DNA from: Hahella sp. CCB-MM4
Lineage (GTDB): Bacteria; Pseudomonadota; Gammaproteobacteria; Pseudomonadales; Oleiphilaceae
DNA: 64,000 bases
NCBI RefSeq assembly: GCF_002260525.1
Contig: NZ_MRYI01000005.1
Location: 124,001 to 188,000 of the forward strand
Direction: 5' to 3'
The position numbers and the translations under genes were made by a program. How positions within the stretch are numbered: position 1 is the stretch's first letter; each line of letters begins with the position of its first letter. The notes under the pieces were generated by a model. That model made no database searches. It was not told the origin of the DNA and saw nothing but the letters and a program-made list of their open reading frames with translations. Below, one piece after another: positions 1-64,000 of this stretch.

Positions 1-356
1 ATGCCCGTATTTATCTTAAAGACAGCTTTGCCGGTTCGATACTGAACGATCTCGGGTTTATTCGCCCAGCCAATCATCCACAGGGCCAATGGGTCGTCAA
101 GCTCTCTACCAAGGAGAGTATTCCCACCATGAACGCCGACGTCTTCTTTGTCTTCATGACCGAGGATGATCCGGCGGTTAAACGAAATTACCTGCAGTGG
201 ACCAACCACCCATTGTGGAAAAGTCTGGATGCAGCGCGAAATCACCAGGTCTTCCAGGTCGATGAAGTGGCCTGGAATATGTCCGGGGGAATAATGGGCG
301 CTAATCAAATGTTGGATCAGGTCTACGAACACTTTGGCCTGAATCCCGTAATGTAA
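1..356 (+). CDS. Siderophore-iron ABC transporter periplasmic binding protein, C-terminal fragment
   Basis: The reading frame is open from the left edge (first full codon at base 3), so only about the last 117 residues of the protein are present. The visible part has the closing pattern of the FecB/FhuD class III binding-protein lobe: a short strand reading FFVFMT, a TNHPLWKSLDA helix, a strand reading HQVFQVDEVAWNMSGGI and a terminal helix. Such proteins capture ferric siderophores in the periplasm and hand them to FecCD-type permeases. The permease genes follow after 18 bases with a good ribosome site, so this is the first visible gene of the import operon. The internal ATG at 129 is not a plausible start because homology-like sequence extends upstream. 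The ligand cannot be deduced. Confidence 0.85.
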   Translation, partial: ARIYLKDSFAGSILNDLGFIRPANHPQGQWVVKLSTKESIPTMNADVFFVFMTEDDPAVKRNYLQWTNHPLWKSLDAARNHQVFQVDEVAWNMSGGIMGANQMLDQVYEHFGLNPVM

Positions 357-374
357 CGACAGGAAGTCCTTACG

Positions 375-1379
375 ATGATGTCGAGTTCAGTGCGCAGCTT
401 TCAACTTTTGATTGCCATCATCATGCTGGTAGTGGCTTTCGTTGCCAGCATCGTACTGGGCCAAACTTCCATTCCACTCGGTACCGCGTTTGATGCTTTT
501 ACGAACTACGACGCCAACTCTATTGACCATATTATTCTGACCACCACTCGGCTCTCACGCGCACTTACCGCCATGTTCGTGGGAGCCGGCCTGGCGGTTG
601 CCGGTGCCCTGATGCAGGCCATGACCCGTAACCCCCTGGCCTCACCGGGGATATTTGGCGTTAATGCCGGGGCGCTGTTCGCGATTGTTCTATGCTCCAC
701 CCTGTTTTCCATCGCCTCGCTGCAAGACTACATCTGGATCGCGTTTGCAGGGGCAGGCTTTGCCGGAGTTCTGGTCTATGGCCTGGGAACGATTGGCCGG
801 GATGGAGTTACGCCCGTGAAGATCGTGCTCGCCGGTGCTGCCATTACGGCTTTATTCGTCTCCTTTACCCAAGGTTTACTGGTCATCAATCAGGACGGCC
901 TCGATAGTATTCTGTTTTGGCTGGCGGGGTCGGTGGCGGGACGCAGCCTGGAATTGGTTCGGCCTGTACTACCATTTCTGTTTATTGCATTGGTCGCCAG
1001 CCTGTTTCTGGGCCGGCATATCAATATTCTGGTGTCCGGAGAAGACGTCGCCAAAGGACTGGGGCAACGCACAATACTCATACGTCTGTTGATGGGACTT
1101 CTTGTGGTGGGACTGGCAGGCAGCGCCGTGGCAATTGCGGGAAATATCGCGTTTGTCGGCCTGATTGTGCCACACATTGCCCGCGCTTTATTCGGTACGG
1201 ATCATCGCTGGCTGCTCCCCGGCTGTATGCTACTCGGCGCGACATTGCTCTTGTTGGCAGACATTGCTGCCCGCTTTCTGATCATGCCCCAGGAAGTTCC
1301 TATCGGTGTAATGACCGCCTTGCTGGGAACACCTTTTTTCATCTATCTCGCCCGGCAAACCGCCGTCGCTCAGTCGTAG
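375..1379 (+). CDS. FecCD-family siderophore ABC permease (subunit 1)
   Basis: Inner-membrane permease of a ferric-siderophore importer, 334 residues, close to the family norm of 330-350. It begins with a hydrophobic helix and shows the FecCD hallmarks: RLSRALTAMFVGAGLAVAGA near residue 60, NPLASPGIFGVNAGA near 85, and the cytoplasmic coupling region IAFVGLIVPHIAR near residue 260, which docks on the ATPase. About nine to ten membrane segments are apparent. An AGGAAG ribosome site lies 8 bases before the ATG. It is followed after 15-24 bases by a second permease, and the two are expected to form a heterodimer. Assignment to family is firm; the siderophore is unknown. Confidence 0.93.
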   Translation: MMSSSVRSFQLLIAIIMLVVAFVASIVLGQTSIPLGTAFDAFTNYDANSIDHIILTTTRLSRALTAMFVGAGLAVAGALMQAMTRNPLASPGIFGVNAGALFAIVLCSTLFSIASLQDYIWIAFAGAGFAGVLVYGLGTIGRDGVTPVKIVLAGAAITALFVSFTQGLLVINQDGLDSILFWLAGSVAGRSLELVRPVLPFLFIALVASLFLGRHINILVSGEDVAKGLGQRTILIRLLMGLLVVGLAGSAVAIAGNIAFVGLIVPHIARALFGTDHRWLLPGCMLLGATLLLLADIAARFLIMPQEVPIGVMTALLGTPFFIYLARQTAVAQS

Positions 1380-1403
1380 GACACGGTATGATAGGTGCCT
1401 GGC

Positions 1404-2435
1404 ATGGATAAACTACTCACTCTGCGAACATCGGTTGTTTCAATTCAGCTGAATTCTGTGACCCTAAAAATGTTGGGGACATTACTGATCGGCACACTGG
1501 CAATTGCACTGATGTCTTTGTCCGCCGGCAGCCAATGGTTGAATCCGATTGAGGTAGTGAAAGAGCTCTTGCTTTCAGAACCTGGCCAGCATGCCTTTGT
1601 CATTGAAACACTGCGACTGCCACGAGTAGTAACGGGGTTTCTGGTTGGGGGAGCTCTGGCGGTTTCCGGATTGATCCTGCAGAGCCTCGTACGCAATCCG
1701 TTAGCCTCTCCGGACATTATCGGAATCACCAGTGGAGCATCGGCTGCGGCAGTGTTTTTTCTTTCCTATCTTGCCGAAACGGTTAGTGCCCTATGGCTGC
1801 CATTTGCCGCCATTTTGGGAGCTGCCCTGACTTCTCTGATTATCTATCTCCTCGCCTGGCGGCAGGGGGTGACTCCTCTCCGTTTGATCCTCATCGGTAT
1901 AGGTCTGGTTGCCGGTCTTGGAGCAATGACCACATTCATGATTGTGCTCAGTCCGATTGCAACCAGCATGATGGCTTATGTCTGGCTCACTGGCAGTATC
2001 TATGGATCTGATTGGCAGGATGTCACGGCATTGTTGCCTTGGCTACTGGTACTGCTTCCCCTGTCCCTGATGCTGTCCCGCACAATTAACGTTCAGGAAC
2101 TGGGTGACCCGGTGACCGTTGGCTTGGGGGTTCAGGTACAGCGTACTCGTTTTGTGTTATTGGCCATCAGCGTGGCCCTGGCGGGTTCAGCCGTGGCCTA
2201 TGCCGGCGCCATTGGTTTCGTCGGACTGATTGCACCCCATATCGCCCGACAGTTGGTTCCCCGCTCTTTTGGCTCACTGGCTCCGGCGTCCCTCTTGATA
2301 GGAGGTTGCCTGGTGGTCGTGGCAGACACCATTGGAAGGACTGCATTTCTTCCCCTGGACGTTCCGGCAGGGGTATTCGTTTCGGCCGTGGGGGCACCAT
2401 TTTTCATCTATTTGCTCTACCGGCAGCACCGCTGA
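1404..2435 (+). CDS. FecCD-family siderophore ABC permease (subunit 2)
   Basis: Second permease of the importer, about 343 residues. Conserved FecCD blocks are visible: RLPRVVTGFLVGGALAVSG in the first quarter, NPLASPDIIGITSGASAA, and the ATPase-coupling segment IGFVGLIAPHIARQLV near the C-terminus. The start is uncertain: a GTG lies at 1395 and an ATG at 1404. The ATG is preferred because an AGG element sits about 9 bases upstream, while the GTG has no clear ribosome site. Spacing to the previous gene is very short, which implies one transcript. Partner of the upstream permease, not redundant with it, since importers of this class often use two different FecCD subunits. Confidence 0.92.
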   Translation: MDKLLTLRTSVVSIQLNSVTLKMLGTLLIGTLAIALMSLSAGSQWLNPIEVVKELLLSEPGQHAFVIETLRLPRVVTGFLVGGALAVSGLILQSLVRNPLASPDIIGITSGASAAAVFFLSYLAETVSALWLPFAAILGAALTSLIIYLLAWRQGVTPLRLILIGIGLVAGLGAMTTFMIVLSPIATSMMAYVWLTGSIYGSDWQDVTALLPWLLVLLPLSLMLSRTINVQELGDPVTVGLGVQVQRTRFVLLAISVALAGSAVAYAGAIGFVGLIAPHIARQLVPRSFGSLAPASLLIGGCLVVVADTIGRTAFLPLDVPAGVFVSAVGAPFFIYLLYRQHR

Positions 2436-2498
2436 TGTCCAGGGTTGAACATCTACAAGCACCAGCGGTAAATAAATTACATGCGAGGGAAGGTATTC

Positions 2499-3326
2499 AT
2501 GTATCCACTTGAGAGCCAGTCACTCAGTCTGGGTTACGACAGGCAACTGATTATCGACCGTCTGAACCTGCAGATACCTGAAGCCCAAATAACCGTATTT
2601 GTCGGCAGTAATGGTTGCGGTAAATCCACACTACTAAAATCCTTTGCTCGTCTTCTCAATCCCCAACACGGCTCTGTGCTATTGGAAGGCAGGGATATTC
2701 ACAGCCAACCGACCCGCCAGGTGGCCAGAAAACTTGCCATTCTGCCTCAGGGGCCGTCAGCGCCGGAGGGATTAACAGTATCCCAATTGGTCCGACAGGG
2801 TCGCTACCCCCACCAAAGCTGGTTACAACAGTGGTCCGAAGAAGATGAAAAGGTGGTGAAGAAAGCCCTGGAAGATACAGACCTCACAGCCCTCATGCAC
2901 CAATCTGTTGATTCACTCTCCGGTGGCCAGCGACAACGGGCCTGGATCGCCATGACCCTGGCACAGGACACCAACACCCTGCTGTTGGACGAACCCACAA
3001 CTTATCTGGACCTGACCCACCAGATTGAGGTGCTTGATCTGCTCTATGACCTGAATCGAAGAGAGCGGAAAACCATTGTGATGGTGCTGCACGATCTGAA
3101 CCTGGCCTGCCGATATGCCCACCATATTGTGGCGGTAAACAACAAATCGGTTTATGCTCAGGGCACGCCGGAAGAGGTCGTTACCGAAAAGACTGTCAGG
3201 GATGTCTTCCAACTGGGGTGCCGGGTAATCCGAGACCCTCTCTTCGGAACACCGATATGCATTCCTTTTGGCAAAGGACGACGCCTCACGGTTGAGCAAG
3301 AGGATCATGAAGAAGCTATCGCTTGA
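2499..3326 (+). CDS. Siderophore ABC transporter ATP-binding protein (FecE/FepC type)
   Basis: Cytoplasmic ATPase that powers the FecCD-type permeases, about 275 residues. Walker A reads GSNGCGKST, the signature LSGGQRQR, Walker [12 protein letters not shown] and the switch region VLHDLN, so all catalytic elements are intact. The sequence [13 protein letters not shown] is typical of the FepC/FhuC subfamily. The ATG at 2499 is chosen over the one at 2481 because GAGGGAAGG is placed 6 bases before it. Its last 20 bases overlap the next gene, indicating translational coupling with the FhuF-like reductase. Likely Fur-controlled from a promoter outside the window. Confidence 0.95.
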
Positions 3327-4116
3327 TCCGGCACAATGGGCAACATTGAATAGCCTTTTCCGGTTGGTCTCAGCAGAAGATCGGGATCAGATACATTCCA
3401 TTCGCACCATAGATCTGCTCGACCCTCAGATATGCACTGAGTTGCTGGACTACCTGACACCGGTTATTCACTCCCCTTCGCGTAGAGTAACCGCTTCTCT
3501 GCTGAGCAAGCGTATCGCCTTTCTGAGCACAGCCTCCAGCCTTTATGCCATGTCCGCGTACAACCAAGGCTTGAATATGTCGCTGCAGAATTGCTACCTC
3601 GAATTCGGCTATGAAAACCGTCTATGGCAATCCCACATGCCACTCACAGACCTGTCCTTGTCCGCTCCAGAAAATGGCCAGCGTGAATCCTGGCGACGAA
3701 TGTTGATCAGACAACTGTTCGCCGACAACTTGTCCCGCCTTTGGCAAGTACTGGTAGAGGTGGCAAAAGTGCCGCTTTCCATACTCTGGGAAAATACCGC
3801 AGTGAGAGTTTACTCACTCTATGAACGGCGCATGTCGGATCTAGGTTGCGTCAGTCTGCAAAACAGGGTCGATAAAGACTTTCACTATTTGATCAACGAA
3901 GCGCCTGCAGAGCTGTTCGGGACCTCCGAAAACCCTCTGCATAAATACTTCTGGCCCAGGCAGCAGGTGACACACTCGAACAAGTCTGTCCGTTTCAGGA
4001 AAACCTGCTGTTACTACTACCGAGCCAGTGAACCAAAAGAATACTGTTCCACCTGTCCCTTAATTCGGCCAAAACGGCCACGGAAACCCAAAAATAAGGA
4101 GATCATCACTGTATGA
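3307..4116 (+). CDS. FhuF-like ferric-siderophore reductase
   Basis: A 269-residue cytoplasmic protein that probably reduces the ferric siderophore to release iron after import. The diagnostic feature is the C-terminal cysteine cluster Cys234-Cys235 ... Cys247-x2-Cys250, the pattern that binds the [2Fe-2S] cluster of FhuF-family reductases. The rest is a divergent FhuF/IucA-like fold without obvious motifs. The start is the ATG at 3307 behind an AAGAGG site; an upstream TTG in frame is ignored. It overlaps the ATPase gene by 20 bases and shares an ATGA junction with the following gene. The very basic tail after the last cysteine is a small oddity. Function is inferred from the cysteine motif plus context. 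Confidence 0.8.
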
Positions 4117-4772
4117 ACCAGCTTAATGTTACCGCTCAAGAAGAACCGTCCCCCTATCGCATTCATCCCCGGGTCCAGGGAGTCAATGAGGAGTTATTGG
4201 CTCTCTATCGCGATATCGACGCTGCGACTATCGGGCATCTGACAGATTTCGGCTATGCCGCCGGGCTACAACCTCTGTTCCGGCCTGTCCGCCTGATAGG
4301 GAATGCTGTCACGGTGCGGATACCTTACCTCGATGGAAGCGTCATTCGGGAAGCACTGAAACTCAGCCAGCCGGGAGATGTCCTGGTGATTGATATGTCC
4401 GGAGATGACAACCGTGCCTGCTGGGGCGAACTTCGCACTTTAGCAGCCATGACCAAACCATTGGCCGGGGTTGTAGTGTCCGGATGTGCGACCGATGCCA
4501 GAATCATCACTGAACTGGGCTTCCCTGTGTTCTCCCGATCCGTCAGTGCGCTCACCACCCGTAATCTCAACTCGGGGGGGGAAGTCAATGTACCGGTCAG
4601 TATCGCTGGCGTATGTGTTCGCCCTGGAGATCTAGTGTTAGGTGACGACGATGGTTTGTTTGTCCTTGATCCCGAGCAAGCAATGGAATTAGGGCATAGA
4701 GCGATCGAAGTGCAGGAACAGGAAGACCAATGGCGTCAACAATTAAAGAAGACCCACTTCTCTAATACCTGA
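4113..4772 (+). CDS. RraA/HMG-aldolase-family protein in a siderophore uptake operon
   Basis: A 219-residue member of the RraA / 4-hydroxy-4-methyl-2-oxoglutarate aldolase fold (formerly misnamed dimethylmenaquinone methyltransferase). Family landmarks are GNAVTVRI (63-70), PGDVLVIDMSG (87-97), WGEL (104-107), and a C-terminal block VNVPVSIAGV ... RPGDLVLGDDDG. In active aldolases the loop after strand GVVV carries Gly-x-x-Arg-Asp; here it reads GCATD (124-128), so the substrate-binding arginine is replaced by Thr127 while Asp128 remains. It starts inside the stop codon of the FhuF-like gene (ATGA), so it belongs to the iron operon. It might process a citrate- or 2-oxoglutarate-derived product of an alpha-hydroxycarboxylate siderophore, but this is only inference. 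Family certain, role unknown. Confidence 0.85.
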   Translation: MNQLNVTAQEEPSPYRIHPRVQGVNEELLALYRDIDAATIGHLTDFGYAAGLQPLFRPVRLIGNAVTVRIPYLDGSVIREALKLSQPGDVLVIDMSGDDNRACWGELRTLAAMTKPLAGVVVSGCATDARIITELGFPVFSRSVSALTTRNLNSGGEVNVPVSIAGVCVRPGDLVLGDDDGLFVLDPEQAMELGHRAIEVQEQEDQWRQQLKKTHFSNT

Positions 4773-4786
4773 ATAAAATCTTCTCT

Positions 4787-4815
4787 TGGGCGCACACGTA
4801 GCTGCGCCCATTCAA
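4787..4815 (+). terminator. Candidate hairpin terminator after the siderophore import operon
   Basis: An 8-bp perfect stem (TGGGCGCA at 4787-4794 with TGCGCCCA at 4803-4810) with an 8-base loop lies 15 bases after the stop of the RraA-family gene. It is followed only by a weakly T-rich stretch, so it may be an inefficient terminator or an mRNA-stabilising hairpin. Confidence 0.4.
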
Positions 4816-4871
4816 TTCGATCTGCCTCTATCAATTCACACCATCTCAGCCTCAATCCCAAACCCAAACCC
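4812..4871. repeat. Degenerate 19-21 bp tandem repeat between import operon and receptor gene
   Basis: Three consecutive segments each begin with TCAAT followed by T or C (starts at 4812, 4831 and 4852) and diverge afterwards. The last ends in a CCCAAA microrepeat (4857-4875). This is the weakest of the short tandem arrays in the window and could be chance. Confidence 0.35.
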
Positions 4872-4930
4872 AAACAAATATAGGAATGTGATGAGCCAGC
4901 CGTATGGTGATAGTTACTCATATTTCATAA

Positions 4931-4959
4931 TTGATAATCATTATCATTTAGATTAAGAT
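4931..4959 (+). promoter_or_regulatory. Fur-box promoter of the TonB-dependent receptor
   Basis: GATAATCATTATC at 4933-4945 matches the core of the Fur consensus, and a flanking CATAAT element just upstream extends it. The same bases overlap a sigma-70 promoter: TTGATA (4931-4936) as -35, a 17-base spacer, and TAAGAT (4954-4959) as -10. Fur-Fe(II) bound here would cover the -35 and the spacer, giving iron repression of the receptor gene. The leader would be about 65 bases. Confidence 0.85.
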
Positions 4960-5032
4960 TTGCCCGCATAATAATATTACATTCCCTTAAATGCTTATAA
5001 ACCTCCCAAGATGAATCCAGAGGTATCCATTC

Positions 5033-7135
5033 ATGCAGTTAAAACCCTCCCATTGTGCCATGGCACTGTTGCCTTTGGCTGTTGCCACCAGTGTATCCCA
5101 AGCCGCCCCGACCGTGTTGGATGAAGCGGTTATTTCCTCAACAAGAACCGGTACTGAAAAAGAGGACTCGCCACAGGTAGTCACTGTCATTACCCGTGAA
5201 CAAATTGAGCAGCAACTGGCGATTACCTCCGACTCTTCACAAATTCTGAGCAACCTGCTTCCGGCTTATTCCCCCAACCGCCAGAAACTGACCAGCAGCG
5301 GAGAGACCTTTCGCGGCCGCTCAGCTTTGTTGCTAATTGACGGGGTGCCTCAATCCAATCCACTGCGCAACGCGGGTCGCTCGGGGCATACCATTGACCT
5401 TTCCATGGTTGAACGTATTGAAGTTATCCACGGCGCTAATGCAATCCATGGTCTGGGTGCGACAGGTGGCATCATCAACTTTATCACCCGACGCCCGTCA
5501 TCTGATCGCTTCAAGCAACATGCCGAGGTTCAGGCAACGACACCGACCGATGAACTGGATAGCGATTCCCTGGCATATAAACTCAATTATCGTGCTGAGG
5601 GCAGCAAGGATAATTTTGAATACCTGCTGGGCCTTAACTATGAAAACCAGGGAGTCTACCTCGATGCTAACGGAAGCAATGTGGGAGTCGATAATACTCA
5701 AGGCGACCTGATGGATTCCGCAGCCTATGACTTGTTTGCCAAACTGGGATACTGGATCGACGACAATCAAAACATTGAGCTGGAAATCAATCGATTCGTC
5801 CTCGATGGTGAGATGAACTATATCAGTGTTACCGGTGACCGCAGCAAAGGCATTGCGACAACGTCTATAGAAGGCAGCCCGGAAGGCAAAGCGCCACGTA
5901 ACCGGGTGCTGACTGCCAGTGTTAACTATCGCCATGACGATTTCTACGGCATGGTGTTGACAGCACAAGCGTATAGCCAGCAATTCGAAGGCCGTTTCGG
6001 CGCTACCCTGACTTCCACATTCCAGGATACCGATATTGCTCCGGTTGGCACACTGTATGACCAATCCCAGAACGAATCTGACAAACTCGGTGCCAAGCTG
6101 ACCCTCAGCAAGGCTGATCTGTTCAACGATAAATTGAAACTGACTGGCGGACTCGACCTGCTGCAGGACACTACCCAGCAAACGCTTGTCCTGACCAGCC
6201 GCACCTGGGTACCCGAAACGACTTACAAGAACTATGCTCCGTTCCTGCAAGCGGAGTTGAAGCCCATGGAAAGTGTCATTCTGCATGCCGGTATTCGCTA
6301 TGAACATGCTGAACTGGATGTTGATACCTTTCAGACCCTGGCATCCGCTAACAGCGTCACAGTCGAAGGCGGCAATCCCAGTTTTAGTGAAACCCTCTAT
6401 AACACGGGCATCGTTGTGAAGCCTCTAAATTGGTTGAGCCTGTTCGCCAACTATTCTGAAGGCTTCGGCATGCCTGACGCTGGTCGGGTTCTCAGAGGTA
6501 TCAATGAGACCGGCCAGGATGTGGACGACTTCCTCAATCTGCAACCCATCCTCACTGACAACCGGGAAATCGGTTTCCGTATCGATATGCAACCAGTGGA
6601 TTTTGAGTTGAGTTATTATCAATCAGACTCCGATCTGGGCTCTAGACTGGAAAACATCGACGGTGTGTATTTCGTCAAGCGGGAGAAAACAGAAATAGAC
6701 GGCATCGAAGCCTCGCTGGGAATTCAGGCCCACAAACAACACCGGCTTGAATTCACTTATTCACATATCAATGGAAAATTCGACAGCGATCAGGACGGCT
6801 CTCTGGATAGCAAGCTGGACGGCTTGAATATATCGCCTAATAAGTTGATTGCCAGCTGGAACGCCAACTGGTCTACAAAGCTTCATTCGACGCTTCAGGC
6901 CTCCCATGCGTTTGACCGCAGTTTTGATGATCCTGAAAAGGAGTTTGACGGTTATACCCTGGTAGATGCAGCCCTGGGCTACCAGTTACCGGTCGGCCAA
7001 ATCAGTGTGGCAGTGGCCAACCTGCTGAACGAGGACTACTTCACCTATTATTCACAAAGCGCCGTTGTCAACGACGACCGCTACTTTAAGGGACGCGGAC
7101 GCACTCTGACCCTGGGATACGGATTGGACTTCTAA
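5033..7135 (+). CDS. TonB-dependent ferric-siderophore receptor
   Basis: Outer-membrane receptor of 700 residues that imports an iron-siderophore using TonB energy. A signal peptide ends at about residue 24 (SVSQA-AP). The stretch DEAVISSTR after it is a likely TonB box leading into the plug domain (roughly 40-160), with family blocks RGRSALLLIDGVPQ, RIEVIHGANA and GATGGIINFITRRP. The remaining 540 residues are a 22-strand barrel with alternating hydrophobic strands and the usual terminal aromatic residue (GYGLDF). It follows the ABC importer and precedes exbBD-tonB, so all layers of one uptake route are present. A Fur-box promoter lies upstream and a strong hairpin downstream. The substrate is unknown; a carboxylate siderophore would fit the neighbours. 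Confidence 0.95.
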   Translation: MQLKPSHCAMALLPLAVATSVSQAAPTVLDEAVISSTRTGTEKEDSPQVVTVITREQIEQQLAITSDSSQILSNLLPAYSPNRQKLTSSGETFRGRSALLLIDGVPQSNPLRNAGRSGHTIDLSMVERIEVIHGANAIHGLGATGGIINFITRRPSSDRFKQHAEVQATTPTDELDSDSLAYKLNYRAEGSKDNFEYLLGLNYENQGVYLDANGSNVGVDNTQGDLMDSAAYDLFAKLGYWIDDNQNIELEINRFVLDGEMNYISVTGDRSKGIATTSIEGSPEGKAPRNRVLTASVNYRHDDFYGMVLTAQAYSQQFEGRFGATLTSTFQDTDIAPVGTLYDQSQNESDKLGAKLTLSKADLFNDKLKLTGGLDLLQDTTQQTLVLTSRTWVPETTYKNYAPFLQAELKPMESVILHAGIRYEHAELDVDTFQTLASANSVTVEGGNPSFSETLYNTGIVVKPLNWLSLFANYSEGFGMPDAGRVLRGINETGQDVDDFLNLQPILTDNREIGFRIDMQPVDFELSYYQSDSDLGSRLENIDGVYFVKREKTEIDGIEASLGIQAHKQHRLEFTYSHINGKFDSDQDGSLDSKLDGLNISPNKLIASWNANWSTKLHSTLQASHAFDRSFDDPEKEFDGYTLVDAALGYQLPVGQISVAVANLLNEDYFTYYSQSAVVNDDRYFKGRGRTLTLGYGLDF

Positions 7136-7156
7136 TCAAGCATCCGTATATTCAAC

Positions 7157-7188
7157 CACCGGGGATAATACTCCCCGGTGAAGTTTGT
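7157..7188 (+). terminator. Hairpin terminator after the receptor gene
   Basis: Perfect 9-bp stem CACCGGGGA (7157-7165) / TCCCCGGTG (7172-7180) with a 6-base loop, followed by a short T-containing run. It sits between convergent genes and is very GC-rich, so it probably ends receptor transcription and may also serve the opposite strand. Confidence 0.6.
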
Positions 7189-7620
7189 TCACTCTAACAA
7201 TTCCCCGGCAACACTGACGGCCTCATCAACAGACATCACCACCTTCATCGGACAGGGAAATGCATTCTGTACCTGTGGACGAAGGAGCTTATCCGCCTGC
7301 ACCTGGTCACGCACAATTCTCACTATGCCCCGACAATGTGTTGCCACTGCTTCCCGGTTAGACTTGAACCAGAGCACCTGATGCTTTTTGCCTTCCTGTG
7401 GAAAATCAATCAGAGAGCCGTTCTCCATCACAATGACATACGATTGCGCACGATTCAGAGCCTCATCCATCTCAGCCAACCACTTCATCACCTGTTCCAG
7501 AGATACAGCCCCGGAAAATTTCACCCATAAAACCGGCCAAAACTCATCACTCATTAGAATGCCATCATGAGCTTGTGTCGGATTGAAAAATGACGGTACC
7601 GGTATATCCAAGGTTCCCAA
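7189..7620 (-). CDS. Hypothetical protein beside the TonB system
   Basis: 143 residues, soluble, no signal peptide, no recognised family motif. The alternation of strands and amphipathic helices (WVKFSGAVSLEQVMKWLAEM, then YVIVMENGS) is reminiscent of SpoIIAA/STAS-like small alpha/beta proteins, but this is only a visual impression. The start is probably the TTG at 7620, because a strong GAGGAG ribosome site lies 9 bases before it; an internal ATG (residue 22) has no comparable site. It is convergent with the receptor gene and divergent from exbB across a Fur-box region, so it may also be iron regulated. Trp and Met rich for its size. Function unknown. Confidence 0.65.
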   Translation of the reverse strand: MGTLDIPVPSFFNPTQAHDGILMSDEFWPVLWVKFSGAVSLEQVMKWLAEMDEALNRAQSYVIVMENGSLIDFPQEGKKHQVLWFKSNREAVATHCRGIVRIVRDQVQADKLLRPQVQNAFPCPMKVVMSVDEAVSVAGELLE

Positions 7621-7712
7621 AATTTATTGCTCCTCATCGGTAATTCTATGAATTGGAAATTTGTTCCTGGGATTTTGCTTATTGCTCCTAGGAATTGTGC
7701 GTCATCCCACTT

Positions 7713-7744
7713 ACAATTGATATTCATTATCAATTGTGTATGAT
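7713..7744. promoter_or_regulatory. Fur box and sigma-70 promoter of exbB-exbD-tonB
   Basis: GATATTCATTATC (7719-7731) is a Fur core lying in a perfect 10-bp inverted repeat, ACAATTGATA (7713-7722) and TATCAATTGT (7728-7737), separated by 5 bases. On the plus strand TTGATA (7717-7722), 16 bases, and TATGAT (7739-7744) form a good sigma-70 promoter overlapped by the operator. The layout copies that of the receptor promoter. Being symmetric and intergenic, it could also influence the divergent gene. Confidence 0.85.
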
Positions 7745-7797
7745 TATCAGTTATTCTACTGGACAAGCCAAGATTCTATTTCTGGTAATAACCTTGT

Positions 7798-7858
7798 TCT
7801 GGAACGAGCCCTTATAGTCTGGGACGAACACTTAATAATCTGGAACGATCACTTATAG
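7798..7858. repeat. Three-copy 20-21 bp tandem repeat in the exbB leader
   Basis: Three adjacent imperfect copies starting at 7798, 7818 and 7839 share the frame TCTGG(A/G)ACGA-x-C-x-CTTA. The last copy ends inside the AGGAGG ribosome site of exbB, so the array forms part of the untranslated leader between the Fur promoter and the start codon. Confidence 0.85.
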
Positions 7859-7866
7859 GAGGTACT

Positions 7867-8304
7867 GTGGAGTCACTTTCCCTGTGGCTGGACGTCGCCG
7901 TGTTTTCCATCCTTGGCAGCATGAGCTTTATTGTGGTCTGGCTCGGCGTGGAACGGGTGCTTTTCCTGAAGCGCCTGCCGGTAGCGAACTATTCCAGTTA
8001 TGACAATCTCACTGTCGATCTCAGCCGTAACATCACCACACTTTACAGTATCGGTGCTAACGCTCCCTATGTCGGTTTGCTGGGCACAGTCGCGGGTATT
8101 CTGTTGACGTTCTATGACATGGGACAAAAAGGCCAAGTGGATGTAAGTGCCGTCATGAGCGGATTGGCGCTGGCCTTGAAGGCGACGGCTCTGGGTCTGG
8201 TGGTGGCAATTCCCACCATTATCCTGGTCAACGGCCTGAATCGGAAGATCGAGGTCAAGCAGGCCATGTGGCGGGCTCACCAACAGCAAGCGACCGGCAA
8301 ATGA
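7867..8304 (+). CDS. exbB: ExbB, TonB-system proton channel (short form)
   Basis: Inner-membrane energiser of 145 residues, the short ExbB type rather than the 240-residue enterobacterial type. The MotA/TolQ/ExbB signature APYVGLLGTVAGILLTFYDMG lies near residues 76-96, followed by ALKATALGLVVAIPTIILVNGL, which contains the conserved polar channel helix. Three membrane segments are visible. The start is GTG with AGGAGG 4 bases upstream, consistent with the leader. Its stop overlaps the exbD start (ATGA). With ExbD it uses the proton gradient to energise TonB. Position behind a Fur box predicts iron repression. Confidence 0.93.
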   Translation: MESLSLWLDVAVFSILGSMSFIVVWLGVERVLFLKRLPVANYSSYDNLTVDLSRNITTLYSIGANAPYVGLLGTVAGILLTFYDMGQKGQVDVSAVMSGLALALKATALGLVVAIPTIILVNGLNRKIEVKQAMWRAHQQQATGK

Positions 8305-8678
8305 AAAAGTTCGACCAGATCAATGTCATTCCCTTTATCGACATCATGCTGGTATTGCTGGCGATCGTACTGACGACCGCAACTTTTGTGGTACAGGGTC
8401 GCATTCCGGTCACACTACCGGAATCCCAACAAGTGGAGTCACCGACAAAGGACAACATTGAGATCACTTTGACCATCGCGTCGGATGAATCCATCTACTG
8501 GAATGATGAAGCCATTGATCTTGAGAGTCTGAACCAACGATTGAAAGGTATTGAAACCCAACCAATTAAATTGCTGGTCGACGCAGAAACCGTCTTTCGC
8601 CGATTTGTGGAAGTGACGGATATCCTTAAGCAACAGTCGTTTAATGACGTCTCCATTCTGGCGAAACGAGCATCATGA
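8301..8678 (+). CDS. exbD: ExbD, TonB-system accessory protein
   Basis: 125-residue inner-membrane protein with one N-terminal helix and a periplasmic domain. The start MKKFDQINVIPFIDIMLVLLAI contains the diagnostic NVIPFIDIMLVLL block, in which the aspartate is the proton-carrying residue of ExbD/TolR proteins. The ATG at 8301 sits in an ATGA overlap with exbB; a GTG at 8268 in frame would only add residues lacking similarity. The end overlaps the tonB start in the same way. It works with ExbB to drive TonB. Confidence 0.93.
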   Translation: MKKFDQINVIPFIDIMLVLLAIVLTTATFVVQGRIPVTLPESQQVESPTKDNIEITLTIASDESIYWNDEAIDLESLNQRLKGIETQPIKLLVDAETVFRRFVEVTDILKQQSFNDVSILAKRAS

Positions 8679-9505
8679 GATATCACGCCATCGGATTCAG
8701 TACCGCACTTGCCCTTCACGCCAGCCTGGTGGCGGCCGGGGTTTGGTGGTATCGCGATCAGGCGGCGCCACCACCCGAGGGAACACCGGTTGCCGTAGCG
8801 ATCAATCAGATCGGATGGTCACAGCCGGAGCCAGTTCCCCTGAATGAAGCAGAGCCCGCTGATGAGAAGATAGATCAGCCTGTGCAGGAAAACTCACCAG
8901 AGCCTGAAGTTGAACCGCCCTACGAAGTCGCTGAAATAGCGTCCGAGCCAACGCCAAGTCCTGAACCCATAGTTGAGAAGAAAACACCAGAGAATCCGGA
9001 AACAACCGAGGTCGCACAACAGCCCGCGAAATCTACTCCGTCACCGCCTGAACAGCCCAAAGAAACACCTGTCGCTGACTTGGAAGAGCCAAAAAAAATG
9101 GCGCCTCAGAAAGAGGAGAACAGCGAAGAGCCGATTCAGGACTCCCCCCAAATAGCCAGCAGTGCCCCCGGTCTCATTGAAGAGCCTGCAATGGATTCAC
9201 CGATCATTGATCCGGCGCTTGAACAGGACTATCTGGCAGCATTGCATCGAGCCTTACAGGACGCCATGCAGTACCCTCGGCGCGCCAAGCGACGCCGCCA
9301 GGAAGGTGTTGCTCTGGTGGAGTTCACGGTTTACCGGGAAGGCCGCCTGGAAGGAATTCAGCTAAGGGAAAGTTCCGGCTTCCCGATTCTCGACGAAGCT
9401 GCTCTGAACACCGTCAGATCCATCAAACAGTTCAAACCTATACCAGAAAAGCTTGCCAAAAACATGCTGACCCTGGCCATTCCCATCAGGTTTGAGCTTC
9501 GCTGA
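8675..9505 (+). CDS. tonB: TonB energy-transducing protein
   Basis: 276 residues. A single membrane anchor (about 8-25) is followed by a long periplasmic spacer (roughly 35-185) dominated by Pro and Glu, and then the TonB C-terminal domain (about 195-276), with YPRRAKRRRQEGVALVEF, the SSGFPILDEAAL block and a final strand ending FELR. The acidic spacer with EP and PE steps is typical for spanning the periplasm. Together with the preceding two genes it forms a dedicated TonB complex, presumably for the receptor encoded just upstream. The gene is coupled to exbD by an ATGA overlap. Confidence 0.95.
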   Translation: MRYHAIGFSTALALHASLVAAGVWWYRDQAAPPPEGTPVAVAINQIGWSQPEPVPLNEAEPADEKIDQPVQENSPEPEVEPPYEVAEIASEPTPSPEPIVEKKTPENPETTEVAQQPAKSTPSPPEQPKETPVADLEEPKKMAPQKEENSEEPIQDSPQIASSAPGLIEEPAMDSPIIDPALEQDYLAALHRALQDAMQYPRRAKRRRQEGVALVEFTVYREGRLEGIQLRESSGFPILDEAALNTVRSIKQFKPIPEKLAKNMLTLAIPIRFELR

Positions 9506-9523
9506 CGGTTAGAGGGGTTTATC

Positions 9524-11629
9524 TCACTCCAGGCGCACCCGATAAACTTCAGATAACGAGGTTGTTCGCTGGCGAGCCAGGTTCAGGGCGTTTTCCGTCA
9601 AGGGCATCATGCCTTCTTTCATTGCCTGGGCATGAATATCGTCCACCGCAACCCCGTGCTGAACAAAAGCATGCATTTCAGAAGACACTTTCAATAGTTC
9701 ATATACGGCAATTCGCCCCTTGTACCCTGTATGGTGGCAGTGATCACATCCCTGCCCTTTATAAAACACTTCCTCTGCAGACACCCCCAGCGATTTCAAT
9801 ACCAGCGGCTCAGGAGTTTCTTCCGCAATGCAATGGGGACAGTTACGCCGCACCAGCCGTTGCGCCAGAACACCCAGCACTGTGGCATTAATCAGGAAAG
9901 GCTCAACCCCCATTTCAATCAGGCGGGTGATCGCGCCAGCAGCATCGTTGGTGTGTAGCGTGCTGAGCACCAGGTGCCCCGTTAAGGCACTTTCCACTGC
10001 GATCTTCCCGGTTTCCTCGTCACGAATTTCTCCGATCATAATGACATCCGGATCGTGCCTGAGAATATGCCGGAGAGCCCGAGCGAATGTGTATCCCGGC
10101 GCCGTGTTCACCTGGATTTGTTCAATACCATCAATGTGGTACTCCACCGGATCTTCCACTGTAATGATATTAACGTTCTGCTTGATGACTTCCTGCAGAG
10201 CCGCATAAAGGGTTGTCGACTTTCCGGAACCGGTAGGCCCAGTCACCAGTATCATGCCGTAGCTTTTATGCAGCAGATCGGTAAACAATTCTTCGTCTCT
10301 GGTGTTAAACCCCAGTTCACTGATCGACAATAATCCTGCATTCAGATTCAGCAGCCGGATCACCACGCTTTCCCCTTCTACCGTGGGGATGATGGAGATC
10401 CTGAGGTCCACAATGGACTCCTGATCCACCACCCGCGAGCGGCCGTCCTGTGGTAACCGCCGTTCCGCAATATCCATCGTGCCCAGAATCTTGATACGAC
10501 TGACCACCGCAGGTAGCAGGTTCTTACTGAAACTACGAATTTTGATCAGGGTTCCATCGATCCGATAGTAAAGATCAACAATGTTTTCCCGTGGCCGGAT
10601 ATGAATATCTGACGCCCGGCGTCTGATGCCCTCCACAATAATGCGGCTGACTAGGCGAATAATGGGGCGTTCCCGGCTGAGCCGTTCCAACTCCCCCACT
10701 TCTTTATCTTTGTGAAAAGAAGCCTCCACCTTTTCCCGGTCGTCCTCGGCTGCCAGGATTTCATCGTCAATCGAACTTTCACCATAGAACTCACCCAGCG
10801 CCTGAAAGATATCGGCTTTACTGGCCGTAACCAGTTCCAGGTGACGATTGGTAATAAATTGCAGGGCATCAATGGCATCCAAGTTACAGGGGTCGTCCAT
10901 TGCCACGACCAACTTTTCATGCTCCAGACTGATGGGCATCAGCAGATAGCGACGGGCAAATTCACCCGGAACCATCGCAATGGCTTCTGGAGAAATCACA
11001 AAGTTCTTCAACTGGATAAACGGAATTCCCAGCTTGCTGGCCAAGGCCCGATGAACTTCTTCATCACTCATCGATTTGGATTTTTCCAGCTCGTCCCGCA
11101 TCTCCCGCGCTTGCTGCATGGCGGGCGATAGCGTGGCCTCAGGCTCTGCAGATAGCTCCGACTCAACTTCGAATTCCTTCATATCCGCACCTGAATAGGG
11201 CTCAATCTGGTAGTTCCTGATTCCAGTCGCCGGTACAAACAGTCGGCAAATTGAGCGTTTATCCTCACAGCGGAACAATGTCAGCCCGGCCTCTGTTGAA
11301 GCAAAGCCCAATGTTTTACCCCTGATTTTCCCCCCATCCTGGAATTCCACAGAGAAACTTTCAGGCTCAGCCGTTCGACCGTTATTTTCCTCAGGGATTA
11401 GTTTATGGGGAAACACCAAATAACGAATCTCGGAAAAATCAATGGTGGTCAGATGCTGGTCGGACTGATCGGCAATTTCCACTTTTTGATTCAGTTCATC
11501 CAGGGACTTCAGAACACTGGGAATCAGATACCCATTGTTGAGATGAACCACCACATCGGCACCCAACAGCGGGCCCTCATTGCTTGTGGCTTCAAATGGC
11601 AACTCGGGAAGGTCAATAGGGGCGTTAAT
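9524..11629 (-). CDS. GspE/PilB-family type II secretion / type IV pilus ATPase, orphan
   Basis: About 701 residues. The C-terminal two thirds is a complete GspE/PilB motor: an N-domain with LASKLGIPFIQLK, then RASDIHIRP, Walker A GPTGSGKSTT, Walker B MIGEIRDEET, the HLVLSTLHTND box and a tetracysteine zinc site (CPHC ... CDHC). The first about 190 residues are an extension not found in standard GspE; two similar beta-rich segments can be seen there (ending IRYLVFP and IRNYQIEP). No pilus or secretion genes are adjacent. The start is odd: AGAAGGAGGTG lies 6 bases before an in-frame ATT at 11629, whereas the TTG at 11686 has no ribosome site. Confidence 0.88.
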   Translation of the reverse strand: MNAPIDLPELPFEATSNEGPLLGADVVVHLNNGYLIPSVLKSLDELNQKVEIADQSDQHLTTIDFSEIRYLVFPHKLIPEENNGRTAEPESFSVEFQDGGKIRGKTLGFASTEAGLTLFRCEDKRSICRLFVPATGIRNYQIEPYSGADMKEFEVESELSAEPEATLSPAMQQAREMRDELEKSKSMSDEEVHRALASKLGIPFIQLKNFVISPEAIAMVPGEFARRYLLMPISLEHEKLVVAMDDPCNLDAIDALQFITNRHLELVTASKADIFQALGEFYGESSIDDEILAAEDDREKVEASFHKDKEVGELERLSRERPIIRLVSRIIVEGIRRRASDIHIRPRENIVDLYYRIDGTLIKIRSFSKNLLPAVVSRIKILGTMDIAERRLPQDGRSRVVDQESIVDLRISIIPTVEGESVVIRLLNLNAGLLSISELGFNTRDEELFTDLLHKSYGMILVTGPTGSGKSTTLYAALQEVIKQNVNIITVEDPVEYHIDGIEQIQVNTAPGYTFARALRHILRHDPDVIMIGEIRDEETGKIAVESALTGHLVLSTLHTNDAAGAITRLIEMGVEPFLINATVLGVLAQRLVRRNCPHCIAEETPEPLVLKSLGVSAEEVFYKGQGCDHCHHTGYKGRIAVYELLKVSSEMHAFVQHGVAVDDIHAQAMKEGMMPLTENALNLARQRTTSLSEVYRVRLE

Positions 11630-11644
11630 AGGACACCTCCTTCT
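11627..11644 (-). promoter_or_regulatory. Strong ribosome binding site preceding an ATT codon
   Basis: Reading the minus strand, AGAAGGAGGTG (complement of about 11634-11644) is followed by TCCT and then ATT in frame with the ATPase. No ATG, GTG or TTG occurs at a suitable distance, so ATT is the best start candidate, a codon known to start infC and pcnB in E. coli. Inference from spacing only. Confidence 0.5.
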
Positions 11645-11684
11645 AGTCAGCCTGGCAGTCGGAATTATGCTGCCTGGTCCAAAC

Positions 11685-11744
11685 AAATACTGCTTAGTCC
11701 GTATAAATGCTTCTTAGTTGGTATAAATATAGTCTGATCTATAG
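11685..11744. repeat. Three-copy 20 bp tandem repeat upstream of the PilB-like gene
   Basis: Copies start at 11685, 11705 and 11725 with the frame AAAT-x-x-x-x-CTTAGT-x-x-GTAT; the third copy is strongly diverged. It lies in the presumed leader of the minus-strand ATPase gene. Confidence 0.75.
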
Positions 11745-11806
11745 AGGTTGGCCGACATGGCCGATTGATTTCGAGCTCGATCCCAGGATGCCGCTGTCAT
11801 CACTGC

Positions 11807-12703
11807 TTATTGAATGAGTGGAAAATCCTTCAACTGTAACTGAAATTTTTCAGGGAGCCACCAGCTGGTTTCCAAGGGCGGCGTTCCTGGCGGGATCACA
11901 GGATTTTTTAGAATGATCAGCTTTCGACTTTCAAGTTCAGCCCGGTCAATAAACGGCTTGGCTTCCTCCAGGAAGAGCCGCTTGAATGAACCATCTTCAA
12001 TCGCAAGCTTAAGCCCCTTCTCGATGGCCTCGGCCAGTTCCGGCCGTTTCCTGGAGACAAAGAAGTAGACGGGATGGGGGTAAAACAGCATCACTTTGTC
12101 TGCCACAACAAGCTGATCAGAGTGTCTTAGCACTTCATCCCATACTTCGTTAATGCCACGGTGAAAGTAATCAAATCTATTGTGCTTCAGCAGGGTAAAC
12201 AATGTCTCATATTGCGCGCTGGTCACAACTTTTAAACTGTTTGCCTCATAAACCGGCAAGTCGCCCCAATGCGTGCCATGGCCGCCGACATAGTGACGCA
12301 AGTCCTCTATCGACGAGATATTTTGCATTTCTTCTTGTTTGTCTTTGGAAACCAGCATGAGACGGAGTCCGAGAATCCCCCGATATATGGGAATCTTTAC
12401 GGCTAGAAGCTTACTCTCCCGATCAGCATTGGTGGACATGAATTCCAGATCAAGCTCACCTTTCTCAACCATCCTTTCCCCTCGGGCTTCATTCAGGTCA
12501 GGATAGTCAACGGATTGAATTTTAAAGGGGATTTCGAGCTTACTTAGGGCTAATTCAAGGATTTTCAGGCCATATTGGTAGCGGGCCTGACTCTGATAAT
12601 GAGTGACGGTAAGGTTGGCTTCATCCTCTGAACTCTTAGCCTGAACTATTCCAATGAGTGAATATAACAGCAGGCCAAGCACTAGCAATAACCGGAAGAT
12701 CAT
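11807..12703 (-). CDS. Orphan periplasmic binding protein (family 3-like)
   Basis: 298 residues with a cleavable signal peptide (hydrophobic core then VQA-KS near residue 22). The body resembles the bilobed periplasmic solute-binding fold used by amino-acid ABC importers: ILELALSKLEIPF as first helix, GELDLEFMSTNADRE, and a late VYFFVSRKRPELAEAIEKGLKLAIEDGSFKRLF block that matches the usual C-terminal helix pair. No permease or ATPase gene is near, so it may work as a sensor or accessory protein. The C-terminal 40 residues rich in Pro and Trp extend past the usual fold. Ligand unknown. Confidence 0.75.
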   Translation of the reverse strand: MIFRLLLVLGLLLYSLIGIVQAKSSEDEANLTVTHYQSQARYQYGLKILELALSKLEIPFKIQSVDYPDLNEARGERMVEKGELDLEFMSTNADRESKLLAVKIPIYRGILGLRLMLVSKDKQEEMQNISSIEDLRHYVGGHGTHWGDLPVYEANSLKVVTSAQYETLFTLLKHNRFDYFHRGINEVWDEVLRHSDQLVVADKVMLFYPHPVYFFVSRKRPELAEAIEKGLKLAIEDGSFKRLFLEEAKPFIDRAELESRKLIILKNPVIPPGTPPLETSWWLPEKFQLQLKDFPLIQ

Positions 12704-12770
12704 ACTGCTATGCCTCAGATGGGGATTGGTTAGATATTAGTCAACCCAACCCTCCCTTTCAAATGTACTC

Positions 12771-13046
12771 TTAATCACCACGAGTGTACTTGTAGACGGT
12801 ATTTCGGCTCACACCAGCGGCTTTAGCTGTTCTGGAGACATTGCCCGGCCAGGGGTGATCACACATTTTGTCCAGAATCTCTGCACTAAGAGGGAGGTAT
12901 TTTTCCCCGCTATGTTTGGCTAGCCGTTTGTGAACATAAACCAGTAATTCACGTTTATCTATTCGTTCACGAAATGCAGGAAGCTCAAGGTTCAGGCCAG
13001 ATATTCGATAATACAGATCCTCCCGAGGCTTTCCCGCAGTTAAGCC
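12771..13046 (-). pseudogene. Truncated duplicate of the sigma-54 activator C-terminus
   Basis: The minus strand encodes about 83 residues nearly identical to the end of the activator at 14501-16441: DLYYRISGLNLELPAF, KRELLVYVHKRLAK, DHPWPGN and then directly VSRTAKAAGVSRNTVYKY, ending in the same RGD. The segment between PGNV and DGNV of the intact gene (some 190 bases) is missing, precisely in frame, with shared GNV codons at the joint. There is no start codon or N-terminal part; the frame is closed upstream by TGA. It is a relic of a duplication or of a second activator gene, and it brackets the hydrolase/lipoprotein pair together with the intact gene. Confidence 0.85.
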
Positions 13047-13258
13047 CTGATGTCAAAGCAACCTTTTTATGCCAAATACCCGATAGAGACCGACATAACA
13101 TATTGCTACCATTTCTCATCTTTTAAACTATCGAACGCACTTCGACCGCCCCTTAGCTCATCTGCGGTCGAACTTTAGATTTCCCCATGTCCATAGGTAG
13201 GGGTTTGCGATAAGTCGAAGTTTTCTTCCAAAACATACTGCTTCATTAAGGAAAATGT
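13047..13258. other. Intergenic sequence with an inverted repeat upstream of the hydrolase gene
   Basis: AT-richer than the flanks. It holds a perfect 9-bp inverted repeat, TTCGACCGC (13141-13149) and GCGGTCGAA (13164-13172), with a 14-base loop followed by CTTTAGATTT, which could be a terminator or an operator. No gene is evident. Confidence 0.5.
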
Positions 13259-13900
13259 ATGAGTAGTTCTAAAGTTGAGTATTTTATCGGTGGTGGTGGT
13301 GACAAAAGTGACTTCATCACCAGCATCACTGGCGCAACAAATATCATGAGAAGAGTAAAGGAGTACCGTGCTAACACCACTTCAGATATTTATTGCCAAT
13401 ATTACGGTCATGAAGAAAAAATCCAAATTCTCCAAGATATCCAAACGAACTGGAAAAATGGCACTTATAAAAGCATAAGACTTACCGGGCATAGCTGGGG
13501 CGGTCAAGCAGCTATGGACCTGACACAGCAGCTGTTTAAACTAAGCATCCCTGTTGATGAACTCATTACACTGGATCCAGTTTCTCTATTTCCTTTTAGT
13601 AGTGTTAATGCCGCCAAATGGGTTAACGTCTATTGTAAACAGTCCATTATGGATCTAACTGTTGGTGCAGTTCCTATCATTGGAAACTTTATTTCAGCTT
13701 TGACGACTTGGCCGGGAATGACAGGAGGTTCAACCAGTGGGGACTATGTTGCTAATGTTGGGGGACAGTTAGGTAGTGAAAATGGTGCTTTGAACGTAGA
13801 AATGGATACAAACCATGAAGATGCATTGGCGCTTTATCAGCGGGCAAGGAAAGAAATCCAAAATGCGCCACTTAAGCCCAAAGCTATAGGAATAAAATAG
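13259..13900 (+). CDS. Small alpha/beta serine hydrolase (lipase-like), possible effector
   Basis: 213 residues, no signal peptide. The nucleophile elbow GHSWGG places Ser79 in the GxSxG motif of lipases; Asp106 in LITLDPV and His186 in TNHEDAL complete a credible catalytic triad. The layout (FIGGGGDKSDF start, YGHEE, LDPVSLF, KWVNVYCK) resembles lipase domains found near type VI secretion genes, but no VgrG, Hcp or PAAR gene is present here. The next gene is a small lipoprotein starting 1 base before this gene ends, an arrangement like effector plus periplasmic immunity protein. AT-rich codon use and the bracketing duplicate suggest acquisition by transfer. Hydrolase identity is fairly sure, effector role speculative. 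Confidence 0.72.
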   Translation: MSSSKVEYFIGGGGDKSDFITSITGATNIMRRVKEYRANTTSDIYCQYYGHEEKIQILQDIQTNWKNGTYKSIRLTGHSWGGQAAMDLTQQLFKLSIPVDELITLDPVSLFPFSSVNAAKWVNVYCKQSIMDLTVGAVPIIGNFISALTTWPGMTGGSTSGDYVANVGGQLGSENGALNVEMDTNHEDALALYQRARKEIQNAPLKPKAIGIK

Positions 13901-14421
13901 TGAAGTTGCTTCAACTTTCCCTTTGTTTACTATTTGCCATTATGTCTGGATGTGCTTCCAATATAATCAGCATTAGCGAACCGACTCTATCCGTCGCCTC
14001 CGTTACTCAGAAAAACGAAGATGCTTTTCTGTATCCGGGAACATTTGTCAGTCTTGTTTTTCGCTCCGATGCTCCTATTGATACAAGCGATACGATAATT
14101 CAGTTTCGCGGCACTGTCATAAACGAGGAGCAAGAAGTAGGCATTTCGTTTGCCATGGGGCCTTTTGTTTCTGAAGGACAAAAAATTCTTTTTGGCCAGA
14201 ATGGCTCTACCTATACAGCCTTCTTCTTTAAGGATTTGGCTATTCCCTCAGACCATGGCGCGGCGATGTCAATTTCTGAAACACAGTTTGATCGAATTGA
14301 GTTTCAACTTGTAAATCCCTCAATGCTTGCAGGAGCGAAGCCGTTAAGTAACACAATTACCTTCAGTAAAGCTGAGGTATTAGAAATACTTAATGATAAA
14401 CCAATTGTGTTTACCTATTAA
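13900..14421 (+). CDS. Small lipoprotein coupled to the hydrolase
   Basis: 173 residues, beginning MKLLQLSLCLLFAIMSGCASN: a lipoprotein signal peptide with lipobox IMSG-Cys19. The mature part is beta-rich with no recognised domain. The start is a GTG that shares a base with the TAG of the hydrolase gene, so the two are translated together. Residue after Cys is Ala, not Asp, which predicts outer-membrane sorting. It could be a periplasmic immunity or chaperone partner of the hydrolase, as seen with Tle/Tli pairs; that is inferred only from order and localisation. Confidence 0.72.
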   Translation: MKLLQLSLCLLFAIMSGCASNIISISEPTLSVASVTQKNEDAFLYPGTFVSLVFRSDAPIDTSDTIIQFRGTVINEEQEVGISFAMGPFVSEGQKILFGQNGSTYTAFFFKDLAIPSDHGAAMSISETQFDRIEFQLVNPSMLAGAKPLSNTITFSKAEVLEILNDKPIVFTY

Positions 14422-14500
14422 TTTCTTCTACCGGAGCGTCAGACCTCTATGGACCAATCATTGCCTTGCCAGCTCACAGGCAGGGCGACCAGCCCCACAC

Positions 14501-16441
14501 TTAGTCGCCACGAGTGTACTTGTAGACGGTATTTCGACTAACTCCGGCAGCTTTAGCCGTTCTTGATACATTACCGTCATGCTCCTCGAACAGACGAATG
14601 ATGCGGGTTTCGAGATCTTCATCGAAATTGCTCGGGTGGCTGGAGAACATTGCTGCCGGTTCCTTCTCCTCACGTCGCAGATCGTCATAGAAGTCATCCG
14701 GCAGGTGCCAGTCTTCAATTGGCTCTCCATCAGCCATTGCCAAAGCAACGCTGAGTACGCTGATCAATTGACGGACATTGCCCGGCCAGGGGTGATCACA
14801 CATTTTGTCCAGGATGTCAGTGGTAAGAGGAAGATACTTTTCCCCGCTTTGTCTGGCCAGACGTTTGTGAACATATACCAGCAATTCACGCTTATCTATT
14901 CGCTCACGAAATGCCGGAAGCTCGAGGTTCAGACCTGAAATTCGATAATACAGATCCTCCCGAAAACGACCTTCCCGAACTTCATCCTTCAGATAACGAT
15001 TCGTCGCCGAGACCAGTTTGATATCCACCGGATAGGATTCCGTGGATCCAAGCGGCGTCACCTTTCTCTCCTGCAATACCCGAAGCAGCCGCGATTGAAC
15101 GTTCGGAGGCATCTCACCGATTTCATCAAGAAACAGGGTTCCCCGGTGAGCTTTGCGGATCAACCCGATGGACCCCTTTGAATTGGCGCCGGTAAAGGCA
15201 CCTTTTTCGTACCCAAACAATTCCGATTCCACCAGCTCTGCGGGAATGGCGGCACAGTTGACCGCCACCAGCGGATGCTTACGACGACTGCTGTTGTAAT
15301 GCAAAGACCGCACAAAAACCTCTTTGCCCACACCAGTTTCACCATGCATCAGAATAGGAATATCCTTTTCCATAATGCGCGATGCCTGTTTAATCATGCG
15401 CGACATACGGTCGTCACCGTGTTCAAGCTCATGCAGCGGAACCACATCTTCGGGAAGCTCACCGGCTACATCTATATCTTTTTCAGTCTGAGACTCTACA
15501 ACAGGCACAGGTTTGGGAATTTCCTTATCTTTATTAACGCGGAAATCGGGGGCAATCAGCGGAACACTTGTCGGAGAACGCACCAATACATGCATGCGGT
15601 ACCTACCCAAAGCATTGAGTTCGAGGGGCATGCCTTCGGGCTGGTGGCGTAATTCCCTCAACTTGCAGCCAAAGACATCTTCAATATTGGCCAAAGCGAG
15701 ATCGTGAGCCAGCATGATCTCGGCACGACGGTTTGCAGAAATAATGCGTCCGTCGCCGTCGATCGCCATCATGCCTGACCAGGGACTGTTCAGGGATGAA
15801 ATATTGGTGTTGAAAGTGATCAACATGTGTTCACTGGCGAAAGCATTAACGATCAGGCGGTTTTCCACCGTTAGGGTCATCAGCTTCACCATACCCAGGG
15901 TGTGGTCCTGGGGCAGATAGGCATCCGAAGAAATATCCAGAACGCCGACCATTTCTTTATTGGTGTTAAAGATAGGTGCCGCAGAACCCACCATATAGCG
16001 GTTAGCCCGCAGATAATGTTCTTCCCGGCCAACCTGGACGGCCTGTCCCGAGGCAATAGCGGTTCCAATGGCATTGGTGCCGGTACTGACTTCTGTCCAC
16101 TGATTGCCGATGACCAGACCATGACGTTGATCAGCGAACCTTTGATCCCCCCAGGTATTCAACACATGACCCCGCCGATCGGCGAGAACAATCATGCATT
16201 TTGAGTTGGCCAGAATATGGTCGTAATAAGGTAACACTTCTTTCTGGGTGGTATTTACCAGAACCTGGTGTTCATCCAGGAGTGCACTGATCGCGCCATG
16301 GGAGAGAGTGCCATAAACAGGAGTACTACTGTGGGTCAGCCCATACTGCTCACAACGATGCCATGAAGCTTCGATCATTTCCTTATGTGTGGGTTCTTCC
16401 GGATGTTCGGCCTGTGATGAATTTTCGTCGTTTACACTCAT
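14501..16441 (-). CDS. Sigma-54 dependent activator, AcoR-like (acetoin/glycerol type)
   Basis: 646 residues. An N-terminal GAF-like sensor (about 60-200, with TEVSTGTNAIGTAIASGQ and HYL) is followed by a linker with a PAS-like segment, the AAA+ domain with Walker A GETGVGKE, the GAFTGA sigma-54 contact loop, Walker B TLFLDEIGE and an arginine-finger FREDLYYR, then a Fis-type helix-turn-helix at the end (VSRTAKAAGVSRNTVYKY). The ATG at 16441 is used; an earlier GTG at 16468 would lie inside an array of GTTCA sites. The gene is divergent from the glycerol-type ABC operon, which has a sigma-54 promoter, so it very probably activates that operon. Its 3' end exists in a second, decayed copy at 12771. 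Confidence 0.93.
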   Translation of the reverse strand: MSVNDENSSQAEHPEEPTHKEMIEASWHRCEQYGLTHSSTPVYGTLSHGAISALLDEHQVLVNTTQKEVLPYYDHILANSKCMIVLADRRGHVLNTWGDQRFADQRHGLVIGNQWTEVSTGTNAIGTAIASGQAVQVGREEHYLRANRYMVGSAAPIFNTNKEMVGVLDISSDAYLPQDHTLGMVKLMTLTVENRLIVNAFASEHMLITFNTNISSLNSPWSGMMAIDGDGRIISANRRAEIMLAHDLALANIEDVFGCKLRELRHQPEGMPLELNALGRYRMHVLVRSPTSVPLIAPDFRVNKDKEIPKPVPVVESQTEKDIDVAGELPEDVVPLHELEHGDDRMSRMIKQASRIMEKDIPILMHGETGVGKEVFVRSLHYNSSRRKHPLVAVNCAAIPAELVESELFGYEKGAFTGANSKGSIGLIRKAHRGTLFLDEIGEMPPNVQSRLLRVLQERKVTPLGSTESYPVDIKLVSATNRYLKDEVREGRFREDLYYRISGLNLELPAFRERIDKRELLVYVHKRLARQSGEKYLPLTTDILDKMCDHPWPGNVRQLISVLSVALAMADGEPIEDWHLPDDFYDDLRREEKEPAAMFSSHPSNFDEDLETRIIRLFEEHDGNVSRTAKAAGVSRNTVYKYTRGD

Positions 16442-16462
16442 TTTCTTTCGCTCAGTGACACT

Positions 16463-16545
16463 GTTCACCGGTGTTCACTGTTCAAATTAGTGTTCAAATA
16501 ATCGACGTGATTTGAACACTTGTCAACATTTTTTCGTTTTTGAAC
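16463..16545. promoter_or_regulatory. Enhancer-like cluster of GTTCA sites with a long dyad
   Basis: The centre is a perfect 10-bp inverted repeat GTGTTCAAAT (16490-16499) / ATTTGAACAC (16510-16519) with a 10-base gap. Further GTTCA copies at 16463, 16473 and 16480 and a TGAAC at 16541 surround it. It lies some 130-190 bases upstream of the sigma-54 promoter, the usual place for activator binding sites, and next to the start of the activator gene, so autoregulation is possible as well. Confidence 0.7.
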
Positions 16546-16647
16546 ATTTTCAATCAACCTCTGACATTCGTTATAAGCCATAGAATAATATTCACAACCA
16601 TTTGTTATATATCAATTTTATTTGAATTTTAACGGAAATGTAAGAAA

Positions 16648-16664
16648 TTGGCCCTTTATTTGCT
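16648..16664 (+). promoter_or_regulatory. Sigma-54 (-24/-12) promoter of the glp operon
   Basis: TTGGCCCTTTATTTGCT carries GG (16650-16651) and GC (16662-16663) with exactly ten bases between them, matching TGGC-N7-TTGCT. It stands about 75 bases before the first ATPase gene and next to a sigma-54 activator gene. Confidence 0.75.
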
Positions 16665-16738
16665 TTTCTATATCCACGTTCAAAAATTGAATTTCGAAAA
16701 ATTCCGAAAATAAATCAAACAATTTGACGGAATACACT

Positions 16739-17827
16739 ATGAGCCTAGAGCTAAAAAACCTGAGCCGTGTCGTTGACGGCCAAACTTGGATCAACGACGT
16801 TAATCTCACCCTGGAACCAGGGTCCTTTAATGTCTTTCTCGGACGTACCCTGGCCGGTAAAACCTCATTAATGAGGTTAATCGCAGGCCTGGATAAACCG
16901 ACTACCGGACAAATCATGATGAATGGCGTGGACGTTACCGGTGTTCCGGTAAAAGACCGCAACATTTCCATGGTTTACCAGCAGTTCATCAACTACCCGA
17001 ACCTCACTGTTTACGACAATATCGCCTCGCCCCTGCGTCTGGCTAATATCAGCGAAGCTACTATCCGCAAGCGTGTCCACGAAACAGCCGAGATGCTTCA
17101 TATCGAGCCATACCTGCACCGGTTGCCACTGGAACTTTCCGGTGGTCAGCAACAGCGTACTGCGATGGCACGCGCGCTGGTCAAGGAAGCCACCATCGTT
17201 CTGTTCGACGAACCACTGGTCAACCTTGACTATAAACTACGCGAAGAACTCCGCCTGGAACTCAGGGAGTTGTTCAAGGAACGCAACACCATTGCCATAT
17301 ACGCCACCACAGAGCCTAACGAAGCATTGGCCCTGGGCGGTACAACGACGGTACTTCATGAAGGCCGTGTACTTCAGTATGGCCCGACTGCTGAGGTATA
17401 TCATCGTCCCAAGGATATCCTCACTGCCGAGATGTTCAGTGAGCCGCCGATCAATGTCGTTAACGGACGTGTAACGGAATCTGAGGTGTCTTTCGACCAA
17501 ACGGTACACTTCCCGCTGAATCAGGACTTACGGGGATTAAAGCCCGGACAGTATCAGTTCGGTGTTCGTGCCTCCCATATCGGTCTGGTGCCACAAAACG
17601 ATGACGACCTGGAACTTTCAGTGAAAGTAGACCTGGCGGAGATCAGTGGCTCAGAAACGTTTCTGCACGTACGCAACGACTACATGAACCTGGTACTACA
17701 TTTATCCGGAGTTCATGGCTACGACGTGGATGAGGACATCAACATCTACTTCCCGACTCACAAGCTGTACGCCTTTGACATGAACGGTCAGATGGTACAG
17801 GCACCAGCTCGCAAGGTTGGAGGCTAA
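16739..17827 (+). CDS. glpS: Glycerol-type ABC importer ATPase GlpS
   Basis: 362 residues, nucleotide-binding domain plus C-terminal TOBE-like regulatory domain of the carbohydrate importer class. Walker A GRTLAGKT (35-42), Q-loop Gln81, signature LSGGQ (133-137) and Walker B VLFDE (154-158) are present, but the switch histidine is not: the position expected to read THD is TTE (190-192). The partner ATPase shows the opposite defect. The ATG at 16739 has GACGGAA upstream; a TTG at 16724 is dismissed. First gene of an operon with a sigma-54 promoter. The glp name rests on gene order (two ATPases, two permeases, DUF2160, large binding protein) known from rhizobial glycerol importers. Confidence 0.88.
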   Translation: MSLELKNLSRVVDGQTWINDVNLTLEPGSFNVFLGRTLAGKTSLMRLIAGLDKPTTGQIMMNGVDVTGVPVKDRNISMVYQQFINYPNLTVYDNIASPLRLANISEATIRKRVHETAEMLHIEPYLHRLPLELSGGQQQRTAMARALVKEATIVLFDEPLVNLDYKLREELRLELRELFKERNTIAIYATTEPNEALALGGTTTVLHEGRVLQYGPTAEVYHRPKDILTAEMFSEPPINVVNGRVTESEVSFDQTVHFPLNQDLRGLKPGQYQFGVRASHIGLVPQNDDDLELSVKVDLAEISGSETFLHVRNDYMNLVLHLSGVHGYDVDEDINIYFPTHKLYAFDMNGQMVQAPARKVGG

Positions 17828-17829
17828 TC

Positions 17830-18927
17830 ATGGCAGAAATACGTTTATCTCAACTGGCGCACACCTACTCCAGCCAACCAAGATCCGATGAAGATTATGC
17901 AATCCGCAAAATGGATCATGTATGGGAACAAGGTGGCGCTTATGCCCTGCTTGGCCCTTCCGGTTGTGGCAAGAGTACTCTGCTGAACATTATTTCCGGA
18001 CTACTGGCACCCTCGGATGGCGATATTCTGTTTGATGGTAAAAAGGTTAACAGCCTGACGCCTCAGGATCGCAATATTGCGCAGGTGTTCCAGTTCCCGG
18101 TGATCTACGACACCATGACCGTGTACGACAACCTGGCATTTCCTCTGCGGAACGTGAAGGTTGCTGAGCACAAGATCAAAAGCAAAGTCCATGAAATTGC
18201 GAACATCCTGGAACTGACCGAGCTTCTCGATAAGAAAGCCAAGGGTCTGACAGCTGATGAGAAGCAAAAAGTCTCTATGGGTCGCGGACTGGTGCGGGAT
18301 GATGTATCCGCTATCCTGTTTGACGAACCATTGACCGTTATCGACCCACACCTCAAGTGGAAGCTGCGTCGCAAACTGAAGCAGATCCATGAACAGTTCA
18401 ATATCACCATGGTATACGTCACCCACGACCAGCTGGAGGCTTCCACCTTCGCTGACAAGATTGCGGTGATGTACGAAGGACAAATTGTTCAGTTCGGTAC
18501 TCCGCGTGAGTTGTTTGAAAGCCCCAACCATACATTCGTCGGCTTTTTCATCGGCAGCCCCGGCATGAATCTGACCGAAGTGACTCTGACTGATAGTGGG
18601 GTTCGCTTTGCCAACACAGAAATTCCTCTAAGCAAGCAGCTTCTGGAACGCGTCAAAGCCAAGCAGTCAGATAACATCAAGATCGGTATCCGTCCTGAAT
18701 TCGTTCATGTTTGGGACGACTCTAACGATGACGCCTTCGTGGTGGATGTGAAATACGTTGAAGACCTGGGTACCTACAAAATCCTGAGTTTTGACCTGGA
18801 CGGCATCGAAATGAAAGCCCGTCTCCAGGAAGACCAGAAAGTGCCCCATGGCAAAGCCTATGTCAGCTTTCCTGACCAATGGCTCAAAGTCTATGTCGAC
18901 GAATTTCTGATGGAGGACTTGGGATGA
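17830..18927 (+). CDS. glpT: Glycerol-type ABC importer ATPase GlpT
   Basis: 365 residues, second nucleotide-binding subunit. Walker A GPSGCGKST (42-50), Q-loop Gln88, Walker B ILFDE (162-166) and switch His199 (VTHDQLEAS) are canonical, but the ABC signature is degenerate: LTADEKQ (140-146) replaces LSGGQ. A C-terminal TOBE-like domain follows from about 240. Two bases separate it from the glpS stop and it overlaps the next permease by ATGA. With GlpS it should form a heterodimer with one complete and one degenerate ATP site. Not to be confused with the unrelated E. coli GlpT antiporter. Confidence 0.88.
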   Translation: MAEIRLSQLAHTYSSQPRSDEDYAIRKMDHVWEQGGAYALLGPSGCGKSTLLNIISGLLAPSDGDILFDGKKVNSLTPQDRNIAQVFQFPVIYDTMTVYDNLAFPLRNVKVAEHKIKSKVHEIANILELTELLDKKAKGLTADEKQKVSMGRGLVRDDVSAILFDEPLTVIDPHLKWKLRRKLKQIHEQFNITMVYVTHDQLEASTFADKIAVMYEGQIVQFGTPRELFESPNHTFVGFFIGSPGMNLTEVTLTDSGVRFANTEIPLSKQLLERVKAKQSDNIKIGIRPEFVHVWDDSNDDAFVVDVKYVEDLGTYKILSFDLDGIEMKARLQEDQKVPHGKAYVSFPDQWLKVYVDEFLMEDLG

Positions 18928-19793
18928 ACAAAGTCGAAAACAACAAAGCCTGGTTCCTGGTTCTGCCGGTTTTCTTACTAGTTGCCTTCTCAGCCATTAT
19001 TCCGCTGATGACGGTCGTAAACTACTCCGTGCAGGACATTTTTGATCAAAATACACGTTACTTTGTCGGCACCGAATGGTTCCGCCAGATGTTATTCGAT
19101 ACACGCTTACATGAAGCACTTCTGCGCCAGTTCATGTACTCATTTTCCGTATTGCTCATTGAAGTACCTTTGGGCATTGGTGTGGCGTTATTGATGCCGA
19201 CCAAAGGCAAAAGCGCCTCTCTGGCATTGATTCTCATCGCTATCCCGTTGTTGATCCCCTGGAACGTAGTCGGAACGATCTGGCAGATCTTCGGACGTGC
19301 GGACATCGGCCTGTTTGGCTGGGCCATCAATAGCATGGGTGCGGATTATAACTATGCGGGTGATCCCGTCGATGCCTGGCTGACCGTCTTGCTGATGGAT
19401 GTATGGCACTGGACTCCCCTGATAGCCCTGCTGTGCTATTCCGGCCTGCGCGCCATTCCTGAGGTTTACTATCAGGCAGCCCGGATCGACAGAGCTTCCC
19501 GTTGGGCGGTATTCCGTTTCATCCAGCTGCCCAAGCTGACCAACGTATTGATTATCGGGGTACTGTTACGGTTCATGGACTCCTTCATGATTTATACCGA
19601 GCCGTTCGTACTGACCGGTGGCGGTCCGGGTAACTCCACCACCTTCCTGAGTCAGTCCCTGACCAAGATGGCAGTGGGCCAGTTTGACCTGGGTCCTGCA
19701 GCGGCTTTCTCAATCATCTACTTCCTGATCGTACTGCTCGTATGCTGGCTGTTCTATACCACCATCATGCACATCAGCCGTGACGACCGATGA
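18924..19793 (+). CDS. glpP: Glycerol-type ABC importer permease GlpP
   Basis: 289 residues with six membrane segments, MalF/UgpA type. The EAA coupling loop appears as YYQAARIDRASRWAVFRFIQLPKL near residues 185-210, and the N-terminal helix starts at about residue 9. The ATG at 18924 overlaps the glpT stop (ATGA) and has GGAGG 7 bases before it. With the next permease it forms the translocation channel. Confidence 0.9.
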   Translation: MNKVENNKAWFLVLPVFLLVAFSAIIPLMTVVNYSVQDIFDQNTRYFVGTEWFRQMLFDTRLHEALLRQFMYSFSVLLIEVPLGIGVALLMPTKGKSASLALILIAIPLLIPWNVVGTIWQIFGRADIGLFGWAINSMGADYNYAGDPVDAWLTVLLMDVWHWTPLIALLCYSGLRAIPEVYYQAARIDRASRWAVFRFIQLPKLTNVLIIGVLLRFMDSFMIYTEPFVLTGGGPGNSTTFLSQSLTKMAVGQFDLGPAAAFSIIYFLIVLLVCWLFYTTIMHISRDDR

Positions 19794-19822
19794 AAGTAAT
19801 GATTTAGACAATAGGTATAGCA

Positions 19823-20710
19823 ATGACACAACAACAAGTAACTGAAACAGCGACCCTGACGATGACACCCTCATCGTCCGCCTCGCGCTCCAAAGCAAAA
19901 GGAGTGGTCCAGATGAGCAAATCAAGATTTGGTCTGATCGCCTATATAGCGTTTGTACTCATTCCTATTTATTGGCTGTTGAACATGTCGTTCAAGACCA
20001 ATGAGGAAATTCTCGGTGGCCTGAGCCTGTTCCCGGATCATATTACCTTTGCCAACTACGTTAAGATCTTTACCGATCCGAGCTGGTATCTGGGCTACGT
20101 GAATTCCATCTCCTATGTCACCCTGAACATGGTTATCAGTCTTCTGGTGGCTTTACCGGCGGCCTATGCATTCAGCCGCTATAAGTTCATTGGCGACAAA
20201 CAGATGTTTTTCTGGTTGTTGTCCAACAGGATGGCACCTCCAGCGGTATTCCTGTTGCCGTTCTTCCAGCTATATTCCTCCGTAGGTCTTTTTGACACCC
20301 ATATTGCAGTGGCGCTGGCACACTGTCTGTTCAATGTGCCTCTGGCCGTATGGATTCTTGAAGGCTTTATGAGCGGCGTGCCCCGGGAAATTGACGAGAC
20401 CGCCTATATAGACGGCTACAGCTTCCCGAAATTCTTTATCAAGATTTTTATTCCGATGATCCGTTCCGGTATCGGGGTGACTGCATTCTTCTGCTTCATG
20501 TTCTCCTGGGTTGAACTGTTGTTCGCCAGAACGCTGACGTCTGTCGACGCCAAGCCCATTGCTGCTGTCATGACACGAACCGTGTCTGCCTCGGGTATCG
20601 ATTGGGGCGTACTGGCGGCAGCCGGTGTCCTGACCATTATCCCCGGCATGCTGGTGATCTGGTTCGTCAGAAACCATGTGGCCAAAGGCTTTGCCTTGGG
20701 TCGGGTTTAA
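19823..20710 (+). CDS. glpQ: Glycerol-type ABC importer permease GlpQ
   Basis: Second permease, 295 residues from the ATG at 19823. Six membrane segments and the EAA-type loop IDETAYIDGYSFPKFFIKIFIP (about 190-211) identify the MalG/UgpE class. The first 30 residues are Thr/Ser-rich with no family similarity, and a stronger ribosome site (AAAAGGAG) precedes an ATG at 19913, which would give a more usual 265-residue protein starting MSKSRFGL. The true start is therefore uncertain. The E. coli GlpQ is an unrelated phosphodiesterase. Confidence 0.88.
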   Translation: MTQQQVTETATLTMTPSSSASRSKAKGVVQMSKSRFGLIAYIAFVLIPIYWLLNMSFKTNEEILGGLSLFPDHITFANYVKIFTDPSWYLGYVNSISYVTLNMVISLLVALPAAYAFSRYKFIGDKQMFFWLLSNRMAPPAVFLLPFFQLYSSVGLFDTHIAVALAHCLFNVPLAVWILEGFMSGVPREIDETAYIDGYSFPKFFIKIFIPMIRSGIGVTAFFCFMFSWVELLFARTLTSVDAKPIAAVMTRTVSASGIDWGVLAAAGVLTIIPGMLVIWFVRNHVAKGFALGRV

Positions 20711-20744
20711 TCAACTTCAGCGGATTCCTAAGAGGAGTATCACT

Positions 20745-21017
20745 ATGAACTGGATGGCCTGGACAATACCTACCGCCGGATTCTTTTCCACCATCATTGC
20801 TATTCTTACAGCAATGACTATCTGGGAGTTGAAGTCTCCCAGCGTAGAACGCAAAGGTTTCCTGCCGATTACAACATCGCGCGGAGACCGGTTGTTTATC
20901 GGCCTGCTTAGCAGCGCCTATATTCACCTGGCCTACTTGGCTATCACGGATGCCACACTCTGGATCGCCACCATCATCTCGGTAATCTGGATGGTTATTG
21001 TGATGCGCTGGGGTTAG
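20745..21017 (+). CDS. DUF2160 membrane protein of the glycerol importer operon
   Basis: 90 residues with two or three hydrophobic segments (about 7-26, 48-65, 67-88), positively charged loop between them. This is the small DUF2160 protein that regularly accompanies glpSTPQV genes; its role in transport is not established. AGAGGAG sits 6 bases before the ATG. It lies between the permease and binding-protein genes on the same strand. Confidence 0.88.
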   Translation: MNWMAWTIPTAGFFSTIIAILTAMTIWELKSPSVERKGFLPITTSRGDRLFIGLLSSAYIHLAYLAITDATLWIATIISVIWMVIVMRWG

Positions 21018-21246
21018 ACAAGGCTCGTCTCTAACGAAATAAAAAAAGCGAGAGGTAAATACAACTGTTACAGATGAAACGCCAATTTATCACATTCGAT
21101 ATGTAGTAAGTCGTGGCTAATAATTACCGGGAGGGTTGGTTCCGGTTACCGGAATTAATAACTGGTTCGATTAGTCGCTAACTCAATGCAGGGATGTTCA
21201 CTGGTAAGGAAGCTGAACATAAATGAAAACAATCAAGAGGCTAACT
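21018..21246 (+). promoter_or_regulatory. Long leader with palindromes before glpV
   Basis: About 230 bases without a gene. It holds a perfect palindromic element TTCCGG-TTA-CCGGAA at 21140-21154 with a related AATTACCGG half upstream (21122-21130), and an AAGAGG ribosome site just before the ATG at 21247. No sigma-54 motif with correct spacing was found, so the binding-protein gene may be read from the operon promoter with extra mRNA structure, or from an unrecognised promoter. Confidence 0.45.
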
Positions 21247-22974
21247 ATGCAAAACAATAAAAAGCGTAAGAGCTTAATGGCATTCGCCGTTGCAGTAGCA
21301 CTTGGCACCAGCAGTGTTTCCTGGGCCGATCAATACAGCGACGCAGCCGAAAAATGGGTATCGCAGGAGTTCAAAGAGTCCACTCTTTCCAAAGAAGAGC
21401 AGCTCAAGGAAATGGCCTGGTTTACCAAGGCTGCAGAAAAGTTCCGTGGCATGGAAATCAATGTCGCTTCAGAAACTATCACCACCCATGAATATGAATC
21501 CAAAGTATTGGCCAAGGCCTTTACCGAGATTACTGGTATCAAGATCAATCATGACCTGATCCAGGAAGGGGATGTGGTAGAGAAGCTGCAAACCCAGATG
21601 CAATCAGGCCGTAACATTTATGACGGTTACATCAATGACTCGGACCTGATCGGTACTCACTTCCGCTACGGTAAAGTGGTTCCCATCTCTGACATGATCG
21701 CAGGTGACGGCAAAGACTACACTCTGCCGACTCTCGACCTGGAAGACTTCATCGGTCTTTCCTTCACCACCGGTCCTGACGGTAAACTCTACCAGCTCCC
21801 GGACCAGCAGTTTGCCAACCTTTACTGGTTCCGCTATGACTGGTTCCAGCGTCCAGACCTTAAGAAGAAGTTCAAGGAAATCTACGGCTATGAGCTGGGT
21901 GTACCCAAGAACTGGTCTGCATACGAAGACATCGCACAATTCTTCACCGTTCACGTGAAAGAAATCGATGGTCAGCGTGTTTACGGTCACATGGATTACG
22001 GTAAAAAAGACCCATCCCTCGGCTGGCGCTTCACCGATGCCTGGTTCTCCATGGCAGGTGCAGGTGACAAGGGTATTCCTAACGGGGTCCCCGTTGACGA
22101 GTGGGGTATTCGTGTAGACGGTTGTCGTCCTGTTGGTTCCAGTGTTACTCGTGGTGGCGCGACCAATGGTCCTGCGGCCGTATATGCAACAACCAAATAC
22201 GTTGACTGGCTGCGTCAGTATGCTCCCCCTGAAGCTCAGGGTATGACATTCTCTGAAGCTGGTCCTGTCCCAGCCCAGGGTAGCATCGCTCAGCAAATCT
22301 TCTGGTATACCGCCTTTACTGCGGACATGACCAAACCAGGTCTGCCTGTTGTAAATGCTGACGGAACGCCAAAATGGCGGATGGCACCTTCTCCAAAAGG
22401 ACCTTACTGGGAAGAAGGCATGAAACTGGGTTATCAGGATGCTGGTTCCTGGACCTTCATGAAATCCACACCTGACGAGCGTCGTCTGGCAGCCTGGCTG
22501 TATGCGCAGTTCACTGTGTCCAAAACCGTCTCTCTGAAGAAGACTCTGGTTGGTCTGACTCCGATTCGTGAGTCTGACATCCTGTCTGAAGAAATGACTC
22601 AAGTAGCTCCAAAACTCGGCGGTCTGGTGGAATTCTACCGCAGCCCTGCCCGCGTTCAGTGGACTCCTACCGGTACCAACGTACCTGACTATCCGAAGCT
22701 GGCTCAGCTGTGGTGGCAGTTCATTGCAGAAGCCGCTAACGGTGAGAAAACTCCACAGGAAGCTCTGGACGGTCTGGCCCAGGCTCAGGATCGCGTATTA
22801 CAGCGTCTGGAACGTGCCAACGTTCAAGGCGAGTGTGGTCCTAAGCTGAATCCAGAAGTGGATCCAAACGAATGGCTGAACAAAGCTGGTTCTCCAAAAG
22901 CCAAACTGGCTAACGAGAAACCTAATGGTGAAACTGTTTCTTACGATGCCCTGATCAAGTCTTGGGAAAAGTAA
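21247..22974 (+). CDS. glpV: Glycerol-type ABC importer binding protein GlpV
   Basis: About 575 residues, much longer than typical sugar-binding proteins (about 420) but normal for GlpV-like proteins. A signal peptide ends SSVSWA-DQ near residue 27. Extracellular-solute-binding family 1 features are visible: a helix-rich N-lobe, LPDQQFANLYWFRYDWFQRPDLKKKF in parts, GAGDKGIPNG, and the tail rich in ALDGLAQAQDRVLQRLER. The ATG at 21247 with AAGAGG 6 bases upstream is favoured; an in-frame ATG at 21223 is possible. Two hairpins follow. Codon use is notably biased, as expected for a highly expressed periplasmic protein. Substrate presumably glycerol or another small polyol. Confidence 0.88.
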   Translation: MQNNKKRKSLMAFAVAVALGTSSVSWADQYSDAAEKWVSQEFKESTLSKEEQLKEMAWFTKAAEKFRGMEINVASETITTHEYESKVLAKAFTEITGIKINHDLIQEGDVVEKLQTQMQSGRNIYDGYINDSDLIGTHFRYGKVVPISDMIAGDGKDYTLPTLDLEDFIGLSFTTGPDGKLYQLPDQQFANLYWFRYDWFQRPDLKKKFKEIYGYELGVPKNWSAYEDIAQFFTVHVKEIDGQRVYGHMDYGKKDPSLGWRFTDAWFSMAGAGDKGIPNGVPVDEWGIRVDGCRPVGSSVTRGGATNGPAAVYATTKYVDWLRQYAPPEAQGMTFSEAGPVPAQGSIAQQIFWYTAFTADMTKPGLPVVNADGTPKWRMAPSPKGPYWEEGMKLGYQDAGSWTFMKSTPDERRLAAWLYAQFTVSKTVSLKKTLVGLTPIRESDILSEEMTQVAPKLGGLVEFYRSPARVQWTPTGTNVPDYPKLAQLWWQFIAEAANGEKTPQEALDGLAQAQDRVLQRLERANVQGECGPKLNPEVDPNEWLNKAGSPKAKLANEKPNGETVSYDALIKSWEK

Positions 22975-23010
22975 GAACACAGTGAGGCTTGGTACAAGGA
23001 TGTGCCGCAT

Positions 23011-23032
23011 CCCCCGGAGTTTCTCCGGGGGG
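23011..23032 (+). terminator. Hairpin after glpV
   Basis: CCCCCGGA (23011-23018) pairs perfectly with TCCGGGGG (23024-23031) around a 5-base loop, 36 bases after the glpV stop. The T-run is lacking, so it may be a processing or stabilising hairpin in the glpV 3' end. Confidence 0.5.
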
Positions 23033-23157
23033 CAATAGTTGTTGCTCCATATCTTATTTGTACCTTTCGAAGCCTGCCCTGGCTTCATGCAATGGCCTCC
23101 TCGCGGGCCATAGGGTAAGTAAACCGTGCCTCGGCGGACCTTGCCCGCGCAATCCTT
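23033..23157. other. Gene-free segment between two hairpins, possible small RNA
   Basis: No reading frame is credible here. The stretch contains GC-rich self-complementary pieces such as GGCC-TCCTCGC-GGGCC and ends in a strong intrinsic terminator. A 3' UTR-derived or independent small RNA is possible, but no known family was recognised. Confidence 0.3.
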
Positions 23158-23186
23158 CCACTCCCTTTTCGGGAGTGGTTTTTTTG
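23158..23186 (+). terminator. Strong intrinsic terminator
   Basis: CCACTCCC (23158-23165), TTTTC loop, GGGAGTGG (23171-23178) and seven T residues: a textbook Rho-independent terminator on the plus strand, ending the glp operon transcript or a small RNA. Confidence 0.9.
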
Positions 23187-23224
23187 TTTCTCCCCGACGA
23201 TCTTATTCCGAATACCAGTAGGCT

Positions 23225-23821
23225 TCAGGACCTGCCGGGATAATGAATCACATTATGAAATACTACCGGCTTTTGACTGGAATTCCGGTAACCATGAGAT
23301 TCATCAGCAGCGAACCGCAACGCATCTCCCTTTTTCAGCTTGATCCACTTCCCTCGGTGAAGAATTTCCAGCTTCCCTTTTATGACAGTGACATGTTCAA
23401 TCACTCCGGTCTCATGGGGATCAGACAAGTGCTTGATTCCAGCCGGAAGGGTCAGCTCCATATACTCAAAGCCCAATACGGGATCAAACGGAAACAGAAT
23501 TTCCACAGCCAGAGCGTCTTCCGGCATAGGGGTCTTAGAGTTCCCTGCCCTGTGCAATAGGGTTGGCGGTCGGCTACTTTCGGTATCAGTTACCAGGGAC
23601 GTAAATGACAGGCGCATCCCGGTGGCGATTTTCCACAATGTGGCAATTGTCGGGCTGGACTCCTCCCGTTCGATCTGCCCCAGCATAGCCTTGCTGACAC
23701 CCGTTGCCTGTGCCGTCTTATCCAGACTCCAGCCTTTCTGTTTTCGCTCACGCTTCAGGACTTCGGCAATATGCTGATTGATCGAATCCACTGACAGGTA
23801 TCTCCCCTGAATAAATTTCAT
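23225..23821 (-). CDS. XRE-family regulator with C-terminal cupin domain
   Basis: 198 residues. A HTH_3 domain (about 15-70; WSLDKTAQATGVSKAMLGQIERE) is followed by a small cupin domain (about 115-195; LPAGIKHLSDPHETGVIEHVTVIKGKLEI, KKGDALRFAADESHGYRN). This architecture is common for repressors that sense a small aromatic or amine ligand through the cupin barrel. The ATG at 23821 is preferred; upstream sequence in frame is the operator region. It is divergent from a BenE-type transporter with twin palindromes between them, so it likely represses both. Confidence 0.9.
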   Translation of the reverse strand: MKFIQGRYLSVDSINQHIAEVLKRERKQKGWSLDKTAQATGVSKAMLGQIEREESSPTIATLWKIATGMRLSFTSLVTDTESSRPPTLLHRAGNSKTPMPEDALAVEILFPFDPVLGFEYMELTLPAGIKHLSDPHETGVIEHVTVIKGKLEILHRGKWIKLKKGDALRFAADESHGYRNSSQKPVVFHNVIHYPGRS

Positions 23822-23823
23822 AT

Positions 23824-23872
23824 GTACGCTATAGCGCACAAGTGATATTCTCACACGTGCGTTATAGCGCAC
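23824..23872. promoter_or_regulatory. Twin palindromic operators between XRE-cupin and BenE genes
   Basis: Two 16-bp copies, GTACGCTATAGCGCAC (23824-23839) and GTGCGTTATAGCGCAC (23857-23872), each close to the perfect palindrome GTGCG-CTATAG-CGCAC, with starts 33 bp apart, about three helical turns. The first abuts the regulator start codon. They are the probable binding sites of the XRE-cupin protein. Confidence 0.8.
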
Positions 23873-23904
23873 ATTCATAATACTCAGATTGCACGGAGAT
23901 CTCC

Positions 23905-25065
23905 ATGCTGAAAGGATTTTCCATAAATCATCTGGTCGCGGGATTTATTGCTGTGCTGGTCGGCTACACCAGTTCAGCGGCGATTATCTTCCAGGCGGCA
24001 CAGTCTGTGGGTGCTACGCCGGAGGAAATCGGCTCCTGGATGTTTGCGCTGGGGATTGGCATGGGCGTCACCAGCATTGGTCTGTCGGTCGCCTATAAAA
24101 TGCCGTTGTTCATCGCATGGTCGACTCCTGGAGCGGCACTCCTGGTCACCAGCCTGATGGGAGTCTCGCTGGCTGAAGCAACCGGGGCTTTCGTGTTGTC
24201 TTCACTGCTCATTTTGATATCAGGAGTCACCGGACTTTTCGAGCGTATGATGAAACATATTCCTCTGGGCATAGGGGCTGCGATGCTGGCAGGAATATTG
24301 TTGCAGTTCGGCCTGGATGTCTTTCGCGCCTTTGGAGATGACTTCTCGTTGGTCGCTATAATGGGCCTCACTTACCTAGTCTTTAAACGCTTTCGCTCAC
24401 GTTATACCGTCGTGCTGGTACTGCTGGTCGGCATTGTCTGGGCTGCCTGGGATCATTCATTAGACTTCAGCCGTCTGAGCCTCGAATTTGCGACACCAAT
24501 ATTCACATGGCCAGTATTCAATATGACTACCCTACTAAGTGTCGGCGTTCCCCTATTCATTGTTACCATGACCTCACAGAATATCCCTGGGGTTGCCGTG
24601 CTTAAGGCTCATGGATACCAACCGCCGATCTCGCCTACCGTTACATGGACAGGATTGGCGAGTCTTATACTCGCACCATTTGGTGGCTATGCTCTCAATC
24701 TGGCGGCTATCACGGCGGCAATCTGTATGGGCCCCGATGTGGATAAAGATCCATCCAAACGTTACTGGGCCAGCGTATCCGGGGGGGTGATCTATCTGTT
24801 TCTGGGAATATTCGGAGCCACGGTGTCAGCATTATTCCTGGCTTTCCCGAAGGCTCTGGTGGTCGCAATCGCAGGCCTGGCTTTGCTGGCTACTATCGGC
24901 AACAGCCTGCACACAGCATTGGCTGATCCGGCTGATCGCGAAGCGTCATTGATCACGTTCCTGATTGCCGCTTCCGGTATTACCCTGTTTGGAGTGGGTT
25001 CCGCATTCTGGGCCATTGTCGTAGGCATTGCAGCAAAGTGGATCATGCATCCACGCGATCACTAA
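23905..25065 (+). CDS. BenE-family benzoate/H+ symporter-like transporter
   Basis: 386 residues with about 11-12 membrane helices throughout. Characteristic BenE blocks are present: GYTSSAAIIFQAAQSVGA, AWSTPGAALLVTS near residue 75, MTSQNIPGVAVLKAHGYQPP near 225, and PFGGYALNLAAITAAICMGPDVDKD near 255. BenE proteins import benzoate or related carboxylates by proton symport. No benzoate-degradation genes are nearby, so the actual substrate is open. Expression is probably controlled by the divergent XRE-cupin regulator. GGAG lies 6 bases before the ATG. Confidence 0.92.
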   Translation: MLKGFSINHLVAGFIAVLVGYTSSAAIIFQAAQSVGATPEEIGSWMFALGIGMGVTSIGLSVAYKMPLFIAWSTPGAALLVTSLMGVSLAEATGAFVLSSLLILISGVTGLFERMMKHIPLGIGAAMLAGILLQFGLDVFRAFGDDFSLVAIMGLTYLVFKRFRSRYTVVLVLLVGIVWAAWDHSLDFSRLSLEFATPIFTWPVFNMTTLLSVGVPLFIVTMTSQNIPGVAVLKAHGYQPPISPTVTWTGLASLILAPFGGYALNLAAITAAICMGPDVDKDPSKRYWASVSGGVIYLFLGIFGATVSALFLAFPKALVVAIAGLALLATIGNSLHTALADPADREASLITFLIAASGITLFGVGSAFWAIVVGIAAKWIMHPRDH

Positions 25066-25086
25066 ACTGATCAGTGAAGACGTCTA

Positions 25087-25113
25087 GGCAGCATCCTTGC
25101 TGCCCTTGTTTTC
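25087..25113 (+). terminator. Intrinsic terminator after the BenE-like gene
   Basis: GGCAGCA (25087-25093), TCCT loop, TGCTGCC (25098-25104), then CTTGTTTTCT. A 7-bp perfect stem and T-rich tail just after the transporter stop, before a convergent gene. Confidence 0.75.
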
Positions 25114-25156
25114 TACATCGTTTTCTATTTCCGCTTAGACATCAGATGCGGAAAGA

Positions 25157-26770
25157 TTAACGCCCAAGGTGAAACCAGGGAAAGTCCACATTGATTTGGA
25201 TAATCGAGGTGGTTCCGCTTACCTCGTTACCCACAACCAGGAGCGGCTTTCTGTTAGGGCTTTGATGTGCCGGGATAAAGGTTAATCCTTCCGGTCCAAG
25301 GTCGCCCACCAGTGGGTTAACACTATCATCGGGTAGCTGTGCATCCACCTCAAAATTGCGTGAAGTAAAGTAGTCTACAAAACTGACCCGGTACGGATTG
25401 GTAATGTCGTACACCATAATACCGCCAACCCGCTCCAGACCGATAAACGCATAGGTCTGCCCATATATCCTGCCCAGGGTGACACCTTCCGGTTCTGGTC
25501 CCTTATCGTCTGAACGGCTGTCAAAGGAGCCGTTTTCGTCATTATTGCTGTTGAAGTTTTCCGGAATTCTCTCGGCGGTGATCCTTTCGAAATCTGATCC
25601 CGAGTCGTACACCAAGCGACCATAAGCACTACGGATGGAAAAGGATCGGGCGCCATAGCTATACAGTTCGTCAAAATCACCATCGCCATCGGTATCGCCA
25701 TTGGCGGTGGTGACTTTTAGGCGGCCCAGATTCTCGCTTTCCTGCAACATCGCGGCATTGGGAAAAGCTGTCGGATCAAGGTCCAGGTCCTTTACCCGTT
25801 CCTCTTCGCTGTAGCCATCATAATCCCGGCTATCCCCTTCGTTTGCCGTCACGATATAGGTCTGGCCAAAGAAAGAGTAACTGGCAATGGAGTCCGGCAT
25901 ATACATGCCCTTTACCGGCCAATTGGTAATATTGATGCCGTCATCCTTATTGCTTGCATCCAGTTCGTTACCCGGAAGGCTATGGTCTTTGGTTCCCAGG
26001 GGCTGAATATCGATTACTTTTGCTTTTTTGATATCCACCACGGCCATAGCATTGGCTTCCTGCAGACTCACCCAGGCATAGCGCGAGTTACGGGATACGG
26101 CGATATATTCCGGCTCAAAGTCCTGCGCCACTGTAGAACCTGGCCCATACACGCGAACACCTTTGGCCTGTAAAACTTCTTTCATTCCGTTATAACGGGA
26201 GAAATCAGCGGTGCGTACCTCGGCATATTTCACCCCGTGACGCAGATCGACAATACTGACAGAGCCCTCGGGATCAACCGTGTAATCGTCATTAGGCTCG
26301 CCTTCATTAGCCACCAGTGCGTATCGGCCATTCGGCGTAAACGTCACCATATCAGGCAGCGCACCAACCGGTAAGGTGTTCAGAAGCGTCAGCGTCATAG
26401 CATCATAAAATGCCACAACCCCTGGCTCCTGCGTATTCTCGGCTTCAATGGCAACAGCGACCAGGCCTTTGTGTACCGCCACACTATTCGCACTTCCACC
26501 GAGGGCTGAGGCATCAATAGTACCAATCAACAAGGGGTGGGAAGGATCGTGAATATCCAGCACTTCAACGGCGGCAGCATCCGCGTTTACTTTGAAAATA
26601 CGCTGGTTACGGGAATCGTAGGCAACGATCTCAGCGGCACCTTCATCAAACACACCAGTCTGATGCTGGCCCAATAACTCTAGAGAAACTATCGGCTGAA
26701 AAAAATGCTGTGCGCTTGCACCTGTGGACACAACCAGGCCCAATGCAATCGCTAATGCGTGCAACTTCAT
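25157..26770 (-). CDS. Secreted beta-propeller protein, choice-of-anchor I type
   Basis: 537 residues with a signal peptide (ends TGASA-QH at about residue 20). The mature protein is built of repeated four-strand blades resembling LVIVD/YncE-like propellers: VEVLDIHDP, VVAFYDAMTL, VSIVDLRHG, AVVDIKKAKV, MVYDITNP. Acidic Ca-binding-like stretches (NGDTDGDGDFDEL, SNNDENGSFDSRSDDKG) suggest calcium loops. Homologues of this choice-of-anchor I class are extracellular or periplasmic, some annotated as phosphatase-like, but no enzymatic residues can be claimed. No anchor is visible at the C-terminus. AGAGGGGA lies upstream of the ATG. Single-gene unit. Confidence 0.8.
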   Translation of the reverse strand: MKLHALAIALGLVVSTGASAQHFFQPIVSLELLGQHQTGVFDEGAAEIVAYDSRNQRIFKVNADAAAVEVLDIHDPSHPLLIGTIDASALGGSANSVAVHKGLVAVAIEAENTQEPGVVAFYDAMTLTLLNTLPVGALPDMVTFTPNGRYALVANEGEPNDDYTVDPEGSVSIVDLRHGVKYAEVRTADFSRYNGMKEVLQAKGVRVYGPGSTVAQDFEPEYIAVSRNSRYAWVSLQEANAMAVVDIKKAKVIDIQPLGTKDHSLPGNELDASNKDDGINITNWPVKGMYMPDSIASYSFFGQTYIVTANEGDSRDYDGYSEEERVKDLDLDPTAFPNAAMLQESENLGRLKVTTANGDTDGDGDFDELYSYGARSFSIRSAYGRLVYDSGSDFERITAERIPENFNSNNDENGSFDSRSDDKGPEPEGVTLGRIYGQTYAFIGLERVGGIMVYDITNPYRVSFVDYFTSRNFEVDAQLPDDSVNPLVGDLGPEGLTFIPAHQSPNRKPLLVVGNEVSGTTSIIQINVDFPWFHLGR

Positions 26771-26880
26771 GTGGAATCCCCTCTGTCACTTCTTATTGGT
26801 GGGTTAAGTGGTGAGTCAAATAGGAGACCCTATCGCTTCTGTATGAAGGTTTTATTGCAGGATAAGCAGTGAGGTGCCTG

Positions 26881-27201
26881 TCAGTGAAGCCTGTGAGGTT
26901 CAATTATGATCTCTTGAACCTGCATACCGAGGAGTGTCACATAACCACGGTAACGCTCTTCTCCCGTTGAGGAAAATTCGAAACCATAGACCCGATACAC
27001 TCTAGCCTGGCCGCTCGTAGTACGCTTTAACTTGATAGATCGCAGGGCAACATTCTGATCCAGGAACTGCAGATCCAGTTCCTCGCAACGTTTTCTTACG
27101 GCGGCCAACGCCCGTTCCTTGACCTTGAATCCATGCCACCATATCCCACCAATACTGGCGATCACAGTGAGCCAGACCACATCCATTAATTCGATATACA
27201 T
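26881..27201 (-). CDS. DUF3301 domain protein
   Basis: 106 residues: one N-terminal membrane helix (about 8-24, DVVWLTVIASIGGIWW) followed by a cytoplasmic domain with the DUF3301 pattern AVRKRCEELDLQFLDQNVAL and YRVYGFEFSSTGEERYRGYVTLLG. Function is not known for the family, which is widespread in marine gammaproteobacteria. It is the next gene after the photolyase on the same strand, separated by 67 bases, so the two may be cotranscribed. Confidence 0.85.
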   Translation of the reverse strand: MYIELMDVVWLTVIASIGGIWWHGFKVKERALAAVRKRCEELDLQFLDQNVALRSIKLKRTTSGQARVYRVYGFEFSSTGEERYRGYVTLLGMQVQEIIIEPHRLH

Positions 27202-27268
27202 AGAAAACTGTCGCTAGCTACCGCCTTATCATTTGGCTGGCTACTGTAGCAGATCAATCGCAGCCTGG

Positions 27269-28825
27269 TCATGTATAGCGTTTTCGCAACGATTCTGCCT
27301 GCCGGCGAATGGCTGACATCTCACCTTCGGATTTCCGCAGCAAGTTAGAATACTGGAACTTCATACGATGGTTCTCGCGAATGACTTCCCGATGGCGGTC
27401 AAGAAAATCCCAGTAAAGCGTAGTGATGGGGCACGCCTTCTCACCGGTAGCCTGCTTGGGGTTATAACGGCAATGCCGACAATAATTACTCATCTTCTGA
27501 ATATAGTTACCGGACGCTGCGTAGGGTTTTGTGGCAAGAAAGCCCCCATCGGCATACTGACTCATCCCCAGCACATTCGGCACCGAAACCCAATCCACTG
27601 CATCCGCATACATAGACATGTGCCATTCATGCACCTTCCAGGGATTCACTCCCAACAACATGGAAAACAAGCCTAAAACCATTAAACGCTGAATGTGATG
27701 GGCATAGGCATGGTCCACCAATTGCTGGAGACAGGCTTGTAGACAACGCATATCGGTCTCGGCAGTCCACATAAACGCAGGCATATCCTGATGAGCCTTC
27801 AAGGCATTCTGGTGCTCATAGTCCGGCATTTTCAGCCAATACACTCCCCTCACATATTCCCGCCAGCCCAGGACCTGACGAACAAAACCCTCAACCGAAT
27901 TTAACGGGGCTTTACCGGAATAGTAGGACGCCACAGCAGCATCTATGACTTCCCGGGGATCAAGCAAATGCAGGTTCAACACACAGGTTAAACGGCTGTG
28001 ATACAGATAGGGATGACCCGTTACCATGGCATCCTGATAACGCCCAAAATCCGGTAATCGATGGGTAATAAAATCCTCCAGCGATTCAAGTGCCTGCCGG
28101 CGTGTTACCGGATAATCGAAAAAATCCAGGTGACCGGGGCTGTCAGCATATCTCTGCTCAACCAACCGGATCACATCACAGGTGATCTGATCAGGATTAA
28201 ACGTCCGCATCTTAGGCACATTCTCAGGGCCCTCTTTGCCGAATGATTCACGATTATCCTTATCATAGTTCCACCGGCCACCCTCAGGTTCGTCTCCCTG
28301 CATAAGAATTCCGTAGCGCCGTCTCATCGTACGATAGAAGCGCTCAAGCAGGAGCGATTCCTGATCCTTTGCGAACGCCTTAAACTCGTCTATGGAACAC
28401 ATGAAATGGTCGTCTGTAACAACTTTTAGAGGAACCGATAGAGCTTTCAAAGATTGCTTGAGGGTATTGAGAACACGATAGTCCCCAGGTTCGGTCACCA
28501 AGACCTGTTGTGGATGACAACAGAACACGCAACGCTCAATTTCACCGGCAAAGGAGTGGGTATTTTCCTGATCTTCCAGCTCCGTGTAGAAGACGCGGAA
28601 ACCTTTCTTCCTCAATGCCTCACGAAAGTGGCGCATGGCAGAGAAAAACAATGCCAGACGAATTTTATGCTGGGGAATATAAGTAGCTTCATGGTCCACT
28701 TCCATCATGAGAATCGCATCCAGCTCTTTATCCAGTTCACTGAATGCTGCTGTTTCCATTGATAGTTGATCGCCAAAAACGACGTGTAGATTTCGAATGA
28801 ATTTATCGGATGGTGGGTGATTCAT
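27269..28825 (-). CDS. phrB: Fe-S type cryptochrome/photolyase (PhrB-like)
   Basis: 518 residues. N-terminal photolyase-related domain (HVVFGDQLS ... EVDHEATYIPQHKIRLALFFSAMRHF) binds the antenna pigment; the C-terminal half is the FAD-binding helical domain. The FeS-BCP subgroup is indicated by cysteines in MRCLQAC and in the closing cluster YCRHCRY ... KACP, which ligate a [4Fe-4S] cluster as in Agrobacterium PhrB, a (6-4) photolyase. GRWNYDKDNR, WREYVRGVYWLKMPDY and HHIQRLMVLGLFSMLLGVNP are further signatures (each partly quoted). AGGAGT precedes the ATG. Light-driven DNA repair fits a surface-water lifestyle. Confidence 0.92.
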   Translation of the reverse strand: MNHPPSDKFIRNLHVVFGDQLSMETAAFSELDKELDAILMMEVDHEATYIPQHKIRLALFFSAMRHFREALRKKGFRVFYTELEDQENTHSFAGEIERCVFCCHPQQVLVTEPGDYRVLNTLKQSLKALSVPLKVVTDDHFMCSIDEFKAFAKDQESLLLERFYRTMRRRYGILMQGDEPEGGRWNYDKDNRESFGKEGPENVPKMRTFNPDQITCDVIRLVEQRYADSPGHLDFFDYPVTRRQALESLEDFITHRLPDFGRYQDAMVTGHPYLYHSRLTCVLNLHLLDPREVIDAAVASYYSGKAPLNSVEGFVRQVLGWREYVRGVYWLKMPDYEHQNALKAHQDMPAFMWTAETDMRCLQACLQQLVDHAYAHHIQRLMVLGLFSMLLGVNPWKVHEWHMSMYADAVDWVSVPNVLGMSQYADGGFLATKPYAASGNYIQKMSNYCRHCRYNPKQATGEKACPITTLYWDFLDRHREVIRENHRMKFQYSNLLRKSEGEMSAIRRQAESLRKRYT

Positions 28826-28963
28826 CTTGACTCCTGCTTACTGACTAATGGGTTTACGCAAGAGCCTGGCATTTAGGTTCACCCCGGAAATCATGACTGG
28901 ACATGTAGCAAGGACTGCGACAAGCGCAGCCCTGAACCAATACTCTCTTTGTTCCTCGTAAGC

Positions 28964-29530
28964 CTATACCTCATAGGGTTCCATTTGCCTGGCCTGCTTC
29001 AAATGCCGCCCCCACCAACTTAATTGAGCCAACATTCGCGACATGGCACTTTCGGCACGTTCAGGTTTTCTGAGCTTTCCGTTCTCATCAAACTGCTCCC
29101 AAGCCGAAGCGAAGCTCACGGAATCCCGCACGCTCACTCCATGCAGCTCCACAAACACCTGACGCATATGTTCCACCGCACGCAGCCCCCCGGAAATTCC
29201 ACCATAGCTGACAAAGCCCACAGGCTTCGCCCGCCATTCGGCCTTGGCAGAATCAACCACAACCTTCAGTGCCGCCGGATAGCTATGGTTATATTCGGGA
29301 ACCACGACGACAAATGCATCAGCCTGCTGCAACTTATCTCTGTAGCTCTGCGCCGAGTGATCAGATCCGCCAGGGAGTCCGGGGATATTCAGATGCAATG
29401 GATCGATCACCTCAGGCGCTGCCTGAAAATACCGTTCCACCTCGGCAGCCGCCCAGGCGGCCACCGTATCGCAAAATCGTTGTTCCCGGATACTACCGAG
29501 GATCATGGCAATGTTCAGGCTCTGGTCCAT
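28964..29530 (-). CDS. NADPH-dependent FMN reductase
   Basis: 188 residues with a flavodoxin-like fold: phosphate-binding loop GSIREQRFCDTV near the N-terminus, PEYNHSYPAALKVVVDSAK (isoalloxazine contact region) and SYGGISGGLRA. Such enzymes reduce FMN, quinones or azo compounds using NAD(P)H. The ATG at 29530 has GGAGG 5 bases upstream; an upstream GTG at 29557 would overlap the preceding gene. It follows the VOC gene with about 23 bases between, so they form an operon opposite the Fe-S type regulator, suggesting electrophile or quinone detoxification. Confidence 0.9.
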   Translation of the reverse strand: MDQSLNIAMILGSIREQRFCDTVAAWAAAEVERYFQAAPEVIDPLHLNIPGLPGGSDHSAQSYRDKLQQADAFVVVVPEYNHSYPAALKVVVDSAKAEWRAKPVGFVSYGGISGGLRAVEHMRQVFVELHGVSVRDSVSFASAWEQFDENGKLRKPERAESAMSRMLAQLSWWGRHLKQARQMEPYEV

Positions 29531-29553
29531 TTCGGCCTCCAAACCATTAATCA

Positions 29554-29973
29554 TCACGCTTGCTGCTCGTAGTAATTGCGTTCCTCAGATTTCTCACTGA
29601 GATACTGCACAAACTCCCATTCAATGCCATTTGGATCGTAATAATAGGCCCGTCGACGATATGGGTGAGCATCACTTTCATAGCCTGAATAGCCTTTCTC
29701 TTTAAACCGGCAGAGAATTCCATCCAGATCTTCCACCACCATCCCCACATGATTAATCCCGTCATTGAGATAGCGAGTGCCGGTTTCACTCAAATGGTCA
29801 TCACATTGCTGCAGAGCGAAATAAAAGCTCTCGTTACCAAAATGAACCCACTTACCAGGTTGATTCCACAGCTTTCCTTCCCCCCGCAGCTCAAAATCAG
29901 GAAAAGCCGTTTTCAGAAATTCCATGGTTTTCTGAGCATTTTCTACGGTGATATTTGCATGTTCCAGATACAT
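29554..29973 (-). CDS. VOC-family (glyoxalase/dioxygenase fold) protein
   Basis: 139 residues, a two-module VOC protein. It begins MYLEHANITVENAQKTMEF, with His in the first metal-ligand position, then INHVGMVVEDLDGI for the second module and a closing YYYDPNGIEWEFVQY with the expected Glu ligand. The ATG at 29973 has AGAGG upstream; the earlier GTG at 29994 is not needed. Substrate unknown. First gene of the unit with the FMN reductase; the palindromes in front of it are likely bound by the divergent regulator. Confidence 0.88.
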   Translation of the reverse strand: MYLEHANITVENAQKTMEFLKTAFPDFELRGEGKLWNQPGKWVHFGNESFYFALQQCDDHLSETGTRYLNDGINHVGMVVEDLDGILCRFKEKGYSGYESDAHPYRRRAYYYDPNGIEWEFVQYLSEKSEERNYYEQQA

Positions 29974-30032
29974 GATTGTGTCCTCTTTGTTCACTGTTAT
30001 TGCTTTGTTTGATCCCGATATTGCTTACCACA

Positions 30033-30111
30033 AATTAGTAAAGCATTTACTTTACTAATTAAAACTTTACTCCTGAAAACCACAATTAGTAAAGCTATCG
30101 CTTTCTTAAAT
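30033..30111. promoter_or_regulatory. Twin operators between VOC gene and Fe-S type regulator
   Basis: Site 1 is a perfect 11-bp inverted repeat AATTAGTAAAG (30033-30043) / CTTTACTAATT (30050-30060) with a 6-base gap. Site 2 repeats the left arm exactly (30084-30094), with the same 6-base gap and a diverged right arm CTTTCTTAAAT (30101-30111). The centres are 51 bp apart. They lie in the divergent promoter region and most likely bind the adjacent regulator. Confidence 0.8.
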
Positions 30112-30162
30112 TTTAGCTATGACGTTATACTGGGCTCTGTTGAAACCCATGGGAGAAATGTT

Positions 30163-30795
30163 TTGAGTTCTCAGGAAGACAGTGCAGAAAGAATTCTCTA
30201 CCTGATCAAATCCCGAGGCCCTGCCAGTGCCAAAGAACTCAGCAGCTGGCTGGGCATGACCACGATGGGCGCACGTCAGCACATTGCCCGTCTGGAACAG
30301 GAACGACTGCTTTACAGCCGTGAAGAAAAGCAGCCCCGGGGTCGTCCGCTGGCAAAATGGTATTTGTCGGAAAAGGCTCAGGCTCGTTTTCCTGACAGCC
30401 ATGCCAATCTCACGGTGGATCTGATTGCTTCCACACGGGAGGTCTTTGGCGAAGAAGGATTAGACAAGCTGATTGAAGTGCGGAATCGCAAGCAACTGCA
30501 AAGCTATCTGGCCATACTGACACCAATCAAAGATGCCTTTCAGCGTCTTGAAAAGCTGGCAGAGCTACGCTCCGCCGAAGGCTATATGGCCAAAGCAAAA
30601 GAAGTAAGCGATTACTACCTTCTTATCGAAAACCATTGCCCGATTTGCGTGGCAGCCCGACAATGTCAGGGCCTGTGCCGAACAGAGCTGGAGAACTTTC
30701 AGCATTGCTTTGAGGGGGTGGCAACGGTAGAACGAACCGACCACATTATCGAAGGTGCACGGCGTTGCTGCTATCGAGTCGTCCCATTAAGCTGA
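30163..30795 (+). CDS. HTH regulator with C-terminal cysteine cluster (SufR-like)
   Basis: 210 residues. A DeoR/ArsR-like winged helix (about 8-75, KELSSWLGMTTMGARQHIARLE) precedes a helical domain and a cysteine-rich end: Cys159-x2-Cys162-x5-Cys168-x3-Cys172, then Cys202-Cys203 in GARRCCYRV. That pattern is characteristic of SufR-type iron-sulfur regulators, which change DNA binding with cluster state. The start is TTG with GGGAG 7 bases upstream; the nearby ATGs are out of frame. It is divergent from the VOC and FMN-reductase genes across two palindromes, pointing to redox or electrophile sensing. Confidence 0.88.
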   Translation: MSSQEDSAERILYLIKSRGPASAKELSSWLGMTTMGARQHIARLEQERLLYSREEKQPRGRPLAKWYLSEKAQARFPDSHANLTVDLIASTREVFGEEGLDKLIEVRNRKQLQSYLAILTPIKDAFQRLEKLAELRSAEGYMAKAKEVSDYYLLIENHCPICVAARQCQGLCRTELENFQHCFEGVATVERTDHIIEGARRCCYRVVPLS

Positions 30796-30821
30796 GGGTA
30801 TCTTGATTCTGGTAACCGGTG

Positions 30822-31100
30822 ATGACAGGTTGGTATAGGAAAAACCTGGGAGACGCACTACTCGCTGATGTAGCCCTCTCAGAGATACAAACGAAAGCTT
30901 GCGACATGCTTCAGCAGACTCAATCGCAAGAGGAAGCTCCCGTATATTATCGTCATGAATCGGAGGGTCGACTCCACTGCGAGTTGATTGTTTACTTTTC
31001 TCCAGCAGCAGAACAACTTGCCAGAGCTTTTGAGGCGATTCCCTGCTCGCCCCCTTCACTATCGGGAATGAGCCGACTCGAAACGGTCAGTAAGCGTTAA
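30822..31100 (+). CDS. Hypothetical small protein downstream of the Fe-S regulator
   Basis: 92 residues starting MTGWYRKNLGDALLADVALS, no signal peptide or membrane helix, no recognised motif; a central cysteine follows GRLH and the end is Ser/Pro rich (PCSPPSLSGMSRLE). It starts 27 bases after the regulator stop on the same strand, so the two may share a transcript. Its last 4 bases overlap the convergent Na/Pi cotransporter gene. The composition looks coding, but the function is unknown. Confidence 0.6.
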   Translation: MTGWYRKNLGDALLADVALSEIQTKACDMLQQTQSQEEAPVYYRHESEGRLHCELIVYFSPAAEQLARAFEAIPCSPPSLSGMSRLETVSKR

Positions 31101-32644
31101 CTTCCCATGTCCAGCAATAGACGAACTGCTTTAATCTGTTGTTCTTGTAAACGCTTGTATTGACTCAAGCGCTGCAGGAGCTGGTTCATCTTGGACAGCC
31201 CCAACCGCCCTTCCATGGCTGAATCCAACAGCCGTTGTTTCAACCTCTGATATGAGTCATCGGCATCCTTACTGGTTCCCAACATATCCAAGGGTTCCAG
31301 ATTGGAGGGGAAAGCATGATTGACCAACCAATCATTAAGCTGAGTCATCAGCTCAGCCTGAACCGTCGGCTCCTTGCGCAATGAATCCATGGTTTCCAGC
31401 AGGTTATAGGCATACTGAACTACCTGCAAAGCATCCGGAATCTGGTTTGCCATCGATGCGGACAAGGGCTGCTGAAGCAGATTGCTGATGTATTGATTAA
31501 TCTCATCAAGCAATTCCCTTAAGGCATTACGGGTTTCTTCAGTCACTTTGTCCTCGGGATTCAATAACGAGGCACGTATATGCGCTGACAACAAACCCTG
31601 GAAGCGTTCAAGCTCCATGCGCACCGCACGGAAGGCCAGATCGGGGACCACCGAAGCATTTTTATCGATATGCTTCAGTGACAACACTTTTCCGCCACGC
31701 TGAAAGCGGGTTTTGAGCCAGCGGATCATGGGCGTTCCCAACGGCCACATCAGGGCAACTCCAAGTAGGTTGAACAGAGAGTGGAACGCCGCCAGAAATA
31801 CCGCAGGATTTTCCGCCTGACTTTCACCTTTCAATAATTCCGTCACTGCCCACATAAACAGGGGTAGCAACAGCAAAGCTACCAAACCGGTGATGAGATT
31901 GAACAGGACGTGGGCAACCGATAATCGTTTGGCACTGGCGGTCGCCCCGAAAGAAGCCAGAATGGCCGTTGAAGTGGTTCCGATATTGGCACCGATCACC
32001 GCCGCTGCCCCTGCTTCCAACGGAAGTAAGTGTCCGGCTATCGCCGTCAGGATCACCGCAATGGCCGCACTGGAGGACTGCATCAGTACCGTGAGTATGG
32101 CCCCGACCACCACCATCCAGAGCAAGTAAAAACTTCCATCAGCGGTAAGGCCATCACTGATTCCCGCGCCTAAACCTTCAAACGCAGATTTCATGATATC
32201 AATCCCCAGGAACAGTAAACCAAATCCTGCAATCGCAGTACCGATCGCTCTGTGGCGATTGGACTTCAGCATCAAATGGAGAAAAGCGCCCACTCCCACC
32301 AACGGCAGAGCATAAGCATCAATCTTGATACTGAATCCCAGCAACGCCACCAGCCAGGCAGTTAGCGTGGTGCCGACATTACTGCCGAATATCACCCATA
32401 CGGCATGATCAAATACCAACAGTCCTGCATTGACGAATCCCAGTGCTGCCACCGTGACAGCGCTTGATGACTGGACCAGAGCCGTTATGGAAAGCCCACT
32501 GACCAAGGCTCTCCATCTCGTGGATGTCCAACGACCGAGCATAATTTCCAGCGCTGGGCCTGCCGCCAGCTTCAATCCATCAGTGAGTAGTGTCATCCCC
32601 AGGAGGAACAGTCCGATTCCACCGATAAATTGTCCTATCACCAT
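31097..32644 (-). CDS. Na+/phosphate cotransporter family protein (NptA/PhoU fusion)
   Basis: 515 residues. The first about 300 residues form the membrane domain with duplicated Na/Pi repeats, each containing the QSSSA motif (ALVQSSSAVTVAALGFVNAGLL near residue 55 and LMQSSSAAIAVILTAIAGH near 185), and GSNVGTT / GANIGTT motifs. The last 170 residues are a helical PhoU-like cytoplasmic domain. The protein probably moves phosphate with sodium and may be a low-affinity or export system. It stands alone; no pho genes or Pho box were noticed. Confidence 0.92.
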   Translation of the reverse strand: MVIGQFIGGIGLFLLGMTLLTDGLKLAAGPALEIMLGRWTSTRWRALVSGLSITALVQSSSAVTVAALGFVNAGLLVFDHAVWVIFGSNVGTTLTAWLVALLGFSIKIDAYALPLVGVGAFLHLMLKSNRHRAIGTAIAGFGLLFLGIDIMKSAFEGLGAGISDGLTADGSFYLLWMVVVGAILTVLMQSSSAAIAVILTAIAGHLLPLEAGAAAVIGANIGTTSTAILASFGATASAKRLSVAHVLFNLITGLVALLLLPLFMWAVTELLKGESQAENPAVFLAAFHSLFNLLGVALMWPLGTPMIRWLKTRFQRGGKVLSLKHIDKNASVVPDLAFRAVRMELERFQGLLSAHIRASLLNPEDKVTEETRNALRELLDEINQYISNLLQQPLSASMANQIPDALQVVQYAYNLLETMDSLRKEPTVQAELMTQLNDWLVNHAFPSNLEPLDMLGTSKDADDSYQRLKQRLLDSAMEGRLGLSKMNQLLQRLSQYKRLQEQQIKAVRLLLDMGS

Positions 32645-32769
32645 AATGAGCCCACTAATTTGATTCGCAGTCTATGTTCGAAATTTCAATATCCAGCACT
32701 GTCTGGTCAGGATAATGACTGAATTTTGGACCATAATTTACTCAGAACCTACAGATAAAGCGGTCTTCC

Positions 32770-33561
32770 ATGATTCCCCATAATCAACGCTGCCCTATGT
32801 ATGCTGCTTTGATCATATCTGCATTTTTAATGTTACAGGTACCGGCTACCTTTGGAGCCTGCAGCAAACTTATGCGCTGGAATGACGATCCACCGTATAG
32901 TTTTTCCAGCCCGGATAACCCCGGTAAAGTCCAGGGAATCAGTGTTGAAACTGCCAAAAAGGTCTTTCAACAAATGGAATGCGAGCTAAGGTTTATCAAA
33001 ATGCCTTGGGCACGTGGGCTGCAGGAGTTAAGAGTAGGCCGGATAGACCTCATCAGCGGTGCATATAAAACGGCTGAAAGAGAAGTATATGCCAACTATT
33101 CCCAAGTGGGCTTATCCTCGCCCAACATTCTCTTTGTCAGGACGAAGGATGCGGCCACCCTGCCCTGGACCCGACTGGAACAGCTTTCCGGCACCAAATT
33201 TCGGCTGGGAGTGCAAATCAATGTTTCCTACAGTTCTGAGTTTGATCGGCTCAAATCAACCCCGGACTTTTTCAAGATAATGGTCCCACAGAGCGACCGG
33301 GAGGTCCTCTGGAAGATGCTGGCCCTGAATCGGATTGACGGTGTCATCGCGGATGAAGTCACCGGGATACTGGAAATCAAACAGCTTGGCCTGGCAAAGG
33401 AGATTAAGGCATCCTCGCTGGTGGTTTCCCAAAAGCCGGCATATTTCGCCTTTTCAAAACAGACCACTATGTCCGAATTCGTCGCTGAATTTGACAGGCA
33501 ACTACAGCAACTGATCGACGATGGCGAGTATCAAGCCATCGTTGAGCACTATCTGAAATAG
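32770..33561 (+). CDS. Orphan periplasmic binding protein (family 3-like)
   Basis: 263 residues with a signal peptide (ATFGA-CS). The solute-binding fold is recognisable from WNDDPPYSF, GISVETAKKVFQQMECELRFIKMPWARGLQEL and the final FDRQLQQLIDDGEYQAIVEHYL helix. The mature Cys pair in ACSKL and MECEL may form a disulfide. Two ATGs (32770, 32797) are possible starts; the second gives a more compact signal peptide but neither has a good ribosome site. No permease or ATPase is adjacent. Proteins of this kind in marine bacteria are often stand-alone sensors. Ligand unknown. Confidence 0.78.
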   Translation: MIPHNQRCPMYAALIISAFLMLQVPATFGACSKLMRWNDDPPYSFSSPDNPGKVQGISVETAKKVFQQMECELRFIKMPWARGLQELRVGRIDLISGAYKTAEREVYANYSQVGLSSPNILFVRTKDAATLPWTRLEQLSGTKFRLGVQINVSYSSEFDRLKSTPDFFKIMVPQSDREVLWKMLALNRIDGVIADEVTGILEIKQLGLAKEIKASSLVVSQKPAYFAFSKQTTMSEFVAEFDRQLQQLIDDGEYQAIVEHYLK

Positions 33562-33676
33562 ATTTATCCACAGTATCCGGCACAAAGGTTATGCCGCCAC
33601 CTAAAGCTCTTATTCGAGATAGATCAATTGATTGAATTAAAGTGTCTGGTCGAAGTGCATTACCCGGTCAACATAA

Positions 33677-33758
33677 AGCACTTGGTATAAATAGCACTTA
33701 ATAGAAATAGCGCGTGTTATAAGTTGAGCACCTGTTCGAATTAGCATCAGCCCGGCTA
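33677..33758. repeat. Five-copy 16-18 bp tandem repeat before the AraC gene
   Basis: Copies start at 33677, 33693, 33709, 33727 and 33743 (16, 16, 18, 16, 16 bases), each beginning AGC with A/G next; the first two read AGCACTT-x3-TA-x-AAAT. The array ends 4 bases before the AraC start codon, so it forms the 5' leader and could contain or disrupt the promoter. Confidence 0.85.
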
Positions 33759-33762
33759 TACT

Positions 33763-34518
33763 ATGCCGATGAACAACCTGACTCCCAATCTGGATCTGCG
33801 CAGTTATCACTGCGAGATGCAAAACCATCAGCATGACTACCACCAACTGGTGTTACCCGTTCAAGGGCAACTCCAAATGACGGTGGGACATTCCGGAGGG
33901 CAGGTATACACCCAACAGGCTGCATTCATAGCGGCCGGTGAAAATCACAGCTTTGCCGCTGATGACAACAACCGTTTTGTCGTCGCAGATATTCCTCACT
34001 CGCTGGCCCCCACCCTTGAGCGACTCCCTGCATTCCTCCCCATGGACCCGGCTCTTGTCCGCTATGTGGAGTTCATGCACCAGCAAATATTGGAATGCCA
34101 AACCGTCGTCGGCAATGAGGGCCAAAGTAAGACGACGATGTTGCTTCTCCTGACCCAGTTACTGATGGAACGCCATGGTGGCACAGTATGCATAGATCGC
34201 CGGGTTGCAGCTGCCAAAACATGGCTTGATCAACATTACCAGCAGCCCGTTTCACTTTATCAATTGGCAGAAGTGGCTCATCTTAGCCAGCGCCAGCTGG
34301 TTGATTTGTTTAAGCAAAGTTATCGCCAGACGCCACACCAGTATCTGACATCCCTGCGCATGCAACATGCCCGGCAATTGCTGGAACAAACTGATTTGAG
34401 CGTTCAGCGGATTGCAGATGAGGTTGGCTATTCCAATCTGTCGGCGTTCAGTGACCGTTTCCGTCAGCATTTCGGCAAGTCTCCCCGGTACTTTCGTTCA
34501 AATAGCGATCTTGCCTAG
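33763..34518 (+). CDS. AraC-family regulator with N-terminal cupin
   Basis: 251 residues. N-terminal AraC_binding cupin (about 10-100; HDYHQLVLPVQGQL, FIAAGENHSF) and a C-terminal double helix-turn-helix (about 150-250; SLYQLAEVAHLSQRQLVDLF and RIADEVGYSNLSAFSDRFRQHFGKSPRYFR partly quoted). The cupin type is usual in regulators of small-molecule exporters. It lies on the same strand 156 bases before an EamA transporter, which it likely controls. The start may be 33763 or 33769; no ribosome site is clear, and the leader is a tandem-repeat array. Confidence 0.92.
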   Translation: MPMNNLTPNLDLRSYHCEMQNHQHDYHQLVLPVQGQLQMTVGHSGGQVYTQQAAFIAAGENHSFAADDNNRFVVADIPHSLAPTLERLPAFLPMDPALVRYVEFMHQQILECQTVVGNEGQSKTTMLLLLTQLLMERHGGTVCIDRRVAAAKTWLDQHYQQPVSLYQLAEVAHLSQRQLVDLFKQSYRQTPHQYLTSLRMQHARQLLEQTDLSVQRIADEVGYSNLSAFSDRFRQHFGKSPRYFRSNSDLA

Positions 34519-34674
34519 GAACCAGTACGCGCCTGGATACCGATGTTCGCCCCAGCACCACAATGCCCCATGGAAACACTTTTCACCAGAACACCAAATA
34601 ACACTGCCGTTTCAGCAAAGACGTATAAGGTCTGACTTCTTAGACTCCTGTCATCACTATCCAGGAGTACTTTT

Positions 34675-34719
34675 ATGTCACAGCGATGTATGTCACAGCC
34701 ACGCATGCCACAGCGACAA
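34675..34719 (+). repeat. In-frame 15 bp tandem repeat at the start of the EamA gene
   Basis: Three copies (34675, 34690, 34705) of ATG-(T/C)CACAG-C..., each again starting with ATG, duplicate the start codon itself. The initiation codon is therefore present three times in frame. Confidence 0.85.
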
Positions 34720-35616
34720 TCGGCGACTTTCATCGGCTTTATCTCAATTTTTTTATGGGGCACTTTGGCTCTGCTCACCAAATTGACAGGAGGCCTGATT
34801 CCACCTTTTCAATTGATGGCAATGTGCTTCGGCCTGGCATTTCTACTAATGCTCATCCGCTGGTGGAAACAGGGTGTTTCCGGTCTTCGCTACCTACGCC
34901 AGCCCCCGTTGGCCTGGTTACTTGGTGTGGGAGGCTACTTCGGTTATCACCTGTGCTATTTCCTGGCAATGGGACTGGCTCCAGCCGTGGAGGTCAGCTT
35001 ACTGGCCTACCTCTGGCCATTGATGATTGTACTTCTGGCGGCTCTGCTGCCAGGCGAATCTTTACACAGATATCATATTGTGGGAGCACTATTAGCGCTC
35101 GTCGGTTGCTGGCTGTTGATAGGAAAAGGCAGTACCGGATTTCAATGGGATTACATCACCGGCTATATACTGGCTCTGGCATGCGCCGTTATCTGGTCAA
35201 CTTACTCAGTCGCCAGCCGGTTGGTAAAACAGGTCACCACAGATGCAGTAGGCTGGTTTTGTGCCTTTACCGCCCTATTGGCGTTAGTGTGTCACGGGTA
35301 CTGGGAAACCACGGTCTGGCCCCAGAATACATGGCAGTGGCTTGGCGTCATCGGATTGGGTCTGGGGCCGGTGGGGATCGCCTTTTTTACCTGGGATTTT
35401 GGTATCAAGCACGGCAACATCCAGTTGCTGGGAGTTCTCGCCTATGCGGCTCCGCTCATCTCAACCGTTCTGCTGGTTGCCGCCGGCCAGGCAGAAGCCA
35501 GTTGGTCTTTGGCTCTGGCATGTCTGGCCATCGTCGGAGGTTCGTTAATCGCCGGCCGGGCCAACCGAATCGGGTCCCGGACAGCGGTCAACAAAGTGGC
35601 TCGTGTGGAAGGTTAG
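34675..35616 (+). CDS. EamA/DMT-family exporter (with repeated N-terminus)
   Basis: 313 residues with ten predicted membrane helices arranged as two EamA repeats. The N-terminus before the first helix is made of a 5-residue repeat (MSQRC, MSQPR, MPQRQ) encoded by a 15-bp tandem repeat, a form unusual for this family. Later landmarks are LSLLAYLWPLM-like helix 4 (EVSLLAYLWPLMIVLLAA) and GYILALACAVIWSTYSVASR opening the second repeat. EamA proteins export amino acids or metabolites. CCAGGAG lies 8 bases before the ATG. Probably regulated by the upstream AraC protein. It is convergent with ectD, 8 bases apart. Confidence 0.9.
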   Translation: MSQRCMSQPRMPQRQSATFIGFISIFLWGTLALLTKLTGGLIPPFQLMAMCFGLAFLLMLIRWWKQGVSGLRYLRQPPLAWLLGVGGYFGYHLCYFLAMGLAPAVEVSLLAYLWPLMIVLLAALLPGESLHRYHIVGALLALVGCWLLIGKGSTGFQWDYITGYILALACAVIWSTYSVASRLVKQVTTDAVGWFCAFTALLALVCHGYWETTVWPQNTWQWLGVIGLGLGPVGIAFFTWDFGIKHGNIQLLGVLAYAAPLISTVLLVAAGQAEASWSLALACLAIVGGSLIAGRANRIGSRTAVNKVARVEG

Positions 35617-35624
35617 TCTGACAC

Positions 35625-36614
35625 TTATGCCAGAGGCGAGCCCACTTTTCTGGCAGCCACATATTCAGGACGTGGTTCACGCTCACAGTTCGGTGTCTGC
35701 AACTGATTGGACCAGGCATTATAGGCCACAAAGAAATTGGCCCTGGGATCCGGCGTAATATTGCCGTTGTTTCCGTGCAGGGTGTTGCTGTCCATCACGA
35801 CGATAGAGCCCGGTTTGCCACAGGCAGACTGAATCCCTCCGTCGTACATTAACGTACTCAGCACTGCAGTATCAGGAATGCCGTGTTCCTGTTGTTTCAA
35901 GGCCTGCTTGTAGTGATCCTTGGGAGTGTCCCCGCTGCAGCGGACGTAATAGTCATGAGATCCGGGAATCATCATTAAAGGGCCGTTATGCTCATGGCTT
36001 TCGGTCAGAGCGATAGAGATACTCAAGGCTCTCATCCGCGGCATACCGTCTTCAACGTGCCAGGTTTCAAAGTCCGAATGCCAGAAGAATTTCTCCGTGG
36101 TAAACCCGGGCTTGTAACACAGTCTGGATTGATGGATATAAATATCGTCGGCCAGTATCTGACGGGCAATCGAGGTTAATCTCGCGTCCCGGGCCACTTT
36201 GCCGAACAACGGATTCAGTTTGTGTACCCCAAATACGGAATGCAGTTCGTCATCGACGTAATTGAAGCTCTCCGGACGGCGGCGTAACAATGGATCCGTC
36301 CGCATCTGGTTAAGCTCCCGGCGCAACGGCCCCACCTCATCTTCGGTAAATACGTTATCCAGCATCAGAAAACCATTCTTACGGTAGCTTTCCAGTTGTT
36401 CTGGTGTTAGAACGTGTTCAGAGGTCAGAGCGTGTTCGGATGCCAGAGCCGGCTGTTCAGACTTCTGAGCCTCACCCTGATCTGCCCGATCAATCTGGTT
36501 GTTCTCAACATAAACCACCGGATCCTGACGTTTTTGAATCAGGGTCTCATCACCGGTACGTGAGGCATAGGGTTTATCTCCAGCAATCATGCTGATTTCA
36601 CTGACGTGTTTCAT
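35625..36614 (-). CDS. ectD: Ectoine hydroxylase EctD
   Basis: 329 residues; 2-oxoglutarate and Fe(II) dependent dioxygenase making 5-hydroxyectoine from ectoine. Iron ligands are His179 and Asp181 in FFWHSDFETWHVEDG and His280 in NTLHGNNGN; the former is the EctD family signature. The ATG at 36614 has AAGGAGGAGC just upstream; the frame upstream is non-coding. EctD is usually about 300 residues; the excess is in the N-terminal linker, where residues 56-73 are a six-residue repeat (ALASEH, ALTSEH, VLTPEQ). Last gene of the ectABCD operon. Confidence 0.96.
   Translation of the reverse strand: MKHVSEISMIAGDKPYASRTGDETLIQKRQDPVVYVENNQIDRADQGEAQKSEQPALASEHALTSEHVLTPEQLESYRKNGFLMLDNVFTEDEVGPLRRELNQMRTDPLLRRRPESFNYVDDELHSVFGVHKLNPLFGKVARDARLTSIARQILADDIYIHQSRLCYKPGFTTEKFFWHSDFETWHVEDGMPRMRALSISIALTESHEHNGPLMMIPGSHDYYVRCSGDTPKDHYKQALKQQEHGIPDTAVLSTLMYDGGIQSACGKPGSIVVMDSNTLHGNNGNITPDPRANFFVAYNAWSNQLQTPNCEREPRPEYVAARKVGSPLA
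36400..36460 (-). repeat. In-frame 18 bp tandem repeat in ectD
   Basis: Three copies of 18 bases (plus-strand starts near 36406, 36424, 36442) encode the repeated hexapeptide x-L-(A/T)-(S/P)-E-(H/Q) in the region linking the EctD N-terminus to its catalytic domain. Confidence 0.8.
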
Positions 36615-36686
36615 GGTGCTCCTCCTTGTTTGATTAACAGAGGTGAATGAGTTAACAGTTGTGGCCGGCAATCACCGGCCACTGAC

Positions 36687-37085
36687 TCAGTCCACCACTG
36701 TTTCCGCTTCCAGCGGATAGACGCCGTTCTCGTCGTGAGTTTCCTTGCCGTTCAGGGGGGGATTAAATACACAGGCCATTGTCATGTCCGTGAAGCCCCG
36801 CAGCAGGTGCTTATCGTTTTTGTCGAGGATATAAACGGTACCGGGCTTGATAGGATATACCTTACCATCGGCAACGGTTTCCACTTCCCCTTCACCGGAT
36901 ATGCAATAAACGGTTTCCAGATGATTCTGATAGTGAATCGGGGTTTCCGTGTTCGCATAAATCGTCGTGATGTGAAAGGAAAAGCCCATCTGATCATCCT
37001 TCAGAGAAAGACGTACGCTTTCCCAGTTTTCCGCGGACACCCGCCGATCAGTTTTTTTAGCTTCTTCCAGTGTTCTAACAATCAT
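36687..37085 (-). CDS. ectC: L-ectoine synthase EctC
   Basis: 132 residues, a cupin-fold cyclase that closes N-gamma-acetyl-diaminobutyrate to ectoine. Family blocks: MIVRTLEEA start, [43 protein letters not shown] with the metal-site Glu/Tyr/His residues, and [21 protein letters not shown] at the end. Length matches the family. It lies 72 bases after ectB and ectD follows at a similar distance, all in one direction. Confidence 0.97.
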
Positions 37086-37157
37086 TCTCGTGCTCCAGAT
37101 TCTATTTCTGTGGTTGTCTCAATGCCTTCTGTCTTAATGTCGTCAGCCACCAGACTA

Positions 37158-38432
37158 TCAGCCGGCTGCACGCCATTCTTCACTGGCAACCACTTCTTTA
37201 ATACTTTCTTCAATAATGGATAAACCTTCACTCAGATCATCCATTGATATCACCAGTGGGCACAGGCATTTCACCACTTCGGAATCAGCCCCACTGGTTT
37301 CGACAATCAAGCCCTTGCCAAAACTCTTCTGACAAATCGCAGCGGCCAGTTCACCGTCCACACAACTCAGACCACGCATCATCCCCCGGCCTTTCACCTT
37401 AAACAGGGAATGACCAAAACGATCAGCCATTTTGCTGAATCGCTTCTCGATCAAGTCCGCTTTTTCACGAACTTCAGTCACAAACTGATCATCCTTCCAA
37501 TAATGCTCCAGGGCAGCATTGGCGGTGACAAACGCATGGTTGTTTCCACGGAAGGTCCCGTTGTGTTCACCGGGTTTCCAGATGTCCATGTCGGGCTTGA
37601 TCAATGTCAGGGCAAAGGGCAGACCAAATCCACTCAGTGATTTGGACAAGGTCACAATATCCGGTTTGATACCGGAAGGTTCAAAGCTGAAGAAGTGACC
37701 GGTACGGCCGCATCCCGCCTGGATATCATCAACAATCAGAACAATGCCGTGATCCCGACAGATTTTCTCAAGACGACGCAACCAGCGGTCGCTGGCAACG
37801 TTCAATCCACCTTCACCCTGCACCACTTCTACAATCACTGCAGCAGGCAGATCCAGACCGCTACTACCATCCTTGATCATTTTTTCCAGCAACCTGGTGG
37901 TATCAAAGTCTTTCCCCAGGTAACCGTCATAGGGCAGGCGGGTCACATCATTCAGCGATACACCGGCACCGTCGCGGTGGTGGCTGTTGCCTGTCAGAGC
38001 CACGGAGCCCAAGGTGCAACCATGGAAACCATTGGTGAATGCCACCACATTGGTGCGCCCAGTAACTTTACGGGCAATTTTCAACGCCGCTTCGACAGCG
38101 TTGGTACCGGTCGGACCGGTGAATTGAAGGCGATACTTCAAATTCCGGGGCTTCAGGATCAGCGCGTCAAAGTTTTCCAGAAACCGGCCTTTGGCATCGG
38201 TGTGCATATCCAGGCCATGGGCAATACCGTCTTCGGCGATATAGTCCAACAATGGTTGCTTCAACTTCGGGTTGTTATGCCCGTAATTCAGCGTTCCAGC
38301 ACCAGCCAGGAAATCTATATAGCTGTTACCATCGACATCCTCGATACGTGCTCCCCGGGCACGCTTAAACACTTTAGGGAATGAACGTGCATAACTCTGT
38401 ACGGCGGATTCAACATTTTCAAAAATATTCAT
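37158..38432 (-). CDS. ectB: Diaminobutyrate-2-oxoglutarate aminotransferase EctB
   Basis: 424 residues, class III PLP aminotransferase converting aspartate semialdehyde to L-2,4-diaminobutyrate. Visible signatures are FTNGFHGCTLGSVALTGN, VVQGEGGLNVASDRWL (partly quoted), DDIQAGCGRTG, and the PLP lysine in VTLSKSLSGFG. The N-terminus NIFENVESAVQSYARSFP is typical for EctB. Second gene of the ectABCD operon. It starts about 226 bases after the ectA stop, a larger gap than elsewhere in the operon. Confidence 0.97.
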   Translation of the reverse strand: MNIFENVESAVQSYARSFPKVFKRARGARIEDVDGNSYIDFLAGAGTLNYGHNNPKLKQPLLDYIAEDGIAHGLDMHTDAKGRFLENFDALILKPRNLKYRLQFTGPTGTNAVEAALKIARKVTGRTNVVAFTNGFHGCTLGSVALTGNSHHRDGAGVSLNDVTRLPYDGYLGKDFDTTRLLEKMIKDGSSGLDLPAAVIVEVVQGEGGLNVASDRWLRRLEKICRDHGIVLIVDDIQAGCGRTGHFFSFEPSGIKPDIVTLSKSLSGFGLPFALTLIKPDMDIWKPGEHNGTFRGNNHAFVTANAALEHYWKDDQFVTEVREKADLIEKRFSKMADRFGHSLFKVKGRGMMRGLSCVDGELAAAICQKSFGKGLIVETSGADSEVVKCLCPLVISMDDLSEGLSIIEESIKEVVASEEWRAAG

Positions 38433-38658
38433 GATGGTACCTGTTTTCTTTCTTAATTCCGTAATAACAAACTCGTCGTTCGTGCTTGTGAGTGACTACC
38501 TTTTTACTGCTAAAAATCTACATCTGCTGCGCTAGCGGGGCCGGTTCTCATTTGACTGAAACTAACAGTCATGTCCGGTTACGTAAATTTCAGTTATACC
38601 TCGCCCTTTCCTGCATCTTTGTCACCTTTGATGCAGGCCTCCCCATATATCTATTCGC
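38433..38658. other. ectA-ectB intergenic region with hairpins
   Basis: No gene. CCTGCATC (38610-38617) pairs with GATGCAGG (38630-38637) over a 12-base loop shortly after the ectA stop; a smaller TGACTG/CAGTCA pair lies near 38560. These may modulate the ectA:ectB ratio or mRNA stability, since the rest of the operon is tightly spaced. Confidence 0.4.
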
Positions 38659-39162
38659 TTAAAAAGGGCCGATCGTCAGCATGATCTCGTCATCATGCCG
38701 GCCACCAAAGTGCGACTCCCGTCCAAACAGACATTCCCGTTGGGTGGAAGTATTGAGTTCTGCAGCCAGGCTTTCGAACAGCGCCCAGGATGCCTGGTTG
38801 TCCGGATTAATTGTGGTCTGCATAAAGCGGATATTTTCACTGCCGGGGCGGTTAACAAGCTCTCTCAGCATACGTCCGGCCAAGCCTTTTCCCCGGGCTT
38901 CGGCATCGACGGCAACCTGCCATACAAATAAGTGGTCTTGCTTGTCCGGGACCCGATATCCGGAAATAAATCCCATGATTCGGTTATCGATTTCGGCACA
39001 GACACTGGTCCCACTCCAGTGAGAACACTGCAGCAAATTGCAGTAGACGGAATTGGTGTCCAGGGGTGGGCATCTGCCGATCAATTGATTAACGGCTAAG
39101 CCGTCTTTTGATGTGGGGTGGCGAAACTTAATGTCGGACTCATCCGACTTAGTTTTCGTCAT
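38659..39162 (-). CDS. ectA: Diaminobutyrate acetyltransferase EctA
   Basis: 167 residues, GNAT fold enzyme acetylating L-2,4-diaminobutyrate. The start FRHPTSKDGLAVNQLI and LDTNSVYCNLLQCSHWSGTS (partly quoted) are EctA signatures; the acetyl-CoA loop is EARGKGLAGRML. First gene of the operon. A sigma-70 type promoter can be seen upstream. No EctR (MarR type) gene is adjacent; the neighbouring regulator upstream is of LysR type. Confidence 0.96.
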   Translation of the reverse strand: MTKTKSDESDIKFRHPTSKDGLAVNQLIGRCPPLDTNSVYCNLLQCSHWSGTSVCAEIDNRIMGFISGYRVPDKQDHLFVWQVAVDAEARGKGLAGRMLRELVNRPGSENIRFMQTTINPDNQASWALFESLAAELNTSTQRECLFGRESHFGGRHDDEIMLTIGPF

Positions 39163-39194
39163 TTTTCATTGCTCTCGTGACTAAAGAGCGCATC

Positions 39195-39223
39195 ATTCTA
39201 ACCAGACATTGATTAGAGTTCAA
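39195..39223 (-). promoter_or_regulatory. Probable sigma-70 promoter of ectABCD
   Basis: On the minus strand TTGAAC (39223-39218), a 17-base spacer and TAGAAT (39200-39195) form a near-consensus promoter about 30 bases before the ectA start. The upstream 70 bases are extremely AT-rich, as is common for osmoregulated promoters. Confidence 0.55.
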
Positions 39224-39298
39224 ATCAATATAAGGTTAAATATTTATTAAAAAACATCTAACCTATTGTTATATATAAGATAAAAAGTACTTTGAATT

Positions 39299-40246
39299 CT
39301 ATAAACCGACCACAGCGCTTCCCTTACCAGTACAGTGAGCACAGCCTTTCCATTTCATCTTGGTGATGTCTTCCACCAGCTGCCGCATCCACATTAACCC
39401 CGGGTCACGATCATGACGGGTGTGCCAAATCAGATAGATACTGGTGGGGTCAAGATCAAAAGGAACATCGGCAAACCAAATGCCATCCTGATAGCCGGCT
39501 CCACCCGTGGCAATTTTGGGAATTACCGCAATCATGTCGGATTCTCGCAGTAGCTGGGGCACGACAGCAAAATGGTTCACCGTGACAGCCACCCGGCGCT
39601 TCCAGCCTCTTTGTGACAAAGCCAGATCAACAATACCGGTAGTGTCACCAGACAGGGAAACCATCAGATGTTTCGCCGCCAGAAAATCCTTCAGGGTGAT
39701 ACCGTTCTTCGCCAATGGATGGTCGTCTCGCATGGCCAGCGTGTATTCACTGTCAAATAGCCAGATACTCCGTAGGCTGCTGTCATGACCGGTGAGCATA
39801 CCAATCGCCAGGTCAACATGAGCTTCCCTCAACTGATTGAATGCATCTGCCTGCGTGTATGGCACGGCATAAAGGTCAATGCCGGGAGCCTTACGTTGTA
39901 ATGAACATGCCAGTGATTGCCAGATCAGATCGACCAGCACGTCGGTAACGGCAATGCGGAATTTTCGTTTGGATTCAGCAGGTTCAAATGCACTGGCATC
40001 TATCGCGTTGGAAAGTTCATGCATGGGCGCTCTGACCTGATCCCATAAACTCAAGGCAAATGAAGTTGGCTCAATGCTTCGCCCTTTTTTCACAAATAGA
40101 GGGTCTTTCCAGAGATGTCGCATACGGGAAACCGCATTGGAGACCGCAGGCTGGGTCATGGCGAGCCGATCAGCGGCTCGTGTCACGGATCCTTCCGTCA
40201 TGATGGCATCAAATACGTATAGCAGTGTCAGGTCCTGGTTCTTCAT
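39299..40246 (-). CDS. LysR-family regulator (paralogue A)
   Basis: 315 residues. N-terminal LysR helix-turn-helix (about 5-65: DLTLLYVFDAIMTEGSVTRAADRLAMTQPAVSNAVSRMRHL in parts) and a C-terminal inducer-binding domain. It closely resembles the second LysR at 43781 (shared TFALSLW / SFALSLW, VAVTVNHF, WH-x-RHDRDPGL-x-W), so both arose by duplication. It is read in the same direction as ectABCD, 137 bases upstream, but nothing shows that it regulates it. The cysteine pair CAHC near the C-terminus is unusual for the family. Confidence 0.93.
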   Translation of the reverse strand: MKNQDLTLLYVFDAIMTEGSVTRAADRLAMTQPAVSNAVSRMRHLWKDPLFVKKGRSIEPTSFALSLWDQVRAPMHELSNAIDASAFEPAESKRKFRIAVTDVLVDLIWQSLACSLQRKAPGIDLYAVPYTQADAFNQLREAHVDLAIGMLTGHDSSLRSIWLFDSEYTLAMRDDHPLAKNGITLKDFLAAKHLMVSLSGDTTGIVDLALSQRGWKRRVAVTVNHFAVVPQLLRESDMIAVIPKIATGGAGYQDGIWFADVPFDLDPTSIYLIWHTRHDRDPGLMWMRQLVEDITKMKWKGCAHCTGKGSAVVGL

Positions 40247-40491
40247 TTATCCTGTCCGTCCGGGTTACATCACAGAATATGATGTTAAGAGAGGTAAATG
40301 TATGCCCATTTTTATCAGTCGGCAACAAATATAAGTGTCTGTCGTTAATTACAAGGTACCGGCGTTTTATGTTCTGCATGCCCGGCCAGTAAAAGCGGAT
40401 GTTAAAGTTGTGGCGAATATCCCAGTTTGTATTTTGGCGTTTGATAAAGTCTTATGCGCAACAGCCAGTCTCATTACAACGGAAAATAATC

Positions 40492-41931
40492 ATGATCCCT
40501 TTCTCAGCATATCATCATGGTAAGCTCTCTCGACTAATAGGCCCCCTCGCCGTCTCCATCACACTTGCCGGTATGTCTGGATGCTTTCACTATGCCTCTC
40601 TCCCTCCGATGGTCAAAAAGAGCAGTGAACAAAGCCTGCTGATTACGAATGCCCGTATTTTTGATGGACAAGCCGACCACCCGATCCAGGAAAACATGGA
40701 CCTGCTTGTGGAGAACGGACGCATCGTTCGCGTGGCTCCACACCCGCTAAATGTTTCTGCCGGTACAGAGCTGCAGGCAGAAGGTAAGCTGGTGATGCCG
40801 GGTCTCATTGATTTCCATACTCACGTCGGAGGCACCGATGCGCCGCCCTGGCGTAAGACCTTCTATCCACCAGAACGGACCCTGTCAGCCTTTCTGGCAT
40901 TCGGCGTCACCTCAGTGGTGGATATGGGAGGAATTTCCGGACAATTACAGTCGCTCCATGAGGAGCTGGAGTCCGGCGACATCGCAGGACCCAGGCTCGC
41001 GTATGCCGGGCGCCAGGTGACCGTCGCAGAAAGCCATCCAGGTCCGCTGATCGAGGAGACCGTGAGCTGGCCGATCTCAAGCCTGGTGAAGCAATGGATG
41101 ATGGACGAAATCGACGACAATACCGATTTTCAGGCATTGGCCCATTCCCGCATTGAAGAAGGAGCTTCTCTGGTCAAAATCATGATTGACCGTATCCCCC
41201 TGAACACTCCCTCCATGCCTCTGGAAATAGCCAGTAAAACAGTTGCCGCGGCCCATGAAGCAGGCCTGCCGGTAGCTGCACATATCGGTACCGCTGAAGA
41301 TATGGAAACCGGGCTTGAAGCCGGCGTCGACCTTTTTGCACACAGTGTTAACAGCTCGGAACTGACAGATAGTAGTCTCGAACATCTGAAACAATCCGGC
41401 ACTCCGGTCATCAGCACGTTACGGATATTCCAGAATGTCACCCTGGTTAGCGAAGGGAAAAACCCAGTGACGGCCGCCGATGCACGTGTCATGGATACCG
41501 GGGCCGTCCAGGCGTTTGCCGACAAGCCTGAAGTTACCCCTGCCATGCTCCAATACGGAGAGAATATTTCCCGCCACTCTGTCGATCGCTATGAAGGATG
41601 CAACAAGATGCGCAAGGCAGGAATCCCCTTACTGGTGGGTACCGATACGCCACTTTTAGGCGCTTCCGCCGGTGCTTCTACGCATGCAGAACTCTATCTG
41701 CTAGTGGACCGTTGTGGATACTCACCTGTAGAGGCGCTGACCATGGCCACCGGAAAGCCAGGAGAAATTCTTGGAGATTGGCTGCAGTTAGACGGACTGG
41801 GCACCATTAGCGAAAACGCTCCAGCAGACCTTCTCATCATTGATGGTGATCCTTCTCAAAACATCCGGGACATTGCCAAGATCGACCGCATCATCATCCG
41901 TGGTGTCATCATTGAACCTGAGACTCCTTGA
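40492..41931 (+). CDS. Lipoprotein amidohydrolase
   Basis: 479 residues. A lipoprotein signal with lipobox GMSG-Cys precedes an amidohydrolase_1 barrel. Metal-site elements: DFHTHVGG, the HIG strand in VAAHIGTAEDMETG, LFAHSVNSSEL and the terminal aspartate in VGTDTPLLGAS. The tail with LGTISENAPADLLIIDGDPSQNI is typical for secreted prolidase/imidazolonepropionase-like hydrolases of the periplasm. The ATG at 40492 is placed after GGAAA; in-frame sequence upstream lacks similarity and would hide the signal peptide. Substrate unknown, perhaps cyclic amides or dipeptides. Confidence 0.88.
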   Translation: MIPFSAYHHGKLSRLIGPLAVSITLAGMSGCFHYASLPPMVKKSSEQSLLITNARIFDGQADHPIQENMDLLVENGRIVRVAPHPLNVSAGTELQAEGKLVMPGLIDFHTHVGGTDAPPWRKTFYPPERTLSAFLAFGVTSVVDMGGISGQLQSLHEELESGDIAGPRLAYAGRQVTVAESHPGPLIEETVSWPISSLVKQWMMDEIDDNTDFQALAHSRIEEGASLVKIMIDRIPLNTPSMPLEIASKTVAAAHEAGLPVAAHIGTAEDMETGLEAGVDLFAHSVNSSELTDSSLEHLKQSGTPVISTLRIFQNVTLVSEGKNPVTAADARVMDTGAVQAFADKPEVTPAMLQYGENISRHSVDRYEGCNKMRKAGIPLLVGTDTPLLGASAGASTHAELYLLVDRCGYSPVEALTMATGKPGEILGDWLQLDGLGTISENAPADLLIIDGDPSQNIRDIAKIDRIIIRGVIIEPETP

Positions 41932-42141
41932 TGCTCTAAATACTCGCCTGGAAGAACGACTATTCCAGCATACCGCTGACCTGGCTTCGTGCGCTCTTAT
42001 ATCACGGGAAGTGATAATCGCTATATCAATGGTCAATTAGTAACCTGCCAGGTCCCCAGGCAAGATAGCCTCAACAGATAAACAAGTGGCCTGCGAAGGC
42101 AAAGCCTTCCCGCCGTAACGCTTGAATAATTGAGGTTTAAC

Positions 42142-42468
42142 ATGAGCGAATTTATTCAGCACATTTCCGAAAGCGAATTCGGCGATGTCGTTATCAAGTC
42201 AGACAAGCCCGTACTGGTAGATTTCTGGGCAGAGTGGTGCGGCCCCTGCCACGCCATCGCTCCTCTCTTGGATGAGCTGGCAGAAGACATGGCCGAAGAT
42301 ATCAAAGTAGTCAAAGTCAACGTTGATGAAAACAGGGATATTGCCGGAGCCATGGGCATCCGCAGCATTCCAACCCTGATCGTCTTCAAAGACGGCAAAG
42401 CCGTCGCCAACCAAAGTGGTGTCGCCGGCTTCGCCCAATTAAAGAATTTTGTGGCTAAAGCGATCTAA
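42142..42468 (+). CDS. trxA: Thioredoxin
   Basis: 108 residues, standard thioredoxin length. Active site WCGPC at 32-36, conserved DFWAEWCGPC strand, cis-Pro in SIPTL and the closing FKDGKAV...GVAGF-x-QL pattern. His37 follows the CGPC motif in place of the common Lys or Arg. The ATG at 42142 has GAGG 6 bases upstream. A strong terminator follows. The gene is monocistronic. It may be one of several thioredoxins in the genome. Confidence 0.95.
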   Translation: MSEFIQHISESEFGDVVIKSDKPVLVDFWAEWCGPCHAIAPLLDELAEDMAEDIKVVKVNVDENRDIAGAMGIRSIPTLIVFKDGKAVANQSGVAGFAQLKNFVAKAI

Positions 42469-42479
42469 AGCCCCCGTTA

Positions 42480-42508
42480 GGAGCAGTGCCCTGCTGCTCC
42501 GTTTTTTT
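42480..42508 (+). terminator. Intrinsic terminator of the thioredoxin gene
   Basis: GGAGCAG (42480-42486), 7-base loop, CTGCTCC (42494-42500) and G followed by seven T residues. Directly after the stop codon of the thioredoxin gene. Confidence 0.9.
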
Positions 42509-42537
42509 GAATACTTTGCTCCGTTTTTTGAATACTT
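42493..42537 (+). repeat. Two-copy 20-21 bp tandem duplication of the terminator tail
   Basis: The 3' arm and T-run with GAATACTT are duplicated: GCTCCGTTTTTTTGAATACTT ends at 42516 and the copy GCTCCGTTTTTTGAATACTT ends at 42537, differing by one T. The second copy lacks a 5' partner arm of its own. Confidence 0.85.
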
Positions 42538-42776
42538 AATAGTCCCGCGAAGTAGATAAACCCCACATATCCTCAACCAACTGATGATTGACGACAAATA
42601 TCACCAGGCAGGCCATCATAGATTTGGAGATATGCAGATGTGGATGTGTTCTCAGAAGCTATACTTCCTAATGGTACCCCTGAATACTTCCGGCGAAGAA
42701 GGCTGCCGACAGTAAAGCGCGCATAATTCTCAGCCATTCCGTTTTATAAACCAAGTACCAGGAATCGGTGGATGAT
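42538..42776. other. Gene-free stretch before the ABC-type binding protein gene
   Basis: About 240 bases. A second GAATACTTCCGGCGAAG near 42684 partly echoes the duplicated element upstream. No reading frame, promoter or hairpin of note was found. Confidence 0.4.
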
Positions 42777-43763
42777 ATGAAATACATGCTGCTAATTGTC
42801 TTTATAGTTAGTGCATTTCATTCCGCCAAAGGATGGCCAGAATCGAAAGTCGTGTTGCTGGTCTCCAGCTATCACTATAAATTTCCCTGGACAAATCAGT
42901 GCGAAGCCGGTATCCGGGAATCGGTGTCTGCAATAGCTACTGTAGAGACTTTTTACATGGACACCAAAAGACTGCCTGAAACTGAATTTCAGGACCGAGC
43001 AGATCAGGCATTGAAGAAAATCGAGGAATCGAAGGCAGATCTTATCTTTCTTGGTGATGATAACGCGCTAAAGTTCCTCGGGCCCAAACTTGCCAAAAAA
43101 AATATTCCGGTTGTTTTTTTAGGCATTAATGATAATCCACGAGTCTATTTTTCAGATGGTTTACTGCCGCCAAACATGACTGGTGTCCTGGAAAGAACAC
43201 CCATTCTCGGCACTTTAAGGTTTATCTCAAAAATTATGCCGAAAGCTAAACGGGTACTCGTAATAGCAGGAAACAGTCAAACCTCCCGCGCAGAGTTAAA
43301 GAATACCTTGCTTGACCAAAAGACTTTCGCCACCACAGGCATAGTGGCCAATATTGAAATCGCTCCCACATGGTCAAACTGGCTGGAAACGCTCCGCTCA
43401 GTTCATGAAACCTATGATGCCGTGATTCCGGTGGCGTATTTCAACATTAAGGACGAAAACGGCAGGTACCTGTCCGCCGAAGAATCCATCGCCGGAATGT
43501 CCTCAACCAGTCAAATTCCAATATTCGCAAATCAGGACTATACAGTCGGGGACAATGGTGCGGTGGGAGCCCTGGTTATTAATGGTAAAACACACGGTAA
43601 AAGAGCCGGAGCCATTGCACTTAAAATTCTGGAAGGTCAATCCCCACTTTCCATTGTCCCCGAAGTGGACCAATCAGGTGTTCTATACTTCAACCGCAAA
43701 CAGTTACAACGGTTTGGTATTTCTTTGCCTCAAGAAATAGAAAATAGAGCCATTTTTAATTAG
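42777..43763 (+). CDS. ABC transporter substrate-binding-like protein (PF04392 type), orphan
   Basis: 328 residues with a signal peptide ending near SAKGW. The fold is that of the TrpX/YtvM-like periplasmic proteins: VVLLVSSYHYKFPWTNQCEAGIRE, DLIFLGDDNALKFL, IPVVFLGINDNPRVYF and a middle VLVIAGNSQTSR strand; the end PEVDQSGVLYFNRKQLQRFGI is also characteristic. Usually a permease and ATPase follow; here none does, and a LysR gene converges instead. Might act as a ligand sensor for a histidine kinase elsewhere. The ATG at 42777 is preferred over the GTG at 42768. Confidence 0.78.
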   Translation: MKYMLLIVFIVSAFHSAKGWPESKVVLLVSSYHYKFPWTNQCEAGIRESVSAIATVETFYMDTKRLPETEFQDRADQALKKIEESKADLIFLGDDNALKFLGPKLAKKNIPVVFLGINDNPRVYFSDGLLPPNMTGVLERTPILGTLRFISKIMPKAKRVLVIAGNSQTSRAELKNTLLDQKTFATTGIVANIEIAPTWSNWLETLRSVHETYDAVIPVAYFNIKDENGRYLSAEESIAGMSSTSQIPIFANQDYTVGDNGAVGALVINGKTHGKRAGAIALKILEGQSPLSIVPEVDQSGVLYFNRKQLQRFGISLPQEIENRAIFN

Positions 43764-43780
43764 TGATATACACAACCTCA

Positions 43781-44767
43781 TCAGTGCAATTCCTTTCTCG
43801 ATTTCTCTGAGTGCATTGCAGAGGCTTTACATGCCAGGGTTTGCAGACAACAGGCAGGTCCATATTTTGCCCACTCCTGCCGCGCAAAGTGGACGATATT
43901 TTCACGGAGCCAGTGCAGACCGGGATCACGGTCGTGGCGGGCATGCCAGGAGACGGCGACCTGGGTGCTGGGGATTGCTACAGGAGGAACTGTAATATGA
44001 AGTTTTCCGGCCAGTGCTTCCTTGGCCACTACCGTGTTGGCCACCACACTGATCAGGTCGGTACCCAACAGCATGGCAGGGACGGAGGCAAAGTGATTTA
44101 CGGTGACAGCCACACGGCGGGACTTGCCCATTTGCTTCAAAGCGGTATCCACAAAACCTTCCGCATCTCCAGATAGGGAAACCAGCAGGTGATCGGCTTC
44201 AAGATATCGTTCCAGTGACAGTTCCTGACTGGCCAGTGGGTGGTCCCTGCGCATGGCGCAGACATATTCTCCCTGGAACAACAGCTCCTTACGATCGGAA
44301 CTCCGCATATCTTCCAGCACACCGATCACCAGATCAGCTTCCGCATTCGGGAGAATAGTGGAGGCGTTCAATCTGGAATAGGGCACGGCATGGAGATCAA
44401 TATGAGGCGCTTCCCGCTCAATCAGGCGTCGCATGGGTAGCCAGACCAGGTCGACCATAATATCGGCACAGGCAACCCGGAACCGGCGTTTTGCAGTAGA
44501 GGGATCAAACTCCTGGGGGTTCACTGCATCCTTGATCATCGTCAGAGGTCCATTGGTCTGATTCCAGAGGCTTAAAGCAAATGTGGTGGGCTTGATTCCC
44601 CTCCCGTCTTTGATAAATAGCGGATCATTCCATACCTGCCGCATCCGTGCCACAGCGTTTGAAACGGCTGGCTGAGTCATGGATAAACGCTCTGCTGCCC
44701 CGCTGATAGAACTCTCTGTCATGACAGCATCGAAGATCAAAAGAAGATTCAAGTCTATGTTTTTCAT
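43781..44767 (-). CDS. LysR-family regulator (paralogue B), next to the RND cluster
   Basis: 328 residues, same family as the LysR gene at 39299 and closely similar along its length (LLLIFDAVMTESSISGAAERLSMTQPAVS in parts; VAVTVNHFASVP; HARHDRDPGLHWLREN). It is divergent from the first RND efflux operon with about 276 bases between, the arrangement in which LysR proteins often activate efflux genes (compare MexT with mexEF-oprN). The basic, Cys-containing C-terminal tail (about 25 residues) goes beyond the usual domain. Regulatory target inferred only. Confidence 0.92.
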   Translation of the reverse strand: MKNIDLNLLLIFDAVMTESSISGAAERLSMTQPAVSNAVARMRQVWNDPLFIKDGRGIKPTTFALSLWNQTNGPLTMIKDAVNPQEFDPSTAKRRFRVACADIMVDLVWLPMRRLIEREAPHIDLHAVPYSRLNASTILPNAEADLVIGVLEDMRSSDRKELLFQGEYVCAMRRDHPLASQELSLERYLEADHLLVSLSGDAEGFVDTALKQMGKSRRVAVTVNHFASVPAMLLGTDLISVVANTVVAKEALAGKLHITVPPVAIPSTQVAVSWHARHDRDPGLHWLRENIVHFARQEWAKYGPACCLQTLACKASAMHSEKSRKELH

Positions 44768-44889
44768 CTATTTTTCCTCTGCTCAGCTATCAATACATTT
44801 CAACTCATGATGTGTTAAATACGAAATATAAATTAGACGATATACATACTCAAGCGCAAAATGGCACCTGTACACCAATGGGTATCAAG

Positions 44890-44925
44890 CGGAGTCTCCT
44901 GACAGACAGTTGTCAGGAGACTCCG
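44890..44925. promoter_or_regulatory. Perfect 15-bp inverted repeat upstream of the RND operon
   Basis: CGGAGTCTCCTGACA (44890-44904) and its exact complement (44911-44925) enclose the 6 bases GACAGT. The hairpin would be very stable in mRNA, but no T-run follows on either strand. It could be an operator, an attenuator or a structured leader of the efflux mRNA. Confidence 0.75.
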
Positions 44926-44942
44926 TTCAAAATAGGTCCACT

Positions 44943-44990
44943 ATTTAACTTCTACCGGTGGTCAATTTCTACCAATGGTCAATTTCTACC
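44943..44990. repeat. Three-copy 17 bp tandem repeat in the RND leader
   Basis: GGTCAATTTCTACCAAT (44960-44976) is followed by GGTCAATTTCTACC (44977-44990) and preceded by a diverged copy ending in TTCTACCGGT (to 44959). A related GGTCAATTC occurs once more just before the ribosome site of the MFP gene. Confidence 0.9.
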
Positions 44991-45043
44991 CCGTGTTCAT
45001 CCTGAGACCGATGGATACATAAGGTCAATTCAAGGAGCTTGTA

Positions 45044-46363
45044 ATGAATACTGTTTTAACTGACACCAGTCTGGGACTGCGTCGTCGTATAGTCCTTGCC
45101 AGAAATAGTCTTTTCGGACTGACAGGGTTATTGCTGATGACTGCCTGCAGCGCCCCGGCTGAACCTCAGCAACAGCAATCCCAACCACCGTTGCCGGTTG
45201 TCAGTGTGGCTCCCGTCGTAAGCGAAACCATTACGGAATGGGACGAGTTTACCGGACGACTTGAAGCAACCGAGACCGTCACCCTGCGTCCACGGGTATC
45301 CGGTTATATTGAGAACGTTGCCTTCGAAGAGGGAGCACTGGTTAATAAGGGAGATCTGCTGTTCGAAATAGATGCCCGCCCTTATCAGGCAGAAGTTTCA
45401 CGCTTGCGGGCAGAACTGAAATCGGCCCAATCCAAACAGGCATTGGCTGAAAGTGATCTGAAACGTGCCCAATCGCTGAAAAGCCAGAATGCCATATCTA
45501 TCGAACAAGTGGACAACCGGGCCGCAGACAAAGATCAGGCTATTGCCCAGGTAGAAGCAACTTCGGCAGCCCTGGAATCCGCTTTATTGAACCTTAGCTA
45601 CACCAAAGTGAAAGCTCCTATTAGCGGTCGTGTTTCCCAGGCCCTGATTACCGAGGGTAACTACGTGCAGGCTGGACAGTCCGAGCTCACCACGCTGGTT
45701 TCCACCGATAAGGTGCACGCATACTTCGATGCCGATGAGCAGACATTCCTGGAATATCGTGCCATGTACAAGGCTCAGTCCAAAGGTGATGCCAAAGCCG
45801 ACAAAACACCAGTGTTCATGCGCTTGTCCAATGAAGACAATTATCCCCATCTGGGATATGTGGATTTCATCGACAACCAGGTCAACCCACAAACTGGAAC
45901 CATTCGCGCCCGTGCGGTATTCGACAACACGGATAACCAATTCACTCCTGGACTGTTTGTCAGAGTAAAACTGGCTGCCAGCCCACAATACGAAGCGGTT
46001 CTGGTCAGCGACCGTGCCATCGGTACTGACCTCAACAACAAGTATGTACTGGTACTAACCGATGACAACCGCGTGGAATATCGTGGCATCCAATTGGGGC
46101 CAAAAATCGAGGACATGAGAATTATCCGCACCGGTTTGAAAGGTAATGAAAAAATTGTGGTGAATGGCTTACAAAGGGTACGTCCTGGCTCTCAGGTTCA
46201 GACGGAAACCGTCTCAATGTTCAGTGAAGAGTCTTTGCAGCAGCTTTATAGCCAGCAGCAGATTGTTGAAGATAGCCGACAGCAGCTGGATCCTCCGCTG
46301 ACTGCAGAGCGTACGCCGACAGTTGACAAGATCGATTCTGCAACGACTGAGCCTCGCGGCTGA
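45044..46363 (+). CDS. RND efflux membrane fusion protein 1 (MexE/AcrA type)
   Basis: 439 residues, a lipoprotein (lipobox LMTA-Cys at about residue 35) that bridges pump and outer-membrane channel. Order: barrel-sandwich half EWDEFTGRLEATETVTLRPRVSGYIENV (in parts), coiled hairpin rich in Ala/Gln/Glu (about 115-180), second lipoyl half KAPISGRVSQ, beta-barrel FMRLSNEDNYPHLG and membrane-proximal domain. AAGGAG precedes the ATG. It is strongly similar to the second MFP at 51359. First gene of the efflux cluster; terminal 40 residues are Gln/Ser rich and variable. Confidence 0.95.
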   Translation: MNTVLTDTSLGLRRRIVLARNSLFGLTGLLLMTACSAPAEPQQQQSQPPLPVVSVAPVVSETITEWDEFTGRLEATETVTLRPRVSGYIENVAFEEGALVNKGDLLFEIDARPYQAEVSRLRAELKSAQSKQALAESDLKRAQSLKSQNAISIEQVDNRAADKDQAIAQVEATSAALESALLNLSYTKVKAPISGRVSQALITEGNYVQAGQSELTTLVSTDKVHAYFDADEQTFLEYRAMYKAQSKGDAKADKTPVFMRLSNEDNYPHLGYVDFIDNQVNPQTGTIRARAVFDNTDNQFTPGLFVRVKLAASPQYEAVLVSDRAIGTDLNNKYVLVLTDDNRVEYRGIQLGPKIEDMRIIRTGLKGNEKIVVNGLQRVRPGSQVQTETVSMFSEESLQQLYSQQQIVEDSRQQLDPPLTAERTPTVDKIDSATTEPRG

Positions 46364-46395
46364 TTCGAACTGTTGTCGAATTCTGGAGACCTTTA

Positions 46396-49300
46396 ATGAA
46401 TTTTTCCCAGTATTTTATCCAGCGCCCCATATTAGCCGGGGTGCTGTCGATTCTGATTTTTATCGCCGGGGCGATATCGGTATTTGAATTACCGATTACC
46501 GAATACCCGGAAGTCGTTCCGCCTACAGTCGTCGTTAGAGCGAATTATCCCGGCGCTAACCCCAAGGTTATTGCGGAAACGGTAGCTTCGCCTCTTGAGC
46601 AGGCGATTAACGGTGTGGAAGACATGTTGTATATGTCTTCACAGTCCACTTCTGACGGCCGACTCAGCCTGACGGTCACGTTCGCGTTGGGGACTGATCT
46701 GGACAAAGCCCAGGTGCAGGTACAAAACCGCGTTGACCGCGCGCTGCCCCGGTTACCCGAAGAAGTGCAGAGACTTGGGGTGGTAACAGAAAAGTCCTCG
46801 CCGGATCTCACCATGGTGGTTCACATCACCTCACCGGATAATCGCTATGACATGCTGTACCTGTCCAACTATGCGGTGCTCAACGTTAAAGACGAGCTGG
46901 CTCGTATTGATGGGGTTGGTGACGTCAGGGTATTCGGTGCAGGAGATTACTCTCTGCGCATCTGGCTTGATCCTGAGAAAGTGGCCAGCCTGAATCTCAC
47001 TACTTCCGATGTTATTCAGGCTATTCGTGAGCAAAACCGCCAGGCCGCCGCTGGTGCAATTGGTTCCCCTCCTTCAGCCAGCACCAGCGAGTTCCAGCTT
47101 CTGATCAATGTGAAAGGGCGTCTCCAATCTGAAGATGAGTTTGCCAACATCATTGTTCGGGTTGGTGATCATGGCGAAATTACCCGTCTTAGCGATATCG
47201 CACGCATTGAACTGGGTGCCAACTCTTACGCGCTGCGTTCACTTCTGAACAACCAGCCGGCTGCCGCCTTACCGATATTCCAACGTCCCGGATCCAATGC
47301 CATTGAGATTTCCGAAAACGTTCGTGCCACCATGGCGGAGTTGAAAAAGACCTTCCCGGAAGGGGTGGATTATTCCATCGTTTATGACCCTACGGTGTTT
47401 GTAAAAGGATCGATTAAAGCGGTCGTCAAAACGCTGCTGGAAGCGATACTTCTGGTTGTCGTGGTCGTCGTGCTGTTCCTGCAAACCTGGCGTGCATCCG
47501 TCATCCCATTGGTGGCGGTACCGGTTTCGTTAGTCGGCACCTTCGCGGTCATGCACTTGTTCGGTTTTTCTCTCAATGCGTTGTCTCTGTTTGGCCTGGT
47601 ACTGGCAATAGGGATTGTGGTCGACGACGCCATCGTGGTGGTGGAAAACGTCGAACGAAACATCGAAATGGGCAAGTCGCCGATTGAGGCCACCAAGCAG
47701 GCAATGAAAGAGGTTACCGGCCCGATTATTGCCACCTCGCTGGTATTGAGCGCGGTATTTATTCCGACCGCTTTTATTTCAGGTCTGACAGGTCAGTTTT
47801 ATAAGCAGTTTGCCCTGACCATTGCGATTTCGACCATCATATCCACCTTTAACTCTCTGACATTGAGCCCGGCGTTGGCAGCCGTATTGTTGAAAGGACA
47901 CGACAGCAAGAAGGACCTGCCCACGCGTATCATGGACAAACTGTTCGGGGTTTGGCTGTTTGCGCCGTTTAACCGATTCTTCAATGGGTTATCCAACGTC
48001 TATACCTTTGGCGTCAAACGGCTGATCCGTGGCAGCGCCATTGTGGTACTGGTCTATGGAGGTTTATTGGCCCTGACTTATCAACAGTTTGCCAACACCC
48101 CTACCGGCTTTGTTCCAGGACAGGACAAGCAATATCTGGTGTCATTTGCCCAGTTGCCGGATGCCGCCAATCTGGACCGGACTGAAGCGGTGATCCGGGA
48201 AATGTCCCGAATCGCCATGGAACATCCCGGCGTGGATTCTGCGGTAGCGTTTCCTGGGTTGTCCATCAATGGTTTCACCAACAGCCCTAATGCCGGGATT
48301 GTTTTTGTGACTCTGAAACCATTCGAGGAGCGCAAGGATCCAGGCATGTCAGCGGGAGCTATTGCCGGGCAGCTCAATCAGCAGTTTGCCAGCATTAAAG
48401 AATCCTTTGTTGCCATATTCCCGCCGCCTCCTGTTCAGGGCCTTGGCACCATCGGAGGATTTAAACTGCAGGTGGAAGACCGTTCCAGTCTGGGTTACGA
48501 AGAACTGTTTTCTCAGACTCAGAAAGTCATCCAGAAAGCCTGGCAAACGCCAGAACTTACCGGCATTTTTTCCAGCTTCCAGGTAAATGTTCCTCAGATC
48601 GACGTGGATGTGGACCGGGAAAAAGCCAAAACACACGGCATTCCGCTGAATGACATTTTCGATACAATGCAGGTTTACCTGGGTTCCCTATACGTCAACG
48701 ACTTCAACATGTTTGGTCGCACCTACCAAGTGAACGTCCAGGCGGAACAGAATTTCCGTGAAGACGCTGACCAGATCGACAAACTCAAGGTTCGTAATCA
48801 GTTTGGCGACATGGTACCTCTGGCCTCATTTGTGGACGTGAGCCACACTGCAGGTCCGGATCGGGTCATGCATTACAACGGCTACCCGACTGCCGAAATC
48901 AACGGTGCACCAGCACCTGGATACAGCTCCGGGCAGGCAGAAGCAGCCATTACCAAAATCCTGGAAAGTGAATTACCGAACGGTATGACATTTGAGTGGA
49001 CAGACCTGACTTATCAGCAGATTCTGGCCGGTAACACTGCAGCCTACGTCTTCCCGCTGGTCGTACTTCTGGTATTCCTGGTTCTGGCCGCCCAGTATGA
49101 AAGCTGGTCGCTTCCTCTGGCAATTATCCTGATTGTCCCGATGACCCTGTTGTCCGCCATGACCGGTGTGATACTCAAGGGTGGAGACAACAACATATTC
49201 ACTCAGATCGGCCTGATCGTACTGGTGGGCCTGGCGACTAAAAACGCCATTCTGATCGTGGAATTCGCCAAGGAGAAAGAAGACGAAGGCTTGCCGCTCC

Positions 49301-49584
49301 TGGATGCCATTATAGAAGCCAGCAAGTTGCGTCTGCGTCCCATATTGATGACGTCACTGGCCTTCATCATGGGGGTTGTCCCACTGGTATTCTCTTCCGG
49401 TGCCGGTGCCGAAATGCGCCAGGCAATGGGCATTGCCGTGTTCTCCGGCATGATCGGGGTGACTCTGTTCGGCCTGTTGTTGACCCCGGTATTTTATTAC
49501 CTCGTGCGTCGCTTCCTCGCGAAGCGCCGCTCACCGGCCCCCTCTTCAGATGAGCCCGTGAATGCGGAGGTGGTCCATGGCTGA
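46396..49584 (+). CDS. RND efflux transporter 1 (HAE1 family)
   Basis: 1062 residues, the proton-driven inner-membrane pump. It begins with the canonical FIQRPI ... PITEYPEVVPP start; the two large periplasmic loops are in place and the proton relay in helix 4 reads GIVVDDAIVVVENVER. Late helices GLATKNAILIVEFAKE and RPILMTSLAFIMGVVPLV are standard for MexF/AcrB-like exporters of hydrophobic drugs. The gene follows the MFP by 32 bases and overlaps the OMF start. It appears intact. Very similar to the pump at 52574. Confidence 0.96.
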   Translation: MNFSQYFIQRPILAGVLSILIFIAGAISVFELPITEYPEVVPPTVVVRANYPGANPKVIAETVASPLEQAINGVEDMLYMSSQSTSDGRLSLTVTFALGTDLDKAQVQVQNRVDRALPRLPEEVQRLGVVTEKSSPDLTMVVHITSPDNRYDMLYLSNYAVLNVKDELARIDGVGDVRVFGAGDYSLRIWLDPEKVASLNLTTSDVIQAIREQNRQAAAGAIGSPPSASTSEFQLLINVKGRLQSEDEFANIIVRVGDHGEITRLSDIARIELGANSYALRSLLNNQPAAALPIFQRPGSNAIEISENVRATMAELKKTFPEGVDYSIVYDPTVFVKGSIKAVVKTLLEAILLVVVVVVLFLQTWRASVIPLVAVPVSLVGTFAVMHLFGFSLNALSLFGLVLAIGIVVDDAIVVVENVERNIEMGKSPIEATKQAMKEVTGPIIATSLVLSAVFIPTAFISGLTGQFYKQFALTIAISTIISTFNSLTLSPALAAVLLKGHDSKKDLPTRIMDKLFGVWLFAPFNRFFNGLSNVYTFGVKRLIRGSAIVVLVYGGLLALTYQQFANTPTGFVPGQDKQYLVSFAQLPDAANLDRTEAVIREMSRIAMEHPGVDSAVAFPGLSINGFTNSPNAGIVFVTLKPFEERKDPGMSAGAIAGQLNQQFASIKESFVAIFPPPPVQGLGTIGGFKLQVEDRSSLGYEELFSQTQKVIQKAWQTPELTGIFSSFQVNVPQIDVDVDREKAKTHGIPLNDIFDTMQVYLGSLYVNDFNMFGRTYQVNVQAEQNFREDADQIDKLKVRNQFGDMVPLASFVDVSHTAGPDRVMHYNGYPTAEINGAPAPGYSSGQAEAAITKILESELPNGMTFEWTDLTYQQILAGNTAAYVFPLVVLLVFLVLAAQYESWSLPLAIILIVPMTLLSAMTGVILKGGDNNIFTQIGLIVLVGLATKNAILIVEFAKEKEDEGLPLLDAIIEASKLRLRPILMTSLAFIMGVVPLVFSSGAGAEMRQAMGIAVFSGMIGVTLFGLLLTPVFYYLVRRFLAKRRSPAPSSDEPVNAEVVHG

Positions 49585-51067
49585 TAGCAGGCAAAATCAC
49601 ACCATGCAGAGACTCAAATTAGCACTGACTTTTTCCCTATCAACCAGCCTTATTGGCTGTATCACCGTGGGGCCTGACTATCAGGCTCCGACTCCGGAGG
49701 ATCTGACGGTCGACGTACCCGCGCAGACAGTTGTCAGCACAAATCAGCTGGAGATCGAGTGGTGGCAACAATTCAACGATTCCGACCTGAATCGTCTGGT
49801 GCAAGCAGCGCTGAACGGCAGCCCCTCGATCAATGCTGCGCAGGCCAGGGTGAAGGCGGCCAGAGCCGTGTTTGATGACACCAGTGACGACCTTTACCCC
49901 AAAGGCTCTGTGGATTTTGGCTACGAGGCTGCCAAAGCCCCCGTCGCTCCCTCCTACGATAGCCGGGTCAAGTCTGATCATTTCAACACAGGTGTCAGCG
50001 CTGGCTGGACCCTTGATCTGTTTGGCCGGGTTCAACGAGCTATTGAAGCGGCGGAAGCCAACGCCCAAAGCCAGGAATCTGCCTTGCGCGGGGTTCAGGT
50101 GGAAATCGTGGCTGCCGTGGTGAAATCCTACGGGGAGCTCAGGGCAGCACAGCACCGGGTTCAGGTGGCGGAGGCTAACCTGGAAAATCTGCACGAGGTG
50201 CTGAAACTGACTCAATTGCGTTTTGAAACAGGTGTTGGTTCAGAACTTGATGTGGCCCGTACACGTGCGGAATACGCAGGCAATCAGGCCAGTATCCCGC
50301 CGCTTCAGGCGCAGATCCAGCGTTCCATCAACCGTCTGCTGGCATTAACCGGCCAGACTCCCGACCAACTGGCGGGCTTAGTCACTCCGAAAAAGATACC
50401 GGCCATCAATACCGCCTTGCCGATCGGCAATCCCTCCGATCTGTTACAGCGTCGTCCTGATATTCAACAGGCGGAGCGCGAACTGGCGGCAGCTACGGCA
50501 GAAATCGGCGTGGCCACGGCGGATCTGTTTCCCCAGGTGGAAGTCAGCGGATTTCTGGGCTTTATCTCCGCCTCGGGAGCAGATCTCGGCAGCTCCACAT
50601 CCAAGGCATGGTCTATTGCACCCACCTTAAAGTGGCAGGTTCTTGATCTGGCCTCACTCCGTGCGCGAGTTCGGGTATCGGAAGCCAATACGGACCTGGC
50701 TCTTGCCAGCTATCAGCAGGCAGTGCTGGGCGCGTTGGAGGAAACCCGCAACGCCCTGGTCAGTTATGATCTGGATCAGCAACGTTTCCGCTATTTACTG
50801 GAGCGGGAGAAAAGCAGTGCAAGAGCCCAGGCGCTTGCCCAGGCCCGCTATAAAGCCGGTGTCATAGACCTGTTGGATGTCCTGGATACTGAACGTACCC
50901 GGCTATCAGCGGAGGACGCCGTGGCCCAGGCCGAGCTTCAGGTTTTCCAGGGCATTGCAGAAATTTACCGATCGTTGGGAGGTGGCTGGCAGGCCTCATC
51001 CTCCATTGCATCGACTCACCGACTGGAACGTCCGGATAAAGGTCCGGCGGATTCCAGCGAATCCTGA
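49577..51067 (+). CDS. Outer-membrane efflux channel lipoprotein (OprM/NodT family)
   Basis: 496 residues. Lipobox SLIG-Cys followed by the NodT-family opening ITVGPDYQAP; two TolC-like halves with long coiled segments rich in Ala and Gln (about 60-270 and 280-470), WTLDLFGRVQRAIEAAEA and LLDVLDTERTRLSAEDAVAQ (each in part). The ATG at 49577 has GGAGGTGG just before it and overlaps the pump gene by 8 bases. The only outer-membrane component in the cluster, so it probably serves both pumps. Confidence 0.94.
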   Translation: MADSRQNHTMQRLKLALTFSLSTSLIGCITVGPDYQAPTPEDLTVDVPAQTVVSTNQLEIEWWQQFNDSDLNRLVQAALNGSPSINAAQARVKAARAVFDDTSDDLYPKGSVDFGYEAAKAPVAPSYDSRVKSDHFNTGVSAGWTLDLFGRVQRAIEAAEANAQSQESALRGVQVEIVAAVVKSYGELRAAQHRVQVAEANLENLHEVLKLTQLRFETGVGSELDVARTRAEYAGNQASIPPLQAQIQRSINRLLALTGQTPDQLAGLVTPKKIPAINTALPIGNPSDLLQRRPDIQQAERELAAATAEIGVATADLFPQVEVSGFLGFISASGADLGSSTSKAWSIAPTLKWQVLDLASLRARVRVSEANTDLALASYQQAVLGALEETRNALVSYDLDQQRFRYLLEREKSSARAQALAQARYKAGVIDLLDVLDTERTRLSAEDAVAQAELQVFQGIAEIYRSLGGGWQASSSIASTHRLERPDKGPADSSES

Positions 51068-51080
51068 AAGTAGCGTGTCA

Positions 51081-51158
51081 TGATAGCCCTGCAGTCAGTA
51101 TTTCACCGGCGTACCCTCACAAGCTCCCGTTGGTGTCGTCAAAGCTGCAGGGCTATCA
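51081..51158. repeat. 14-bp inverted repeat flanking 50 bases between OMF and second MFP genes
   Basis: TGATAGCCCTGCAG (51081-51094) is exactly complementary to CTGCAGGGCTATCA (51145-51158). The 78-bp unit lies 13 bases after the OMF stop. Possibly a long-stem terminator or a miniature inverted-repeat element; no target duplication was seen. Confidence 0.7.
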
Positions 51159-51358
51159 CCTATTTAATAACAGTTCCAAAACTCTCACTTCAACATATCC
51201 CACACTCAGGGTCTGTTCACACTGAATTGACAGCCTCTCCCCACCAGACCCAAGTGCTTGCCATGACAGATAAATCACTAACTGTCACTGGTATCTCCAC
51301 AACGAGAGTCTTATTCTTAAAGTCCCCCGATCTCTCCAAATACACTGATAGGTTAATT
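51159..51358. other. Leader region of the second MFP-RND pair
   Basis: Although the frame of the second MFP is open upstream, this 200-base stretch shows no coding character. TTGACA occurs at 51229 without a convincing -10 at normal spacing. Whether the second pair has its own promoter cannot be decided. Confidence 0.4.
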
Positions 51359-52567
51359 ATGTTAAGCAAAGGACTGAAAGGAGCGCTGCTCTCCTTGGCT
51401 CTGCTATTGCTCTCGGCCTGTAATGAGTCCTCGCCTCCACCACAAACTGCCGGCGGGAAAATGCCACCTATGCCGGTGACAGTGGCGAAAGTGCTGTATG
51501 AGACCATCAGTGAATGGGACGAGTATACCGGCCGCCTGGAGGCTCCCCAGACGGTTGAGTTGAGACCTCGGGTTTCCGGTTATATCGACAAGGTATTGTT
51601 TACCGAAGGCTCTATCGTCAAACAGGGCGATCTGTTATTCCTCATTGATCCCCGCCAGTATCAGGCGGAAGTTAACCGGCTCAATGCTGAGCTTAAAAGT
51701 GCAGAAGCCCGGCTCAAACTGGCCAACAGCGATTTAAACCGTGCCCAAAGCCTGCGGAAACAGAGTGCTATTGCCATCGAACAGGTGGAAGCACGCAGCG
51801 CCGATCTGGATCAGGCCCAGGCCAACGTAGAGTCGATTAAAGCAGCGCTGGATGTGGCCAAGCTCAACCTGAGTTTTACCCGCGTCACCGCCCCCATCAG
51901 CGGCCGTGTTTCCCGTGCCCAGGTTACCGCAGGAAACTACGTCTCCGATGGCGAGACCGAACTGACATCGCTGGTTTCAATGGACAAGGTCTATGCCTAC
52001 TTCGATGTGGACGAACAGGCTTACCTGCGCTTTCATAACCAAAGCGGACAGGCAAACCGTTCAGTGCAAATGCAGTTAGCCAATGAACAGGGTTACCCCC
52101 ATGTCGGAAAACTGGATTTTGTGGATAACCAGGTCAATCCACAAACCGGCACTATCCGTGTACGGGCGGTTTTCGAGAACCAGAATAACCAGTTCACTCC
52201 GGGCCTGTTCGCTCGCTTAAGACTGGTGAGCAGTGACCGCTATCAGGCCATTCTGATTAATGACCGTGCGGTCGGCACGGACCTGAATAACAAGTTCGTA
52301 CTGGTCCTGGGGGAAGGTAATACCCTGGAATACCGGGCCATCAAGTTGGGGCCCAAGGTCAGCGGCCTGAGAGTGGTACGTTCCGGCCTTAATCCGGATG
52401 ACAAAATCGTGATCAAAGGACTGCAGCGGGTGTTCCCTGGCAGTCAGGTGCAACCGGAAGACGCTCCTATGGCGGAGCCTGAAGTTCTGGATGCCCTGAG
52501 AGCTGACAACCACCTGGCAAATTCACCTGTGGCCGGCAAAGCGACCACGGAAGCAACTGAGAGTTAA
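51359..52567 (+). CDS. RND efflux membrane fusion protein 2
   Basis: 402 residues, lipoprotein (LLLSA-Cys at about residue 21). All MFP segments match the first copy: EWDEYTGRLEAPQTVELRPRVSGYID in parts, the hairpin with LKLANSDLNRAQSLRKQSAIAIEQVEARS, TAPISGRVSRAQ, and VNPQTGTIRVRAVFENQNNQFTPGLFA, almost word for word the same as in MFP 1. The ATG at 51359 puts the lipobox at the normal distance; longer versions are rejected. Six bases separate it from the pump gene. Confidence 0.94.
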   Translation: MLSKGLKGALLSLALLLLSACNESSPPPQTAGGKMPPMPVTVAKVLYETISEWDEYTGRLEAPQTVELRPRVSGYIDKVLFTEGSIVKQGDLLFLIDPRQYQAEVNRLNAELKSAEARLKLANSDLNRAQSLRKQSAIAIEQVEARSADLDQAQANVESIKAALDVAKLNLSFTRVTAPISGRVSRAQVTAGNYVSDGETELTSLVSMDKVYAYFDVDEQAYLRFHNQSGQANRSVQMQLANEQGYPHVGKLDFVDNQVNPQTGTIRVRAVFENQNNQFTPGLFARLRLVSSDRYQAILINDRAVGTDLNNKFVLVLGEGNTLEYRAIKLGPKVSGLRVVRSGLNPDDKIVIKGLQRVFPGSQVQPEDAPMAEPEVLDALRADNHLANSPVAGKATTEATES

Positions 52568-52573
52568 AGGACG

Positions 52574-55500
52574 ATGAACTTCTCACAATTTTTTATTCAG
52601 CGGCCGATCTTCGCCAGCGTATTATCGTTTCTGATTCTGATCGCCGGTTTGATCTCCATGTTTCAACTCCCCATTACGGAATATCCGGAAGTTGTCCCCC
52701 CGACGGTGGTTGTACGTGCCAACTATCCCGGAGCCAGCCCTGAAGTCATCGCTGAAACCGTCGCCTCTCCTTTGGAACAGGCAATCAACGGCGTGGAAAA
52801 CATGCTGTACATGTCCTCCCAGTCCACCTCTGATGGTGCTCTGGGAATTACGGTGACCTTCGCTCTGGGCACTAATCTGGATGATGCACAGGTGGCCGTC
52901 CAGAACAGGGTCAGCCGGGCGTTGCCTCGACTACCTGAGGAAGTTCAGCGTCTGGGCGTGGTGACGGAAAAATCCTCTCCTGATCTTTCCATGGTGGTCC
53001 ATTTACTGGCACCGGATAACCGCTACGACATGCTGTATCTGTCCAACTATGCCGAGCTCTACGTCAAAGACGAGCTAGCCAGGATAGAGGGAGTCGGCCA
53101 GTCACTGGTTTTCGGCGCAGGGGAATATGCGCTGCGAATCTGGCTTGATCCTGAAAAAGTGGCCGCCCTGAATCTGGCAACCACGGATGTGATCGCCGCC
53201 GTCCAGGAACAGAACCGGCAGGTTGCCGCAGGTACAATCGGCGCTCCCCCGGCAACCACCGCCAGTGACTTTACTCTGACCGTCAGTGTGAAAGGACGGC
53301 TGGATAATGTGGAAGAATTCGAGAATATCGTTGTCCGGGTAAGTGATGACGGAGCCGTCACCCGCCTCAAGGATATTGCCAGAGTGGAGCTTGGCTCCAG
53401 CAGCTATGCCATGCGCTCCCTATTGGACAACAAGCCCGCGGCAGCCATCGCGATCTTCCAAAGCCCCGGCTCCAATGCCATTGAAATTTCCGACAATGTA
53501 CGAGCCAAAATGGAAGAGCTCAAAGCCTCTTTCCCGGAAGGGGTGGATTACAACATTGTCTATGACCCGACTATATTCGTTCGCGGCTCTATTGAAGCCG
53601 TGGTGAAAACACTGCTTGAAGCCATCATGCTGGTGGTGATCGTGGTGGTCCTGTTCCTGCAGACCTGGCGGGCGTCCATCATTCCCCTTGTCGCGGTGCC
53701 GGTTTCCCTGATCGGGACTTTTGCCATCATGCAACTGTTTGGGTTTTCCCTGAATGCATTGTCATTGTTCGGGCTGGTTCTGGCGATCGGGATCGTGGTG
53801 GATGACGCTATCGTGGTGGTGGAAAATGTCGAGCGAAATATCCACCTTGGCAAGCCGCCGATTGAAGCGACCAAGCAAGCCATGCGCGAGGTGACCGGAC
53901 CAATTATCGCCACTTCACTGGTGTTGAGCGCCGTCTTTATCCCTACAGCATTTATCTCCGGGCTGACAGGTCAATTCTATAAGCAGTTTGCTCTGACTAT
54001 TGCGATCTCGACCATTATCTCAACCATCAACTCGCTGACGCTGAGCCCGGCTCTTTCAGCATTACTGCTGAAACCACATGATGCCAAGAAAGACCTGTTG
54101 ACCAGGTTGCTGGACGGTGTTTTCGGATTTTGGCTGTTCCGTCCGTTTAATGCCTTTTTCAGCAGGTTATCGCATGGATATACCTGGTCCGTTCACAAGG
54201 TCATTCGGGGCAGTGCCATCATTCTGCTGATCTATGGTGGATTGATTTACCTGGGATACCATCAGTTCACCACCACACCCACTGGTTTTGTTCCACAACA
54301 GGACAAGCAGTACCTGATTTCATTTGCGCAACTGCCTGATGCAGCAACTCTGGACCGTACCGAAGAAGTCATTCGCCGCATGTCCTCGATTATTCTGGAA
54401 CATCCGGGTGTGGAATCTGCGGTGGCATTTCCAGGTCTTTCCATTAACGGTTTTGTTGCTGCCCCCAATGCAGGGATTGTGTTCGTCACCCTGAAGCCCT
54501 TTGATCAACGAAAAGATCCAAGTCTTTCCGCCGGGGCAATCGCCGGTGCCCTGAACCAGAAACTGTTCGGTATACAGGAAGCCTTCCTTGCCATTTTTCC
54601 TCCACCTCCGGTATTGGGATTAGGCACCATCGGCGGATTCAAGCTGCAAATAGAAGACCGCGCTAACCAGGGTTATGAAGCACTCTATGCACAGACTCAA
54701 CGGGTATTGCAGAGGGCCTGGCAGAGTCCGGAGCTGACGCAGGTCTTCTCGGGATACCAGGTGAAGGTCCCGCAGATCGAAGTCGATGTGGACCGGGAGA
54801 AAGCCAAGTCTCACGGCGTGTCCCTCAACGATGCCTTTGCCACCATGCAGGTGTACCTGGGCTCCTTATATGTAAACGACTTCAACGAGTTTGGCCGTAC
54901 CTATCAGGTGAAAGTCCAGGCGGAAGCACGTTTTCGGGAGGAAGCAGAACAGATTACCCGGCTCAAAGTTCGCAATGCGGATGGAGAGATGATTCCCCTG
55001 GGAAGCTTTGTCACGATTCGGCACACCGCCGGGCCGGACATGGTACAGCACTATAACGGCTATACCGCTGCCGACATTAATGGCGGACCCGCCCCAGGCT
55101 ATAGCTCCGGACAGGCTGAAGCGGTAATCACCAGGATTCTCGAAGAAGAGCTGGGCAATGGCTTCGGCTTTGAATGGACAGACCTGACCTACCAACAGAT
55201 TTTGGCGGGTAACACGGCTGTGTACATTTTCCCCCTGGTAGTTCTGCTGGTATTTCTGGTGCTGGCCGCGCAATACGAAAGCTGGACGCTACCGCTGTCG
55301 ATAATCCTGATTGTGCCGATGACACTGATGTCAGCGATGACCGGCGTCATTCTCTCCGGAGGCGACAACAACATCTTCACCCAGATAGGACTGATCGTTC
55401 TGGTGGGTCTCGCTACCAAAAACGCGATCTTGATCGTCGAGTTTGCCAAAGATAAAGAATTGGAAGGTATGAGTCTCATTGAGGCCGTCAAGGAAGCCTG

Positions 55501-55756
55501 CCATTTAAGATTACGGCCCATTCTCATGACCTCCCTGGCATTCATCATGGGCGTTGTTCCCCTGGTCATCTCCACCGGGGCCGGGGCTGAGATGCGTCAG
55601 GCCATGGGTACCGCCGTATTTTCAGGTATGATTGGGGTAACCTTCTTCGGTTTGTTGCTGACACCAGTGTTCTACTATCTGGTGCGTCACTTCATTGATC
55701 GCAAGTCGACCCGGCCGGAACCACTCGAGGACGAGGTACCCAGCCCTAACCTTTAG
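52574..55756 (+). CDS. RND efflux transporter 2 (HAE1 family)
   Basis: 1060 residues, paralogue of the pump at 46396; most blocks are identical or conservatively changed (start FIQRPIF, GIVVDDAIVVVENVERNI, TFEWTDL versus GFEWTDLTYQQILAGNTA). The proton relay Asp pair is intact. Differences concentrate in the periplasmic docking and pore loops and the C-terminal tail, suggesting different substrates or a heteromeric pump. It has AAAGGA just before the ATG. Last gene of the cluster. Confidence 0.96.
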   Translation: MNFSQFFIQRPIFASVLSFLILIAGLISMFQLPITEYPEVVPPTVVVRANYPGASPEVIAETVASPLEQAINGVENMLYMSSQSTSDGALGITVTFALGTNLDDAQVAVQNRVSRALPRLPEEVQRLGVVTEKSSPDLSMVVHLLAPDNRYDMLYLSNYAELYVKDELARIEGVGQSLVFGAGEYALRIWLDPEKVAALNLATTDVIAAVQEQNRQVAAGTIGAPPATTASDFTLTVSVKGRLDNVEEFENIVVRVSDDGAVTRLKDIARVELGSSSYAMRSLLDNKPAAAIAIFQSPGSNAIEISDNVRAKMEELKASFPEGVDYNIVYDPTIFVRGSIEAVVKTLLEAIMLVVIVVVLFLQTWRASIIPLVAVPVSLIGTFAIMQLFGFSLNALSLFGLVLAIGIVVDDAIVVVENVERNIHLGKPPIEATKQAMREVTGPIIATSLVLSAVFIPTAFISGLTGQFYKQFALTIAISTIISTINSLTLSPALSALLLKPHDAKKDLLTRLLDGVFGFWLFRPFNAFFSRLSHGYTWSVHKVIRGSAIILLIYGGLIYLGYHQFTTTPTGFVPQQDKQYLISFAQLPDAATLDRTEEVIRRMSSIILEHPGVESAVAFPGLSINGFVAAPNAGIVFVTLKPFDQRKDPSLSAGAIAGALNQKLFGIQEAFLAIFPPPPVLGLGTIGGFKLQIEDRANQGYEALYAQTQRVLQRAWQSPELTQVFSGYQVKVPQIEVDVDREKAKSHGVSLNDAFATMQVYLGSLYVNDFNEFGRTYQVKVQAEARFREEAEQITRLKVRNADGEMIPLGSFVTIRHTAGPDMVQHYNGYTAADINGGPAPGYSSGQAEAVITRILEEELGNGFGFEWTDLTYQQILAGNTAVYIFPLVVLLVFLVLAAQYESWTLPLSIILIVPMTLMSAMTGVILSGGDNNIFTQIGLIVLVGLATKNAILIVEFAKDKELEGMSLIEAVKEACHLRLRPILMTSLAFIMGVVPLVISTGAGAEMRQAMGTAVFSGMIGVTFFGLLLTPVFYYLVRHFIDRKSTRPEPLEDEVPSPNL

Positions 55757-55783
55757 AGTCTATCGACATCAAAGGAGACCAAC

Positions 55784-56647
55784 ATGGCTACACTATTAAA
55801 AGCCAAGGAAGCGGATCTAGGGGAATTTACGGTTCAACGCATACTCCCTCACGCTGAAAAGAAAATGGTGGGGCCATTTATATTTGTCGATCACATGGGG
55901 CCGGCCGACTTCCCTGCAGGTAAAGGCGTTAATGTAAGACCACACCCCCATATTGGCCTGGCGACGATCACCTATCTGTTTGAAGGCAGCATTCTGCACC
56001 GGGACAGCCTGGGGAATGTCCAGGAAATCTATCCCGGCGATGTCAACTGGATGACGGCAGGAAAAGGCATTGTCCACTCCGAGCGCGAAACGCTCGAAGT
56101 CAGAGCCAACAACCATAACCTGAACGGACTCCAGTGCTGGGTGGCTCTTCCCGAAGAGAAGGCGGATATCGATCCAGGCTTTACTCACGTCAAAAAAGAA
56201 GCGCTCCCCCATATCATGAAAGAAGGCCTGATGATGCGCCTGATCGCTGGAAATGCCTTTGGGCACTCAGCGCCGGTTAAAACATTTTCCGAGATGTTCT
56301 ATCTGGATATTCTGGCTGAAAGTGGGGTCAACATTGAGCACCCGGACCCGGCTTTAGAGGCAGCTGTTTATATCCAATACGGTGAAATCACCATTGGCGG
56401 ACAAGTATATCGTCCAGGCGATTTCGTATTGCTGGATTCCGAACCCGGCATAGAAGTAAACAGTTGTGCGCGCCTGATCATGATGGGAGGTGAAAAGTTC
56501 GATAAAACCCCCTATATCCACTGGAACTTTGTTGCTTATAGCCGAGAAAAAATCAACGAAGCGAGAGAACGTTGGGAGAACGGCGAGTTTCCTGAGATCC
56601 CTGGGGATAATCTGGAATTTATTCCGCTTCCGTCGCGCGGAATTTAG
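55784..56647 (+). CDS. Pirin family protein
   Basis: 287 residues, bicupin. Metal ligands His54, His56 (RPHPHIGLATITYLFEG), His98 and Glu100 (GIVHSERE) are all present, as needed for iron binding and quercetinase-like activity of pirins. The C-terminal cupin continues to residue 250. AAGGAG is positioned before the ATG. It lies 27 bases after the second pump and may be read through, but has no known link with efflux. Bacterial pirins can oxidise flavonols or bind metabolic partners. Confidence 0.93.
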   Translation: MATLLKAKEADLGEFTVQRILPHAEKKMVGPFIFVDHMGPADFPAGKGVNVRPHPHIGLATITYLFEGSILHRDSLGNVQEIYPGDVNWMTAGKGIVHSERETLEVRANNHNLNGLQCWVALPEEKADIDPGFTHVKKEALPHIMKEGLMMRLIAGNAFGHSAPVKTFSEMFYLDILAESGVNIEHPDPALEAAVYIQYGEITIGGQVYRPGDFVLLDSEPGIEVNSCARLIMMGGEKFDKTPYIHWNFVAYSREKINEARERWENGEFPEIPGDNLEFIPLPSRGI

Positions 56648-56731
56648 CGGGATGTTTGTTGCTGCATTAGCTATGGCCGCTTCAGGATCCTTCCCATTTT
56701 CCTATCCTGATCCAGGGATAACGGAGTAACT

Positions 56732-57775
56732 CTACTCTTCCATCAGCGTGTAGGTATTACGCCCTCGCTGCTTTGCCAGATAAAGGTGTTGATCCGCCAG
56801 ATCCAGCAATTCCAGAGGTGAATCCAAATGATGGGGATAACCGACAATACCGCCAATGCTGATAGTCACTACCGGATGAATTGCCGCCTTGGCGTGGGGT
56901 ATCTTCTCTTTCTGCACCGCTTCCAGACAACGCTTTGCCATTTCCCCGAGGTGATCCTTGGTATTGGGCAGCACGGCCACAAACTCCTCTCCCCCGAAAC
57001 GAGCCAGGATATCCCCCGGTCGGCCGATCTGCTTGCTTAGTACGTTTGCCACCCGGCGCAGGCACTCATCTCCCGCGGTATGCCCGAAATTGTCGTTATA
57101 GATCTTGAACTGATCAACATCAATCAGCAACAAAGCCAAAGGTGACTTTTCCCGGCGGCAGCGGCGCCACTCAATATCATACTGGCGATCAAAGAAGCGT
57201 CGATTGGCGACCTGGGTCAGGGCGTCCGTAATCGCCATATCATTCAGCTGTTCATTGATTTTCTTCAGAGCTTCACTCTGTTTCTGCAGCATCTCCAGTG
57301 TATCCCGGAGACTGGTGATCAACGAGTCACGCTCCATTTCCCTTTGCTTCTGCTGGGTGATATCCCTGCTGACGGCAAAAATACCCTGGAAATTATTCTG
57401 CGAATCAAAAATAGGCATCTTCATCGTATCCAGCAGCCACTTGCGCCGACTTCCCCGATGCACCACCCACACTTCAGCCCGCACAGATTTACCGGTCGCC
57501 AGGATTTCATCGTCAGTCCTCTGATAGGTTTCGGCCATATCGGGATCAAACAATTCAGCAGCGGTTTTTCCGATGATTTCGTGACGGGGAATACCGGTTT
57601 TTTCGCAGAATGCCTTGTTCACCAAGCGCACAACGAAATTCTGGTCCTTAACAAAGACCATATCAGGAATGTAGTCCAGAGCAGCTTCCAACGTTGTCTC
57701 CAGGGCGGAGCCCGGAATAGCAAGCGCCGTTTCACTGGCTGGTCTCAATAATTCAATCAAGCTATCTTTCACCAT
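56732..57775 (-). CDS. Diguanylate cyclase with PAS sensor
   Basis: 347 residues. PAS domain (about 30-145, with DYIPDMVFVKDQNFVVRLVNKAF in part and the PAC motif ending FAVSRDITQQKQ), a short coiled coil (145-180), and a GGDEF domain (180-345). The active site is GGEEF (261-265); the product-inhibition site Arg-x-x-Asp is present at 252-255 (RPGD) with the right five-residue spacing, so c-di-GMP feedback is expected. No membrane segment: a soluble sensor. Single gene; ligand unknown. Confidence 0.95.
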   Translation of the reverse strand: MVKDSLIELLRPASETALAIPGSALETTLEAALDYIPDMVFVKDQNFVVRLVNKAFCEKTGIPRHEIIGKTAAELFDPDMAETYQRTDDEILATGKSVRAEVWVVHRGSRRKWLLDTMKMPIFDSQNNFQGIFAVSRDITQQKQREMERDSLITSLRDTLEMLQKQSEALKKINEQLNDMAITDALTQVANRRFFDRQYDIEWRRCRREKSPLALLLIDVDQFKIYNDNFGHTAGDECLRRVANVLSKQIGRPGDILARFGGEEFVAVLPNTKDHLGEMAKRCLEAVQKEKIPHAKAAIHPVVTISIGGIVGYPHHLDSPLELLDLADQHLYLAKQRGRNTYTLMEE

Positions 57776-58117
57776 CGTTTTGCAGGGTCTTGATCAATTT
57801 CCCAACCCAAAAACTTGCGGTGGAATGGCTCTGAAGATTCTGAGAAATACAACAAGAGCCTAATAATTATTATGTAGTTCTAATCTTTCCCTGGGAGTTT
57901 TTAACTTTTTATTCAATCAGTAATAGCGATAAACCTTTACCGGCATCTCTCATGACCCGCATTTCCAATACAGAATAGATGAAAGAATGTTGCCCTTTAT
58001 AGGGTAAGGATAAGCCAATTAATTGGGAGAGGCTACGACATGTTCGTGTTTTTTTTGATCAGAAAGGAGTTTTACCTGTAAGAATGGAATATAGATCGTA
58101 CTACCAGTAATAGTGGT
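57776..58117. other. Gene-poor region between the cyclase and AraC genes
   Basis: About 340 bases, AT-rich. A 13-codon frame at 58040-58081 has a GGGAGAGG site before its ATG but no other support. A CCCT-TTAT-AGGG mini-hairpin lies near 57995. Nothing else was recognised. Confidence 0.4.
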
Positions 58118-58205
58118 AGTTCACGTATAGCAACAGGAGTTCCCGTAACAATATGGCCCACGTATCAATACAGCTCACATATCAACACAGTTCACGTATC
58201 AATCT
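58118..58205 (-). repeat. Five-copy 17 bp tandem repeat spanning the AraC stop codon
   Basis: Copies start at 58118 (20 bases), 58138, 58155, 58172 and 58189 (17 bases each), consensus AGTTCACGTATCAAYAC on the plus strand. The copy at 58189 encodes the last residues of the AraC protein (LIREL), the others continue beyond the stop. The array looks like repeated duplication of the 3' end of the gene. Confidence 0.9.
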
Positions 58206-59054
58206 GGCAGGGGTCACGCCGTACTCCCGTTTGAACTGGGCAGCAAAGTGGCTCTGGTGGGAGAAACCGCAGGCAGCAGCCACATATGCCTGGCCATATC
58301 CTTTCTGGAGCATTTCCATTCCCTTCCGTACACGGATTTTACTGACATACTGGTGGGGCGTCAGACCGGTACTCTGCTTAAACATCCGGGCAAAATGGAA
58401 AAGACTCAGGCCGCTGACAGTGGCCAGCTTTTCCAGATGTATCTCTTCGCCGGCGTGGGCATGAATATATTCCATCACCGACGTTAGCTGGCGGCGACTC
58501 AACCCTCCCCTGAGTGCTTCAGTTACCGGCTGATGGCGAACAAAGGCCTGAATCAAACACCCCATGACGCCGTAAAATGCCTGCTGGAGATGTAAACGCT
58601 CACTGACAGCATGCCAGGGAACATTCATCACAGAATGGCAGAGTCGTGCGAGTTCCGGATGATCTGCGAATGTCAGATCGGGGAGTCTGACCAGACGGGG
58701 GTCGATATCAAATGATTCCAGGGCAAAGAACTTTAGCGCGGCGTCAGAAACGTAGAAATGAACAAACTCCTGCCCTTCACCCACCACCCACTCAGAATCC
58801 TGTGTCGCCGGCATCAGGCAAAGTTTCCCGGGGCTGCCCTTACCTGCACTCGGCATATCCAGCCGGTGGGTATCATTCCCCCCAGTCAAATAAAGGCTTA
58901 CCGTGTGATGTCCGACCTTATGGTAGCTGACTCTGTCCCGCTGATTACTCCAATGGGCCAATGACAGATCCTGATTCAGGACACAGTAATCCAACTGCGT
59001 GGCTTTTGAGCCATTCAGGGCATCTCTGACATTGTTTAGTTGAGTTCTTTGCAT
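58182..59054 (-). CDS. AraC-family regulator
   Basis: 290 residues from the ATG at 59054. N-terminal half is a diverged sensing domain; the C-terminal domain (about 190-290) has both helix-turn-helix motifs, HLEKLATVSGLSLFHFARMF and AYVAAACGFSHQSHFAAQF, and ends GVTPARLIREL. Such regulators commonly control the divergent neighbour, here an EamA exporter. Possible upstream extension to 59144 (TTG) is not favoured. The last codons lie within a 17 bp tandem repeat. Confidence 0.9.
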   Translation of the reverse strand: MQRTQLNNVRDALNGSKATQLDYCVLNQDLSLAHWSNQRDRVSYHKVGHHTVSLYLTGGNDTHRLDMPSAGKGSPGKLCLMPATQDSEWVVGEGQEFVHFYVSDAALKFFALESFDIDPRLVRLPDLTFADHPELARLCHSVMNVPWHAVSERLHLQQAFYGVMGCLIQAFVRHQPVTEALRGGLSRRQLTSVMEYIHAHAGEEIHLEKLATVSGLSLFHFARMFKQSTGLTPHQYVSKIRVRKGMEMLQKGYGQAYVAAACGFSHQSHFAAQFKREYGVTPARLIRELC

Positions 59055-59247
59055 AGAGCCAAAATATGTCGAATCGTCGCGTTGTACAACCCGGTAAATT
59101 CTATCGTTTCGAAGAAAACCGCAAGATTTTGCTAATTTCCGCAATTTCCTGCGCGTAATATACCTGACTCCCGCAGTACGCTGATAACTCCCGGGATCAA
59201 TCTACCTGATTGGGGCTCTTTATCCTGTATTGAACGGAATCCAAACG

Positions 59248-60162
59248 ATGAATTTAGCTTTATACCTTACCACTGTGTTTATCTGGGGAACGACCTGGCT
59301 GGCCATTCATTTCCAGGTAGGCGAAGTTCCAGTGCTTATATCCATTTTTTATCGATTCGCCCTCGCAGGAATGCTGTTCTTACCACTCCTGATGCTGTTG
59401 AATAAGAGACAGACCACCAGCTTAAAGGATCATGGTTTTTTTCTCCTACAGGGAGCCTGTCTGTTTTCGTTTAATTTTATCTGCTTTTATTACGCCAGCG
59501 GCTATATTGTCAGCGGGTTGATTTCAGTCGTATTTTCACTGGCGACCTTATTTAATGCCTTTAACAATCGCCTGATCTGGAAACAGAAGATCGCTCCTGC
59601 GGTCATCGTCGCCACCCTGTTCGGTCTGGCAGGACTCATCATGTTGTTCTGGGACAGCATTCTGGGCGACAGTTTTGATCGTCAGACCCTGCTCGGCCTG
59701 GGCCTTTGCGCTGTCGGCACATTCCTGTTTTCCCTGGGGAATATGGTGTCCGTACGACACACCCGCAACGGATTGAAACCCTGGACAACCAACGCTTACG
59801 CGATGATCTACGGTGCACTGATTCTGCTGGTTTGTATTGTGGTGACCGGCACCCCCTGGTCAATCAGCCGGGAACCGGTTTACCTGGGGAGTCTGCTCTA
59901 TCTGGCAATCCCTGGGTCCATTATCGGCTTTACCACTTACCTTAGTCTGGTGGCACGTCTGGGAGCCAACCAGGCAGCCTATGCCACTGTCATGTTTCCC
60001 GTTGTGGCCCTGACCATTTCGTCCTGGGTGGAAAACTACCAATGGAACACGATGAGCTTTACCGGATTGTTCCTGGTGCTTGCAGGAAATTCCATTGCTC
60101 TGGGGGGGTGGCAGCGACTTCGTCAGTATCAACTGAGGCTCACTGCCGCCCGAACCGGATAG
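59248..60162 (+). CDS. EamA/DMT-family exporter
   Basis: 304 residues, ten membrane helices in two repeats (FIWGTTWLAIHFQVGEVPVLISIFYRF start; second repeat from about residue 150, SLGNMVSVRHTRNGL). Typical DMT exporter of amino acids or other metabolites. The ATG at 59248 is chosen; the TTG at 59230 has no ribosome site. Divergent from the AraC regulator with about 190 bases between. A second AraC-EamA pair lies at 33763-35616. Confidence 0.92.
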   Translation: MNLALYLTTVFIWGTTWLAIHFQVGEVPVLISIFYRFALAGMLFLPLLMLLNKRQTTSLKDHGFFLLQGACLFSFNFICFYYASGYIVSGLISVVFSLATLFNAFNNRLIWKQKIAPAVIVATLFGLAGLIMLFWDSILGDSFDRQTLLGLGLCAVGTFLFSLGNMVSVRHTRNGLKPWTTNAYAMIYGALILLVCIVVTGTPWSISREPVYLGSLLYLAIPGSIIGFTTYLSLVARLGANQAAYATVMFPVVALTISSWVENYQWNTMSFTGLFLVLAGNSIALGGWQRLRQYQLRLTAARTG

Positions 60163-60216
60163 CTTATTTAGTTAGGAGACTCTCAGTACGGGCTTAGGGC
60201 TTTGGCTCTTCTTCCG

Positions 60217-60284
60217 AATTTGTGACAAGCCTTAATTTGTTACAAGCCTTTCTGTTACGAGCTTTTTCATTCACGGGCCAACAG
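60217..60284. repeat. 17 bp tandem repeat downstream of the EamA gene
   Basis: AATTTGTGACAAGCCTT (60217-60233), AATTTGTTACAAGCCTT (60234-60250) and TCTGTTACGAGCTTTTT (60251-60267) follow each other with exact 17-bp period; a fourth, eroded copy may extend to 60284. Confidence 0.88.
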
Positions 60285-60363
60285 CTTTTTCCCACCTCTC
60301 TCAGGCCCGTGTGATAACACTTCATCGCGTGCGATTTATAAGATTGGCGATTTTCGCCAATCT
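60272..60363. promoter_or_regulatory. Two inverted repeats upstream of the acyl-CoA ligase gene
   Basis: CACGGGCC (60272-60279) pairs with GGCCCGTG (60304-60311) over 24 bases. AGATTGGCGA (60341-60350) pairs perfectly with TCGCCAATCT (60354-60363) over TTT, about 110 bases before the ligase start. The second is compact enough to be an operator for a fatty-acid or other regulator, or an RNA hairpin. Confidence 0.55.
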
Positions 60364-60474
60364 ATCGTGAATTTTACCTTTCACTCTTCCATATCCTGGA
60401 CAAAGCGAGTATTTGTAATTCTGACCGCTCCCAGCGGAGCGCCACATAAAGATAATAATGAAAGGAGTCCATCG

Positions 60475-62019
60475 ATGCTTAACCTTGCCACGATATTAGA
60501 AGAGAGTGCCAAGAATCTCCCGGACAAGGAAGCCGTCGTCTGCGGAGATGTTCGCCTGACCTTCGCCCAGCTTCGTGACATGACTAATCAAATCGCCAAT
60601 GGATTGATTACCGCCGGCATCCAGCCCGGTGACCGTATTGCCCTTAGTTGCCCCAATCTGCATTATTTTCCATTGGTCTATTTCGGTATAGTCAAAGCCG
60701 GTGCAGTCGTCGTACCACTGAATATTCTGCTCAGTGCCCAGGAGATCATCTACCATCTGAAAGATTCCGAAGCCAAAGGCTATATCTGTTTCGAAGGCAA
60801 TCAGGAGCTGCCTTTCGGCCCAAGAGGCTGGGAGGCGTTCAACAACACGCCGGACTGCCAGCACTTCTGGCTGATCGACAGCGGAGCCAATCTGGTAGAT
60901 TCCGGCTCAGTGGGCCATTTCTCCACATTGCTTGAATCCCCTCCTACTCCACTGGATGTGGTCACCCAAGCGGACGATACCGTTGTTGTCCTGTATACAT
61001 CCGGTACCACCGGCAAGCCCAAGGGAGCGGAACTCACCCACGCCAATATCTTCCTGAACGTCGTCCAGTTTGCCCGCTTGAGTAACGCCCGGACCGATGA
61101 CAATCAGCTGGTCGTACTGCCGCTCTTTCATACCTTTGGTCAAACGGTGCAAATGTGCGGCAGCCTCTATAACGGCAATAAGATGGTCCTGATACCCCGC
61201 TTCGATCCTCAGGCAGTGGTACAAGCGATGCTGACAGAAGAGATCACTGTTTTCTGTGGAGTGCCCACCATGTATTGGGCGCTGCTGCACAATGTGGAAC
61301 TGAGTGAAGAGCAAGTCGAGAAAATACGCTTAACCCTGCGCCTGTGCGGCGCGGGTGGCTCTTCACTGCCGCTGGAGATTCTTAAAGGATTTGAAGCGAA
61401 ATTTCATGTTCCCATTCTGGAAGGCTACGGATTGTCGGAAACCTCACCGGTGGCGTCTTTCAATCTGCTGGACAAACCACGTAAACCCGGATCCATAGGG
61501 CTACCCATCTGGGGGGTGGATATCAAAATCGTAGACCACAATGGCGAGGAATTACCCAGGGGAGAAAAAGGCGAAATTACGATTCGCGGCCACAATGTCA
61601 TGAAAGGCTACCTTAACCGCCCCGATGCGACCGCAGATGCCATTCGCAACGGCTGGTTCCATAGCGGAGATATCGGTTATATGGACGATGAAGGCTACAT
61701 TTTTGTCGTCGATCGGGTAAAAGACATGATCATACGGGGAGGGTACAACGTCTATCCCCGGGAATTGGAGGAAACCATTCTGGAGCACCCGGCCATTTCA
61801 TTGGTTGCCGTGGTCGGTATCGCTGACGACCAATACGGCGAAGAAGTAAAAGCCTTTGTCATCCTCAATGAAGGGGCGCGCCTGACAGAAGAAGAACTGA
61901 TCAGTTGGTGCAAGGAACGTATGGCTGCCTATAAATATCCCCGGGTGGTCGAAATCCGCGATTCCCTGCCCATGACAGCCACAGGCAAGATACTCAAACG
62001 CGAACTTAAAAACTTGTAG
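60475..62019 (+). CDS. Long-chain acyl-CoA ligase-like AMP-binding enzyme
   Basis: 514 residues, ANL superfamily. P-loop-like A3 motif YTSGTTGKPKGAELTH (about 190-205), A5 EGYGLSETSPV, A7 GDIGYMDDEGY, A8 RVKDMIIRGGYNVYP and the A10 lysine in TATGKILKRE are all intact, so adenylation and thioesterification should work. It resembles FadD3/long-chain-fatty-acid-CoA ligases of about 510 residues. The ATG at 60475 has AAAGGAG 8 bases upstream. Precise substrate is unknown. A hairpin follows the stop. Confidence 0.92.
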   Translation: MLNLATILEESAKNLPDKEAVVCGDVRLTFAQLRDMTNQIANGLITAGIQPGDRIALSCPNLHYFPLVYFGIVKAGAVVVPLNILLSAQEIIYHLKDSEAKGYICFEGNQELPFGPRGWEAFNNTPDCQHFWLIDSGANLVDSGSVGHFSTLLESPPTPLDVVTQADDTVVVLYTSGTTGKPKGAELTHANIFLNVVQFARLSNARTDDNQLVVLPLFHTFGQTVQMCGSLYNGNKMVLIPRFDPQAVVQAMLTEEITVFCGVPTMYWALLHNVELSEEQVEKIRLTLRLCGAGGSSLPLEILKGFEAKFHVPILEGYGLSETSPVASFNLLDKPRKPGSIGLPIWGVDIKIVDHNGEELPRGEKGEITIRGHNVMKGYLNRPDATADAIRNGWFHSGDIGYMDDEGYIFVVDRVKDMIIRGGYNVYPRELEETILEHPAISLVAVVGIADDQYGEEVKAFVILNEGARLTEEELISWCKERMAAYKYPRVVEIRDSLPMTATGKILKRELKNL

Positions 62020-62054
62020 CGGCCACAGACAGGCTTCTCATTGCAGGCGTATAA

Positions 62055-62095
62055 TGCATGACGGGAGGACAACTCTTCTGTCCTCCCGTCATGCA
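62055..62095. repeat. Perfect 17-bp inverted repeat after the acyl-CoA ligase gene
   Basis: TGCATGACGGGAGGACA (62055-62071), 7 bases, and its exact complement (62079-62095). The stem can be extended with a bulge (GCAGG ... CCTGC). It ends 4-5 bases before the GGAGGAG ribosome site of the next gene; lacks a T-run. Confidence 0.8.
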
Positions 62096-62114
62096 CCTGC
62101 GGAGGAGCCTTGAC

Positions 62115-62750
62115 ATGCTGATTGCACGTTCGTTCCCAGCCGGCAGAGAAGCAGTCGCCAGCCCATTCTCAAATATACAGACATCTATCATGCTTGCCCT
62201 GATCGGTGGCATTGGAGACGGAACCGCTTGCTTCGTCATCCATGAGCTTATGAAACCGGGGCCGCTCATTAACTATATCGCCCGCTTTGGTCCAGGTATC
62301 ATTCTCGGCGCTTTGATGATCTTTTGGCTTCAGGCTCATCATCAATTGACGTCCCGCGAACGAATATCCGTAATGTTCAAGGTTACCCTGGGATGGGCAT
62401 TGATTGTCCCTCTGCTGAGCTGGAGTTCCCACCAATCGGCCCCGCTGTTCTGGGGCTCTATTGTCGGTGCTTCAGTATTAGGGGTGCTCGCTGTCACTGC
62501 AGCGCTTACTCCTTATTTCAATGACACCTGGTCAGACCGTGTACTGTTGTCTCAATGGGTCCCGCTTTCCATTGTTACAGGAGTCATCGGCTCGCTGTGT
62601 TTTGTCGGTATCATGCAATTCGGTTGGTTACATGATTGGCCTGGATACAGTCAGAGAATTCTGGCCAATGTACTGCTCTTTACTCCCTGGACCGCAAGCC
62701 TGCTGATGGCCGCCTGGAAATACGTGGAAAAAGAACCGTTGCCTGAGTAG
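62115..62750 (+). CDS. Multi-pass membrane protein of unknown function
   Basis: 211 residues with about six hydrophobic segments (roughly 28-48, 55-75, 90-108, 112-132, 150-172, 180-200). No transporter or enzyme motif was recognised. The ATG at 62115 is chosen because GGAGGAG sits 7 bases before it; the in-frame ATG at 62058 lies inside the upstream palindrome. A perfect 17-bp hairpin directly precedes the ribosome site and may control translation. Same strand as the acyl-CoA ligase, 95 bases downstream. Confidence 0.7.
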   Translation: MLIARSFPAGREAVASPFSNIQTSIMLALIGGIGDGTACFVIHELMKPGPLINYIARFGPGIILGALMIFWLQAHHQLTSRERISVMFKVTLGWALIVPLLSWSSHQSAPLFWGSIVGASVLGVLAVTAALTPYFNDTWSDRVLLSQWVPLSIVTGVIGSLCFVGIMQFGWLHDWPGYSQRILANVLLFTPWTASLLMAAWKYVEKEPLPE

Positions 62751-62760
62751 CCGATCAGGT

Positions 62761-62840
62761 ATTAGCTGTTCTTGTGCCCGGGTAGCAGTTCTATTAATCG
62801 AGTGGCAGTTCTGTTAACAAAATAACTATTCCGGTATTTG
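62761..62840. repeat. 20 bp tandem repeat between convergent genes
   Basis: GTAGCAGTTCTATTAATCGA (62782-62801) and GTGGCAGTTCTGTTAACAAA (62802-62821) are clear copies; a diverged copy precedes (62761-62781, containing GCTGTTCTT) and one follows (from 62822) that contains the stop and last codons of the minus-strand gene. Confidence 0.8.
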
Positions 62841-64000
62841 AGGCTGCCATACGAAATAATGTTCGAACAATTCCGGGTCATCAAAATGCCGCCGGCTGGC
62901 AAAAGCGGTGGCATGATTTCCCCATTGGCGCATGGAACCGGCGGCCACAACTCCCATGTTCCAGATAAACCAGCGCTCCAACCGCTCTGTGCCCGGAACC
63001 AGTCCGTCCGGTCCGAACAGATAATCTTCACCTGCCGGCTCCAGACGCAGGTTGTCATAAGGTATTAATTGGTAACCCTGCCCCGGCTTGATCTGAGGCC
63101 CCTTCTCAAACTCTAAGCCAACCACATAGTGTTGTCGGCTATTCAATCGCACCACAGGCCGGTAATCAGGTCCGGGAGACTGCACAGGGAAAACGGCAAG
63201 CGCCTCTTCAGATTTGGGGCTGCCTTCAAAGTGAATATCTTCCTGGGCTGGAAACCACTTGTTATAACAACCACATGGATGTACCGAATCGTAAAAGAGC
63301 GCCTCGCCTTTCCAGTTCAATGTGACCCGCCACATCAAACCATCCAGTTCACCGCCGAGAATATCAAAGGGATGTCGTTTGGGACGACCCGCATACCACC
63401 AGACATACACCAACTGGGGCACCCACTCGCCCTCCCAGCGGGTCGCCGTTACTAATGTGTAAAGGTTAGGCTGTTCATCCACTTTCCAATGTCCATCACT
63501 CAGGTAAGGCGCTCCGATACGATCCTGAGGATGGCCGTTTTCCTGCTCTATGATGGGGCTGTAATAAGCCAGAAGCAGATCACTCTCCGGTACACTGAAT
63601 ATTGGAAATCCAAGCTCGTCCTGGTGCTGACTTTCATCGAAGATATCGACAATTTGCTCCCAATCAGGCCTTTGTCCATGCACATATCGCTGCCAGACAG
63701 CACTATCATCTTTCTGATAGTGCTGGAAGACCTTCGAAAGTTCTTCATTCAGGACATCCACCCGCCAGCTGATGATAGGTTGGAACAACGGGAATAAACC
63801 TGCCCGGCGGCGGGCAGTCGAATAGGCATCCGGACGCGGATGCTGACGGACATAGTCCCAGAAATCCTGATTATCAATCAGTGTCGGTAACGCATGACGA
63901 AGACAGGTTTCCAATGGCTCAAGCTCCATTGGCTGATCCAGTTTGCCATTTTCGATCACCCGGGCAAAACGCCCTCTCTCGTAGGCTTTTAGCAGCCAAC
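62826..64000 (-). CDS. Unknown protein, 5' end outside the window
   Basis: At least 391 residues; the frame stays open to the right edge (WLLKAYERGRFARVIENG), so the start is not in the window. Soluble, no membrane segment. Rich in Trp and Tyr, with blocks such as QLVYVWWYAGRPKRHPFDILGGELDGLMW (parts), SVHPCGCYNKWFP and WFIWNMGVVAAGSMRQWGNHATAF. No family is recognised; the composition suggests a well-conserved globular protein rather than noise. The C-terminal codons fall in a tandem repeat array. Confidence 0.7.
   Translation of the reverse strand, partial: WLLKAYERGRFARVIENGKLDQPMELEPLETCLRHALPTLIDNQDFWDYVRQHPRPDAYSTARRRAGLFPLFQPIISWRVDVLNEELSKVFQHYQKDDSAVWQRYVHGQRPDWEQIVDIFDESQHQDELGFPIFSVPESDLLLAYYSPIIEQENGHPQDRIGAPYLSDGHWKVDEQPNLYTLVTATRWEGEWVPQLVYVWWYAGRPKRHPFDILGGELDGLMWRVTLNWKGEALFYDSVHPCGCYNKWFPAQEDIHFEGSPKSEEALAVFPVQSPGPDYRPVVRLNSRQHYVVGLEFEKGPQIKPGQGYQLIPYDNLRLEPAGEDYLFGPDGLVPGTERLERWFIWNMGVVAAGSMRQWGNHATAFASRRHFDDPELFEHYFVWQPQIPE

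Follow-up and report, generated by a model that had tools for sequence, protein, structure and literature searches.

Subirana and Messeguer (2019; PMC6749651) carried out a survey of prokaryotic minisatellites, or VNTRs. To be included, a satellite had to have four or more regular repeats, and those with short repeats are described as relatives of microsatellites. In the sections of that survey relevant here, satellites have head-to-tail units, including a 10–30 nt class. Approximately 40% of those surveyed are unique to one locus, density differs widely between species, and repeat lengths that are multiples of 3 are interpreted as coding. The arrays described below are alike in these respects. 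Conversely, the same sections describe neither a 15–24 bp hump of periods, nor two-copy births, nor a contrast between lineages within a family. In animals and plants, staggered breaks also give rise to small tandem duplications (Schimmel et al., 2021; PMC8355091). As set out in the pertinent sections, both overhangs are filled in and rejoined, and the products resemble the short tandem duplications reported here. However, that route is reported to need Ku80, and Pol alpha-primase with CST, whereas Ku was not found here. The small dispersed repeats of cyanobacteria, as outlined in a passage of PMC2884548 citing Elhai et al., are likewise ~20 bp, tandem and of varying copy number. According to that passage they are dispersed and possibly mobile; the units considered here are instead largely unrelated between loci. 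Our search of the literature by title and abstract found no paper describing such a 15–24 bp hump.

The window is a 64-kb stretch of the Hahella sp. CCB-MM4 genome. Arrays were called with Tandem Repeats Finder (TRF) at a score of at least 50, and the analysis was rerun at a score of at least 40. An initial annotation of the window had listed ten tandem arrays and all are present. Nine are picked up at TRF scores of at least 50 (best scores 50–79) and the tenth by its self-match at lag 20. With the score threshold at 40, the window holds 11 arrays of period 15–24, compared with a mean of 0.35 in 20 dinucleotide-shuffled windows. The highest TRF score in those shuffles was 58. The weakest listed arrays (scores 50 and 54) are individually within chance; the whole set is beyond chance. 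No Rfam family matched the window at the gathering threshold.

The arrays occupy varied positions with respect to genes, whose products are given as Pfam assignments. Three copies of 20–21 bp at 7798–7858 (+) immediately precede a likely ribosome site and ORF 7867–8304(+) (TRF score 78, unit 21 bp). At 11667–11744 (−), three 20 bp copies cover the start and leader of ORF 9524–11686(−), a type II/IV secretion ATPase (T2SSE) (TRF 49/62 at 11677/11685–11729; ungapped scan 17). A degenerate array of three to five 16 bp copies at 33677–33758 (+) stops just before the start of ORF 33763–34518(+), which is AraC-type (TRF 50 at 33677–33722; lag-16 identity 58%). Three 15 bp copies at 34674–34717 (+), found by TRF and the ungapped scan, encode the N-terminal residues MSQRC MSQPR MPQR.. 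of ORF 34675–35616(+), an EamA transporter. Judged by eye, the start of the H. ganghwensis ortholog is 5 residues shorter. Within the PhyH-type dioxygenase ORF 35625–36671(−), three 18 bp copies occupy 36397–36449 (−) (TRF at 36409–36449). Here, the protein has one 19-residue insertion relative to its 86% identical H. ganghwensis ortholog.

The remaining arrays flank or overlap further genes. Two 21 bp copies at 42495–42537 (+), called by TRF, are downstream of ORF 42130–42468(+), and the orthologous interval is 64 bp longer than in H. ganghwensis. Upstream of ORF 45044–46363(+), a membrane-fusion protein, are 2.6 copies of 17 bp at 44943–44990 (+) (TRF at 44950–44990; interval +13 bp versus H. 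ganghwensis). The array at 58118–58205 (−), with 3.5–5 copies of 17 bp, lies over the 3′ end of the AraC-type ORF 58182–59144(−) (TRF at 58144–58203; interval +98 bp). In 3 of the 4 copies counted, TGA is at the stop-codon position. Two to three 17 bp copies at 60217–60266 (+) are downstream of the EamA ORF 59230–60162(+) (TRF at 60217–60250; interval +62 bp). The tenth array is very degenerate, with three to four 20 bp copies at 62761–62840, between ORF 62058–62750(+) and the 3′ end of ORF 62826–63959(−). TRF did not call it, even at score 30. Its self-match at lag 20 is 35 of 60 positions (58%), compared with 13–35% at other lags from 15 to 25. Two arrays were absent from the initial list, and each alone is within the chance range set by the shuffled maximum of 58. 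These are 2.1 copies of 15 bp at 30049–30080 (TRF 43) and 2.1 copies of 18 bp at 49128–49164 (+), which is coding, inside ORF 46396–49584(+) (TRF 53).

The same kind of array is found across the genome. We scanned 1,352,891 bases of the 6.664 Mb, a sample that was not random, for ungapped repeats of periods 6–100, taking the best period per place. The set omits short contigs L012–L021 and L058–L061, and L062 was dropped from the counts. Genes were defined by a crude longest-ORF rule, so the following split is approximate. For periods 6–14, 15–24, 25–50 and 51–100, there were 19, 94, 20 and 4 intergenic arrays, and 9, 45, 11 and 20 coding arrays. One shuffle of the 1.35 Mb gave 2, 1, 1 and 7. 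TRF, at a score of at least 50, found 84 intergenic arrays of period 15–24, 7 of 10–14 and 6 of 25–34 in the same 1.35 Mb; one whole-sample shuffle gave 3, 0 and 1. Thus, shuffled sequence lacks comparable arrays, and both methods place a peak at 15–24 bp. The period had been described as nearly fixed, often at 17 bp, and in this respect the initial annotation was too narrow. The periods form a hump, mostly at 15–24, and intergenic periods between 10 and 40 have a median of 19.5 and quartiles of 17–22. The lower edge is soft, with 12 intergenic arrays of at least 2.5 copies at periods 8–14 versus 48 at 15–24. For two-copy arrays this edge is partly a detection effect. Arrays with 3–5 copies are common. 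The best period per place, 15–24 in the scan of periods 6–100, differs from that of multimers of a 3–8 bp microsatellite motif. Periods 3–5 fall outside the ungapped scan; TRF covers them and still gives 15–24 at 84 intergenic places. At periods 15–24, 43 of 45 coding arrays have periods that are multiples of 3, compared with 36 of 94 intergenic arrays (p = 1.6e-11), though the ORF rule may bias the count inside ORFs towards such periods.

The units are largely unrelated between loci, as the initial annotation had stated. Among the first 60 of 139 units, the mean best pair identity was 0.556, that is, at the shuffled level of 0.551. The three best pairs (0.87–0.88) were above the shuffled best of 0.81. 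In those 60 units we found no sequence common to loci of the kind that defines dispersed repeats (REP, SDR). The copies are head to tail, with a unit between 10 and 60 bp that is locus-specific among the same 60, and the arrays belong to a known kind, minisatellites, as an unusual variant. Units are AT-richer than their flanks, with a GC content of 0.372 versus 0.442 (63 arrays, p = 2.5e-6); in other genomes the values are 0.388 and 0.425 (19 arrays, p = 0.053). This low GC counts against the explanation preferred below. A melting-length model was rejected, since unit length is uncorrelated with GC (rho 0.05). A shared motif was also rejected. Units show mild enrichment for TA-containing triplets and for low GC, and TA steps have no clear placement at the duplication boundary. 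TAG and CTA counts are equal, with 30 sense and 30 antisense.

Array density differs sharply between relatives, compared as one genome per species. The ungapped scan for this comparison omitted L102, L103 and L118; in L118 (20 kb of G031) there was no array of period 15–24. A similar hump is present in two other genera of the family. Intergenic arrays of period 15–24 number 12 in 280 kb of G015, 14 in 280 kb of G012 and 3 in 60 kb of G024. Since these three are single-contig genomes, draft-assembly error is not the cause. Conversely, no such array was found in 220 kb of the same-genus genomes G001, G004 and G005, in 200 kb of G007, G016 and G029, or in 50 kb of E. coli. The nearest relative, H. 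ganghwensis (G006), had 1 in 95 kb. Coding arrays of period 15–24 in these array-poor samples numbered 2 (G001/G004/G005), 3 (G007/G016/G029), 1 (E. coli) and 1 (G006). A threshold-free autocorrelation of spacers failed to separate array-rich from array-poor genomes. The excess at lags 15–24 was 5.4% in this genome, 4.9% in G001/G004/G005, 5.6% in E. coli, 2.7% in G006 and 0.6% in G007/G016/G029.

Orthologous intervals show what the arrays add. In collinear stretches, there are 16 arrays of period 15–24, coding ones included, in 78 kb here versus 2 in 75 kb of H. ganghwensis. Of 52 orthologous intervals, 11 hold an array; all 11 are longer here, by a median of 75 bp (sign test, p = 0.001), and none of the 11 H. 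ganghwensis counterparts holds an array. The 41 intervals without an array have a median difference of −8 bp. In G012, an interval with three scored arrays is 407–457 bp long, compared with 68, 67 and 135 bp in G024, G038 and G040. The longer array-bearing intervals, and the 19-residue insertion noted above, agree with the earlier suggestion of local duplication as a source of new leaders, 3′ ends and residues. Spacers were too diverged from those of H. ganghwensis for nucleotide alignment to be useful.

We think it probable that the arrays are minisatellites that arose in place, through a lineage-specific and largely neutral process that duplicates 15–24 bp segments. This reading draws on the period hump, the largely unrelated units, the lineage differences, the longer orthologous intervals and the in-frame bias in genes, all of which are observed. 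A mutational process would copy, head to tail, whichever 15–24 bp segment is struck; it would be active in some lineages of the family, with little or no activity in the rest. Duplications would persist where harm is small, as within spacers, near stop codons, immediately before ribosome sites and, if in frame, within genes. Later slippage between copies would add units, and substitutions would erode them. We infer that the segment is copied and rejoined without pairing of short repeats.

The array ends bear on this birth step. We compared 75 intergenic arrays of at least 85% identity, from four array-rich genomes, with simulations. An overhang of at least 2 bp was seen in 22 of 75, where ~19 are expected without microhomology and ~62–64 with 2–4 bp of microhomology. 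In a fuller simulation, overhangs of 2–5 bp (20%) were at the no-microhomology level (22%), and microhomology of 2–5 bp predicts 40–71%. However, 27 of 75 arrays (36%) were at least 2 bp short of a whole unit, compared with 12% in the no-microhomology simulation, and 35% were within 1 bp of a whole unit, compared with 62%. This excess weakens the argument against microhomology. Overhangs of 6–8 bp or more, wrapped round, could also yield it, so microhomology may have been used in part of the arrays; other possible sources are indels and filler bases. An earlier set of 40 arrays was biased towards near-whole units, because arrays entered it only if the matched length was no less than the period minus 3. 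Thus, the data show in part that the birth step mostly proceeds without 2–5 bp of microhomology.

None of the genes tested distinguishes array-rich from array-poor genomes. Ku, Pol I 5′-nuclease and Piwi were compared in 38 genomes, and ExoI and RecC in 11. Ku (PF02735) is in 2 of 38: the array-poor G016 and G017, whose array density was not sampled. It was not found in the array-rich genomes (this one, G012, G015 and G024), nor in most array-poor ones, and the Ku needed for Ku-dependent small tandem duplication is therefore missing here. Reverse transcriptases were rejected as a correlate, being in both array-rich and array-poor genomes, as were Piwi (0 of 38), ExoI and RecC (each 11 of 11) and ATP-dependent ligase (in G000, which is this genome, G006, G007, G015 and G016, but not G012 or G024). 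Tentatively, some lineages of the family may carry an activity, or lack a safeguard, that leads to copying and rejoining of 15–24 nt in place, without Ku and mostly without microhomology. One possible form, about which we are doubtful, is a break with nicks 15–24 nt apart on opposite strands that is filled in and rejoined. Such rejoining would have to proceed without Ku, given that no gene for it was found.

Another form of the birth step, compatible with in-place birth of minisatellites, is a ~20 nt strand displaced during Okazaki or repair synthesis, sealed in as a loop that replicates into a duplication. Patch length would provide a natural 15–24 nt ruler with an upper edge, and Ku, absent here, is unnecessary. 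However, the Pol I 5′-nuclease domain is in 37 of 38 genomes, the array-rich ones included. In flap-nuclease mutants duplications are flanked by short repeats, whereas the arrays here mostly are not. We regard such misjoining as somewhat unlikely.

Replication slippage, in which strands misalign at short direct repeats that chance to lie 15–24 bp apart, is a less likely source. Some arrays do have overhangs of 4–7 bp (for example C1:40404 and C107:63947), and wrapped long overhangs could be among the arrays that end before a whole unit is complete. Copy number is higher in older arrays, pointing to later slippage, although detection explains part of this trend: in simulations, two-copy arrays were recovered at a rate of 0.97 at 95% identity and 0.46 at 78% identity. 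Conversely, the 2–5 bp overhangs stay at the no-microhomology level, and a generic process should be neither lineage-restricted nor steeply reduced above 24 bp. Slippage between 2–5 bp repeats, a mechanism that the initial annotation had raised in general terms, is unlikely as the general birth step but may account for part of the arrays.

Selection for regulatory arrays, as tandem sites for a DNA- or RNA-binding factor or as spacing elements near starts and stops, is improbable. Proximity to gene boundaries is common: an array overlaps the stop codon, or is no more than 20 bp from it, at 38 of the 90 gene ends counted, and for starts the figure is 27 of 92. Units also share the mild excess of TA-containing triplets. 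However, there is no shared unit, the H. ganghwensis counterparts of the 11 array-bearing intervals hold none, and in-frame copies occur inside genes. Density is highest between convergent genes (1.2 per kb) and lowest between divergent genes (0.4 per kb), the reverse of a promoter role. A spacing effect of a DNA-binding protein, also suggested earlier, thus finds no support, given the missing shared unit and the lack of arrays at orthologous places.

An origin from mobile elements, whose excision would leave target-site duplications as footprints, or from small mobile repeats is very improbable; duplication without 2–5 bp microhomology does look like target-site duplication, but there is no shared unit family and no fixed length, 3–5 copies are common, and long variable target duplications are rare. 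Chance or low-complexity sequence taken for repeats can be dismissed for the set, which is absent from shuffles and several relatives, even if the weakest arrays score under the TRF thresholds or in the range of shuffled maxima.

The birth of minisatellites has long been debated, mostly on the evidence of single loci. The present genome holds many births of different ages, and the samples from close relatives hold few or none. Because an array-rich genome can be set beside near-array-free relatives, the cause can be sought through gene content and by watching mutations arise. The process offers a way for spacers, leaders and protein repeats to lengthen in a compact bacterial genome. If our tentative proposal of Ku-independent copying in place is true, it would represent a bacterial mutational signature not described before, steadily making new spacer DNA and protein repeats.

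Every one of the ten tandem arrays listed in the initial annotation is present in the window (C107:124001-188000 of the 6.66 Mb draft genome). Nine have a Tandem Repeats Finder (TRF) score of at least 50; the tenth (62761-62840) is detectable solely through a 58% self-match at a lag of 20. For periods of 15-24 bp and scores of at least 40, TRF reported 11 arrays in the window compared with a mean of 0.35 per shuffled window (20 shuffles). The best score among the shuffled windows was 58. Thus, strong arrays are significant singly, and weak ones only collectively.

The genome was sampled with an ungapped self-match scan at periods of 6-100 (1,352,891 bases, four contigs). At periods of 15-24 bp the scan detected 94 intergenic and 45 coding arrays, compared with 1 in a single shuffle; the density is not that of shuffled sequence. 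The proposed peak in unit length is also apparent, as an intergenic hump. Intergenic counts at periods 15 to 24 were 4, 7, 16, 13, 9, 12, 13, 10, 4 and 6, respectively, followed by 0, 4 and 3 at periods 25, 26 and 27. TRF was concordant, with 84 intergenic arrays at periods 15-24 versus 7 at 10-14 and 6 at 25-34. In simulations the detection rate climbed with period. Hence, the drop above period 24 is not a detection artefact. Simulated detection of three- and four-copy arrays at periods 8-14, on which the lower edge was judged, was 0.54-0.95. The milder drop below period 15 is therefore genuine at least in part, a conclusion that extends to arrays of three or four copies but not to two-copy arrays of units much shorter than 15 bp.

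The arrays are new DNA. The closest relative for the first window protein searched was Hahella ganghwensis DSM 17046, and a contig of this strain (55,028 bases) has the same gene order as the window's right-hand part and the DNA past it. Collinear stretches contain 16 arrays here versus 2 in H. ganghwensis. We compared 52 orthologous intervals, each bounded by the points where the alignments of the flanking proteins stop, so that unaligned gene ends are counted in. All 11 array-holding intervals were longer here (median +75 bp) versus a median of -8 for the 41 intervals with no array here, a comparison skewed towards longer intervals by selection on array presence. None of the 11 H. ganghwensis counterparts contains an array. 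In the reverse case, the H. ganghwensis interval was the longer at one of the two intervals where that strain has an array. New residues are created too, as had been proposed along with new leaders and 3' ends. In the dioxygenase encoded by ORF 35625-36671 (minus strand), the array coincides with the sole gap, of 19 residues, in an 86% identical alignment with the H. ganghwensis protein. The protein recovered from a further Hahella genome (G001) likewise lacks the repeat; at three other loci the ORF rule yielded no ortholog.

Two long window ORFs (46396-49584 and 52574-55756; 1062 and 1060 residues) lie near the membrane-fusion protein gene 45044-46363. Both have syntenic counterparts in H. 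ganghwensis, at 94-96% identity, and, judged by size and setting, they presumably form an efflux-type cluster.

A spacer in the array-rich genome G012 (L093:15783-16206) has grown to more than 400 bp and holds three adjacent arrays of different periods. The interval measures 407-457 bp between aligned blocks, versus 68, 67 and 135 bp in the congeners G024, G038 and G040, whose counterparts lack arrays of these periods. A fourth congener, G039, was alignable solely across a wider interval (187 versus 988 bp). A nearby match of ~120 bp that recurs across the genus (L093:17547-17673) proved to be an ordinary tRNA-Glu gene with its flank.

In line with the initial annotation, units from different loci are largely unrelated; barring a few better pairs, they are about as dissimilar as shuffled units. 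The units are rich in A and T, and unit length does not follow GC content. The period is a multiple of 3 in 43 of 45 coding arrays versus 36 of 94 intergenic arrays, the pattern expected from selection acting on a frame-blind process, although the ORF rule may itself inflate the coding bias. Array density per kb is 1.2 between convergent genes, 0.63 between tandem genes and 0.40 between divergent genes. Arrays span a stop codon in 19 cases, and in 16 of these at least one other copy has a stop at the same place. Mean copy number rises from 2.23 at 95% identity or more (12 arrays) to 3.54 below 80% (20 arrays). This is partly a detection effect, since simulated detection of two-copy arrays is 0.97 at 95% identity versus 0.46 at 78%. 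At C1:546883-546971 of this genome, an 18 bp and a 17 bp array with related units lie side by side, as if a second duplication had started at an edge copy of the first.

Among relatives, the density of intergenic arrays (period 15-24, ungapped scan) differs sharply from the 69.5 per Mb measured here. Stretches were sampled by position, not at random. The array-rich genomes G015, G012 and G024 have 42.9, 50 and 50 per Mb, the last being 3 arrays in 60 kb. H. ganghwensis has 10.5 per Mb, a single array in 95 kb (Poisson probability 0.01 at the rate of this genome). No such array was found in 220 kb of three other Hahella genomes (2e-7) or in 200 kb of three further genomes (9e-7). Their absence from 50 kb of E. 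coli K-12 is weak evidence (0.03). Coding arrays in the same samples numbered 2, 3 and 1, respectively, with 1 in H. ganghwensis. Ten relatives are too few for mapping gains and losses onto a tree.

The ends of the arrays bear on their birth. In 29 of 40 intergenic arrays of at least 88% identity, the matched length differed from an integral number of units by no more than 0.2, in a set pre-filtered towards near-whole units (matched length at least the period minus 3). We also compared 75 arrays of at least 85% identity, from four genomes, with simulations. Overhangs of 2-5 bp occurred in 20%, versus 22% simulated without microhomology and 40-71% with 2-5 bp of it. Thus, such microhomology is not the rule. 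In 35% of the arrays the end fell no more than 1 bp from a complete unit (62% simulated without microhomology), and 36% were at least 2 bp short (12% simulated). Simulated substitutions fail to account for this excess; indels, junction filler bases or long wrapped overhangs could be its cause. Most likely, the birth step would insert a second copy of a 15-24 bp segment next to the first, in most cases without short-repeat pairing. In one study (PMC8355091), fill-in of staggered breaks is reported to require Ku in mammalian cells; Ku was not found here. Ku-independent fill-in is one possible route and the sealing-in of a displaced strand, as a flap or repair patch, another; no result favours either. 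None of the seven gene families tested (Ku, Pol I 5'-nuclease, reverse transcriptase, Piwi, ATP-dependent ligase, ExoI and RecC) correlates with array density. The AT-richness of the units, the lack of a link between unit length and GC content, and an autocorrelation spectrum that fails to separate the genomes fit this copying step poorly.

By anatomy, the arrays are minisatellites. Locus-unique satellites and satellite-rich species are known from a prokaryotic survey (PMC6749651); the portion of its text considered here mentions no hump at 15-24 bp and no comparable contrast between members of one family. Both are seen here, and on that comparison the arrays are a variant of minisatellites.
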